Source of the DNA: Anastatus disparis
Lineage: Eukaryota; Arthropoda; Insecta; Hymenoptera; Eupelmidae
Direction of reading: 5' to 3'
Length of the DNA: 64,000 nt
NCBI GenBank assembly: GCA_017163975.1
Contig: JAFFSR010000280.1
Coordinates: 1,612,001-1,676,000, forward strand
Part shown: positions 1 through 64,000 of the stretch, piece by piece
How positions within the stretch are numbered: position 1 is the first letter of the stretch
Layout: the number at the start of each line of letters is the position of its first letter
Translations under genes and position numbers: made by a program
The notes under the pieces: model-generated
The model's database searches: none
Seen by the model: only the letters and a program-made list of their open reading frames with translations
What the model was told of the DNA's origin: nothing

Positions 1-319
1 GTGAATATAAAAGTTTAAAAAGTTCCTTCAAAGATAAATGTTCTGGATTTTTTAAAAAAACATGAGCTATGTATGAAAATAAAAAGAAATTTATAGCGAT
101 ATGTTTTGAATCTTTCAAGATATTTTTCAACTTTAAAATTTTTGAATTTCTGCTTCAAATAAACTTTTTCTTGTATAAATTATGTTTTTTGCTAAAAAGA
201 ATTTTTTTTTAAATTTATAAAATGAGCATATTTTTGTAATATGCATTTCATTATAAATACAAAGAAATTCTACGTAATTAAAAATGATTTTAAATAATGT
301 TTGACCAAATTTCAAGCAT
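1..319. other. Left host flank, no gene seen
   Basis: AT-rich sequence outside the transposon. Only short chance reading frames are present and no splice-site-framed coding block was found. It ends directly at the left target-site duplication. Confidence 0.7.
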
Positions 320-328
320 GACTACTTA
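320..328. repeat. Left 9-bp target-site duplication
   Basis: GACTACTTA lies immediately outside the left inverted terminus (ATGAGTTTGAAG...). The identical 9-mer follows the right terminus at 58559-58567. Nine bases is the usual duplication length for Mutator-like elements. Confidence 0.93.
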
Positions 329-508
329 ATGAGTTTGAAGTTTGCACCGTTGTTCAACAACGGTATTTTGATATTTTTTTAAAATCATAATAACTCGCAG
401 TAACGTACTAAAACCATTGTAAAATGACAAAAAACATTAAATTATGCAATATTCACCCCTGTTTGACTCTTAAACGCCCCAAACTTCCCCCACGAGAAAA
501 ATTGCAAT
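329..508 (+). repeat. Left terminal inverted repeat (unique part)
   Basis: About 180 bp starting ATGAGTTTGAAGTTTGCACC. It matches the reverse complement of 58378-58558 with only a few differences: one base in the palindrome, a T-run length change, and CACGAG against CAGGAG. It includes a 17-bp palindrome at 347-363 and runs without a break into the first satellite unit. Confidence 0.93.
347..363. promoter_or_regulatory. Subterminal 17-bp palindrome, left end
   Basis: CCGTTGTTCAACAACGG is a perfect palindrome around a central C, 18 bp inside the left tip. The right end has the counterpart at 58524-58540, with one arm base changed. A transposase-recognition role is inferred only from its position and symmetry. 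Confidence 0.5.
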
Positions 509-3500
509 AAGGGTTAAAAACTTAAAAAAATCGTATCTCGCGATTTTATTAATTTACCGGAAATTTTCTTTTTTGTATTGGTTTTTTATATTAAAATACC
601 ATGATTATATAGGTTACAGCCCATTTGAGGAACAGGAACTACCCCTATATAAGGGTTGAAAACTTAAGAAAATCGTATCTCGCGATTTTATTTATTTACC
701 GGGAATTTTCTTTTTTGTATTGATTTTTTATATTAAAATACTATGATTATATGAGTTACAGCCCATTTGAGGAACAGGAACTACCCCTATATAAGGGTTG
801 AAAACTTAAAAAAATCGTATCTCGCGATTTTATGAATTTACCAGGAATTTTCTTTTTTGTATTGATTTTTTATATTGAAATACTATGATTATAGAGGTTA
901 CAGCCCATTCGAGGAACAGGAACTACCCCTATATAAGGGTTGAAAACTTAAAAAAATCGTATCTCGCGATTTTATGAATTTACCAGGAATTTTCTTTTTT
1001 GTATTGATTTTTTATATTAAAATACTATGATTATATGTGTTACAGCCCATTTGAGGAACAGGAACTACCCCTATATAAGGGTTGAAAACTTAAAAAAATC
1101 GTATCTCGCGATTTTATGAATTTACCAGAATTTTTCTTTTTGTATTGATTTTTTATCTAAAAATACTATGATTATATGAGTTACAGCCCATTTGAGGAAC
1201 AGGAACTACCCCTATATAAGGGTTGAAAGCTTAAAAAAATCGTATCTCGCGATTTTATTAATTTACCGGGAATTTTCTTTTTTCTATTGATTTTTTATAT
1301 TAAAATACTATGATTATATGAGTTACAGCCCATTTGAGGAACAGGAACTACCCCTATATAAGGGTTGAAAACTTAAAAAAATCGTATCTCGCGATTTTAT
1401 GAATTTACCAGGAATTTTCTTTTTGTATTGATTTTTTATATTGAAATACTATGATTATAGAGGTTACAGCCCATTCGAGGAACAGGAACTACCCCTATAT
1501 AAGGGTTGAAAACTTAAAAAAATCGTATCTCGCGATTTTATGAATTTACCAGGAATTTTCTTTTTTGTATTGATTTTTTATATTAAAATACTATGATTAT
1601 ATGAGTTACAGCCCATTTGAGGAACAGGAACTACCCCTATATAAGGGTTGAAAACTTAAAAAAATCGTATCTCGCAATTTTATTAATTTACCGGGAATTT
1701 TCTTATTTGTATTGATTTTTTATATTAAAATACTATGATTATATAAGTTACAGCCCATTTGAGGAACAGGAACTACCCCTATATAAGGGTTGAAAACTTA
1801 AAAAAATCGTATCTCGCGATTTTATGAATTTACCAGAAATTTTCTTTTTTGTATTGATTTTTTATATTAAAATACTATGATTATATGAGTTACAGCTCAT
1901 TTGAGGAACAGGAACTACCCCTATATAAGGGTTGAAAACTTAAAAAAATCGTATCTCGCGATTTTATGAATTTACCAGGAATTTTCTTTTTTGTATTGAT
2001 TTTTTATATTAAAATACTATGATTATATGAGTTACAGCCCATTTGAGGAACAGGAACTACTCCTATATAAGGGTTGAAAACTTAAAAAAATCGTATCTCG
2101 CAATTTTATTAATTTACCGGGAATTTTCTTATTTGTATTGATTTTTTATATTAAAATACTATGATTATATAGGTTACAGCCCATTTGAGGAACAGGAACT
2201 ACCCCTATATAAGGGTTGAAAACTTAAAAAAATCGTATCTCGCGATTTTATGAATTTACCAGGAATTTTCTTTTTTGTATTGATTTTTTATATTAAAATA
2301 CTATGATTATATGAGTTACAGCCCATTTGAGGAACAGGAACTACCCCTATATAAGGGTTGAAAACTTAAAAAAATCGTATCTCGCGATTTTATTAATTTA
2401 CCGGGAATTTTCTTTTTTCTATTGATTTTTTATATTAAAATACTATGATTATATGAGTTACAGCCCATTTGAGGAACAGGAACTACCCCTATATAAGGGT
2501 TGAAAACTTAAAAAAATCGTATCTCGCGATTTTATGAATTTACCAGGAATTTTCTTTTTTGTACTGATTTTTTATATTGTAATACTATGATTATAGAGGT
2601 TACAGCCCATTCGAGGAACAGGAACTACCCCTATATAAGGGTTGAAAACTTAAAAAAATCGTATCTCGCAATTTTATTAATTTACCGGGAATTTTCTTAT
2701 TTGTATTGATTTTTTATATTAAAATACTATGATTATATAAGTTACAGCCCATTTGAGGAACAGGAACTACCCCTATATAAGGGTTGAAAACTTAAAAAAA
2801 TCGTATCTCGCGATTTTATGAATTTACCAGGAATTTTCTTTTTTGTATTGATTTTTTATATAAAAATACTATGATTATATGAGTTACAGCCCATTTGAGG
2901 AACAGGAACTACCCCTATATAAGGGTTGAAAACTTAAAAAAATCGTATCTCGCGATTTTATTAATTTACCGGGAATTTTCTTTTTCTATTGATTTTTTAT
3001 ATTAAAATACTATGATTATATGAGTTACAGCCCATTTGAGAAACAGGAACTACCCCTATATAAGGGTTGAAAACTAAAAAAATCGTATCTCGCGATTTTA
3101 TTAATTTACCGGGAATTTTCTTTTTTCTATTGATTTTTTATATTAAAATACTATGATTATATGAGTTACGGCCCATTTGAGAAACAGGAACTACCCCTAT
3201 ATAAGGGTTGAAAACTTAAAAAAATCGTATCTCGCGATTTTATTAATTTACCGGGAATTTTCTTTTTCTATTGATTTTTTATATTAAAATACTATGATTA
3301 TATGAGTTACAGCCCATTTGAGAAACAGGAACTACCCCTATATAAGGGTTGAAAACTTAAAAAAATCGTATCTCGCGATTTTATTAATTTACCGGGAATT
3401 TTCTTTTTTCTATTGATTTTTTATATTAAAATACTATGATTATATGAGTTACAGCCCATTTGAGGAACAGGAACTACCCCTATATAAGGGTTGAAAACTT

Positions 3501-6500
3501 AAAAAAATCGTATCTCGCGATTTTATTAATTTACCGGGAATTTTCTTTTTTCTATTGATTTTTTATATTAAAATACTATGATTATATGAGTTACAGCCCA
3601 TTTGAGGAACAGGAACTACCCCTATATAAGGGTTGAAAACTTAAAAAAATCGTATCTCGCGATTTTATGAATTTACCAGGAATTTTCTTTTTTGTATTGA
3701 TTTTTTATATTGTAATACTATGATTATAGAGGTTACAGCCCATTCGAGGAACAGGAACTACCCCTATATAAGGGTTGAAAACTTAAAAAAATCGTATCTC
3801 GCAATTTTATTAATTTACCGGGAATTTTCTTATTTGTATTGATTTTTTATATTAAAATACTATGATTATATAAGTTACAGCCCATTTGAGGAACAGGAAC
3901 TACCCCTATATAAGGGTTGAAAACTTAAAAAAATCGTATCTCGCGATTTTATGAATTTACCAGGAATTTTCTTTTTGTATTGATTTTTTATATAAAAATA
4001 CTATGATTATATGAGTTACAGCCCATTTGAGGAACAGGAACTACCCCTATATAAGGGTTGAAAACTTAAAAAAATCGTATCTCGCGATTTTATTAATTTA
4101 CCGGGAATTTTCTCTTTTCTATTGATTTTTTATATTAAAATACTATGATTATATAAGTTACAGCCCATTTGAGGAACAGGAACTACCCCTATATAAGGGT
4201 TGAAAACTTAAAAAAATCGTATCTCGCGATTTTATGAATTTACCAGGAATTTTCTTTTTTGTATTGATTTTTTATATTAAAATACTATGATTACATGAGT
4301 TACAGCCCATTTGAGGAACAGGAACTACCCCTATATAAGGGTTGAAAACTTAAAAAAATCGTATCTCGCAATTTTATTAATTTACCGGGAATTTTCTTAT
4401 TTGTATTGATTTTTTATATTAAAATACTATGATTATATGAGTTACAGCCCATTTGAGAAACAGGAACTACCCCTATATAAGGGTTGAAAACTTAAAAAAA
4501 TCGTATCTCGCGATTTTATTAATTTACCAGGAATTTTCTTTTTTGTTTTGATTTTTTATATAAAAATACTATGATTATATGAGTTACAGCCCATTTGAGA
4601 AACAGGAAGTACCCCTATATAAGGGTTGAAAACTTAAAAAAATCGTATCTCGCAATTTTATTAATTTACCGGGAATTTTCTTATTTGTATTGATTTTTTA
4701 TATTAAAATACTATGATTATATAAGTTACAGCCCATTTGCGGAACAGGAACTACCCCTATATAAGGGTTGAAAACTTAAAAAAATCGTATCTCGCGATTT
4801 TATTAATTTACCGGGAATTTTCTTTTTTCTATTGATTTTTTATATTAAAATACTATGATTATATAAGTTACAGCCCATTTGAGGAACAGGAACTACCCCT
4901 ATATAAGGGTTGAAAACTTAAAAAAATCGTATCTCGCAATTTTATTAATTTACCGGGAATTTTCTTATTTGTATTGATTTTTTATATTAAAATACTATGA
5001 TTATATAAGTTACAGCCCATTTGAGGAACAGGAACTACCCCTATATAAGGGTTGAAAACTTAAAAAAATCGTATCTCGCGATTTTATTTATTTACCGGGA
5101 ATTTTCTTTTTTCTATTGATTTTTTATATTAAAATACTATGATTATATGAGTTACAGCCCATTTGAGAAACAGGAACTACCCCTATATAAGGGTTGAAAA
5201 CTTAAAAAAATCGTATCTCGCGATTTTATTAATTTACCGGGAATTTTCTCTTTTCTATTGATTTTTTATATTAAAATACTATGATTATATAAGTTACAGC
5301 CCATTTGAGGAACAGGAACTACCCCTATATAAGGGTTGAAAACTTAAAAAAATCGTATCTCGCCATTTTATTAATTTACCATGAATTTTCTTTTTTGTAT
5401 TGATTTTTTATATTAAAATACTATGATTATATAAGTTACAGCCCATTTGAGGAACAGGAACTACCCCTATATGAGGGTTGAAAACTTGAGAAAATCGTAT
5501 CTCGCAATTTTATTAATTTACCATGAATTTTCTTTTTTGTATTGATTTTTTATATTAAAATTCTATGATTATATAAGTTACAGCCCATTTGAGGAACAGG
5601 AACTACCCCTATATAAGGGTTGAAAACTTGAGAAAATCGTATCTCGCGATTTTATTAATTTACCGGGAATTTTCTTTTTTGTATTGATTTTTTATATCAA
5701 AATACTATGATTATATAAGTTACAGCCCATTTGAGGAACAGGAACTACCCCTATATGAGGGTTGAAAACTTAAAAAAATCGTATCTCGCGATTTTATGAA
5801 TTTACCAGGAATTTTCTTTTTTGTATTGATTTTTTATATTGAAATACTATGATTATATAAGTTACAGCCCATTTGAGGAACAGGAACTACCCCTATATAA
5901 GGGTTGAAAACTTAAAAAAATCGTATCTTGCAATTTTATTAATTCACCGGGAATTTTCTTATTTGTATTGATTTTTTATATTAAAATACTATGATTATAT
6001 AAGTTACAGCCCATTTGAGGAACAGGAACTACCCCTATATAAGGGTTGAAAAATTAAAAAAATCGTATCTCGCCATTTTATTAATTTACCATGAATTTTC
6101 TTTTTTGTATTGAATTTTTATATTAAAATACTATGATTATATAAGTTACAGCCCATTTGAGGAACAGGAACTACCCCTATATGAGGGTTGAAAACTTAAA
6201 AAAATCGTATCTCGCGATTTTATGAATTTACCAGGAATTTTCTTTTCGGTATTGATTTTTTATATTGAAATACTATGATTATATGAGTTACAGCCCATTT
6301 GAGGAACAGGAACTACCCCTATATAAGGGTTAAATACTTAAAAAAATCGTATCTCGCAATTTTATTAATTTACCGGGAATTTTCTTATTTGTATTGATTT
6401 TTTATATTAAAATACTATGATTATATGAGTTACAGCTCATTTGAGGAACAGGAACTACCCCTATATAAGGGTTGAAAACTTAAAAAAATCGTATCTCGCG

Positions 6501-9440
6501 ATCTTATGAATTTACCAGGAATTTTCTTTTTTGTATTGATTTTTTATATTAAAATACTATGATTATATGAGTTACAGCCCATTTGAGGAACAGGAACTAC
6601 CCCTATATAAGGGTTGAAAACTTAAAAAAATCGTATCTCGCAATTTTATTAATTTACCGGGAATTTTCTTTTTTGTATTGATTTTTTATATTAAAATACT
6701 ATGATTATATAAGTTACAGCCCATTTGAGGAACAGGAACTACCCCTATATGAGGGTTGAAAACTTAAAAAAATCGTATCTCGCGATTTTATGAATTTACC
6801 AGGAATTTTCTTTTTTGTATTGATTTTTTATATTGAAATACTATGATTATATAAGTTACAGCCCATTTGAGGAACAGGAACTACCCCTATATAAGGGTTG
6901 AAAACTTAAAAAAATCGTATCTCGCCATTTTATTAATTTACCGGGAATTTTCTTATTTGTATTGATTTTTTATATTAAAATACTATGATTATATAAGTTA
7001 CAGCCCATTTGAGGAACAGGAACTACCCCTATATAAGGGTTGAAAACTTAAAAAAATCGTATCTTGCCATTTTATAATCATATGAATTTTCTTTTTTGTA
7101 TTGATTTTTTATATTAAAATACTATTTATTATATGAGTTACAGCCCATTTGAGGAACAGGATATTACCCCAGGTTGAAAACTTAAAAAAATCGTATCTCG
7201 CCATTTTATTAATTTACCGGAAATTTTTTTTTTTTATTGATTTTTTATATTAAAATACTATGATTATATAAGTTACAGCCCATTTGAGGAACAGGAACTA
7301 CCCCTATATAAGGGTTGAAAACTTAAAAAAATCGTATCTCGCGATTTTATGAATTTACCAAGAATTTTCTTTTTTGTATTGATTTTTTATATTAAAATAC
7401 TATGATTATATGAGTTACAGCCCATTTGAGGAATAGGAACTACCCCTATATAAGGGTTGAAAACTTAAAAAAATCGTATCTCGCAATTTTATTAATTTAC
7501 CGGGAATTTTCTCATTTGTATTGATTTTTTATATTAAAATACTATGATTATATAAGTTACAGCCCATTTGAGGAACAGGAACTACCCCTATATAAGGGTT
7601 GAAAACTTGAGAAAATCGTATCTCGCGATCTTATGAATTTACCAGGAATTTTCTTTTTTGTATTGATTTTTTATATTAAAATACTATGATTATATGAGTT
7701 ACAGCCCATTTGAGGAACAGGAACTACCCCTATATAAGGGTTAAACACTTAAAAAAATCGTATCTCGCGATTTTATTAATTTACCGGGAATTTTCTTTTT
7801 TCTATTGATTTTTTATATTAAAATACTATGATTATATGAGTTACAGCCCATTTGAGGAACAGGAACTACCCCTATATAAGGGTTGAAAAATTAAAAAAAT
7901 CGTATCTCGCCATTTTATTAATTTACCATGAATTTTCTTTTTTGTATTGAATTTTTATATTAAAATACTATGATTATATAAGTTACAGCCCATTTGAGGA
8001 ACAGGAACTACCCCTATATGAGGGTTGAAAACTTAAAAAAATCGTATCTCGCGATTTTATGAATTTACCAGGAATTTTCTTTTCGGTATTGATTTTTTAT
8101 ATTGAAATACTATGATTATATAAGTTACAGCCCATTTGAGGAACAGGAACTACCCCTATATGAGGGTTGAGGAGAACTTAAAAAAACTTATCTCGCGATT
8201 TTATGAATTTACCAGGAATTTTCTTTTTGTATTGATTTTTATATTGAAATACTATGATTATATAAGTTACAGCCCATTTGAGGAACAGAAACTACCCTAT
8301 ATAAGGGTTGAAAACTTAAAAAAATCGTATCTCGCCATTTTTAATTTTCAGGAATTTTCTTATTTGTATTGATTTTTTATATTAAAATACTATGATTATA
8401 TAAGTTACAGCCCATTTGAGGAACAGGAACTACCCCTATATAAGGGTTGAAAACTTAAAAAAATCGTATCTTGCCATTTTATTAATTTACCATGAATTTT
8501 CTTTTTTGTATTGATTTTTTATATTAAAATACTATGATTATATGAGTTACAGCCCATTTGAGGAACAGGAACTACCCCTATATAAGGGTTGAAAACTTAA
8601 AAAAATCGTATCTCGCCATTTTATTAATTTACCGGGAATTTTCTTATTTGTATTGATTTTTTATATTAAAATACTATGATTATATAAGTTACAGCCCATT
8701 TGAGGAACAGGAACTACCCCTATATAAGGGTTGAAAACTTAAAAAAATCGTATCTCGCGATTTTATGAATTTACCAGGAATTTTCTTTTTTGTATTGATT
8801 TTTTATATTAAAATACTATGATTATATGAGTTACAGCCCATTTGAGGAATAGGAACTACCCCTATATAAGGGTTGAAAACTTAAAAAAATCGTATCTCGC
8901 AATTTTATTAATTTACCGGGAATTTTCTCATTTGTATTGATTTTTTATATTAAAATACTATGATTATATAAGTTACAGCCCATTTGAGGAACAGGAACTA
9001 CCCCTATATAAGGGTTGAAAACTTGAGAAAATCGTATCTCGCGATCTTATGAATTTACCAGGAATTTTCTTTTTTGTATTGATTTTTTATATTAAAATAC
9101 TATGATTATATGAGTTACAGCCCATTTGAGGAACAGGAACTACCCCTATATAAGGGTTAAACACTTAAAAAAATCGTATCTCGCGATTTTATTAATTTAC
9201 CGGGAATTTTCTTTTTTCTATTGATTTTTTATATTAAAATACTATGATTATATGAGTTACAGCCCATTTGAGGAACAGGAACTACCCCTATATAAGGGTT
9301 GAAAACTTAAAAAAATCGTATCTCGCAATTTTATTAATTTACCGGGAATTTTCTTATTTGTATTGATTTTTTTTATTAAAATACTATGATTATATAAGTT
9401 ACAGCCCATTTGAGGAACAGGAACTACCCCTATATAAGGA
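509..9440 (+). repeat. Left ~141-bp satellite array, homogeneous part (~63 units)
   Basis: The tandem unit is 141-142 bp and contains AGGAACAGGAACTACCCC, CTATATAAGGGTTG, ATCGTATCTCGCGATTTTA and TACTATGATTATAT. There are three main variants: GCGATTTTATG with ACCAGG; GCAATTTTATTA with CCGGG and CTTATTTG; and GCGATTTTATTA with CCGGG and TTTCTATTG. Higher-order duplications of about 10 and 13 units are visible. Every unit contains CCCTATATAAGGG, which is both a short palindrome and TATA-box-like. The short reading frames inside are products of the repeat and are not genes. Confidence 0.95.
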
Positions 9441-10830
9441 TGGAAAATTTTAAAAAATCTTATCTCGCGATTTTATGAATTTATTAGGAATTTTCTTTTT
9501 TTTATTTGTTTTTTATATTAAAATACAATGAGTATATAAGTTGCAGCCCATTTGAGGAACAGGGACTGCCCCTATACAAGGGTTGCAAATTTTAAAATTG
9601 GTATCTCGCAATTTTATTCATTAACCAGAAATTTTAACATTTGTACTGCTTTCCTATATTAAAATACAATGTTCATTCAAGTTACAGCCCATTGGAGGAA
9701 GAGGAACTACCCCTATACAAGGGTTGAAATTTTTTATAAATCGTATATTGCAATTTTATTTATTTACCAGGAATTTTATTTTTTGTACTTACTTTCTATA
9801 TTAAATTACAATGTTCATCGAAGTGACAGCCCATTTGAGAAACAGGAAGTAACCTTATATAAGGGTGGAAAATTTTCAAACATCGTAACTCGCTATATTA
9901 TTCATTTACCAGGAATTTTCCGTTTTCTAGTGCTTTTCTATATTGAAATAGAATGTTAATCAAGTTATAGCACATTTGAGGAAGAGGAATTACCCCTATA
10001 CAAGGGTTGAATATTTCAAAAAATCGTATCTCGCTATTTTATTTATTTACCAGCAATTTTCTTCTTTCTACCGCCTTTTAATAGTAAAACACAATGTTTA
10101 TCCAAGTTACAACCCATTTGAGGAAGAGGAGCTACCCCTATACAAGGGTTAAAAATTTTAGAAAATCGTATCTCGCAATTTTATTCATTCGCCAGCAATT
10201 TTCTTTCTTGTTCTGCCTTCCTATATTAAAATACAATGTTTATCCAAGTCGCAGCCCATTGGAGGAAGAGGGACTACCCTTATATAAGGGTTGAAAAATA
10301 AAAAAATAACGTAACTCGCAATTCAATTTATTTACCAGAAAGTATATTTTTTCTACTGCTTACCTATATTACAATTCAATGTTTATTGAAGTTACAGCCT
10401 ATTCGAGGAACAGGAAGTATTTTTATATAAGGGTTGAAAATTAATAAATAACGTAACTAACAATTTATCATTTACCAGCAATTTTCTTTTTTATAGTGCC
10501 TTTCCATATTCAAATACAATGTTCATCTAAGGTTTAGCCTATTTGAGGAAGAGGAACTACCCCTATAGAAGGGTAGAAAATTTTTAAAAATCGTATCTTG
10601 CAATTTTATTTATTTACTAGGAATTTTCTTTTTTGTACTGACTTTATATATTAAAATACCTGTTTATAAGGGTTGTAAATTTTAAAAAGGCTTATCTTGC
10701 TTTTTTGTTTATTTACCAGGAATTTTATTTTTCGTATTAGTTTCTTATATTAAATTACAATGTTCATTTAAGTTTAATTTCATTTCAGGGACATGAAGTA
10801 CTCCTATATAAGGGTATACAATTCATAATT
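9441..10830 (+). repeat. Left satellite array, diverged inner part (~10 units)
   Basis: This carries the same ~141-bp unit but with many substitutions and indels, for example CTATACAAGGG in place of CTATATAAGGG and GAGGAAGAGG in place of GAGGAACAGG. Identity falls steadily towards the element interior until the unit is unrecognisable near 10.83 kb. Confidence 0.88.
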
Positions 10831-11586
10831 ATTTTATCCCAGAATTTTGTTAATTTACTTGAAACTTTCCTTAAAGTAATAAAGCAGTAGCGCGCGTTTT
10901 CTTTCTTTTCTCTTTTTTTATAATGTTTTATGGTTAACCCTTTTTTCCCCAACATTGTTTCAACTTGCACGCCCAAGCAAAGGTTTCTTATTTTAGTTAT
11001 CACGGGCTTATTATTTCAAACATTTAAGTTGCTAAAAATTTTCAAATTAAAAATAAATCAATTATTGAAGTAAGCCTAATTATTTGAATCTATTTTTTTG
11101 GATTTTATAATTTGTAAATTTTAAAGTTATTTTAAAATTAAATGAAACGGATATGGAACCTAAATGTACATTTATCAGTTCTATTATTCCGCAAATCAGT
11201 TTTATTTGTGTGGGCCAGTCCCAAAGACATGAGCTTCATTAGTCTTTTTAAATCTATAAATATATAAGTGAAATCTGATAAAAATTTTGAATCATACATA
11301 TTTAAAATAACTTATGCTTTTTTGTACTTACCAATTATTCTTTTTCAATTAAAAGATTTGGCGTTTCATTATATTTATTTGATTATCTTCCATTTTTAAA
11401 CAAGTCAAGCGATTTTTCTCGTATTTCCCGTTTAATTCATCGCGAGTTACTAGTTTCATGTTAGCTCATTTATTCTATGATACATTTTATTTTCTTTACA
11501 TGATTTTTCCTGTTTATTATTTTCAACATAATTATATTATTTCCATAGCTGCATATTTGTTTATCTTTTTTATCGTACGTTTTTTT
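10831..11586. other. AT-rich spacer, nothing recognised
   Basis: Non-repetitive AT-rich sequence between the decayed end of the satellite and the 577-bp array. No coding frame with supporting features was found. Confidence 0.6.
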
Positions 11587-14390
11587 ATTTACTTATACTT
11601 CACTGAACCTTCTTTATTAAAATCATGCAAATATTTAACGAATAATATATTTCAACTGCATTTAATACGTTGTACAAATTCATTTATTTTGTTGACTTGA
11701 TAGCATTAGTAGTTTAATAATTTAAAACAAGAGAAATTAAACAATAACACCCCTGTTATAAACTAATCCACCACTAGTGCTATCAATTAATTAACACTTA
11801 CTGTAATTTATTTACTTTATCTATAACTTTTAAGTAAATTTACATTATTTGCAATGATGCACTAGACATACTTTTAATTGAAGGCATCGATTCTACAATG
11901 TCCTTAGCGCCAGCAAGCCGGGTTAGGCGCTAAGGACGTTATGGAATTGATGCATTCAATTATTGAGTATTTTATTTCAGCCCTGGCTGGGTTCTTGCTT
12001 ACTGCAAACATGTTACATTTATTTCTTGAATCTACCCATGTTGGGTTTCTTCCTTTATGCAAGTTATTTTCTTATATTATACCATTTTCATTATAAATGT
12101 CACCTGTTTGGAGTTTCTTGCTTCTGGCAAGTTTATGTATTTGGTTGTATATTTTATAGAACTATTTTACAGAGGACATGCACATTCTTGTTATTATTTT
12201 TATATCCACCCATTTGGGGTTTCTTGCTTATTGCAAGCTTTTTTATTTAGTTTCACTCCACTGAACCTTTCCTTATTTAAATTATATATTTTTTGATAAT
12301 ATTATATTTCAAATGCATTCAATACATTGTACAGATTGATTCATTTCGTTGACTTGACAGCATTAGTAGTTTAATAATTTAAAACAAGAGCAATTTAACA
12401 TTAACACCCTAGTTATAAATTAATCCACCACTAGTGCTATCATTGAATTTACACTTACTGTATTTCATTGACTTCATGTATATCTTTTTAGTAAATTAAC
12501 ATTATTTGAAATTATGCACTAGACATATAATTATAATTATAAAGTATTTTATTTCAGCCCTGGCGGGGTTTTTGCTTACTGCAAACTTGTAACATTTATT
12601 TCTTGTATCTGCCCATGTGGGGTTTCTTGCTTTTTGCAAGTTATTTTCTTATATTATACCATTTTCATTATAAATGTCACCTGTTTGGAGTTTCTTGCTT
12701 CTGGCAAGTTTATGTATTTGGTTGTATATTTTATAGAACTATTTTACAGAGGACATGCACATTCTTATTATTATTTTTATATCCACCCATTTGGGGTTTC
12801 TTGCTTATTGCAAGCTTTTTTATTTAGTTTCACTCCACTGAACCTTTCCTTATTTAAATTATATATTTTTAGAGAATATTATATTTCAAATGCATTCAAT
12901 ACATGGTACAGATTGATTCATTTCGTTGACTTTACAGCATTAGTAGTTTAATAATATAAAACAAGAGCAATTTAACATGAACACCCTAGTTATAAATTAA
13001 TCCACCACTAGTGCTATCATTGAATTTACACTTACTGTATTTCATTGACTTCATGTATATCTTTTTAGTAAATTAACATTATTTGAAATTATGCACTAGA
13101 CATATTATTATAATTATAAAGTATTTTATTTCAGCCCTGGCGGGGTTTTTGCTTACTGCAAACTTGTAACATTTATTTCTTGTATCTGCCCATGTGGGGT
13201 TTCTTGCTTTTTGCAAGTTATTTTCTGATATTATACCATTTTATTTATCAATTTCTCCTGTTCGGAGTTTCTTGCTTCTGGCAAGTTTATGTATTTGGTT
13301 GTATATTTTATAGAACTATTTTACAGAGGACATGCACATTCTTGTTATTTTTTTTATATCCACCCATTTGGGGTTTCTTGCTTATTGCAAGCTTTTTTTA
13401 TTTAGTTCCACTTCACTGAACCTTTCCTTATTTTAATTATATATTTTTAAAGAATATTATATTTCAAATGCATTCAATACATTGTACAGATTGATTCATT
13501 TCGTTGACTTGACAGCATTAGTAGTTTAATAATTTAAAACAAGAGCAATTTAACATTAACACCCTAGTTATAAATTAATCCACCACTAGTGCTATCATTG
13601 AATTTACACTTACTGTATTTCATTGACTTCATGTATATCTTTTTAGTAAATTAACATTATTTGAAATTATGCACTAGAGATATAATTATAATTATTAAGT
13701 ATTTTATTTCAGCCTTGGCGGGGTTTTTGCTTACTGCAAACTTGTAACATTTATTTCTTGTATCTGCCCATGTGGGGTTTCTTGCTTTTTGCAAGTTATT
13801 TTCTTATATTATACCATTTTATTTATCAATTTCTCCTGTTTGGAGTTTCTTGCTTCTGACAAGTTTATGTATAAGATTGTATATTTTATAAAAGTATTTT
13901 ACAGAGGACATGCACATTCTTATTATTATTTTCATATCCACCCATTTGGGGTTTCTTGCTTATTGCAAGCTTTTTTTATTTAGTTCCACTTCACGGAACC
14001 TTTTCTTATTTTAATTATATATTTTTAAAGAATATTATATTTCAAATGCATTCAATACATTGTACAGATTGATTCATTTCGTTGACTCGACAGCATTAGT
14101 AGTTTAATAATTTAAAACAAGAGCAATTTAACATTAACACCCTAGTTATAAATTAATCCACCACTAGTGCTATCATTGAATTTACACTTACTGTATTTCA
14201 TTGACTTCATGTATATCTTTCAAGTAAGTAAACATTATTTGTAATGATGCACTAGGCATATAATTATAATTATAAAGTATTCCATTTCAGCCCTGGCGGG
14301 GTTTTTGCTTACTGCAAACTTGTAACATTTATTTCTTGTATGTGGTTTCTTGCCTTTCGCAAGTTCTTTTCTTATATTATATTCTACATC
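11587..14390 (+). repeat. 577-bp tandem repeat array (~4.9 copies)
   Basis: The landmark TTTCAGCC(C/T)TGGC recurs at about 11978, 12555, 13132, 13710 and 14288, a period of 577-578 bp. Each unit carries ACTAGTGCTATCA, ACAGAGGACATGCACATTC and four spaced copies of a short motif of the form TTTCTTGCTTnnnGCAAG, itself a small hairpin. The 95-105 aa frames here are products of the repeat and shift with it. The first copy is partial and interrupted by a hairpin insertion at 11876-11961. Confidence 0.93.
11876..11961. repeat. 36-bp-arm hairpin insertion
   Basis: The arms AATTGAAGGCATCGATT...TCCTTAGCGCC (11876-11911) and GGCGCTAAGGACGTT...GCATTCAATT (11926-11961) pair with a few mismatches around the 14-nt loop AGCAAGCCGGGTTA. 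The other copies of the 577-bp unit have only a short AT tract here, so this is an insertion specific to copy 1. Confidence 0.75.
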
Positions 14391-14540
14391 TTATGTGAAG
14401 TAATAAAAAAAAATAATCTATTTGTATATATATATATATATATATATACACACAAATCGATTATTTTTTAATAAGTTAATATAAAATTTGGATACATATA
14501 TACAAATTGATTATTTTTCAATTACTTCATATAAAATTTT
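14390..14540. repeat. Inverted repeat with (TA)n centre downstream of the transposase gene
   Basis: TGTGAAGTAAT near 14393 pairs with ATTACTTCATAT near 14521. Two AATCnATTTGTATATA-type blocks lie between them, with a (TA)n run at about 14427-14449. It lies ~80 bp beyond the stop codon of the 1876-aa gene, within its probable 3' end region. Confidence 0.55.
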
Positions 14541-14620
14541 GATATCAATAATGTCCGCATAAATTCGTTAGTTTTACCACTGTTTCCGACAACTTTTCCA
14601 TTATATCAATTGCATTACAC

Positions 14621-17600
14621 CTAATTTAATTTTCCACTTTGTCTCAAATACTTTAGATTGCACAATTGACAAACAAATGACTTTCCATCGATTTCAGCAT
14701 CCTTCATCAACTCAACATTTTCAGTGGATTCTGTTTCGATATTTAAATTGGACAAACATTGCTTGTGACTTTTTCGTTTGCAATATTTACATTTCGAGAA
14801 ATCTTCATTTGTCACAGCGCTACAATGCAAACATATGTCTTCAACATTTTGTGATCTGCACAGTAATTCCTGTGCAACGTGTTTTCGATATTCGGACGGG
14901 TCCTTTTTAAGATCGAAAGGTACATTTCTCCCAAGACAATCCATGTAATACATAACATAGGCTGCACAACTGTAACCATCATTATGAGGTTGATGCGGGC
15001 GTTCCATTATTTCTTTGTCCTTCCATTTGACATCACGTAATGTACAAAAGTCGGACTTATCACCGCAATATTTGATAAATTTCTTCAGCGATTTTACAGC
15101 ACGTTTCCTATCGCTGTCGCTACCGTACGGATCCAACAATATAATTTCTTTAGCATCTACTTTCACTACTAATAGCCGCCAATGACTCATGTACAAGTAT
15201 GGTAAAAATACGGTTCCTGAAATCGTCGTCTTTTTATTACAAATATATCTTTGCGTACATATCCTTTTGTCACTATGATCTCCTACAATGGAAATTGTAT
15301 CATCTGTAGGAACAAATGTGACATCAGGCCATTCGTCAATGTTCGCTGCAATAAAGGAATCGATCACGATTCCATTAATCCATATTTTATCTCGAAGCGT
15401 ATAGAACTGTCGAGTATCTAGTTCAAATGTTTCAGAAGAAAGTGATTTATTAGTACTGTACCGAGCGATTGATAATGTACATGAGTTAGAAGCCATGTAG
15501 TAAGTCATGTCTTTTATTAGTCCATTATAATATTTTGTTATCTTTCGTTCTACTACTGATACTTCCAAATCTTTCGTAACAATTTTCATTTCATTTTTTG
15601 GATTATCCTCTACTTGAGTAACATCAATATCTGATATACCGATATCTGATAGTACATTTTCTGATTCTTTAATTTTTAATGACTTCGATTTCTTGTTAGA
15701 CTTTCTTTCGTGATCTGCACCTCTTTTTCTTTTATCAGATTTGACACAATCCTTAGCCTTCTCATTAGTTTCCACTTTTTCATCAATTGTCACCCTTTTT
15801 TCGTTTGTAATTGTATCTTCTTTTTCAGCAGTTTCTTTTGCATTTTTCAGATCGATCATATTTTCAATTTTATTCACATTAATTTCAGATTTCAATGTTT
15901 TTAATGCTTCAATTCGCATCCGCTTTTTTACTTTCTTTTCTAATTTTTCATTTTTATAAGTACTTTTTTTTCTTTTATTAGATTTTGGTTTTTCTAAAAT
16001 ATGCTGGATATCTTCAGTGTTTTCATAGAGGTTATCTTTGTGCTCATCTTCGTTTTTCTTTTCTTCTTCTTTCAATTTTTGTAATTCTGCTTCTTTACTC
16101 ATTTTTTTTAATGATGATGTTTCATGATATTTTTTTCCTCGTCCTTTTCTCATCCACTTTTCTTTAAGAGAAGGATTTGGTTGAGTTACTGCATATTTAG
16201 GCCTGATACGTGACGCTTTCGGTTTCAATGATGAAATGTCTAATTCTATCCTTGCTAACGTGTTATCAGCACTTGTTTTTAGTTCTCGGACTCTATCAGC
16301 TACAGACCGATTTGTGTATTTATTGAAATCCTTTTCTTTCGTCACTCGATTTGAACTTTCTATGAAGGCATTAGTTATCCTTGATATTTGTGGGTCAACT
16401 AAATCCAAATCCAAAGCACTCCACATAACAACATATGGCATCCAATGTTTCAGTACATATTCTAAGAATTCTGGTAAGTAATATTTATTGCTTATCTCTC
16501 CTATTAAATCACTTTCATCTTCTTCTACCTCTTGTTTCACGACTGCGTACATAACGTTATATCGTTGGTAAAAGGGGGAACTTGTATAGATAGAATCTTT
16601 TTCATTACACTCTTCAAGATCTATGTAGAACTCATCATCGTCATCATTTACCTGTCCATTTTCAATATTTTCAAACTCTATTTTATTTTTTGTATTACGA
16701 CTAATAAAGTTATTTATTGTAATAACATTTTCTGCCACTGTGCCTTCACTTTTACTAAGTAAAAGTCTGCAAATATGTTTGAATAATTCATCCAAATCCT
16801 TCAAATTTCTGCAAAGACAGATTAGTGACATGCATTCTAATAAAATGTTTTTCAACTCTTCACAATCTTTTATTTGTTGTTGAAATTTTCTTTTTATTGT
16901 CCTAGATACGTTGTGCATGAAATGAGCATAGCATGATTTTACAATTGTCATGTTTCTATCTGGAAGTATACCTTTTGCACAATATTCAAACATTATCTTT
17001 AAGTATTTCTTTATGGTAATGGAGTTCCATTCTTGTAAAATAGAATGGATAAAAACCCAAGACCAGTCTATAGTTACAGCGCGAGCTAGTGGCCATTTTG
17101 CAAATTTTTCCATCACGAAAAACTTATAGTATTTTAAAAACGTACTGATCGATGCTACACCATGTTCGGATGTAATCATATGGGCCAGCTTTACAATTTC
17201 TGATTTTCTGCTAAATAAAATAGTGTAATAAAATATTGCTTTGCATTTCAATAATTGAGGTTTTCGTGCTATCTTTCCAGTTGCATCTAAATGTAGTATG
17301 ATCGGTTTTTGACCTATGGTAGTGTCAAGATCAGCTTCTCTATACATTATTATAGTCAGTGGTAAGCCAACAAACCGCAGAAATGGATCACTTTCTTTTT
17401 CACTTTCAATCCACAACTGGAACAAATCAGACAAATCGCGTGCTTTTAATGTCAGCCGCTCCTCGCATCTTTTTTCTGACCCTATTTTATAAAGAGTGTT
17501 ATAAGTCATTAAGTCTTGTGAATGTCCATCATTTTTTAAATCAACGTCAGTTTTATGAAAGATTTCATTCATTATTTTAGGTACCATACCAGGTGTTTGC

Positions 17601-20251
17601 AACATTATTGCCAATTCTTTACGCCGGGCCCCTCTTACTGTTTTGCAAACCATTTTACTAGTATCATGGTAACATACTTTCTTCATAGTACTTGTTACAA
17701 ACAGACGAGCTATTCTTTCTTTATAATTGTCTATAGCGAAACGAAAATTTGCCTTACAAGGTTTTATTCGGCATTCTGCATAAAGAACTATATCTTGCAA
17801 ATTTATTCTCATTGTTCCTCTGAAACGAAACATACAAGTACAATGAATTTCCTCCTTCGCCATTTCTTGTTCTATAGTCAAATGTACTTCTTCGACAGTT
17901 ATCTTTCCAATATCATTTTTTAATCGACTAGATTCAATTGCAACTTTACCTATGAATTCTGTAAACTTATTTTTCCCTTTCTTTTTCTTTTGATTGGTTC
18001 TTACTTTATCGAGAATTTCACGAGTCTCTGAGCTATATTCACTGTCATAGCTCATGTCCGAGCTTTTTTCAATTTCAGATTCATCGCTGTTTGAATATAA
18101 GTCATCCTCGCTTAATTTCTCGCTTAAGTTATCAGGCGTTTGTTTCACATATTCATAAGGATCATTTGTTTCATTATCCTCACGACTTTCCATAGTTCCT
18201 TCATAACATGGCTTCGATGTAGAGCACAATTTTTTCAATTTCCCTGTTCCATTTACTTCGAATATTTCTTTTACTTTGTTTGCTGTTGCTAGAATTTGTT
18301 CTGGTTCACTTTTATATTTTTCTGACCCATCATTTTCAGATGACTCATAGGCATTATCGCATTTATTTTCTAAATTATTTATACTATCTAATGTATGCAA
18401 TTTTTCAAATTCTTCATCACCTCTTATTTCATTTTGTATTTCACTATCAATATTTTCGAAACTGTCTAATTCATTACTATCTTCCACAATATTATTTGTA
18501 TCAGTTATGTTCGATGTACTTATAATAGTAGCACCTGTTTGCAAATCTGTTAAATCATTATTGTCATAATTACCGTTAAGAGAAACTTTATTCAATTCTT
18601 CCACAGTTACAGATATATTATCAATATTTAATGTAGCTTTAGCATTATTATTTATTTTTTCTTTTATTTGTGTTTTCGTTTCTTTCTCACGTATTGTAAG
18701 CGTTTCTTTTAAGGGTTCCAAAGATTCTTCGACTTTTCTAATTTCTTTTTGGGAATTTTCTTCGTTACCGTTGATAGCTTTTTCTTGTACATTTGTTTTT
18801 AAATTATTTATATCTACTTCATTGATTTTTTGTAACTTATTACTTATGACCCCTTGTTTATTCGTTTTTTCGTCTTTTTCCGTTGTTTCTTTCAAGCCAT
18901 TTGTATCATCTTCATTTTTATTTTCACCATCCTTTATTACTGCATTTTGTTGAACATCGATGATATCACTGTCAGTTGATACTTTTTCATTTATCGCTTT
19001 TGTTTCTACGCTTTTCGATTTTTTTCTTCTGCAATTTACTTTTCTTTTACTCAAAATCTCTTCATTCTTCACAGTATTTTCGTTAAATTTAATTTGCGCT
19101 ATCTTTTTTTCTTTTTTAGATTTTTGGACTTCTTTATTTTGTATTTTTATATTTCCTTGTTCCTTCCCTTTTTTCATTGACGATTTGTAAAATTTGTTCG
19201 TTTTAACTGTTATTTCTTTCTCAGAACTCACTTTTTCACAATCATTTTTATAATTATCAAATGCACTCGTAGTTTCTTGGCTTCTGTCATTTGGAATATT
19301 GAAATCATCGCCACTATCTACCGTTTTTTTACTTATCAAACTATCTGAGCAATTGCCTTTAACGGCGCATGCATTTCTGATAGTTTTTTCCGCACTGTCA
19401 TTACAGTTGAACGATAACATCTCTTTGTCGATAATTATTTCGTTCAAATATTGTAATACTACCCAGTGTCCTATTATAACACCTCCAATGTGCATTACAG
19501 ATATTTCCTTTGCACCTTCACAATCATCATCACCGTACCTTCCACAGTATTTTACTTCATCTTCTTCTCGAAAGATATGGACTTTTGTTTGGTATTCCCT
19601 TACAAACATCCCTATTTCGAAAGTCGTACCATATTCACCATTTTTACTCATAATTGATCTATAATGTTGTTCATCACGGTATGAATATTCTTCCGATACT
19701 CTCTGAACTTCCATTATTTCTCGTACTTCGTGCCAATGTTCTATGGCATGATTAACGACTTTTTGTCGTATATCAAGATGATGGTTTTCAGTCTCATGTA
19801 ATCCGTAGGAGAGAGACCGGAACAAACAATTACCATCTTTGTCAACATCTCTGATACAATAACGTTTTCCACTAACGCTAATGATATCTCCATCATAATA
19901 TTTACTTCCTATTATTTTTTCACGATCGCCAGATTTACTGGGAGGAGCTAAATGAATATGATCAACGGAAGCAGCGGAAACAGTGGAAGCGGGCGGAACA
20001 GTGGAAACGCCGGTAACAGCGTTTGCAAAAGTTTTATCAGGACTTACCTTGTTACGCTTCTCAGCAATCACATTAGTGCGAACACTGTAATCAGTGTTAT
20101 TAGAATTTTGAAAACAACTCACCTTCGATACGTCATTAACATCCTTCTTACCATTGAGCAAGTCACAAACTAAATTTTTTAGTGGACTATTTTTGGCATT
20201 CCATAAATTTTTTAATGAATTTCTTATAGCATCGTTGTTGCCCACTTTCAT
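14621..20251 (-). CDS. OTU / DDE transposase-like / Ulp1 protease / PHD-finger protein (1876 aa)
   Basis: One uninterrupted 1876-codon frame. The first in-frame Met is at 20251 and the stop is TAG. Residues ~118-270 look like an OTU cysteine protease: the DKDGNCLFR motif gives D139 and C142, and GHWVVLQ gives H262. Residues ~280-790 are Lys/Glu/Asn-rich and probably disordered. Residues ~800-1310 look like a DDE core: LHLDATGKI (D989), VTIDWSWVF (D1062), CYAHFMHN (C1107, H1110) and NAFIESSNR (E1298), in an order like that of MULE/KDZ transposases. Basic NLS-like clusters lie at ~1420-1445 and ~1505-1525. Residues ~1610-1800 match Ulp1/SENP (C48): SHWRLLVV (H1690), LLDPYG (D1707), Q1754 and DGYSCAAYV (C1762). 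Residues 1807-1864 form a CxxC..CxxC..HxxC..CxxC PHD-like finger. The expected roles are excision and insertion of the element plus ubiquitin/SUMO removal in the nucleus. Catalytic residues were assigned by motif, not by alignment. Confidence 0.9.
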   Translation of the reverse strand: MKVGNNDAIRNSLKNLWNAKNSPLKNLVCDLLNGKKDVNDVSKVSCFQNSNNTDYSVRTNVIAEKRNKVSPDKTFANAVTGVSTVPPASTVSAASVDHIHLAPPSKSGDREKIIGSKYYDGDIISVSGKRYCIRDVDKDGNCLFRSLSYGLHETENHHLDIRQKVVNHAIEHWHEVREIMEVQRVSEEYSYRDEQHYRSIMSKNGEYGTTFEIGMFVREYQTKVHIFREEDEVKYCGRYGDDDCEGAKEISVMHIGGVIIGHWVVLQYLNEIIIDKEMLSFNCNDSAEKTIRNACAVKGNCSDSLISKKTVDSGDDFNIPNDRSQETTSAFDNYKNDCEKVSSEKEITVKTNKFYKSSMKKGKEQGNIKIQNKEVQKSKKEKKIAQIKFNENTVKNEEILSKRKVNCRRKKSKSVETKAINEKVSTDSDIIDVQQNAVIKDGENKNEDDTNGLKETTEKDEKTNKQGVISNKLQKINEVDINNLKTNVQEKAINGNEENSQKEIRKVEESLEPLKETLTIREKETKTQIKEKINNNAKATLNIDNISVTVEELNKVSLNGNYDNNDLTDLQTGATIISTSNITDTNNIVEDSNELDSFENIDSEIQNEIRGDEEFEKLHTLDSINNLENKCDNAYESSENDGSEKYKSEPEQILATANKVKEIFEVNGTGKLKKLCSTSKPCYEGTMESREDNETNDPYEYVKQTPDNLSEKLSEDDLYSNSDESEIEKSSDMSYDSEYSSETREILDKVRTNQKKKKGKNKFTEFIGKVAIESSRLKNDIGKITVEEVHLTIEQEMAKEEIHCTCMFRFRGTMRINLQDIVLYAECRIKPCKANFRFAIDNYKERIARLFVTSTMKKVCYHDTSKMVCKTVRGARRKELAIMLQTPGMVPKIMNEIFHKTDVDLKNDGHSQDLMTYNTLYKIGSEKRCEERLTLKARDLSDLFQLWIESEKESDPFLRFVGLPLTIIMYREADLDTTIGQKPIILHLDATGKIARKPQLLKCKAIFYYTILFSRKSEIVKLAHMITSEHGVASISTFLKYYKFFVMEKFAKWPLARAVTIDWSWVFIHSILQEWNSITIKKYLKIMFEYCAKGILPDRNMTIVKSCYAHFMHNVSRTIKRKFQQQIKDCEELKNILLECMSLICLCRNLKDLDELFKHICRLLLSKSEGTVAENVITINNFISRNTKNKIEFENIENGQVNDDDDEFYIDLEECNEKDSIYTSSPFYQRYNVMYAVVKQEVEEDESDLIGEISNKYYLPEFLEYVLKHWMPYVVMWSALDLDLVDPQISRITNAFIESSNRVTKEKDFNKYTNRSVADRVRELKTSADNTLARIELDISSLKPKASRIRPKYAVTQPNPSLKEKWMRKGRGKKYHETSSLKKMSKEAELQKLKEEEKKNEDEHKDNLYENTEDIQHILEKPKSNKRKKSTYKNEKLEKKVKKRMRIEALKTLKSEINVNKIENMIDLKNAKETAEKEDTITNEKRVTIDEKVETNEKAKDCVKSDKRKRGADHERKSNKKSKSLKIKESENVLSDIGISDIDVTQVEDNPKNEMKIVTKDLEVSVVERKITKYYNGLIKDMTYYMASNSCTLSIARYSTNKSLSSETFELDTRQFYTLRDKIWINGIVIDSFIAANIDEWPDVTFVPTDDTISIVGDHSDKRICTQRYICNKKTTISGTVFLPYLYMSHWRLLVVKVDAKEIILLDPYGSDSDRKRAVKSLKKFIKYCGDKSDFCTLRDVKWKDKEIMERPHQPHNDGYSCAAYVMYYMDCLGRNVPFDLKKDPSEYRKHVAQELLCRSQNVEDICLHCSAVTNEDFSKCKYCKRKSHKQCLSNLNIETESTENVELMKDAEIDGKSFVCQLCNLKYLRQSGKLN

Positions 20252-22082
20252 TGACGTAGCGATCTACGAAAAACAAAACATTTTTACTTTCGCGAACCTA
20301 ACTGATTTATAATTTAAATAATTTTTCAGTCTTTAAAAACAAAAAAAGAAACCATATAATCATTACTTTCAATTATTGATTGAATACAACATAAAAAACA
20401 TGAAATAAATTTACTTTTGTCATTTATAATAACATTTTACTATAATATTCTATTATTCTTATTAACACTTTATAAGAAATTGGATATATTCTTAGGACAA
20501 GCTACTTCTGTGGTGTTTACCTTCATTATTAATATTGTATATTATATTCACATATAACAATATTTGTCGGTTGCTTCATGAACTACTTACAATAGTTGTT
20601 CAAATGTGCAATTGCAATGTTGACGATTTAACAGTACATGTTATTTGCACTTACCTTTTCAAAATATAAAGTTATTTTATTTCATTTTATTCAATAATAT
20701 ATACATTATTAAATTATTGTATTTGCAACTATATATTTATTTTCAACTTTTGTAAACATTATAATTTAAACAACATTGTTTTATAATCCTCCGGTAAAAA
20801 GTACGCCGTTATTTGTAAAAATCGTGCGTGAGAAATAAAGCATTTTGGTCGGATGGGATGTTAACTCTGTTCAGTAGATTTCGTTGTATTTGTTACGAGG
20901 AATTTTTTTTGGAATTTGTCCGGAATAAAATAATTTTATTATTAAAGTTATGACAAAAGTGGATTATTAATTGCTCACGTATAGTCTATACGCGAGCGTT
21001 TACTACTTACGTTTTTCCCCTATATAAATTATATACTATTTTATTGTAATTATCATAATATTATAGTTACCATCTAGCATACAGCTATTCAAATATGAAG
21101 GTTCATAATATATCGGGTTATTTATAAAAAAAGCATGTAATTAAAAGAATATAAACTTTTGGTAAGCATTAATATTCTATTAATAGGTGCTCCCCTATTT
21201 CATTTAGTGTGGTGGCAGTATCTACTTTTTCGTTACAATTCATAATAATGTTTTTACATCGAAGTAAGACCACTCTTCCATACATTGAAAAATAATAAAA
21301 CGATTGTCATTTATGAAAAAAGAATTTCATAATTATTCAAGAAAAGTATACAACGGAAAAAACAGTTAAACCTCCTTTTATCAATTGATTTTATATTTTA
21401 AACCAAAAGTTATTAAATTTATTTAGTTTTTTATAGAATAGAATCGTGTCAAAATTCATTAATCAATGGGAGACAACTCTTAGTTATGTATCAAAATATG
21501 TAGTTCATTAATATTAACGACAATCTAAATTAAAGTAGAATAAAGGTACATGACCGTTTCTTAAGCTTTGCAGTCCAGGAAATGATGATAATTCATATTA
21601 TAGTATTACAAAGAGCCAATATGCATTTTCAACTAATTAATACAGCTGAAAATTTTAAATAATGGCGGACACGTATATATAAGCAAACTATACAGTATAA
21701 AAATTATTGTTTATTGTAATGTGGTATGTCACTTATACTTAAGATTCATAATATAAATAAAACATATAAATTTTATACGGTTCATATTCCATAAACGTTT
21801 TCAAAATGTTGAATAAATAATAAAATACAATAATAAAGAAATCTATACAACATTGAGCGTTGCAGTGAAAGAGATTATTGTAAATTTATATTAAGATAAA
21901 AAAAAAAATTTATTTTTAATCGATTCATATTGCTTTCTCATAGGGAAAGCATTGTATCGGCAAAAAAACATTATTTTATATTTTTTCATTAATTTGTACA
22001 TATTCGACGGTGCTTACGAAGACAATCACCGTCACATTAGCGACGAAGACTATCACTTCCAGAAGATACGACGAAAAAATAT
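20252..22082. other. Upstream region of the transposase gene, no gene seen
   Basis: AT-rich 1.8 kb containing the presumed promoter and 5' UTR of the minus-strand gene. No TATA box or initiator could be assigned with confidence. A short palindrome, GCTCACGTATAG / CTATACGCGAGC, lies near 20971-20997. Confidence 0.5.
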
Positions 22083-22421
22083 CATTGTAATTTTTATGTA
22101 AACGAAGACTATCACTCCTGAAAAATTTGAAACGAAAAGAATCATATTTCAATGTATGCAGACGAAAACTATTATAATTTTTCTAGAAACGAAGACTATC
22201 ACTTCTAACAAAGAGCGCAGAAAAGTTATTTTTAATTTTTTTTTTCGTTGAGGACTGATTGTTTTCGTTTACATAAAAATTAAAATAATAGTTTTCGTCT
22301 ACATACATTGAAATATAATTCTTTTCGTTTGAAATTTTTCAGGAGTGATAGTCTTCGTTAACATAAAAATTGAAATAATAGTTTTCGTCTGTATACATTG
22401 AAATATAATTTTTTTCGTTTA
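22083..22421. repeat. Inverted repeat with GAAGACTATCAC units
   Basis: A block with GTAAACGAAGACTATCACTC and CAGACGAAAACTATT (~22085-22175) is repeated in reverse complement at ~22282-22375. Part of it is repeated again at 22373-22421. Short GAAGACTATCAC words also lie at about 22044 and 22191. This is probably an old foldback or MITE remnant. Confidence 0.7.
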
Positions 22422-22425
22422 AAAT

Positions 22426-22500
22426 TGTGTGTGTGTGCGTGCGTCTGTTTGTGTGTGTGTGCGACTGTGTGTGCGTGTGTGTGTGCGTTTGTGTGCGTGT
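22426..22500 (+). repeat. GT-rich microsatellite
   Basis: Imperfect (GT)n mixed with GC steps such as GTGCGTGCGTCTG. The frames through it, which give CVCVCV or HTHAHT runs, are not genes. Confidence 0.9.
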
Positions 22501-22535
22501 TTATATTTGGGCCAATCAAAATAGGGTATTGTTCT

Positions 22536-25500
22536 GCCAAAATTAGTAACCGGCAACGACCTATGCGATCATTTAAAAGATAGTCCGTAGATGTTTACTT
22601 ATATGTTTTGGACTAGCAACTATGATTTATTAATTAGTTATTAACAAATTAGTGCAAAAATACGCGTTTTTGTTGTTTTTTTTGCTAATAAAACGAAAAC
22701 TATTTGACGAATTATTATGATGTCAATCGGAAAATTGTACAGAATTTGACTATCAACAAAACGAGAGGTCAAACGACCCGATCGGTTTATTATAACGGAA
22801 GAAAATTCGGAAAAACCGGAAAAATTTTCATTTTTTTAAAAAGTTTATAACTCTGTTGTTTATGAATATTAAGAGCTGAAATTGGCACAGTACTAGATAA
22901 TTATATCTATTTTTAACATGCCAAAGGCAGGTACTATCGGATAGTTACTTTCTGCGCGATTGTAACTTTTTTTTTTTTTCGGTATTCTTAACTTCTTTAT
23001 ATTACCGATTGAGAACGTCGTACATACATTTTTAAAACAGTTTTGAAAACTAGAAACAATATACTATTAAACGTATATTATAAGTTTTCATGAAAATTGT
23101 ATAAAAAGGATTAAAAAGGGTGGAACAAGCACTCGAACATCGACGTAAACGGTCGAGCGCGCGGTACACAGCAAAAAGTGGGGATGGAGGAGAAAGAATC
23201 AGGGAGCGCGGTAGCGCTCCTTACGGCATGTTAGCGCTACGGCTTTCCCTATTTACTTTGAATTCATGATGTTCAAAGATTAAAACTTTGAGTAAATGAT
23301 TATGTTTCAATATTTACATATTATTTGATTACAAGTATACATAAATTGATCTAATGTTTTATCGGACAACAAAAACACATGGCCAAAAGTCTAGTTTTGA
23401 TGATTTTTTTATATTTTTACAGGTTAGTCTGTCGATTTCTTTTCTATATCGGGTTGTTTCAGATTTTCGGGCGGATGTTAGAGAATGACGGAGAGTTTTT
23501 CGTCTGATGTGAGAGAAAGAAACAGAATACGAGTTGTGCGATTGCTAATAAGTAAGAGAGAGAAAGAGAGTATAGAGAGCGAGAAAAAGAAAGAGAATAC
23601 GAGTTATATCTTTTAATAATGAATGCATGTATTCAGGCGAATGCTTTTAGAACATGCTAAATGTATAAAGACATCGCATAAATAAGCAATATAAGAATTT
23701 AGTGTATCGTTGTATGTAGCTGACGAGCTGCCGCCAAATCACGGGCGTTAATGTGATCAGTTCGCGCGTGCGCAGTAAAACGTCCCGTACATAAAATTCA
23801 ACAGTTGAAAGCGGCGAATTTCAAAAGTCGGTTAAACTGATTCGGTATTTAAAAATGAAAACAACAACAAGTAAATAAAGTAGTATTTGCATATTTTAAA
23901 ACATTTTCATTAATTAATTATTTTTTCATACGATATTTAGACAAAATAAGTTTAATAAAATTTGATTAATTTGAAAGTGTGGAAGAAAATAAGATTAAAA
24001 TTTTTTCGAAAACAAATATTTTACCTATAAAATTAGTGTTATTATATTAAAGTATCAGATTATCGGTAAAGTTAATAAATTTATTGAGATAAGAATTTTC
24101 GACTTTGAAAAAGTTATATCTCCCCAAAAAACCTTTAAAAAGGTTAAATTGCGGCAAGTTAGCTTACAAAAAAATATTTTTCACTATCTCAAAAATAAAA
24201 AATATTTTTTCAAATATTTTAACTAATTTAATAGAATCAACTACAAAAGGATGTATTATATCTCTAAAAAAGGCTTAAACATTATATATAATAAAAAAGT
24301 GGGAATTTCATTATAACAAAAATACACTTGAAAAAATACTGAAATCAATTATGTGTGGTCAAGTTTTAATATGATCTAAAATAATACTTACTAATGATAT
24401 AGTACCTATATTTTGATGATAATAATGAATCAATAAAAAATTCATTTGTTCAAAATAAACTGTAAAAAAAGCCGTATAAGATGTTATTGAAAATATAAAA
24501 CTATCTTCAACAAAATTTTAAAAAATAATAAGTAATTAACGTAAAAGTAAGTATATAAATAATATTACAGCTATAAACTTGCTAGGCCCACCCTTCAAAA
24601 GTTCAATTTCTTGGTGAACACACATCCATTTAAATCATTTTTTAGGATCATAAGGAAATTCAAAATATATATTAATTTTCACAATTTAGTATTCAATGAA
24701 CAAACAATCTAATTTTATAACATTAATGATATATTTAACTTTTGTAGAGTGGGCCTGGCAACTTTATAGCTGTAATATTACTTTTATTCTTACTTTTACG
24801 TTAATTACTTATTATTTTTTTAAATTTTGTTAAAGATAGTTTTATATTTTAAATAACATTTTTTATGGCTTTTTTTACAGTTCATTTTTATCAACGAAAT
24901 TTTTTATTGATTCATTATTATCATCAAAATATAGGTACAACATCATTTGTAAGTATTATTTTAAATCATATTAAAACTTGACCACACATTATTGATTTCA
25001 GTATTTTTTCAAGTGTTATATATAACTCTGAAATATGAAAATACCTTTAGATTTCATTATTCGTGAAATCTGAATAGGATATCAGATTCCTCGGTAAAAA
25101 ATACCCTAATTACAAAAAAACACTGTAATATAAGCGCATTAATCACCAAAAACACGCCAGTTAAAAGTTGGTACATCTATATATATCCTTTCTCCTCCAT
25201 CCCCACTTTTTGCTGTGTACCGCGCACTCGACCGGTTACGTCGATGTTCGAGTGTATATTTCACCCTTTTTATACCATTTTAATGAAAACTTAGAATATA
25301 TGTTTAATAATATATTATTTCTAGTTTTCAAAACCGTTTTAAATTTGGATGTCCGACGTTCTCAATCGATAATATGAAGAAGGGAAGAATACCGAAAAAA
25401 AAAAAATTGCAATTGCGCAGAAACTAATTATTCGATAGTACCTGCCTTTGCCATGTTACAAATATATATAATTATCTACTACTGTGCCAAATTTCAGCTC

Positions 25501-25840
25501 TTAATATTCATAAACAACAGAGTTATGAACTTTTTAAAAAAATTAAAATTTTTCCGGTTTTTCAGAATTTTCTTCCGTTATGATAAACCGATCGGGTCGT
25601 TTGACCTCTCGTTTTTTTGATAGTCAAATTTTCTACAACTTTCCCATTGACATCATAATAATTCGTCAAATAGTTTTCGTTTTATTAGCAAAACAAAACC
25701 AAAAAAACCCGTATTTTTGCACTAATTTGTTAATAACTAATTAATAAATCATAGTTGCTAGTCTAAAACATATAAGTAAACATCTACGGACTGTCTTTTA
25801 AATGATCGCATAGGTCGTTGCCGGTTACTAATTTTGGCAA
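22536..25840. repeat. Long inverted repeat (arms ~660 bp)
   Basis: The left arm (22536-23197) and right arm (~25186-25840) are reverse complements with scattered differences. Paired landmarks are GCCAAAATTAGTAACCGGC with GCCGGTTACTAATTTTGGC at the outer ends and GTACACAGCAAAAAGTGGGG with CCCCACTTTTTGCTGTGTAC at the inner ends. The ~2-kb centre is filled by the foldback copy at 23198-25025. This resembles the termini of an older nested element. No target-site duplication was resolved. Confidence 0.8.
23198..25025 (+). mobile_element. Nested foldback element, copy 1 (truncated)
   Basis: Starts AGGGAGCGCGGTAGCGCTCC and has a ~0.94-kb tail followed by a foldback segment from ~24134. In the foldback, TAGGCCCACCCTTC pairs with GAGTGGGCCTGGCA. 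The whole block is repeated in inverted orientation, more completely, at 30391-32440. Its second foldback arm stops near 25025. No coding region was recognised, so it is probably non-autonomous. Confidence 0.78.
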
Positions 25841-25873
25841 AATAAGACTTTTTTCGGTCTATTCACTGGCCTA

Positions 25874-26530
25874 ATTCAGTTAGCCAACTAGATCTTGATA
25901 ACTACTCGATGGATTTGCTTCAAATTTTTCATAAAATTATTGTTTTTGATTAACTTTTGCGAAAGCTATTGAAAATTGGTGTACTTACAATGGTTTTAAT
26001 GAAATAGCCATTTTCAACTTTTTTTAAATTTTCGATTTTCCATTTTTTTATATTTAACGTTAACTACTCTATGAATTATCATAAAAATTTTAATGAACAT
26101 TATTTTCAATCGCAAAATTAAAATAAACTTTTGGAAACTGATATTCTTAACGCAGTTTAATTATAAAACATCCCTGGAAGAAAATTGACCATATCTTAAG
26201 TATAATTGCTGGTCAACAAATGTTAAAATGACACTTATCTAGAAATTTTTTTTATATCATTTCTCGAATTTCTAGATAAGTGCCATTTTAACATTTGTTG
26301 ACCAGCAATTATGCCTACAATATGGTCAATTTTCTTCCAGGGATGTTGAATTTTTTACAAACTTTTTTTTTTATTTATTTTGTGGCTTGGATCTTGAAAA
26401 ATACTAGATGGGTTTGCAGCAAATTTTCCTTTTCATCTATTTTTCCTATTTACTTGTATGGAAGCTATTGAAAATTAGTTTTCTTAGTTTACTTTTAATT
26501 TTGTAGCCTTAACAAATCGTAAATTGAACA
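25874..26530 (+). repeat. Degenerate ~165-bp repeat block 1
   Basis: Loose tandem units share ACTCGATGGATTTGCTTCAA, a run like GAAAATTnnTTTTCTTAG, and ATTTTTCATTTTTTTATTTTACG-like tails. Similar units recur at 29198-29830 and 32985-33740, and in reverse near 34.8-35.3 kb. A 171-bp palindrome is inserted at 26172-26342. Confidence 0.65.
26172..26342. mobile_element. 171-bp palindromic MITE, copy 1
   Basis: Runs from CCCTGGAAGAAAATTGACCA to TGGTCAATTTTCTTCCAGGG as one near-perfect palindrome, with ATTTCTAGATAAGTG arms near the centre. A second copy of the same length lies at 33249-33419. The target-site duplication is not clear because the flanks of copy 1 extend the palindrome. Confidence 0.88.
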
Positions 26531-29085
26531 TTAGTGATGCAAGTTACAGCTTATGACCTTTAATTTATGAGCACTGATGGATGATTAAAATGTTAAATAT
26601 CATATAATTTATATTGAGTATAGACCGTATCCGCTTTAATTGTCTAATTGATTTTTGAGTTATTTATTAAAATATTATAACGACTGCGTAAGCATTACTT
26701 CGAGATCGAAATGGTAACTTGACAATCTTCATTTGTCATGATTGAGATATATATTTTATATTACAAGGTTATTGATTTTACATTATTGTTTTTTTTTATT
26801 AGCTATGATTTAGCTACGATATACATTGTATGTTTTTAGTAGAGTTATGTGATTAATTTTTACGTGAATTAAGAGCAAAATTGCTGAAAATTAAAAATTT
26901 AACATAGGCTTTTCTGGATAAAACAACTTTTATGATTATAATTCAATAAATAGATTTAAGAGCATGACGAAGCTGCCCGCCTTCTAATAATTTTTCCAAT
27001 CTCAACTTATGAATAAACGATACGTTTAATCGAGTTTTTTTGCTACAAAGAACAAATTTGTAAGATGAAACTGTAGTGCGGACAACTCAATAAATCCACA
27101 AAAATATTATCCATACAAAGTTATAATAAAAACTTTCAATTTATCGTATTTTAAGGTTCTGTTTGTCGAGTTTCATATCTAATTTCCAATCCAAGCTCAT
27201 AAAATAAGTCCAAATGATTTTTTATTCAAACAAAAATTATTGCATTTATATAGCTTTAGTGCGGACAAGTCTTAATATTTGTTTAATTTATGAATTTGAA
27301 AAGATATTGATAAAATAAAAAAAGCAACACTCGATTGCTGCAGCTCCGACACCCCGTTAAGTTGGAAAATAAATTTTTTGTTCAATCGAGATTGTTAATT
27401 GACAATCTTCATTGCTCAAGATTGAGATTTATATATTAATTAAATCCTTATAGATGTTTTATTATCGATTTTTTTCAATAAAAACTTTAAATATTATAAA
27501 AAGAAGATAATATGGTATAATTTATAGAAAACCATTTATTATGCAATTTAATAAACTGTAAGCGTTCACATAGTTTAATTATATATAGTTTTACATTTCA
27601 TGATAGATAATATGATCAATTTCGTAAGTTTATATATAAAAGAGATAATGTGGAATTACTGAAAAATATTTTTTTTACAATGAAGTCACATTTGAAAAAT
27701 GCGACCAAATACATTCACAATATAATAAATAATACATTGAGAAAACTGGGTTTAATAGCCTACTTTATTCAAATCGTACAATAAAAATTAATACATTAAT
27801 ATTTGTACCATTAAATAAGTTTTGCTATTTTAAATAAATTGAATACAAATTTAAAAAAAATTAATTAATAGTTACTTATAATAACGATATTAAGGAGGAA
27901 ATTCATATAATACAATCATGTATTAATTAAATATATATCTTACAGTTAAATAATAAAATATTATATTTGATGTTCGTTAAAGTATAATGTTATAGTAACA
28001 TTACAATAATACTAATGATTTTTATATGATTAAGAACAATAAAATTGACATACTAAGAAAATGGCGGGCTGCTGTGACGCAGATTTTGCTCAAATATTAT
28101 GATATCATTTTGGATGTAAAAACCATGTAAAAAATGAAGGTACTAGAGTGTAACGATCAATATTTACCTATCTACACATAATTTAATTAAATTACAATAA
28201 GAGATAATAGATATTAACGCTTATAGTTTTTTAGCATTAATTGCCCAGATGCTTCAAACTTTTTGTAAATAAAGGCTAAGCTAAAACGCTTTCGAATTTA
28301 TAAATTACTATTAATTTAGTTAATTCATTAACTATAGTCATAGCAAATAAAAATTTAAATTTTTTGATAATTTTAAAAGTTATTGAAATTGTACCGAAAA
28401 TTAAACTTCATAATATTTTGTTATAATAAATGATAACATCCGGTCCAATTTATATTACTTTACAATTTTATAAATAAATAATACTATTTTTAAAGGATTT
28501 GAGGTCAGTTTTTATTTAAATAGTAGTATATTATTTTTCTTCGATTGCTGTGGTACTCTTATAACAGTATGGTATACATGTATATGAGAATACCGCAATA
28601 ACATCAAAAAAATTATAATGCACAAAAAACTTTGAGAAAATGTAAGTTAATTCTACACACAAAAATACACTTTTTTTATTTGGCATTTGTCTATAATAAA
28701 AGACCCTTTTTTTTAACATAAATCACTAAATCTAGGTCGATTTTTAACCCAAAAAAAAGTTGAGCAAAATATCTTTAAAAGTAGCCGTGTAAAATTTTTC
28801 TACTATCATTTACCGAAAAATGATTCAAATTTTAACACAGGCGAATAAACAATGTTTTTTTTTCGATTTTTAAGTAGTAATATTTCCCAGATAAGTACTC
28901 AAAATGTAATTGCCAATACACCATTACAAAGTTCTTACAAATGCGTTTAAAATCAATGGTCGTAGAGTTCTGTACGTCCTTTATTTGTTGAGATACAAAA
29001 TTTTTTAATTAGTACTTATTTTCTTAAGGGTGGCTCGTTTTTATTGGACCCCACTGTATAAAGCATTATGTCGATGATGTCTGTA
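26531..29085. other. AT-rich region without a recognised gene
   Basis: About 2.5 kb of AT-rich sequence. A GACAATCTTCATT...GATTGAGAT block occurs twice (near 26720 and 27401), suggesting decayed repeat copies. GCCCGCC near 26980 and GGCGGGC near 28062 are in inverted orientation but too short to define an element. No coding region with supporting features was found. Confidence 0.5.
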
Positions 29086-29089
29086 TGTG

Positions 29090-29100
29090 AGTGTGTGTGT

Positions 29101-29141
<41 letters not shown>

Positions 29142-29198
29142 TGATTGTGCGTGCGTGCGTGCGTGCGTGCGTGCGTGTATGTGTGTGTGTGTGTGTAT
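29090..29198 (+). repeat. (GT)n / (GTGC)n microsatellite
   Basis: About 110 bp of GT repeats with a central run of GTGC tetranucleotides. Confidence 0.95.
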
Positions 29199-29830
29199 GA
29201 ATTCAGTACGCCAATTAGATCTCGAAAAGTACTCGATAGATTAGCTTAAAATTTTCCATACAATTAATATTTTTTTGTAACTCGGCGGGAAGCAAATGGA
29301 AATTGCTTTTCTTAGCGTGTTTTTTTTACAGTCATTTTAAAAATTTAAAAAAACTTTCGCTTCATCTTTTTTTTGGTATTTTACGAAAAATACTAGTAGG
29401 ATTCACTTGAAAATTTGTATTGAACTTATTTTCGACTACCAAAATAAAAAAATTGCTTGAATACTTATTTTCTTGACGTACTTTTCATTTTAGACCATTT
29501 TCAAAATTTTTTAATAATTTTAATTTTTCATATTTGTTCTATTTTACGAAAAGCATTCGATAGATTTGCTCCAAAATTTCTTTGCAAGTTATTTGCTAGT
29601 GTCTAAAGAAAAAAAGGTTTGGAAAAATAATTTTCTGAGTGCAGTTTTAATTTTAGATCATTTTGAAAATTTTCAAAAAAATTTTTATTTTTCATTTATC
29701 TTCTATTTTGTGTAAATCATACGATAAATTTTCTCTAAAATTTTTATATAATTATTGTCTAAGGAAAATAAACTTTTCATAACTAATTTTCTTAGCGTGG
29801 TTACGATTTTACAGAATTTTGTAAGACACC
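29198..29830 (+). repeat. Degenerate ~165-bp repeat block 2
   Basis: Three to four loose units with TACTCGATAGATT or ATTCGATAGATTTGCTCC followed by TTTTCTTAGCGT. This is the same family as the block at 25874-26530. The opening GAATTCAGTACGCCAATTAG resembles the opening of block 1. Confidence 0.6.
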
Positions 29831-30390
29831 CGTGTGCGAAACACAGTTTTTTGTGCCTCTATTCAGTGTGCAAAGCAGTCTTTTTATGCACTGCAGTGCG
29901 CGAAAAATGTTGCAACCATTTGTCATTCTTTTTCGCTTGGCGTTGGCTTTATGCATGGAAGCCAGCATTCTTTTATTTTTTTTCTCATATACAAACGTGA
30001 AAAAACTAACCAAAATATTTTGATATTGTCATAGTATATTTCAAAATATACTATGTATATACTATATATACTATATATTTTTTAATTTTTAAATCAACCG
30101 TATCTTAAATAATTGAGTTGATAATGCTAAATCTAAACTTAATAATTATACAGTCCATTTTATAATAAATGAAAAAAAATAATGAATTATTTATATAAAT
30201 AATATAATAAAATATTTTTAATTATTTTATAAATTATTTATTTTATTTATACATTAGTAGTTTATCAATAAACGAATCGTATACTTACATGTATTTGCTT
30301 GTTTTGAGTTATTTATAATATTTATTTAATTATTAATACGTATTTTTTTAATACATTTATCATATATAATTTCTTGTAATATATATTAAA
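29831..30390. other. Spacer with a GC-richer patch, no gene supported
   Basis: 29831-29990 is less AT-rich and contains GTGCGAAACACAG and CACTGCAGTGCGCG words. Three overlapping short frames cross it on both strands, none with recognisable protein features. The rest is AT-rich with TATACTATATATAC tracts. Confidence 0.45.
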
Positions 30391-32440
30391 AAGGTAAAAT
30401 TGCGGCAAGTTAGCTTTAAAAAAAATCTTTTTCAGTATCTCAAAAATAAAAAATATTTTGTCAAAAATTTAAACTAATTTAATACAATCAACTATAAAAA
30501 AATCTATTCTATTTTTAAAAAAAAGTCTTTAACATTATAGATAATGAAAAAGTGGGAATTAAATTATAACAAAAATACACTTGAAAAAATACTGAAATCA
30601 GTGTGGACAAGTTTTAATATGATTTAAAATAATACTTACAAATGATATTGTACCTATATTTTGATGATAATAATGAGTCAATAAAAATTCCTTTGTTAAA
30701 AATAAAGTGTAAAAAAGCCATATAAAATGTTATTGAAAATATAAAACTACCTTCAACAAAATTTAAAAAAATAATAAGTTATTAACGTAAAAGTAAGAAT
30801 AAAAGTAATATTACAGCTATAAACTTGCCAGGCCCACCCTTCAAAAGTTCTATTTCTTGGTGAACTTCCATCCATTTAAAACATTTTGTAGGATTGACTT
30901 TTTAGAATCTCGTAAGGAAATTCAAAATATATATTAATTTTCACAATTTAGTATTCAATGAACAAATAATCTAATTTTATAACATTAATGATATATTTAA
31001 CTTTTGTAGAGTGGGCCTGGCAAGTTTATAGCTGTAATATTACTTTTATTCTTACTTTTACGTTAATAACTTATAATTTTTTTAAATTTTGTTGAAGGTA
31101 GTTTTATATTTTCAATAACATTTTATATGGCTTTTTTACAGTTTATTTTTAACAAAGGAATTTTTATTGATTCATTATTATCATCAAAATGTAGGTACAA
31201 TATCATTGGTAAGTATTATTTTAAAACATATTAAAACTTGACCACACATTATTGATTTCAGTATTTTTTCAAGTGTATTTTTGTTATAATTTAATTCCCA
31301 CTTTTTTATTATCTATAATGTTAAAGACTTTTTTTTTAAAATATAATAGATTTTTTTATAGTTGATTGTATTAAGTTAAAATTTTTGACAAATTATTTTT
31401 TATTTTTGAGATACTGAAAAAGATTTTTTTTAAAGCTAACTTGCCGCAATTTTACCTTTTTAAAGGTTTTTTGGGGAGATATCACAATTTTTTCAAAGTC
31501 GAAAATTCTTATCTCAATAAATTTATTAACTTTACCGATAATCTGATACTTTAATATAATAACACTAATTTTATAGCTAATTGTATCAACCTAATTTTTA
31601 TATATCTATTATTACTATAAAATATTTGTTTTCGAAAAAATGTTAATCTTATTTTCTTCCACACTTTCAAATTAATCAACTATTATAAAACTTATTTTGT
31701 CTAAATATCGTATGAAAAACTAATTAATTAATTAAGAATGTTTTAAAATATGCAAATATTACTTTTTCATTTGTTGTTGTTTTCATTTTTAAATATGAAA
31801 TCGGTATTACCGACTTTTGAATTTCACCGCTTTCAACTGTTGAATTTTATGTACGGGACGTTTTACTGCGCACGCGCGAACTGATCACATGAACGCCCGT
31901 GATTTTGCGGCAGCTCGTTAGCTATATAGAACGAGACACTAAATTCTTATATTGCTTATTTACACGATGTCTTTATACATTTATCATGTTCTGAAAGCAT
32001 TCGCCTGAATACATGCGTTCATTATTAAAAGATATAACTTGTATTCTCTTTCTTTTTCTCACTCTCTATACTCTCTTTCTCTCTCTCACTTATTAGCAAT
32101 CGCACAACTCGTATTCTGTCTCTTTCTCTCACATCAGACGAAAAACTCTCCGTCCTTCTCTAACATCCGCCGGAAATGTGAACAACCCGATATAGAAAAG
32201 AAATCGACAGACTAACCTCTGATAATATAAAAAAATCATGAAAACTTGACTTTTGGCCATGTGTTTTTGTTGTCAGATAAAACATAAGATCATTTTATGT
32301 ATACTTGTAATCAAATAATATGTAAATATTGAAACATAATCATTTACTCAAAGTTTTAATCTTTGAACATCACAAATTCAAAGTAAATAGGGAAAGCCGT
32401 AGCGCTAACATGCCGTAAGGAGCGCTACCGCGCTCTCTGA
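30391..32440 (-). mobile_element. Nested foldback element, copy 2 (fuller copy)
   Basis: The foldback arms ~30391-30835 and ~31008-31460 are reverse complements. Paired landmarks are AAATTGCGGCAAGTTAGCTT at the outer ends and GCCAGGCCCACCC with GTGGGCCTGGCA at the inner ends. A ~1-kb tail to 32440 ends AGCGCTACCGCGCTCT. The whole is an inverted copy of 23198-25025, so the two copies form a large imperfect palindrome of about 9.2 kb. No coding region was recognised. Confidence 0.8.
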
Positions 32441-32464
32441 TTTTTCTTTATTATATATATTATA

Positions 32465-32467
<3 letters not shown>

Positions 32468-32523
<56 letters not shown>
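32468..32523 (+). repeat. (AT)n microsatellite
   Basis: An uninterrupted AT run directly beyond copy 2 of the foldback element. Confidence 0.95.
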
Positions 32524-32526
<3 letters not shown>

Positions 32527-32559
32527 CATGTATTTTTATTTATAATATATTATTTACTC

Positions 32560-32930
32560 GTTTTATTGTCACCTTCGCTTCGCTCAGGTGACAAACGAAA
32601 CTCGTATCTGTTTGCGACGATAAAAATGTCGTGTTGGTTGCCTGTGTTTCGCCCACGGTGTCTTAAAATAATAAATTTCGTAACGGGTATGAAAAGCCTT
32701 TATTTACGAAACGACAAGTTTACTGCCCGAGCCGAAGGCGAGGGTCGTAACGAGTTTAGCGTTAAGCCTTTTCATAGCAGTTGCAAACCGTATTTTTTGC
32801 CAGGAGTGCCAAAAAAGAGCAACGAAGTTACGATTTTGGGGTTAGAATGTCAAAAAAATAGTATACGCAACACGTGCTCGTGTGTTAATCGCATCCTTCG
32901 TGCACTTGTTACGTAATATACTATTAAAGA
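32560..32930. other. GC-richer island, coding status doubtful
   Basis: This patch, with CACCTTCGCTTCGCTCAGGT and GCCCGAGCCGAAGGCGAGGG, is far richer in GC than its surroundings. A plus-strand frame crosses it, but that frame begins inside the (AT)n tract and shows no domain, signal peptide or splice support. It is probably a repeat fragment. Confidence 0.35.
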
Positions 32931-32984
32931 TTTTTAATACAATTTCTACTATTCTTATTTTTTTTATTTTTTATTTAACGTAAA

Positions 32985-33740
32985 GTAATCGATGGATTTT
33001 TTCTAAAATTTGCAGGGAAAATATTTACGATTGCCAAAATAAAATAAATTTTTCAAAATTTATTTTTCCTACCGTAGTTTTAATTTTAGAGCATTTTGAA
33101 AAATTGAAAAAGAAAATGGTACTTAGTTAGTCAACGAAATCTGAAAAATTATTAGATGGATTTGCTTCAAATTTAGCATATTATCTATTATATATTATAA
33201 ATAGGCTGGAAGATATTAAAAATTGGTTTTCATAGCGCATTATTTGTACCCTGGAAGAAAATTGACCATATTGTAGGCATAATTGCTGGTCAACAAATGT
33301 TAAAATGGCACTTATCTAGAAATTCTAGAAATGATTTGAAAAAAATTTCTAGATAAGTGTCATTTTAACATGCGTTGACCGACAATTATGCTTAAGATAT
33401 GGTCAATTTTCTTCCAGGGTTATAGTCATTTTAATATTACAAAAAAAAAAAAATTTAATTTTTCCTTTTTTTATTTTATTTAACGTTAACTACGTGATGA
33501 ATTTGCTTTCAAATTAGCATGACAATTATTTGCATCTGTCAAAAGAAGTATGACTTTTTAAACCCGATGTTGTTACCATAGTTTTAATTTTAAAAAATTG
33601 TAATAAATTATAAAGAAAAATGTAATTTTTATATTTTTTATGTATTTTACGTAAACTACTCGATAGATTTGCTGTACAATTTGTATACAAGTTATTTGCT
33701 ACTGTCTTTATAAAACAAGCGTTTCAAAAATAATTTTCTT
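32985..33740 (+). repeat. Degenerate ~165-bp repeat block 3
   Basis: Further loose units with ATCGATGGATTTTTTC, TTAGATGGATTTGCTTC and ACTCGATAGATTTGCTG, interrupted by the 171-bp palindrome. The block reappears in reverse orientation at about 34830-35330 as part of a larger inverted repeat. Confidence 0.6.
33249..33419. mobile_element. 171-bp palindromic MITE, copy 2
   Basis: Same termini (CCCTGGAAG...CTTCCAGGG), internal arms and length as 26172-26342, inserted in the same family of degenerate repeat. Confidence 0.88.
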
Positions 33741-35000
33741 AGACTAAATCTTCGATTATTTATTTTTATTTCCTCTCTGTCTTTCTATCTTAGATTGATT
33801 CTCATTTTAACCATATTTTTATTTATCTCTGACCATTTCCTCTTCCTATTTCCTAATCACTCTTTCACACTCACTAATTTTTCTTAAATAGGAATTATGT
33901 TTTTTTACATTGAAATCACATTTAAAAAAATGAAATTACTGTAACTCAATGAGCTCTATGAGAAAGCATTGCGCCAAAACACTTGGCAGCGTTTTTTAAT
34001 GTTAAATATTCTATTTCCATTTTAACGTTGCAATATTATATCTATAAAATATTTTTTATTATATGTATATTTATAATTCTATCTATAAATTGTTATTTAT
34101 CATATTCACCATATGCAGCTTAACAGAAGAGAACGACGCAAGATAGGATGCCACTTTGTTTTTAGAAACAGTGAGGCATAGGTTTACTAAAATAAAACAA
34201 TAATACGCTATATTAACAATTAAACATAAAAACATTATAATGTCTTATAAAAGAATTTGTTATTTTTTAATTTCGGGTATCTTCATGATATACGAAATTG
34301 CAGAAAGTGTATTTTTTATATTAAAGGACAATATTCTTAAGGTAAAAGTTATAATATTGCATAGAAAATAGTAAAATTATTATGGAAAATGTAAAGAAAA
34401 CTTTAATAAACAAATATATACTTCAAAACGCATTCTCCGAGCTGAACTTGTTAAATACGAAATATTATTAAAATATCATTACTATAAACATTTTTTGGTT
34501 ATGATCGTTTTGATATATAAGGTAAAAAAAAATATAGAAATTGCTGATAAGTGCTTTAGTGCAATGTTTTCTCATCGAGCTAAAAAAGTTGCTGTTATTT
34601 GATTGTTTTAAATGTGATATTAATCTCTAATACATTATTTCAATTAAAGAAAAATTGAGAAGGAAAAAAAAATAGAGTGTGAATGTTTGAGTGATTATAA
34701 AATAGGAAGAGAGAGGCATAGATGAAAATGATGTAAAAATGAGTATCATGGTGAGATAAAAGGAAAGAAAGGTAATGAGGAAGATAGAAAAGAGTTACAG
34801 ACATCGTTAAATCCGAAATCCTAAGCACTGATTTAAAGACACTATAAGAAAAATATATTGAAAAGCTTATTTTATAAAAACAGTTGCGAATAACTTGTAA
34901 ACAAATTATAGAATAAAAGTACGAGTACTTTACGTAAAATATTCGAAAAATGAAAATTAATGTTTAAATGTACTATATTCTGTACAATGAAAACTACGCA
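33540..35000. repeat. Imperfect inverted repeat centred near 34270
   Basis: AGCTCTATGAGAAAGCATTG (33952) pairs with CAATGTTTTCTCATCGAGCT (34563). The C/T-rich tract at 33760-33890 pairs with the A/G-rich tract at 34650-34790. The outer parts hold the ~165-bp repeat in opposite orientations. Arms are strongly diverged, pointing to an old insertion. Confidence 0.6.
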
Positions 35001-35330
35001 ATGAAAATAAATTTTCATAAGTTATCCTTCTTTTCGACATTGTTAATTTATTCCCATGTGAATTTGAAAGCAGATTCATCGAGTAATAGATAAAAAAATA
35101 AAAAAAAAAAACAATTTTTGTACTTTTGTAAATTGCTTTAGCAATCAAACTACAGTAGGAGTACTAATTCTCAATAGCTTCTTACGTAGTTAGAAACAAA
35201 AATATATTTTATGCAAAACTTAATAAAATCCATCGAAAGTTATCCTAATCCAGTTGCCTAAATAAATACACGCACACACACACATTCTCTGAAAACCAAT
35301 TTTTTAAAATTCCTGAGTGCAAATGTGTAT

Positions 35331-38290
35331 AAAATAACGAAAGAAGATAATAGTATATTATGATAAAAGTGTTTTAAATGTCGTATTCTAGCACGTCGTA
35401 CTTATTATAATGCCGTTTCGCAGAATATGCCATTTACATGTTACATCATGGTCGAGATCGTCATGTACACGTACATTGGGGCGTTTCATTTACTCTCCAC
35501 GTAAGAAATTATGCTTTTCCTTTCCCTATAGACGAAAGCTCGTGAAATTGATGAACAATCAATTGTTAGCTTTTTTTTTGTTTTGGCGCATGTATATGTT
35601 GTTCATTCCTGCGCCCAGCATTTACTACAGGAGCGAAGCGAGTTTCGCTGGCTGGCAGCGGTAGGAATGAAGAACACATGCACAAACCTCCTATCTCTCT
35701 TTTATTCACAAAAGATAGGAACACATAAAAAACGCATCTACAAGCCTTTTTTATAATTTTATAGACTATTTATAAAATTTTGACGTCGACTGAAGGCGCA
35801 TGAGTCATTTCAATTGTAGCTAAAAGTGAAAGTTTTTCTAGTTTATGGGAACGGCAAAAGTGTGTGGTTTTGCGTAACGGACAAAGAAAAGCATATTTTT
35901 AACTGGTTGTTTAACATATTCGTATAAAAACAATTGATAAATGTTAATAACTCGAAAGATGAAATTATTAATAATATACATTAAAACTAAAAAACAATTA
36001 TTCATAGCGATAAATGATGCGACTAATCTACTTGAAACTGTTTATAAGTATATTAATATTTATTCTTGATGTGTTCATTATTGCTGTTTATAATATTTCC
36101 TTCAGTGAGAGCAACAGTCACGCGATTTTTTAAAATATAAGACATTTCGTTTTTGACTAAAATTACACGATATATCTATATTTCTTAAGGAGATATAAAC
36201 CAGACACTACACCAATACTACTAAATAACTTTCTTTCAATGTTATCGCAGAATGTCCATAAAAGTAATTTAATTCCCTTGAAGTATGTGCCATTATAATT
36301 ATATACTCAAATTTTCAAAAAAATTCATTGATTATTTAAGATATTTTCATTTCTGTTACAAAATAGAAAATTTTAATAAATAATTTTTAAACCGAAAATT
36401 GTCAATAACAAATGAATTTATTTGAATATTTAACTGAATTATTTTCATGGTACATAGTATAAGGTTAAACATTTCTTTATTGGAATTGTGGCAATAAAAT
36501 AGTAAGATATCACCTATTAAATGTCTACATATAGGTATGTATAATGCCCACTTAAAAAATAAAAATAAATATTTCAATATATTGAATTGAAATAATCTGA
36601 TTAAATTTAGCATTTTATTATTATTTACATTGAATCATAAAAATTTGTTGATTTCAAAAATACTATCAATAATGTTGATATAAAAATAATATTCAGCACA
36701 GTAATGATAATTATTACATGTGAACGTTGCACGAACATAAATAATAAGGACTGTGTTTCTCTTTTGGGTCATCGAATGAAATCGGCAATTACAGATAATC
36801 ACAAAAAAGTTACAATAATATTTGACACTTACTGTTCTTCACTTATAATTTAATCTTTATTAAACTAGAAGCTAAAAACTTTTTTATGCAAACTTACTTT
36901 AAAACCGTTCAAAAGATCATTTATATATGAAAACATGATTAATTTCATAACTTTTATTATTATTAATTTTTTACAAAGATAATAAAGGTCTAATGTGTTT
37001 TGTATGAACATGTTAGAAAAAAATTATGTATCAATTTGTTTGAAGTGCTTTACAAATTATTTTATATTCATAATTTTCTTTTACGAAATGTTCACTTAAT
37101 AAATCATTAAGTTATTTTAAAAAGATGTATTTGTTTAAGATATTAGCTAATACAAATTTACACTGATGGCAATAAATATTTGTTTGATTTAATAATCATT
37201 TGTCTTATTGCTATTATACCATATTACAATTGAAAAATATATCAATTTTATATCTTTACCAAATATTTTCCTAAACTTGAAAAGGTATCGCTCTGTCAGT
37301 ATTTCATCGAATATAGCGAAGTTTTTATGAAAGTAATGTTGTCTTCAAGAGATCAACGAGATATACTTACATAAAATTTAATTAATCGGTGTATATAAAT
37401 ATTACCAATTAAAATTAACAGTAGTTATTACATTTAAAACAAATTATAAATTTTATACATATTTTAATAATTTATGATAATAAATAATTCATAAACATTG
37501 CTGATAGCTATGAGTAATTACAATGATAGTTGCAATTTTTTCATCTCATAACGGTTTTGAAAAGTTATTGTTAATTGTTTTATTATGGGTATGTATAATA
37601 ATGACCTTGGTAAAGAATATACATAAATCATGTTAATATTAAAATTATTACATACGTATAATTTATTTATAATGCAATGTAATAAGAGTAATATTGATAA
37701 TTGATATAAATAGTTAGTGAAAGAATTATTTGTTAAAATTAATCGGAAATTGCTTCAAAGTATGATAAAAATACATTTCAAAAATTCAAAGGCAAAATAT
37801 TATTAAAGAATCTTATAAAACAATGACATGTAATTGTTTAAACCAATTTTTCATGATATTATCAATTATATTAAAATTTTTAAATTGTATAAGAAGACAA
37901 ATATTTTCTTTATTCCTGATTATTTAGATACTTTATTAAAAACCAATATCTTTCCAAACTTCAAGACATAAATAATCACAAAACGTAGATAATTTTATTC
38001 TTATAGAAACTGCAATATTTTGAAATAAATTAATTCATTAAAAAAAAATAAAAATGCTGTTAACAATAATAACAAATATTTTATAAGGAAATTTTAAATA
38101 TATGTCATTAAACGTGTGGTGAATCGTTGTTTATAAATTTTATGAAATACCTTCTGATAATCCACTTATACACGTAATATTTAATATTTTCAATGAATAA
38201 TCTAAATTTTTTTCAATAGAAATTTTTAACACACTTTCACATAACTTGAACGTCAAAATAATGTATCCATAATAAAGCAAATAAATAATG
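35331..38290. other. AT-rich region without a recognised gene
   Basis: Contains one GC-richer hairpin at about 35587-35677, where GTTGTTCATTCCTGCGCCCAGC pairs with GCTGGCAGCGGTAGGAATGA. Otherwise it is plain AT-rich sequence, with no coding block or tandem array seen. Confidence 0.5.
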
Positions 38291-38688
38291 TTAAGAGGAG
38301 GCCGTATCATTCTGTCCTTGTCTAATCTAAATTTTCGTTATTATAAATAAATAAAATATTTTCATAGAAAAGTAAGACAACCGCCCAATAGAGCAAAAGA
38401 CAAGCAAACGATTCTTTTCTATGAAAAAATATGAAATTTTGATTATTTTTCGAGTGAAGTCTGAAACGGAAAAACAATCGAACTTGATTGAGTTGATTTG
38501 ACTGTTTTTTCGTTTCAGACTTCACTCGAAAAATAATCAAAATTTCATATTTTTTCATAGAAAAGAATCGTTTGCTTGTCTTTTGCTCTATTGGGCGGTT
38601 GTCTTACTTTTTTATGAAAATGTTTTATTTATTTATAATAACGAAAATTTAGATTAGACAAGGACAGAATGATACGGCCGCCTCTTAA
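38291..38688. mobile_element. 398-bp TTAA-flanked palindromic MITE
   Basis: Runs from TTAAGAGGAGGCCGTATCAT to ATGATACGGCCGCCTCTTAA and is a near-perfect palindrome over its whole length, centred near 38490. TTAA at both ends is the target-site type of piggyBac-like elements. The terminus GAGGmGG is shared with the element at 52142-52646. The short frames inside are mirror images and not genes. Confidence 0.85.
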
Positions 38689-40163
38689 TACGTACACGAA
38701 AATAATGTATAATAATTATAATGATTATGTAACAGATTAGTATACGTAAATAAAAAGTAAAACAGAAGATTTTCACAACTTGAACAGACTATTGAACGCG
38801 CGCGTTGCTTAGTCTTTGTCACCGATGCATCCAAGAGAAATCTTGATGCACGTGTGAAATTTATACGTACACCTAAACTAAATGTTTGGTAAGTAAAAAT
38901 ACACAATACAGCAAAATCAGCGTCAAGACAAACTGTTAAATCGAGGTTGTGGCATACATTAAGAAGAAAAAGAGGAATCTAATGTTTTTGTTGGTTATAA
39001 TTCATACCATATTACAGGAGCAAAAAACCCCATAATTGGGGAAAACCATTTCTTTATAGCAAATAATAAATTAGATTATGTTGGAAATATTAATTTATGA
39101 CTTTAGTAAAGATAATACAATATTTACCAATAATATAAAATTTTTTTAATTATAACTACTAATCTATTCAAATAAAAAAATTAAATATCTGATGTATAAT
39201 TAACTATTGTTAATAAAATGTTTTATTAAAGATCATTAGTCAAATGTTATAATTAAATAAATATTAATGTTCATTTGCCGAAATTAACACATCATTTCCG
39301 CTTGCCGAAAAAATTTATTTTAATATTACGTATTTCTGATACAAATTAAAAAAAAAAAATTTGATAAGAAAGCATTAAATAACAAACAAATTTTAACACT
39401 GTATTAGCCGAATCTGATATAAATATTCAAAATAAATCAATATAAAATTTAACACATATTATTACTTTTATTGTTGAGGAAATTAAATTAAAATTAAAAG
39501 ATTTTATGTTATTATTATAATTGTAAATGTATTTTCTGGATGAGATACTGCAATAGTGCTCCTTACGGCAAGTTAACTAATTTTCTTTGAGTTCTATTCA
39601 CAAGTTATAATGTAATATTGAACGAATTGGAAGAAATGAATGTAACCTAAGTAAATGTGTTTTGTGAATATTTTTTATCTGTGAGTATGAAAAAATGTTT
39701 TATAACTTTATGCAATTGCTAGCAATTTTTAACAAAAAAAAAAGACTAATAAAAATCATTAAAAGTAATTTTTCATCACTAATTATTTTTTGCAATAAAA
39801 GGTGTTCATTAAAGATATCATTTTAGAATGAATATTAAACTTTGCTACTGTAACATTAAACGCATTGTAATGTATCCCAACAATTCTTTACAAATTTTAC
39901 GCAACAAAGAAATATGTTCTTGTAATTTCAATTAATGAATGTTGCATGGATTTGTGGTATGAATGTAAAAATATTTAGCGTAAGTAAAGTTGAAATATAC
40001 GTTTTAGACTAAAATATTGCAAAAAAAAAAAAAAATTTGTAATATCGTCATTGATTAAAATTTGTTTTGATTTCCATGTATTTATAAGTAAATATTAATA
40101 TCAGTAAACACCACAGAACTGCCTAATTGTAATACACAAAATATTATTATCAAAGATACATAC
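38689..40163. other. AT-rich region; weak coding hints only
   Basis: 38750-38900 is less AT-rich and open on the minus strand (a stretch like SVTKTKQRARSIVCSSC) after a possible acceptor TTTAG, but its phase does not join the candidate exon at 40164-40289. TGCTCCTTACGGCAAGTTA near 39557 resembles the outer part of the nested foldback elements. No gene is supported. Confidence 0.4.
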
Positions 40164-40289
40164 CTCCTTACATATATCCGAATTAATACATACTTTTTCA
40201 ATAGTATCATTATTCTTAGCGATTATTTGGGCAACGACGCTATATTGATGGGGTTGAATTATTGCCTTCACTTTTCTTTGTTTCCCCAT
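40164..40289 (-). CDS. Candidate first exon of a divergent unknown gene (42 codons)
   Basis: An ATG at 40289 opens a basic-start peptide (MGKQRKVKAIIQPHQY...) that reads through 42 codons to GAG, followed by a canonical donor GTATGT. Downstream of the donor the composition turns into Cys/Ile-rich sequence typical of read-through intron, and a stop follows after 20 more codons. A second GTATGT donor lies inside the exon after the codons for IEK. I could not place any downstream exon in phase. It faces away from the plus-strand gene starting at 40690, so both might share a ~400-bp promoter region. It could equally be a chance frame or a dead exon. Confidence 0.3.
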
Positions 40290-40689
40290 ATTGTTAGCAA
40301 AGAAACTTAATATTATTTAACTAAAACTAAAAATAACTTAAAACTACAGAATTAATCTTAAAATCACTTAAAACTAAGAAATTAAAATTAAATTTGAATA
40401 TAAATATAAATAAAAACAAGCTTTTTTCCTTAATTTATGGAAAATAATCAAATTAAACTTATAAGTCTATCCAATTTACACGTGCTATTTTGCCCGCGAG
40501 CGTTAAGCTAATGAAATAACGCAACTATATGCAAAAGCAACAATGTGACCAACAATGTGTAGATGTCATTTGTTTTGCGCAGACATGTGACCACTGTCAA
40601 ATTTTCTATGAAATTTCGTCTTTATTCATTCATTGTTCATCAGACATCGGAACCGTTCACATTGTAAAAAATAAAATAAAAAAAAGAAA
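40290..40689. promoter_or_regulatory. Putative bidirectional promoter interval
   Basis: About 400 bp between the two divergent start codons. The part at 40490-40660 is less AT-rich than its surroundings and includes ACAATGTGACC and AACAATGTG words. TCATCAGACATCGG (~40637) is initiator-like. No TATA box was assigned. The function is inferred from position. Confidence 0.35.
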
Positions 40690-43600
40690 ATGAGGAGATA
40701 TCAACCTTACGGTGAAAAAAATGGTTTCCTGAAAATAATTCGATCGAACGTACTGGTAAAAAATCCGATGGAAGCCTTTATAGGAAATACCAGCAGTTCG
40801 TCAACAAAGTAAGTACAAAATTAATTATTTTGTAATTGACAAATAATTTTTTTTAATATGAAGATATTTTTTTATAACTACATGAAAATCAATGTATTTA
40901 TTTTATTAAAATGTATAAACTTCATAATTTTATTTAAAATAGAAATAAGCAATCAAAAAACTTAACAATAAACTGTATAAAATCATTTTTTTATAAAACA
41001 GAATACTTAAATCAATTATGATTTTAACGACTTTGTTTATAGATAAAACAAAATAAAATTCTAAGTATAAGTAAAAATACTTTCCATTATTTACAATAAA
41101 TAATATACAATGATTAGATAAGATATTTGAATCATAATCTTTGAATTTAAAAACAAATTATTTAAATATAACATAACCTTAAATATTAAAAGTAATTAAA
41201 TGTATAATTGAAACTTATAAATATCCTGTAATATTAACAAGTTACATGAAATGGATAGTGTGTATTGTTTTAATAAAAAAGAGTCAATGAAACATTTACT
41301 TATAATAAATTCTTTAATCTGTATTTGACAAATTAACAAAGATTTTAATAAAATCAATAATGACAACTGTTTGTGCTTAGACTTTGTCATGATATTAATA
41401 AAGTAAACGACAGAATTTATCTGTAATTGTATTAAAATTATTAAAACTTGACAAATGTATATTATTTTGTAATGACATGAATTTAAAAGTAATTGCTTCA
41501 TTTTTTAAATACAAAAACAAATAATCAAAAGTAACATTACAAATCCTTGTAAATATTCACCATTTAATAATGATATACAACGATTGAATGTAAAATAAAA
41601 GAGATATTTATGCAGATGGTATGATTAATTCTTTGTTAGTCAAAATATACAAGAAGTCAATGCAACTTTACATAAGAAATTTATGAAAAATGATAAATTA
41701 TCTAATAAAATAATATATTAGTATCCAAACAGTAAACATAAGCTTATGATTTTTATTATTAAGTGGATATTCAAGACATGGATCTTCCAATCGTTCCCAT
41801 TCACCAGAAGCAACTAAACATGCGGGTGCTGGTTCGACAAATCAGTAAGATAATGCAAAATTATATTTACAAACAAAATACTTTGTTCATATTAATTTTT
41901 GGTTTGAAGCATATGAAAAAATGTAATGATTCTATATGAATCTGATCTTTATGTTATTGGTAATGAAAAACAGTATTCTTTCAACTTATATTGGAAATGA
42001 TTTGAAAAAAGTTATTATATATTACCAGTTAAAAGAAATAATAAATTATGCTCAATAAACTCGAGTTTCAAATTATTTGTACGAATGCTTCAATATTCTG
42101 AATTACATTGAAGTACAATAAATGTCAGGTGCTTTGACAAATTCTAAAGTTAACAAAAATTTATTATTTAAAATAAAACTACATATTTTTTATTTATTAA
42201 CATTATATTTTCTTTTAACCTAATAAAAACAATTGCATAAAGTAAGATTTAAAAAGAATGATTTCCATTTGCATAATAAGCTTGGACTTAGAATTGTAAA
42301 ATATTTGTATCTTTTAAAATTTAACAACAATATTAAAAAAATTTTGATACTTAGGATGTCAATTGAAGTTCATATAAAAGCATCATTATAATTTTATCAA
42401 CTTTATTATAGAAACGTAGATTAATATGAACACAAGAAACTGAAGTTTCTAATGATTAGTAATAATACCTGTATTTTATAGACATAGCAGAGCTGATGGT
42501 AATTCGTATTTGGCGGAAGCAAATAAGAATAAGGATAGAAGCTCAAGCAGTCGGTAAGATAAAGGAAATTGTATTAAAAAACATAAAACAACATATTTGC
42601 TTTATTTCATGTTTGGTAATAATAAAATAAAATATAATTGTTATTATGAGTAATATTTTAAAGTTGGTTTAGACTAAAAATGTAAAGAATTAATATCTTT
42701 TAAAAAATTTCAAATTAGAGAGATAAACTTATATATTTTGTAAGTAATACAAACATGACATAAGTACATAATTTTAATATAATAAATGTTGTTAGACGAT
42801 AATAGACTAGCATAAAAATAGTGCATTTATTTGTATATAGTATATATGATTTGCTGTTATATATAATATGTAATATCTTATTTTCAATAAATGGAAGCCA
42901 CCAAACATGAATAAGATTATACTCTTAAAAAATTTATTCAATACAAGTACACATACAAATAAATTTTCTTCTATACAAGTTAACATCGTTAAGATATGGC
43001 ATAATGAAAAAGGAATTTTAAAGCCATTTAATTGTTGATAAAATTGATTAAGAATTTTAAATAAGCATTGTTACAATTTTTATAATAAACCTTCGTCAAA
43101 GAGAAAAAAATTAATTAAAAATTTACTTAGAAATATTTGTAGAAAACATGTCAAGGATTCTCTTTTATTTGGGATATAGAAAATAAATTGAAATGATTTT
43201 TAGAAGATGATCACAATTAAATTTATTGTTTTCAAATATTAACAAAATATCATCAGATTTATGAACTTTGATTGAAATTAATTTTGTTGAAGTTTAATAT
43301 ATTATATATTCTTAGTATAAAATCAAGCCAATAACAAATTTAGAAGATTAAGATAAAAAGTATAATGAAAAACAGTATTATTTAAACTTATGAAAATTTT
43401 TACGTTTGAAATGATTTAAAAAAAGTTATTAGGTATTACCAGTTATATGAAAAAAAAAATATGCGAATGGTACTCATTAAATTTATATAACTTAGTTGTA
43501 AATCATAAGATCAATTAAAGGCAAAAAAATATATAAATAGATAAATGAAGTTTGTGTACCTTGGATAAAAGTAAATCAATTATATATAGTCTATAAATAC

Positions 43601-46600
43601 TTGATATCTGACGACTGTTGTTGGAATAATAATAATTCCATTGAATATGCAAAAAGTAATGTTCCAAAAGACTATAATATTTTAGTTGCTTGATTTATAT
43701 AACAAACATAATGTATAAATAAAATTTGACGATAATTATTTTATTTAAAATTATAATTATACATTACTATAGATTTTGAGTTAAAGCAAGCCATCAAATT
43801 ATTGGAACCCAACGACATTTAATAGATGGTATTATTTTTCCAACTAATAGAATAAATAAGTCTCATAATACTTCTCTGTTCAGTAGAATTTGTCAGTAAT
43901 TATACCTAAAATAAATAAGAGTTAATTAAACACTATCAATAAATATTTGATGAATAAGTATATGCTTAAGAAGACTCGATAATACAAACTTTTAATGCTT
44001 TTACATTGTAATATTTAATTACAATTTATGAATAAAATCGATGACAGAATCACTAAAATAAATCTCTAATCCCTTTGAAATTAATGGTAAATGACTAGTT
44101 CATAGTAGTGTGTAAAGACTTTATTGAAAAGAAATTAAAATGTGTTCTATTAATGACTTGTTTCATGAATTTCCAAAAAAAAGATTTGAATAAAAGCACA
44201 AATCTTTTATATGATTGACCATTGAGAAAGTAATATCCAATGATTATCATGATTGTTACTTATCAAAAGTATGCAAAGAGTCGATGCAGTTTTATATAAC
44301 AAAATTATTAAGCATATTCAATGTTTTTATAAGATGATACTTTTGTATGATCACAGTAAACTAGAGTTTATATCATCCGTATAAATGCTTACATATTCTG
44401 AGTTGAATGGAAGTACAATGAATTTCAGGGCTTGAATAAATGCTAAAGTTGAAAAAATATATTTATAAAAAGAAAACAAGATATTTTTTATTTATTAACA
44501 TAGTATTTTTTTTTAACCTAATAAAAACAAGTCAATAATATAAAAAGAATATGATATTTAAAATCATAAAAGAATATTTTTTTGTTTAATTTAATGTTTG
44601 GTTATAATAAAATAAATTTTAATTGTTATTTTGACTAAGATTTAAAAGTTGGTTATAAATAAGAATGTAAACAATTTATATCATTTAAAAAATAACAAAT
44701 TTGAGAGATAAACTTATATTTTGTTAGTCATGCAAACGTCACATAAGAACATAATTTGAATAAAATTAATTTTGTTAGACAATAATAGGCTAGCATAAAT
44801 ACAGTGAATTTATTTCTATATTTCTATATAAAGTGTGTATGATTTGCTTTTATATAAAATATGCAATATCTTATTTAGAATAAATGAAAGCCACCAATCA
44901 ATAAGATTATACTGCTTTTTAAAAAATTTCTTCAATGGAAGTACATATTGTAAAAGAAAATTTTCTTCTATACAACTAACCTATTTTATGCGTATAAGTG
45001 CTTGTTTAACATATTAACTTATAGTGTAAATTTATGGTCATAACTTATTTGTAATGATTTGCCAAACCAAATGAACATTGTTGTGATATGGCAATGATAA
45101 AAGAATTTTAAAGCCATTCTATTGTTGACAAAATGAATTGAAAATTATCCATAAAATTAAAAAATTACAACTTATATAATTAACCTTCATTAAAAATATA
45201 AACATTAAATATCAATATACTGTAAAATATTTATAGACAATATGTGAGAGATTCTCTTTTATTTGAGATATAGGATATAAATTAAAATGTTTAAAAGAAG
45301 ATTATTACAATGAAAAATTTATTTATTAAATATATAGAAAAAACACACATTTAAAGGACTTTGTTTAAATAAGTTTTATTTTACTTGATTGTATATCTTA
45401 TTGGCATAAAATGAAAACAACAATTTTAGAAGATAATCATATACTGTGTTGTGAAAACTGAAATATTTTTAGAGTGAATTGTCTTTTTAAACCTTCAACA
45501 AACGAGTTTAAATTTCAATAATGATATATGAAAATGGTTTTTGTATAATATAACTACTTGAACTGAATGTTTTTGTTACTATTACTTTTAAAATAATAAA
45601 ACTTTGTATGCGAATATACATAAAAATAATGGATAATGAAATTTGAAATTTAAATAATTAATATGTTAAACAAAAAGGCACTTTACAGAAAATTTCCAAA
45701 GCCTATGTAATTGCTGAAATATTTAACGGTAAAAAAAATATATGATAAAAAAGCTACTTTAATAGTATTTAAAGTTCGCAACAAATAATCGATTTAATTA
45801 TTAAAGTGTAATTTTTTTTCTAATTAAATGTGAACATTATATTGTCTATTAAATATAATCATAATATGAAACGTATTTTAAGAATTATTATAGAATATTT
45901 TGTCTACTGAAAAATAAGATTATTCAAGAACTTAGCATAATTGTTTTAAATATTAAAAAGTAAAGTGGACATTGGTGTAACAGGTTTTTCAAATGTTTTG
46001 GCACATAAAATATTTCTATATCACAAATTTAAATGTTTCTTGAAAAATAAAATTAAAAAAAATTCAATATAATTTATAGTAATTTATAATTAATACTTGC
46101 AAGCACGAAAAAGCTTCTTTCATTACCGCTGTATTATTAATCTTAAACGCTTACCTATCATGTGAAAGAAATAACTGAAATTGTATATTTTGCAGGAATT
46201 CTCGTCAACAGGAGGAAGATTTAATTATTTTGGGATCACGTAAGAAATAAAATTAATCACATTTTGACACCTGCAATTCAAAAATAATTAGTTCGTGGGA
46301 ACGTTTAGAATTGAAAAATTATTTCAAAACGCTTATGTATAATAAGTGTATATCAAACGTTTTTATGAAATAAACGAATTGAAGGCGTGGATGTGCGCCA
46401 GATGTAGAGAAACATACAGCCAAACAGTAAAAGAAATCACGCGATCTGAAATGAAATTACGATGTCTTATGCGTATAGTTTAATCTTTAATAGTGTAAAT
46501 CAGTATGTCATTAATGTGGTATATATATACTTTCCAGGAGAGTGTATTTATGTGATGGGAAAATAATAATTAAAAGCAGAATAACGCTTGTTCAAACTGA

Positions 46601-49556
46601 AATAGTAAGAAAGTATGAAAGAGAGTACTAAGAATCACCGTTTTTCAAAATTGACATGATTTTGTGTGCGTTCATGCTGCTGTACTTTTAACAAACATGA
46701 CTCTGGTTCAAATTATTAATTCACAATATTTGAAATAGAAAATAAAAATTTACTTTCTCTTCTTTCATAACGGTTATTGTAAATTAGTTGAAGAAATTTC
46801 CAGAATTAATTGTTTAACTTAAATCAGAAGCTCTATTTTAATACGCTTCTTTAAAAATTATGATTACAAAAAAAAATATAAAAGTCCAAGACTTGAATTT
46901 TTTCACGTAGGTTTACTGATGTTTTATTTTTCTCTGCATGTACGCACATCCGTAAATAGAAATATAATAAATGTAATTATTAAAATATACTTCATGCAGC
47001 TCTGGCGCCGCAGGAATCACAGGATCGCTATAGGAATACTTGCACACCTCCAAAGGAGTAAGTTTCATAATCTTCAAAAATATTATTATAAAATTGAATT
47101 AGAGTGTTATATCGTATCTTGAGACGAATGTAGATATATATCGTAATTTCCTTCAAAACGCGTAATCGATATTTCGGTGAATAAAAATGAGAGTAACCGT
47201 GGTGGTATACATTGAAAAAATGTTGTAACCATTTTATGACCATTACTTTGAAATGAATAGTTGAAAATGTCAATTTTTAGGCTATTATTTTAACGAATAT
47301 GAAACGCACATCTTCGATGATTAAAATAATTTAATGTGTAAAATTGTTTGAAACGATTCATTTTTTAATGTTTTTTATTTTTTAAACAAGTTTTATAATT
47401 TGAACGTTAAGGCATAAATTGTAAAGTTTGAAATAGTGAATGAAAAGTATGTATTGAATTAATAGGTTAACTTATTTGTAGATCCTTAAAATGCAGACTT
47501 TACAGACAAAATATTACAATTAGCATTATTTGTTTATAAAGAAAATTTTGGCTCTGCATATTCTACAAAAATTTACAATTTATTAGCCGATATTGACATG
47601 AAAAAAAATTAGTGTTATTAATGGCCATAAATTGTAATATACACGATATTTTATTCAACTTTTGTACTGGGAAATGTGTCGATTGTGATTCAATAAAAAA
47701 ATGTCTCTAATGCTATTGAAAAAAAGTATATGGTAATAAAATGTAGCTACGTATCGTACTGAAATACTCTTATAAAAAATTTTGAAATTTGACAATGAGA
47801 TACAAATTTATTTGAAAAATTACTGAAGTTTCCACCTTTATATTATCTTGCGAAATGCAAATATTTTTAGAAGTGTACACGAATATAAAACGTTTTTTAA
47901 ATGTAAGCGAGATATTACATTTGTCTCATCGAAAGATAAATAATGACACTTAATTTTTAAATAAATATTAATTGTATTTAATTAATTTCAGGGAAGAAAC
48001 AGTTTGGAAAAAATTAAAGAGAGAGTAAGTTGATTTATAATGTAAAAATATTTGAACCTTTTCAATTATGTCATTATTTGTCATTAATTATATAATAGCT
48101 AATATAGAATTATGAAGTATCAGAAATAACCGGGGAGATTATGGCAATTTGATGAGTGTTCAATTATTGTTTTGAAATTGCAAATTACAGTATTTTAAAA
48201 TAATCCACAAACTTGCAGTAAGAGATAAATGGTGATTAATGATTAAAAGGTCTTTAATTAATTATTAAAAATAGTCCAAAATTCGGAAAAAAATTAAAAT
48301 ATATATTTAAAACCTTTCTTTAGTTAATCCACTCGTTTTTACTTTAAAAATTTATTTGTTATGTTAAAAATGTATTAAAGAAAAGCTGCTAAAATCCACT
48401 ATTTAAAAAATATACATTTCTAACGCTTAAAAAAAAATAAAATTTGAAAAGGGCGACAACCTTCCAAATCTTACATAGTAAAATTTTTTGTTGAAGAAGG
48501 TATGTTTATTTTGCAATATAAAAGTAGTATTTTTGTGGAAAAAAAAATTGGCGTTTTGTACAGAAAGCAAACATAATGTTCATAAAAAGTGTTAAATTAT
48601 TTTAAAAACAAGTCTTTAAAATAAATGATTTCTAATAAGAAATGTATTATTCAATACCATAGGTACTATAAAAACATAAATATGATCGATTTTAATCGCA
48701 TATGTTTACACATACATACATATATATTAACGCATATATCTTTTAGCCCTTTTATCAATTATTTGCTAATAAAACACATAATAAAGCTTAAATTGAATAA
48801 TAATTGAAAAATCATAAATGTTTTTTTATAATATACTTAAAAACCATGAAAAAAAGTTGTTCTGATATTAATATTTATGACATTGCGGTTACGCTGGATG
48901 TACAAAACCACAGAATTTAGAAACATTTTATTAAAACAGCTACCGAATAAAGACGAAGAAAGCAATTGAAATAATACTTATTAGTCTTTCAAGTAAAAGA
49001 TTAAAATATTGTGTACATTTCGGTTGAAGTCTCAGTTACTTAAATTCAATAGGGTTAGGTACTTAGACCAATTAGGGTTGAAATTATGTGTAGGAGCATA
49101 ATAAATAATTTTCATATTTTTACAGTTATCCATATGAGCATGTGTACACGGACGCGCAGTTCTACGAGGAAAAGGCGCACAATAATTATAAGGTAAAGAA
49201 ATTATAATTAGTTAAAAATTTTCCGTACACATAAAACATCTTAAATGGCCATTATATTGTTTTAGCAATTGCAAAATGCAAGAGCTCAAATAAGGCGTCT
49301 GAATAATGATGTGAGAAATAAAAACGACAGAATCTTAAACCTCCAAGAGGACTTGTTGAGAGAAAAAGTTAGTATGAAAGATTTATTAAAATTAAACAGT
49401 TTCCTCTTCAATTTGTCACGGAAAAATGATGAAATTGAAGAACGTAAAAATTAATTATGTATTTATTAATGTATACATGTTTTTCAGAATAGGAACTTGT
49501 ATAGAGACGACTACCGTAACAGCTTTAACGAGTATCCATCCAAGCGTCGTTATTAA
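40690..49556 (+). CDS. Nine-exon accessory gene, 214-aa basic Ser/Asn-rich coiled-coil protein with putative SIM
   Basis: Join 40690-40808, 41764-41844, 42482-42553, 46196-46239, 47000-47057, 47992-48024, 49126-49192, 49266-49367, 49488-49556. All introns are GT-AG, seven with GTAAG or GTAAA donors. The nine exons (119, 81, 72, 44, 58, 33, 67, 102 and 69 nt) keep one open frame of 645 nt ending TAA, and AATAAA follows 30 bp later. The ATG has A at -3. No signal peptide is seen. Residues ~35-95 are Ser/Asn/His-rich. QQEEDLIILG (exon 4) fits a SUMO-interacting motif: hydrophobic LIIL after acidic residues. WKKLKR may be a nuclear signal. Exon 8 (QLQNARAQIRRLNND...) is a probable coiled coil. 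The tail is Arg/Tyr-rich (NRNLYRDDYRN...SKRRY). I do not recognise the family. A helper role like that of mudrB in MuDR is only an analogy. Further exons in the 3.6-kb intron 3 cannot be excluded. Confidence 0.75.
41961..45330 (+). repeat. Diverged intronic tandem duplication
   Basis: Sequence from ~41961 to ~43200 recurs at ~43363-45300 with many changes. Paired landmarks: ATGAAAAACAGTATT at 41965 and 43366; TTTTTATTTATTAACAT at ~42189 and ~44488; GATTTGCT with TATAAAATATG-like text at ~42849 and ~44839; GGATTCTCTTTTATTTG near 43155 and its partner near 45250. Copy 2 lacks the segment holding exon 3 (42482-42553) and has about 0.9 kb of extra sequence. Confidence 0.7.
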
Positions 49557-49585
49557 ATAATATGTAATTTTCCTAAGTCAAGTAA

Positions 49586-49591
49586 AATAAA
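49586..49591 (+). promoter_or_regulatory. Polyadenylation signal AATAAA
   Basis: AATAAA lies 30 bp after the stop codon of the nine-exon gene, with a second AATAAA about 12 bp further on. This supports the predicted 3' end. Confidence 0.6.
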
Positions 49592-49599
49592 TACATAAT

Positions 49600-51167
49600 A
49601 AATAATTTATTGTTTATTCTTAATACAGTCAAAAATACGATATATTCACCCTAGTAAAACAAATGAATTATTTTCAGAAAAACATTATGTTTTATTTTAG
49701 ATTACAAAGGTATCAAGCTAATTTTTTTTACTTCAAAGCATCTTATGTTATCTGCTCTTCGGATGTTTCTCAGTTGACAACATAAAATAAATTTAAATCG
49801 AAATTGTTCAACATAATAATAAAAATATTTATAAAAAAAAAAGATGCCTCAAGGGCCCAAGAAAAACTAGTGGTTTTCAAATCTAAAATAAAACATAGAT
49901 CTTTTTCAATCTCAAATAAACATAAGTTATTGTTGAACTTGGCTAACTACCTACTTATATTATTTTTTCGATATATATAAATATATAGATAAATAGACGT
50001 TGACATTATTCTCTAAAAAATGCCGAAAACTTGTAATACTATGTATAAAATAAATAGAAAAACTCTAAATAGAAATATTGCAATTAAAGTTGTTATCGAA
50101 GTAAATTAGCTTTAGCAAGTAATAATGAAATAAAGGATATCGCCGATTAAAAATAATAATTACAAGATTGAATACATACAATAATACCCGAAGAGAATTT
50201 TTCCATAAAAATTACGGTGACGGTCACTGCAATCGATGAACATCATAGAATACTAATAAAAAATAATAAGATATTACCGTAAAAATTTGATGAAATTGTG
50301 TACAAATGTTTTTACGGTGACATCTCGTAATTTTTCATAATATTCTACGATATCTCGATCGTAGTGACCGTCACCGTAATTTATATAGAAAAATTCTCTC
50401 TGTGTAGTATGAAGTGTAAAAAAGGCTTCGTATTTCATGAAGTCATAATGTCGAAAGTTAGGGTGGTTCCTCCATGCAGGTCCGTATGTTGAGGGCGCTT
50501 AGCCAGGGGCCACACTCAATGCATAAATTCTTAGTATTATAAATAAAAAATTCATTCTAAACACTTTATTTATAAAAATTAAGAAAATGTATTCAATATT
50601 TTTAAATAATACTAAAATAAAATGTAATTTTATAAAATTTAATTATTTATACGTTCCAGAACATATTGGAATTCCGGCAACGTTGTGAAATTTGGTTTTT
50701 TATATTATTATTTATTAAATATGGTGAGACTCATATCCTAACTAAAATGTAAGATTTGCTAAAGAAACGAGATGCCTGTATAAATTTTTATTGCACAACA
50801 TTGTGAAGTATTACAGAATCATAATTAAAATTAATTTTTTTCAATTTTTTTTGTAATATTCAATATTTTTTTTTGAGATTCATCAACCTCCTGCTTTTTT
50901 TATATGTTCTAAATCTATGAATTCTGCAGAATTCAATAGTTTTTTATTAATATATGTTCATTTGAAATGATAAAAATATTAAGTTAAAACATGAAATTAA
51001 GGGTTACAATACTAAATTATATTATAAAACACTAAATTTCAAATTCGTTATTTTATATAATTTCATCGATAAATGAGACTGCAATTTAATAAATATAAAA
51101 ATGTAGGTTTTATTTACGAAGTGCTAAATTTTGATAATATTTTGTTCATGTATGTCTCATGGAATAA
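49600..51167. other. Intergenic, contains one MITE
   Basis: AT-rich sequence with the palindrome at 50192-50399 and a short GC-richer patch at 50461-50515 (GAGGGCGCTTAGCCAGGGGC) that does not fold as a tRNA and has no recognised coding content. Confidence 0.5.
50192..50399. mobile_element. ~208-bp palindromic MITE
   Basis: AGAGAATTTTTCC and ATTACGGTGACGGTCACT on the left pair with AGTGACCGTCACCGTAAT and GAAAAATTCTCT on the right. A second inner pair, TATTACCGTAAAAA with TTTTTACGGTGA, lies near the centre. No clear target-site duplication. Confidence 0.75.
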
Positions 51168-51458
51168 CTACCATAAATGAAATAAAAAATACAGAGTGCT
51201 TGCAATAACAAAAGAAGCAATCAATAGAATAAAATTAAATACAAAACAGACTCTCCAATTATTAATACAATAACAACAGTCGCATTTTAAGGGAGTTGGA
51301 TAGATCTCTTGAAGGGCAAGCGGTGCAAAGGATAGTCCTATGCTTATACACGTAAGTTTGATAGCTATGCCAACTTTAAATGAAAAAAATTTCACTTCCT
51401 TCAATACTGAGTCTATCAATGAAATTTCGAAGAAATTATTATCAGATCGATTTTTCTA
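51168..51458 (-). CDS. Possible terminal exon encoding a small two-helix membrane segment
   Basis: On the minus strand, the frame opens after AATAATAG (a possible 3' splice site) near 51458 and runs about 96 codons to TAG at 51168, with no internal ATG start. The peptide has a hydrophobic stretch (VGIAIKLTCISIGLSFAPLA), a short Cys-rich loop (CDCCYC) and a second hydrophobic stretch (FNFILLIASFVIASTLYFLF). Its composition is more protein-like than neighbouring frames. I do not recognise a family and could not find a partner exon. A decayed exon or a chance frame are alternatives. Confidence 0.22.
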
Positions 51459-52141
51459 TTATTAGGAATACAAAGATTTACTTTCGATTGAAGTTAAACT
51501 TAACATTATTTAAGTTAAATAATGTCGCAAATTCAGAGTAAAATATTGCAACGCCGCGCTATGGTCTCTTTTTTTTCAAATCAAATCTTATACCAGTGAC
51601 AAACGACATAACAAATAGACAACTGTGTTATCGTTACTTTTGCAATGTAAAATGTATTAACAATCACTATATTCTCGTTAAGGTGTAATATAAAAATATT
51701 ATGTTATGAGTAATAGCTTCAACAGCTATTTCTTATGATTTCATATGTAACGTTAACGAAAAAGGAAAAATTTATTTAATATATTTACTTAAAAAAATAG
51801 CTGACAGAAAAGGTAAGCTGATAAAAAGTAAAAAAGCATGAAATATTTTTTTGGATGATTTCCAAACATTATTTTATAATAAATTAATATGGTTAAAAAA
51901 ATTTATTTTCAATTATTTTGTTATAAATTATTTAAAAAATAATATAATGATAAATTAATATATATGTTCGTTAAATTCTGTTTATTTCATTTATTTCTGT
52001 CCGTTCAATACAACAAATATACATTCTTAATTCTTTCCTTTTTATATGAAATGTACGCGATTGAAGATTCATAATTCGATAAGTGAGTTTAGATTTTTCA
52101 TATATGAAAGTAACCTACAGAAAAAGTATCCCTAGTAACTT

Positions 52142-52646
52142 TTAAGAGGAGGTCGGGACCATTTGCCGCACTTGGTGGCACTGCATGTGAGAGAATATTA
52201 TAAAATATTTTTAATACACGGATTTACAATTTATTAAGACAATAATATACTTAAAATGTTGACAATAACTCATGTCATATATATGTACAAGATGATAATC
52301 TTGTTTGAAAAGTCAATAATATGTGTATAAAGCGATAAATGGTGCACGTGATAGAGTCGATGTAAACATGTGTAATTTTCTTTAGTAAGACAGAGAAAGT
52401 AATACTATAGAAATATGAATACATATGCTCACACTGCATTTTTCGCTTAATAACAATATTTTAGATTTTTCAAACAAGATTAGCATCAATAATTATTCTA
52501 CATATATGTGGCTAGAGTTATTGACAATATTAGAGGTATATTATCGTTTCATTAAAATGGAAATCGCTGTTTAAAAATTATTTTACATTTTTCTATCACC
52601 TGACCGCAGTGCTCCCATGCGTCAAATTGTTCGACCCGCCTCTTAA
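52142..52646. mobile_element. 505-bp TTAA-flanked non-autonomous element
   Basis: The left end, TTAAGAGGAGGTCGGGACCA followed by TTTGCCGC, matches the reverse complement of the right end, TTCGACCCGCCTCTTAA preceded by GCGTCAAATTG. That gives ~28-bp inverted termini with TTAA at both borders. The GAGGmGG tip is shared with the palindromic element at 38291-38688, so both probably depend on one piggyBac-type transposase that is not in this window. Confidence 0.78.
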
Positions 52647-53129
52647 GAAGCGTGCAATATACAGACGCGTCAGACTTTTGCGCGACGTTGCCATGTTCAA
52701 CAGCTTAACATCAAAATCTTATAAAATTGTTGTTTAATATAAAAATTATCAAAATAATTCGATTGTAAGTCAAGTATTTCTTTTTTGAACTTGATCATAA
52801 ATATTGAAACTTTCGATAACATATTTAGTTTTATTGTTTTTCTTATTTTCAAAGCAGTTATTTAGTATTAATGACAAGATCTCGTATATCACCTATGAAA
52901 AGCTTCTATATAAAGCTTTAATTTTGGTTAAATTTTTGAAATATGCTGCATTCGTAATTGTCCTGGAAATTACACACAATATTTAAGTTTACAGCAATTA
53001 AATGTAATAATATAAGATCTACTCTTATTCTATTAATTTCATTATTCAAGCTCCTTGAATGCATATATTAAAAAGAAGAAATATGAAGAAAAAATTAAAA
53101 GTTAATTAGAAAAATAAGGAAATACCATA
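52647..53129. other. AT-rich spacer, nothing recognised
   Basis: Sequence between the TTAA element and the first recognisable satellite remnant. Only a short hydrophobic frame without support is present. Confidence 0.5.
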
Positions 53130-53820
53130 TTTCGAAATTTTGAATCCCTATATAAGGGCAGTGTATGTCCCTTAAGTGGGCTGTAACTTGCATAAACGTT
53201 GAATTTTATTGTAGAAAACTCATTAAAAAAAGTTATTCCAGGTAAATTAATAAACTCATGAGATACGATTTTTATACATTTTCAATCCTTATATAAAGGT
53301 AGTTTCTGTCTTTAAAATGACCTATAACTTGAATAAACGTCAAATTGTATGGTACAAAACCGAGGCAAATTAATAAAATCGGGAAATACGATTTTTTAAA
53401 ATTTCAAACACTTATATAGAGGTAGTTCCTGTCCCTCAAATAAGCTCAAACTTGGATAAACGTTAAATTTCATTGTAGGAAACCTATAAAAAATAAAAAA
53501 TTGTAGGTGAATTGATAAAATCCGGAGATACGATGTTTTTAAATTTTCTAACCTTATGTAAGGTCTGTTCTTGTCCCACCAATTGACTGTAAATTTATTA
53601 AACATTGTATTTTCAAATAAAAAAAAACATAACAAAGAAAATTTCTAGTAAACTAATAAAATTGAGAGATACGATTTTTTAAAACTTTCTACCCCTCCCT
53701 AGGGGTGTTCCTGTCCCTCAAATAAAAGATTACTTGGAAAAACGTAAAATTTTATTATAGGAAAACCACACAAAGAAGAAAATTTCTGGTACATTAATAA
53801 AATAGCGAGATAGGATTTTT
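53130..53820 (-). repeat. Right satellite array, diverged inner part (~5 units)
   Basis: Reverse-complement copies of the ~141-bp unit, strongly diverged, such as TATAAGGGCAGTGTATGTCCC and TATAGAGGTAGTTCCTGTCCC. Divergence falls towards 53.9 kb. This mirrors the decayed inner part of the left array. Confidence 0.85.
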
Positions 53821-56800
53821 TTACAATTTGCAACCGTTATATAGGGGTAGTTCCTGTTCCTCAAATGGGCTGTAACTTATATAATCATAGTATTTTAATA
53901 TAAAAAATCAATACAAATAAGATAAATCCCGGTAAATTCATAAAATCGCGAGTTATTATTTTTTTTAATTTTCAACCCCTATATAGGGGTAGTTCCTCTT
54001 TCTCAAATGGGCTGTAACTCATATAATCATAGTATTTTAATATAAAAAACCAATACAAATAAGAAAATTCCCGGTAAATTAATAAAATTGCGAGATACGA
54101 TTTTTTTAAGTTTTCAACCCTTATATAGGGGTAGTTCCTGTTCCTGAAATGGGCTGTAACTCATATAATCATAGTATTTTAATATAAAAAATCAATAGAA
54201 AAAAGAAAATTCCCGGTAAATTAATAAAATCGCGAGATACGATTTTTTTAAGTTTTCAACCCTTATATAGGGGTAGTTCCTGTTCCTCAAATGGGCTGTA
54301 ACTTATATAATCATAGTATTTTAATATAAAAAATCAATAGAAAAAAGAAAATTCCCGGTAAATTAATAAAATCGCGAGATACGATTTTTTTAAGTTTTCA
54401 ACCCTTATATAGGGGTAGTTCCTGTTCCTCAAATGGGCTGTAACTTATATAATCATAGTATTTCAATATAAAAATCAATACCAAAAAGAAAATTCCTGGT
54501 AAATTAATAAAATCGCTAGATACGATTTTTTTAAGTTTTCAACCCTTATATAGGGGTAGTTCCTGTTCCTCAAATGGGCTGTAACTTATATAATCATAGT
54601 ATTTTAATATAAAAAATCAATAGAAAAAAGAAAATTCCCGGTAAATTAATAAAATCGCGAGATACGATTTTTTTAAGTTTTCAACCCTTATATAGGGGTA
54701 GTTCCTGTTCCTCAAATGGGCTGTAACTTATATAATCATAGTATTTCAATATAAAAAATCAATACCAAAAAGAAAATTCCTGGTAAATTAATAAAATCGC
54801 TAGATACGATTTTTTTAAGTTTTCAACCCTCATATAGGGGTAGTTCCTGTTCCTCAAATGGGCTGTAACTTATATAATCATAGTATTTTAATATAAAAAA
54901 TCAATACAAATAAGAAAATTCCCGGTAAATTAATAAAATTGCGAGATACGATTTTTTTAAGTTTTCAACCCTTATATAGGGGTAGTTCCTGTTCCTCGAA
55001 TGGGCTGTAACTTATATAATCATAGTATTTTAATATAAAAAATCAATAGAAAAAAGAAAATTCCCGGTAAATTAATAAAATCGCGAGATACGATTTTTTT
55101 AAGTTTTCAACCCTCATATAGGGGTAGTTCCTGTTCCTCAAATGGGCTGTAACTTATATAATCATAGTATTTTAATATAAAAAATCAATACAAATAAGAA
55201 AATTCCCGGTAAATTAATAAAATTGCGAGATACGATTTTTTTAAGTTTTCAACCCTTATATAGGGGTAGTTCCTGTTCCTCAAATGGGCTGTAACTCATA
55301 TAATCATAGTATTTTAATATAAAAAATCAATACAAAAAAGAAAATTCCTGGTAAATTCATAAAATCGCGAGATACGATTTTTTTAAGTTTTCAACCCTTA
55401 TATAGGGGTAGTTCCTGTTCCTCAAATAAGCTGTAACTCATATAATCATAGTATTTTAATATAAAAAATCAATAGAAAAAAGAAAATTCCCGGTAAATTA
55501 ATAAAATCGCGAGATACGATTTTTTTAAGTTTTCAACCCTCATATAGGGGTAGTTCCTGTTCCTCAAATGGGCTGTAACCTATATAATCATAGTATTTTA
55601 ATATAAAAAATCAATAGAAATAAGAAAATTCCCGGTAAATTAATAAAATTGCGAGATACGATTTTTTTAAGTTTTCAACCCTTATATAGGAGTAGTTCCT
55701 GTTCCTCAAATGGGCTGTAACTCATATAATCATAGTATTTTAATATAAAAAATCAATACAAAAAAGAAAATTCCTGGTAAATTCATAAAATCGCGAGATA
55801 CGATTTTTTTAAGTTTTCAACCCTTATATAGGGGTAGTTCCTGTTCCTCAAATGAGCTGTAACTCATATAATCATAGTATTTTAATATAAAAAATCAATA
55901 CAAAAAAGAAAATTTCTGGTAAATTCATAAAATCGCGAGATACGATTTTTTTAAGTTTTCAACCCTTATATAGGGGTAGTTCCTGTTCCTCAAATGGGCT
56001 GTAACTTATATAATCATAGTATTTTAATATAAAAAATCAATACAAATAAGAAAATTCCCGGTAAATTAATAAAATTGCGAGATACGATTTTTTTAAGTTT
56101 TCAACCCTTATATAGGGGTAGTTCCTGTTCCTCAAATGGGCTGTAACTCATATAATCATAGTATTTTAATATAAAAATCAATACAAAAAGAAAATTCCTG
56201 GTAAATTCATAAAATCGCGAGATACGATTTTTTAAGTTTTCAACCCTTATATAGGGGTAGTTCCTATTCCTCAAATGGGCTGTAACTCATATAATCATAG
56301 TATTTTAATATAAAAAATCAATAGAAAAAAGAGAATTCCCGGTAAATTAATTAAATCGCGAGATACGATTTTTTTAAGTTTTCAACCCTTATATAGGGGT
56401 AGTTCCTGTTCCTCAAATGGGCTGTAACTCATATAATCATAGTATTTTTAGATAAAAAATCAATACAAAAAAGAAAATTCCTGGTAAATTCATAAAATCG
56501 CGAGATACGATTTTTTTAAGTTTTCAACCCTTATATAGGGGTAGTTCCTGTTCCTCAAATGTGCTGTAACTCATATAATCATAGTATTTTAATATAAAAA
56601 ATCAATACAAAAAAGAAAATTCCTGGTAAATTCATAAAATCGCGAGATACGATTTTTTTAAGTTTTCAACCCTTATATAGGGGTAGTTCCTGTTCCTCAA
56701 ATGGGCTGTAACCTATATAATCATAGTATTTTAATATAAAAAATCAATACAAATAAGAAAATTCCCGGTAAATTAATAAAATTGCGAGATACGATTTTTT

Positions 56801-58377
56801 TAAGTTTTCAACCCTTATATAGGAGTAGTTCCTGTTCCTCAAATGGGCTGTAACTCATATAATCATAGTATTTTAATATAAAAAATCAATACAAAAAAGA
56901 AAATTCCTGGTAAATTCATAAAATCGCGAGATACGATTTTTTTAAGTTTTCAACCCTTATATAGGGGTAGTTCCTGTTCCTCAAATGAGCTGTAACTCAT
57001 ATAATCATAGTATTTTAATATAAAAAATCAATACAAAAAAGAAAATTTCTGGTTAATTCATAAAATCGCGAGATACGATTTTTTTAAGTTTTCAACCCTT
57101 ATATAGGGGTAGTTCCTGTTCCTCAAATGGGCTGTAACTTATATAATCATAGTATTTTAATATAAAAAATCAATACAAATAAGAAAATTCCCGGTAAATT
57201 AATAAAATTGCGAGATACGATTTTTTTAAGTTTTCAACCCTTATATAGGGGTAGTTCCTGTTCCTCAAATGGGCTGTAACTCATATAATCATAGTATTTT
57301 AATATAAAAAATCAATACAAAAAAGAAAATTCCTGGTAAATTCATAAAATCGCGAGATACGATTTTTTTAAGTTTTCAACCCTTATATAGGGGTAGTTCC
57401 TGTTCCTCGAATGGGCTGTAACCTCTATAATCATAGTATTTCAATATAAAAAATCAATACAAAAAAGAAAATTCCTGGTAAATTCATAAAATCGCGAGAT
57501 ACGATTTTTTTAAGTTTTCAACCCTTATATAGGGGTAGTTCCTGTTCCTCAAATGGGCTGTAACTCATATAATCATAGTATTTTAATATAAAAAATCAAT
57601 AGAAAAAAGAAAATTCCCGGTAAATTAATAAAATCGCGAGATACGATTTTTTTAAGCTTTCAACCCTTATATAGGGGTAGTTCCTGTTCCTCAAATGGGC
57701 TGTAACTCATATAATCATAGTATTTTTAGATAAAAAATCAATACAAAAAAGAAAATTCCTGGTAAATTCATAAAATCGCGAGATACGATTTTTTTAAGTT
57801 TTCAACCCTTATATAGGGGTAGTTCCTGTTCCTCAAATGGGCTGTAACTCATATAATCATAGTATTTTAATATAAAAAATCAATACAAAAAAGAAAATTC
57901 CTGGTAAATTCTAAAAATCGCGAGATACGATTTTTTTAAGTTTTCAACCCTTATATAGGGGTAGTTCCTGTTCCTCGAATGGGCTGTAACTCATATAATC
58001 ATAGTATTTTAATATAAAAAATCAATACAAAAAAGAAAATTCCTGGTAAATTCATAAAATCGCGAGATACGATTTTTTTAAGTTTTCAACCCTTATATAG
58101 GGGTAGTTCCTGTTCCTCAAATGAGCTGTAACTCATATAATCATAGTATTTTAATATAAAAAATCAATAGAAAAAAGAAAATTCCCGGTAAATTAATAAA
58201 ATCGCGAGATACGATTTTCTTAAGTTTTCAACCCTTATATAGGGGTAGTTCCTGTTCCTCAAATGGGCTGTAACCTATATAATCATAGTATTTTAATATA
58301 AAAAACCAATACAAAAAAGAAAATTCCCGGTAAATTAATAAAATCGCGAGATACGATTTTTTTAAGTTTTTAACCCT
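53821..58377 (-). repeat. Right ~141-bp satellite array, homogeneous part (~32 units)
   Basis: The same unit and the same variant types as the left array, in inverted orientation (CCTATATAGGGG in the first units, then CAACCCTTATATAGGGGTAG). A higher-order duplication of about 8 units is visible: GTAACCTATATAATC at ~55575 and ~56711, and ATAGGAGTAGTT at ~55686 and ~56820. The final unit runs into the right terminus. Confidence 0.95.
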
Positions 58378-58558
58378 TATTGCAATTTTTCTCCTGGGGG
58401 AAGTTTGGGGCGTTTAAGAGTCAAACAGGGGTGAATATTGCATAATTTAATGTTTTTTGTCATTTTACAATGGTTTTAGTACGTTACTGCGAGTTATTAT
58501 GATTTTTAAAAAATATCAAAATATCGTTGTTGAACAACGGTGCAAACTTCAAACTCAT
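58378..58558 (-). repeat. Right terminal inverted repeat (unique part)
   Basis: Reverse complement of 329-508 with only a few differences, ending CTTCAAACTCAT at the element border. Holds the counterpart palindrome at 58524-58540. Confidence 0.93.
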
Positions 58559-58567
58559 GACTACTTA
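58559..58567. repeat. Right 9-bp target-site duplication
   Basis: GACTACTTA, identical to 320-328, directly follows the last base of the right terminus. Confidence 0.93.
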
Positions 58568-61500
58568 AACATTTCAAATGAAAACATTTAAGCAGGAAAA
58601 CAAAAATCTTTTCTAACAAAACTTTTTTTCATAATAAAATAAAACGAGGCACGAAACAATCATGCAAACCTCATTTTCACGTCAGCTACATCATCTTTAT
58701 TCTGTGAGCAATTTTTTTTTCTTCCTCTATCTTTCTCTCTCTTATCTTCATTATTCCAAACGTCACACCACCATAACACACTCTAACAAAAAATCCTTTG
58801 GGATGCTTCTGTTTTTGGCCTGTCACATAAAGAATTCGTATACTGACGAGTACTAGCTTGTCATGCATATGTATGTACTCAGATTGAAAACTGACCCTCT
58901 CCTCATTCTTTTTTTATATATAGAGTTGCTTCTCTATATTCTTTCTACACCTCGTTTTGTTTTTCTATATATACATGTATAGAATATATGACTAGAAAGC
59001 GTCAACCTTTACTTTTACGTATAAGCCTTGATTTTTCGGTGCATTTTTTATTTTTATTCTTTTTTTCATGTCTACGACTCGACATTAACGGAGATGTGAA
59101 CTAAATGAAAAGGTTGAATTATTTTTTTTTTACTTTTTGCATCAAACAATGTAAATATTTATTCAAAAATTTCAAGTTTAAGCTTTAATGAAGATTTTAA
59201 TTTTATGAGAATTCAAGTAAAATATTCTTTAAAATTGCATAGGGTTTAATAATTTTAAAACACAATAATAAGTGTAAATAAGAAAATCATAAAAAAAGAA
59301 TAATCATAGATTATTTAATCAAGTTTATATATCAATTGCCTTTTGTCAAAGCATATCGAAAACTTGCGATTTCCTTCTCCTCTATAGCACTTGATTTCAC
59401 ATACAGGGTATATACTCAGCCACTCCGTTTCAATCGCACAAAAGAGGGGCAATGTATACACGCGCTAGAATAGTTATCGTTGAATGCGAATGGAAGGAGA
59501 ACAAAATGAAGGTTGAGAGTGAAAAAAAATCCCAAGAGTTGGAAAAAAAAACAGGAGGAAAAAAAGGCAGGTATTAAATGTAGCCGTGCATGGTTGAGGA
59601 GATTTTGAGTAATTTTCATTGCGATATATATACACACTCGCGTATATAACCTTTGCAGTTTCGGTTTTCTCTTCTCTTTTCCACAAGGTCCACTAATGAC
59701 GTTCTTTCCTGCATGTGTATATATATACGTTAGAAAAAAAAGGAGTAGCTACTTTACTCCGCATTCCACGATTCCAATTACATTCTATATACGGAGGTCT
59801 GTTATAAAACATTGCTGCATGGTTTCGTGATGACATTTGAAAAGATATAAATCTACTCTTTCTTTTTTATTATGGTTTTTTTGTATGTACGGTTATATAC
59901 TTTAAGAATCACTTAGGTTGTTGGCTTTATTGTTTCTCTTTTTGTCTTCTTTTTTTTTAATAAGTGTTGGAGAAAAGCGAAGATAATTAAATGGCTTGAA
60001 TCATTTTCTAAATAATATGTTGCGAAATGTTGCGTAAAAATGACGTATAAGGAAAGTTAAAGCAACATTTGCTTCATAAAAATTTAAATTTCATTTACAA
60101 ACTCTACCCCTCCCTATATTCATTAAATTTTAATCGTTCTATCGTCGTTAAAAAGAAAAATAAAGGGTTGGTAACAAAATAAAACGGTTTTTGAAATTTA
60201 TAGACTATAGGGAGAAGAGAAATATAAATAAATAAAAAATAACGTATATAAATGGTCGCATGAAAAATGTACTCTACTGTTATGGAGCAGATCAATAAAT
60301 TTACATTTTACTGAATTATTTACTTTCAGTTATTTTAAAATAATTTTTTACGAATAAATTGTAAAACAAAGCTAAAAGTATTTGCTCGATTTAAGTATAA
60401 AATATTTAGTATTATTTTTATATAAAATAAAATGAGTGACATATATCCAAAGAAAATGAAATAAAAAAAGAAACCAAAAAAGATGTGAAGTTAATCATTC
60501 GAAACAACGATCTCCATAAATGAATAGAATCATTCGCAAGCAAAGTCTCGGCCAGTAAAAACAAAAAAAAAAGAAGAATAAAAATTAAAAAAAAGAAAGA
60601 ATATAAGCCTTTAGCTTCCGCTCAGCAACTCTCTTTCGCAGTGACACTCTATTTCATTAAACGATTTTCGTCGCGCAACAGTTTACAATGAAACTTCCTC
60701 CCCTTCGTAATTACGTGTATCATGGTATATACTTTGTAAAGCGACGATGCAGGCACTGATTGTTTAAACGCGCTACGGATATACGCTTCTTTTTTTTTTA
60801 CTCTTTACGTTTTTTACTCTTATGTTTTCTTGCGCGCTAAGAGGACTCTGATGCTAAAATACAACTAACTGCTAAAAGAAGAAAAGAAACTGCGGTAAAA
60901 AAAAGTAAGAGGACAAGCACGAAAAGGATAGAATTAAGGGAAAAATTCAAGCTGGAATGAATGAGAAAGATAGATAAATTGCACAAAAAAAATTTTTTTT
61001 TTATTTTAAGGAAAAAATGTATTTTTGAGAACAAATTTTTTTCCTTTTTTTAAATAAGTATTTTAAACAAGTGCTGTGCTATTTTATACTTTTTTTTTAA
61101 AGAAAATGAAGGTATTTTTTCTCGGTTTTAAAATTGTGAAAATAGGTTTCAAAATCTATTTATAATTTAATCATAGAAATAATTTAATTTGCTTGAAATA
61201 GAAAACTCAGCAAAATATTATTATTGCGTTAAATAATTGTAATTTTTTTTTCTTACCACACCTTAATCGTATAAACATTTTATGCATATGAATCACAGAA
61301 ATGCAGAAGTAAAACTCACCTGAAACATAGAAAAAAGAAAATTTTATTAAAAATTAAATCAATATTTTTTATAAAAATAGTTTGAATAATTGATCGATTC
61401 GATAAAATCATTTTGAAAATTACTCTAGTGAAAAATTGATTGATTAATAATATACAATTAATTAGACGTGATTTAAAATAAAAAATATGTAATATAAATA

Positions 61501-63534
61501 GCACTAAAAATTCTATTATTAATAAAACGTTATGAATAATATTTATTTTCTTATTTATTTAATAAATTATAGTTTAAACGAATAATTTATAGTTGTCCCT
61601 GGTAAATGTATAAAAAAATTTTATATTCATGATCAAAAAATTTTCATAGTTTAGTTTTTAAATAAAGTTTGACGTACGAAAATTTTATAAAGAAAAATGG
61701 ATATATTACTATTTAAGTCAAACTTTATCCGAAAAACACATGATAAATTTTTTTTTCATAAATATAAAATGTTCTTATAATAGCTACACTAAAAAAGGCA
61801 TTCTTACACTTAACAAACACGATCAAGTTTCAAGTTCTTAAGTCTAAATATTCTTCTATTAACTACATTAGAACTTCGAAATAGTTTAATGAGAAAAAGA
61901 ATCATCGCAGCAAGTATATTAAAAGTTAAAAACTATTTTCATTCTTGTCTCATTTGTAACAATAATACATTACGACATTAGAAAGGGCAAGCTAAATGCT
62001 AATACAACACGACAGTATATGGATCATACTGATGTTGATTTGGACATGCAAACATTCATTATACATGACAAGTTTTAAGTAATTTATTAAATTTAACATT
62101 TAAAAATTTTGAAATTTTCCTAATATTTTAATATAAATTAATTCTTAAATATGAACTCAATTATTTGTCAACTTTGTAAATACTCTTTGAAATTTCTCAT
62201 TGTCTTTTTTACCACGAAAGAAACGTTCCTTAGCTTCTTACGACTCTATCTAACCTACCATAAGGATGCGACACGTCTCTCGATCGCTTCGAACGTAAAT
62301 AAATGAGCCCCTTCTTGAAAGTACGCTCACATACACGTATACATGTATCTACGCGTATATATAAGCTTTAAGAGTTAGCTTGGATAATTGGCACGTAGCG
62401 GCAAGCCGCGCATGTAACCAACTCCTATATACTTATACCGTTCTTAAAACTATCGTGTTTTAGTGTAAAGTATAAGGAGCTGTTTCAAGAATATTATTGG
62501 TAAAAAAAAGAAAAATTTAATGCGTTAAAGTTAAGTTATTATAGAGAATTTAAATGTTATATTTTTCAAATTTGTAGCTTCGTTTTAAAAAAAATATAGT
62601 ATATTTTCGTCAATCTTTAAACACATTTTTATAAATTTTAAAATTCCAAGTAAACGCCAAACAAAAAGAAAAAGCTTTAACGAATATTATTTACTGAAAA
62701 AGGACTATATGTATGGATATCGAATGATATATGATAATATTTATCCATAAACCCTTGCATACGCAGGCTTGACTTTAAATGAAAAGAGAAGTATGTATAT
62801 AGACATGTGCACTCGCCGAGCTTTCGACGAAATCTAATACGAGAGAAAATGCAGTTAATAGCAATCTATTGTTTTCAGTTTAGAGTAACGTTTACGTTTA
62901 TTATGATGCCAATCCGTTAGTACTTTTATTACACTTAATAAGAAGATTTATTGAATATACTTTAATAGAACGCCGATGATAATATTAATTATCACCGGAT
63001 AAAAAAGGTTAATAAAATAATAATTAACGTTATCATCGAGATAAATAATTAATTAAATTATTCAATAACAAAGATAATTATTACAATAATATCATTATAG
63101 AAAATCACTACGTACAAATAAGTGATCATTAAATAACAATTATAAACAATAATTATTCAAACAAAATTCAATTTTAGATAGATATTTGAATTATTCTCAT
63201 TTAAGTTAATTTAAAATATTATTTTAACTTATATTAGTATTTAAATAAATTAATAAAATCGAACGATTTAATGCAGTAACTAATTTATTAATACTTTTAA
63301 TCAAAAGCACGGATATCCTTTAATATGTTATTTTAAATAATTGTATCGTAATAAGATTTTTTAAAAAGTTAATAAAGTTAAAGCTTTTCAATTCTGCCAA
63401 ACAAGTTAAATTAAGAAAACTCAATTTTAATTATAAAGCTTTCAATAGCAGGTATATTCTCTAGGCAAAAATAAAATAGTTCAAAAATCGCAAAGTGCAC
63501 GCGAAACTCGCGTTATAAAATACACACAGAAGCT

Positions 63535-63569
<35 letters not shown>

Positions 63570-64000
63570 ATGGCAGTTTAAAATTTTGCACAGAAATATA
63601 TATAGTGCTGGTCTCTTCTCTTTCTCTCTCTTTTTTTTTATCTTTTTCTCTTTTTTGGGGAGAGAGAGCGTATAGCTTTACGATTAAATACCTCCGGCGA
63701 AAACCCAAACTCGGTCATGGATAACAAGTGTTTAAAGCGCTTGATTTTAATTAATTGGTTAATTAATTAATTTACCGCTCGCTCAAACGAGGAAGCGTCC
63801 GCTCGAAAGGAACTGCTGTGCTCACTGCATACACACGCATATACATACACATATACACATTAGATAGGAAGGGGAATGTGAAATGAAAGAGGGAGAGAGG
63901 GAGTGACTAAATTCGCTTGTGTGATGGTGGTTGTACGATAATTTGGTGAGGGTTTCTTTCTCTTTTATCTTTTGTTTGGCATAAGAGAAAAAAAACATTT
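58568..64000. other. Right host flank, no gene supported
   Basis: Base composition changes here: more C/T- and A/G-rich tracts and mixed sequence such as CACACGCATATACATACACA, with no trace of the satellite. Short frames on both strands overlap one another and lack domains or splice support. It may be intronic or intergenic host DNA. Confidence 0.6.
63537..63568 (+). repeat. (AG)n microsatellite
   Basis: An uninterrupted AG run in the right host flank, followed about 50 bp later by CTCTTTCTCTCTC-type pyrimidine tracts. Confidence 0.95.

Follow-up and report, generated by a model that had tools for sequence, protein, structure and literature searches.

We analysed a 64,000-nucleotide stretch of the Anastatus disparis genome (the window) and conclude with good confidence that it holds a single, probably autonomous, cut-and-paste transposon of the Rehavkus/foldback branch of Mutator-like elements (MULEs), grown to 58,230 bp (positions 329-58558). 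Judged from its sequence, the element is a giant form of a known layout and not, as the first-pass annotation had suggested, a member of an undescribed class. Rehavkus elements, as described in the excerpts drawn on, already combine a 9-bp target-site duplication (TSD) with a PHD finger and, beside the terminal inverted repeat (TIR), a minisatellite (PMC6446971), and the 9.5-kb Rehavkus-1_TC of Tribolium carries a 164-bp satellite within its inverted termini (PMC10218199). Size alone is outside the range published in these sources.

The borders of the element consist of the following features.
320..328, + strand: left TSD, GACTACTTA (exact string search of the window)
329..510, + strand: left TIR tip, 182 bp
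58377..58558, - strand: right TIR tip
58559..58567, + strand: right TSD, GACTACTTA (exact string search of the window)

The string GACTACTTA has only these two exact occurrences in the window, and its reverse complement has none there. Two random positions outside the arrays shared a 9-mer in 116 of 2,000,000 draws (5.8e-5), and positions from the whole window, arrays included, did so in 339 of 2,000,000; since random sharing is this rare, chance does not explain a 9-bp duplication placed precisely at the two tips. The 182-bp alignment of the tips (329-510 against 58558-58377) is gap-free and has 3 mismatches, the left tip contains a perfect palindrome, CCGTTGTTCAACAACGG, at 347-363, and a query with the tip (329-506) found no third copy in the window. 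The first-pass annotation had described one ~58-kb DNA transposon with a perfect 9-bp TSD and inverted tips with few differences over ~180 bp, and both statements are borne out. The 182-bp tip lies within the 26-400-bp range of Rehavkus TIRs, with in-register homology running on for ~2 kb, and the 9-bp TSD is likewise that of Rehavkus, its length varying (7-9 bp) among same-family pairs.

Inverted similarity continues past ~180 bp into arrays of a 142-bp satellite, the satellite arms already recognized at first reading.
507..10872, + strand: left arm, tandem 142-bp satellite units (71.7 copies between 507 and 10659, inward decay to 10872)
11526..14381, + strand: tandem repeats of ~577 bp, 4-5 units, between the left arm and ORF1 (at its 3' end)
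53066..58380, - strand: right arm, in which the 142-bp unit is repeated in inverted order (35.3 copies between 53367 and 58380, inward decay)

The arms thus hold ~72 copies on the left versus ~35 on the right, inverted relative to each other. An alignment of the arms started at the tips has 18 mismatches and 2 gap columns in its outermost 1988 columns (99%, in register), and the likeness of the 142-bp units is 0.946 between the arms and 0.945 and 0.947 within them. A minisatellite adjoining the TIR, as in Rehavkus, is found here and also in C4, a diverged relative from the same genome, and the window element also has the inverted arms of internal tandem repeats that mark foldback elements. DNA similar to the ~577-bp repeats adjoins a relic, C259.

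Satellite arms are hard to assemble, and unrelated arms might have been joined via the satellite; such an artefact is, however, hardly credible given the 9-bp TSD at both outer ends, the register between the arms and the second element (C4) with the same plan. We also considered a composite transposon, host DNA enclosed by two foldback elements and mobilized as a whole by the outermost ends, as in the Drosophila TE of Ising, a case described in the excerpt of PMC6431247. Loopless foldback elements of the family do exist, but a composite is expected to have inner tips, whereas the tip is present at the two outer ends only, and, starting from the tips, the arms keep register, like halves of one element. 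Because there are no inner tips in the window, we reject the composite structure as improbable.

The transposase-like gene lies between the ~577-bp repeats and a long loop, and its regions are as follows.
14621..20263, - strand: ORF1, 1880 aa, intact, transposase-like (OTU, DDE core, Ulp1-like protease, PHD-like tail)
19394..19903, - strand: OTU-like cysteine protease region, about residues 121-290 (C146, H266)
16244..17308, - strand: DDE region, residues 986-1340 (D993, D1066, C1111xxH1114, W1274, W1281, E1302)
14849..15538, - strand: Ulp1-like (C48) protease region, residues 1576-1805 (H1694, D1711, Q1758, C1766)
14624..14848, - strand: PHD-like Cys-rich tail, residues 1806-1880 (weak profile matches only)

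ORF1 contains the MULE motif, a DDE triad in which CxxH and W lie between the second D and the E, all conserved in C4; we took this pattern of MULE transposases from the excerpt of PMC5225508, and together with the 9-bp TSD it upholds the MULE-like assignment made at first reading. Pfam gave no transposase family for ORF1 at E up to 1, NCBIfam gave no match for ORF1 or the C4 protein, and a single-sequence AF2 model of ORF1 residues 830-1330 had a mean pLDDT of 34.1 and offered no fold support. Profile matches of the PHD-like tail were below the cut-off (E 0.009-0.28, with PDB KIAA1045 at E 0.28); in C4, 7/7 tested Cys of the tail are kept, and Gln replaces the single His tested (H1833). Among the 25 scored of 4008 first-look candidates, ORF1 had no other intact copy, and the close relative is a broken relic. 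Scans of viral contigs with ORF1 and with the satellite core returned no match.

C4 has the same protein layout. Its tips are identical at 147/147 bases and stand 72.8 kb apart (left edge 8878510, right edge 8951318, with AAAACACAA directly right of 8951318). Its ORF of 1673 aa is colinear with ORF1, with which it shares Cys and His of the OTU region, the DDE triad together with CxxH and W, and, in Ulp1, the residues His, Asp, Gln and Cys; Pfam matches to the C4 protein were OTU plus a sub-threshold integrase (E 0.025), with no others. The C4 arms are inverted 152-bp arrays, and a loop of ~27 kb, unrelated to the window loop, occupies the same place, between the 5' end of the ORF and the right arm. 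Since this 72.8-kb element is built on the same plan, giant size is found again in another family of the host genome. In four of seven further relatives that were read, arrays of ~163, 152, 165 and 152 bp lie no more than 6 kb beyond their ORF1-like match; the 5-kb pieces read for the other three contain no long array.

Further copies, which the first-pass annotation had proposed to look for with the tip, are present: querying the 939-Mb host assembly gave 29 matches, 12 of them same-family (96-100%), which form five pairs and two single ends. These further two-ended copies with the same tips lend independent support to the borders. The four pairs besides the window element span 9.6, 15.7, 16.1 and 2.0 kb, and none of them encodes ORF1 or has the window-type loop. 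Their end duplications are 9 bp in C220 (script test), 8 bp in C245 (by eye, from the flanks) and 7 bp each in C27 and C227a (by eye), the last two having reverse-complementary flanks and thus not being independent cases; a strict 9-bp duplication is therefore absent from 3/4 of these pairs.

The loop and its contents are listed below; no strand is assigned except to gene 2.
20905..53065: long loop, ~32 kb, upstream of ORF1
22526..25848: repeat unit with ~670-bp inverted ends (91%)
38291..38688: palindromic repeat, 94.7% self-complementary
40690..49556, + strand: gene 2 model in eight exons, encoding 203 aa without a known domain
40690-40808, 41764-41844, 42482-42553, 46196-46239, + strand: gene 2 exons 1-4
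47000-47057, 49126-49192, 49266-49367, 49488-49556, + strand: gene 2 exons 5-8
50458..51177: common interspersed repeat, ~720 bp (at least 39 genomic places, 84-88%)

The segment 23191-25016 recurs, inverted, at 30577-32447 (87%), and sequence 82% similar to the palindromic repeat interrupts the array of the C259:482714 copy. A genome query with 18 kb of the loop, for which 39 of 7062 candidates were scored, was dominated by one repeat, and the window itself was not among the matches listed. As far as can be told from the DNA, the element has the two genes first reported, the transposase-like ORF and this multi-exon model, which would be either a cargo or an accessory gene. Its last exons (49060-49600) have no DNA match elsewhere in the genome, and comparing its exons with 23.1 of the 26.9 kb of the C4 loop yielded noise-level matches only. 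None of the families suggested for gene 2 is credible (DUF5798, E 0.003, below cut-off; LMBR1, 0.56; BCR and SMC2 chains, 0.43-1.9). The loop ORF scan took in 143 ORFs of at least 48 aa, 5 of which were dropped as low-complexity; the remaining 138 gave four isolated Pfam matches (E 0.006-0.009), all implausible. A CFAP299 match for 50277-50498 (E 0.69) was dismissed and partly overlaps the common repeat. Pfam found no Polinton/Maverick genes (DNA polymerase B, integrase, capsid) in ORF1 (E up to 1) or the 138 loop ORFs (E up to 0.01), the 30 ORFs of the right flank had no Pfam match at E up to 0.01, and Rfam (gathering) and ARAGORN detected nothing in the window.

Since the loop occurs only in the window copy among the family copies read, it could have entered after insertion. 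A ~26-kb Rehavkus-like element (arms, ORF1 and the 577-bp repeats) would then have come first, the 32-kb loop with gene 2 would have followed by nested insertion or segmental rearrangement, and the 58 kb would never have moved as a unit. Homology to the nearest relic, for which 827 bp further upstream were read, ends near 20904, repeats and palindromes are frequent in the loop, and 0/4 other same-family two-ended copies have it. On the other hand, the unrelated 27-kb loop at the same place in C4 indicates that a long loop recurs, and no single nested element could be delimited that would bring gene 2. We regard late entry of the loop as a serious contender, at somewhat under an even chance.

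Several known systems come close to the element. Like Rehavkus, the element has a 9-bp TSD, a TIR within 26-400 bp, one transposase ORF and satellite in its inverted termini (PMC6446971, PMC10218199, in the parts drawn on); this likeness is one of layout as described. The excerpts give the Rehavkus transposase a PHD finger, whereas the PHD-like tail of ORF1 has weak profile matches only, and ORF1 contains OTU and Ulp1, neither term occurring in the text of PMC6446971. Rehavkus-1_TC measures 9.5 kb against 58.2 and 72.8 kb here (PMC10218199), and its monomers, in the same excerpt, number mostly five and eight against 72 and 35. The foldback elements Tetris (PMC4079207) and Tm1 (PMC3169594), as far as these sources were available, share inverted tandem-repeat arms, an 8-10-bp TSD and non-coding copies. 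However, a transposase-encoding copy of Tetris is not known in that text, and Tm1 has a 496-aa transposase and ~14-bp repeats as opposed to 1880 aa and 142 bp; unlike either, an ORF-bearing 58-kb copy and loopless copies occur here within one genome. Arthropod MULEs, e.g. Muta1 (PMC5225508) and those of a 2026 survey (PMC13359780), resemble the element in a DDE with CxxH and W and an 8-9-bp TSD, and Muta1 also has a long TIR with subterminal tandem repeats. The survey, in the portion drawn on, treats Rehavkus as outgroup only and lists elements of 1.4-10.0 kb with ORFs of 313-1136 aa, compared with 58 kb and 1880 aa here, so the size is far outside the norm, as first noted. Teratorn (PMC6431247) and Starships match the element in size class and cargo capacity, but in the accounts consulted Teratorn has a piggyBac-like transposase and herpesvirus genes, Starships use a tyrosine recombinase, and satellite arms are mentioned for neither.

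In the mechanism that we propose, the DDE enzyme would bind the tips, perhaps at the palindrome ~18 bp in, cut both ends and insert at a stagger of 7-9 bp. Unequal exchange may expand the inverted satellite arms, conversion between the two may homogenize them, and arm-arm recombination would remove the loop, leaving loopless foldback copies that the enzyme could still move in trans. OTU and Ulp1 might act on the enzyme or on silenced chromatin, stripping off ubiquitin or SUMO, and the 32-kb loop upstream of ORF1 would be acquired DNA (nested repeats and gene 2) tolerated as cargo. More tentatively, and as a possibility rather than a probability, there may be a recurrent class of giant (58-73 kb) animal cut-and-paste transposons, in which the satellite arms enable a Rehavkus-type enzyme to mobilize acquired DNA tens of kb long, including whole single-copy intron-bearing genes. 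Such a class would be the animal equivalent of the Starship cargo elements. The 58- and 73-kb elements, with intact transposase-like genes, one plan and unrelated satellites, suggest a way past the size limit, and both suggest a source of satellite DNA. A multi-exon gene inside one of these giants makes gene carriage testable.

The first-pass annotation had proposed that a single DNA transposon of about 58 kb with a perfect 9-bp target-site duplication (TSD) fills the window, and we found that this holds, with GACTACTTA adjoining both ends of the element. GACTACTTA occurs at these two places and nowhere else in the window, and in 2,000,000 draws of two random non-array window positions a common 9-mer came up 116 times. 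The tips, described earlier as inverted with few differences over about 180 bp, are inverted repeats with 3 mismatches in 182 bp, and a search of the window for a third copy of the tip found none. The main features are as follows.

Features of the window element
329-58558: whole element, 58,230 bp
507-10659: left arm array, 142-bp unit, 71.7 copies (Tandem Repeats Finder)
14621-20263, minus strand: ORF1, 1880 aa, without internal stop
50458-51177: interspersed repeat within the loop, about 720 bp, common in the assembly (at least 39 places at 84-88%)
53367-58380: right arm array, 142-bp unit, inverted, 35.3 copies (Tandem Repeats Finder)

ORF1, the predicted transposase, has a Pfam match to OTU (E 1.9e-5) and, in a search of solved structures, a Ulp1 match at residues 1602-1801 (E 3.6e-5), while profile support for its PHD-like tail is weak. 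D993, D1066, the CxxH at 1111-1114, W1274/W1281 and E1302 fit the Mutator-like element (MULE) pattern as described for Muta1; on the other side, none of the Pfam transposase families matched ORF1.

Both 142-bp arrays degrade toward the interior. Aligned from the tips, the two arms differ by 18 mismatches and 2 gap columns in the first 1988 columns, within which several units are identical, and they match more weakly further in. We compared the 84 units whose length is exactly 142 bp (other lengths omitted): mean identity was 0.945 in the left arm, 0.947 in the right arm and 0.946 from one arm to the other. For 34 of these 84 the nearest relative lies in the opposite arm. This looks like concerted evolution of the two arms of one molecule, for which conversion or exchange between arms would be the cause. 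Units of the window element and its relatives measure 142-165 bp, which is about nucleosome size, with the 164 bp of Rehavkus-1_TC from Tribolium in the same range; a chromatin role for such units is speculation.

A protein search of the assembly with ORF1 gave at least 38 matches (25 of 4008 first-look candidates were scored, short of a full census), and among the matches listed the only full-length one is the window itself. The closest relative among them is a degenerate relic at C259:4930192-4945937, whose pieces match at 44-86% identity and are interrupted by about 9 kb at residue 1186. It has in common with the window element the 577-bp repeats as well as the 640 bp that precede the ORF. 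Homology stops near window 20904; on the relic's side, reading went on for a further 827 bp upstream.

An intact ORF of 1673 aa lies on another contig at C4:8911391-8916409, colinear with ORF1 at identities of 34% (OTU), 48% (DDE), 47% (Ulp1) and 34% (Cys-rich tail), and sequence comparison places the catalytic residues in both. This ORF is followed by a 152-bp array of at least 49.5 copies, reaching the extract edge, with an inverted partner array at C4:8943355-8951123. Tips at 8878512 and 8951316 are identical at 147 of 147 bases and carry CGTTGT-ACAACG about as far in as CCGTTGTTCAACAACGG in the window tip. The element thus delimited spans about 8878510-8951318 (72.8 kb; the DNA read leaves out the left TSD and 22.5 kb inward of the left tip), its presumed outer border being placed, by analogy, where the tip starts with ATG. 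Paired tips resembling these (80-97%) also lie 9-14 kb apart at C103:421253-435421, C281:530061-542972, C269:5136840-5149159 and C261:821067-830381. We also read 5-kb pieces past the ORF1-like match for seven further relatives from other contigs of the search: four have arrays, of about 163, 152, 165 and 152 bp (C303, C320, C343 and C296, respectively), and three have none in these pieces (C382, C271 and C223), with 152-bp units appearing about 13 kb past the match in C271.

The window element's loop, 32 kb from ORF1 to the right arm, contains palindromic and inverted repeats and the predicted gene 2. The gene 2 model has eight plus-strand exons with AG/GT borders (one donor GTTAGT), consistent phases and 612 coding bases including the terminal stop, which would encode 203 aa. 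Its last exons (49060-49600) matched the assembly's DNA at one place, in the window itself, in a search that would miss a diverged paralogue; in the 23.1 of 26.9 kb of the C4 loop that we compared, gene 2 was not detectable and only scattered repeats were in common with the window loop. Gene 2 may belong to the element itself, confined to one family, or the loop may have arrived by late nested insertion. The two giants agree in the position and size class of their loops but not in loop content, a comparison that favours the loop being acquired DNA.

The proposed search with the tip, run on the 939-Mb, 399-contig assembly whose contig C275 contains the window, returned at least 29 matches, 12 of which, at 96-100% identity, make up the window element's family as five pairs plus one unpaired end each at C224 and C259.

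Same-family pairs
Window: the element itself
C245: 9.6 kb, two arms back to back
C220: 15.7 kb, arms plus about 3 kb of other DNA within the right arm
C27: 16.1 kb, arms plus about 9.8 kb of other DNA within the right arm
C227: 2.0 kb, two arms back to back

ORF1 coding sequence was found in none of 12 genomic extracts; for the single ends C224, C259 and C23 the extracts span 10-20 kb only. Scored by script for an exact 9-bp duplication, C220 passed and the other eight pairs tested failed; printed flanks give 8 bp for C245, 7 bp each for C27 and C227, and no duplication for C254, where the right tip is partial. The flanks of the copies at C27:4799149 and C227:10387615 are reverse-complementary over the 14 bases printed, and these copies may occupy the same repeat or have been duplicated along with it. 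At C259:482714 a single tip leads into roughly 13 kb of the 142-bp satellite, its other end absent among the tip matches listed, and at C224:12821659 a single tip has no array; elsewhere in that 20-kb extract is a 999-aa frame that presumably resembles a non-LTR element. The other 17 matches, at 73-83% identity to the window tip, are assigned to sister families. Four of the copies that they mark (C66, C328, C227 at 15.8 Mb, and C149) have one flank in common, in either orientation, with the 8-bp duplication CGTTTAAG. Read by eye without the insert, their site contains GACTCTTAAACGCCC, and because GACTCTTAAACGCCC also occurs in the window element's own tip (compared with window 465-479), these four foldbacks seem to have inserted into the tips of related elements.

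Rehavkus elements, according to passages of PMC6446971, have a 9-bp TSD, terminal inverted repeats of 26-400 bp, one ORF, a PHD finger and, next to the 3' repeat, a minisatellite, and are known from arthropods and annelids. Rehavkus-1_TC is described in part of PMC10218199 as 9.5 kb long, its inverted termini holding a 164-bp satellite of mostly five and eight monomers. Sections of a 2026 survey give 1.4-10.0 kb for arthropod MULEs, with Rehavkus as the outgroup and so outside the survey (PMC13359780), and most foldback elements are assigned to Mutator, with exceptions, in passages on Tetris (PMC4079207) and Tm1 (PMC3169594). Judged from titles and abstract openings, with most subscription papers and Repbase outside this scope, the papers listed included no Rehavkus or foldback element of such size. 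The earlier suggestion of a real and unusual element stands; as to its kind, which might have been an undescribed class of giant MULE-like element, the evidence best fits a giant variant of foldback elements of the Rehavkus type, a likeness drawn from published descriptions. The same genome carries at least one further giant element.
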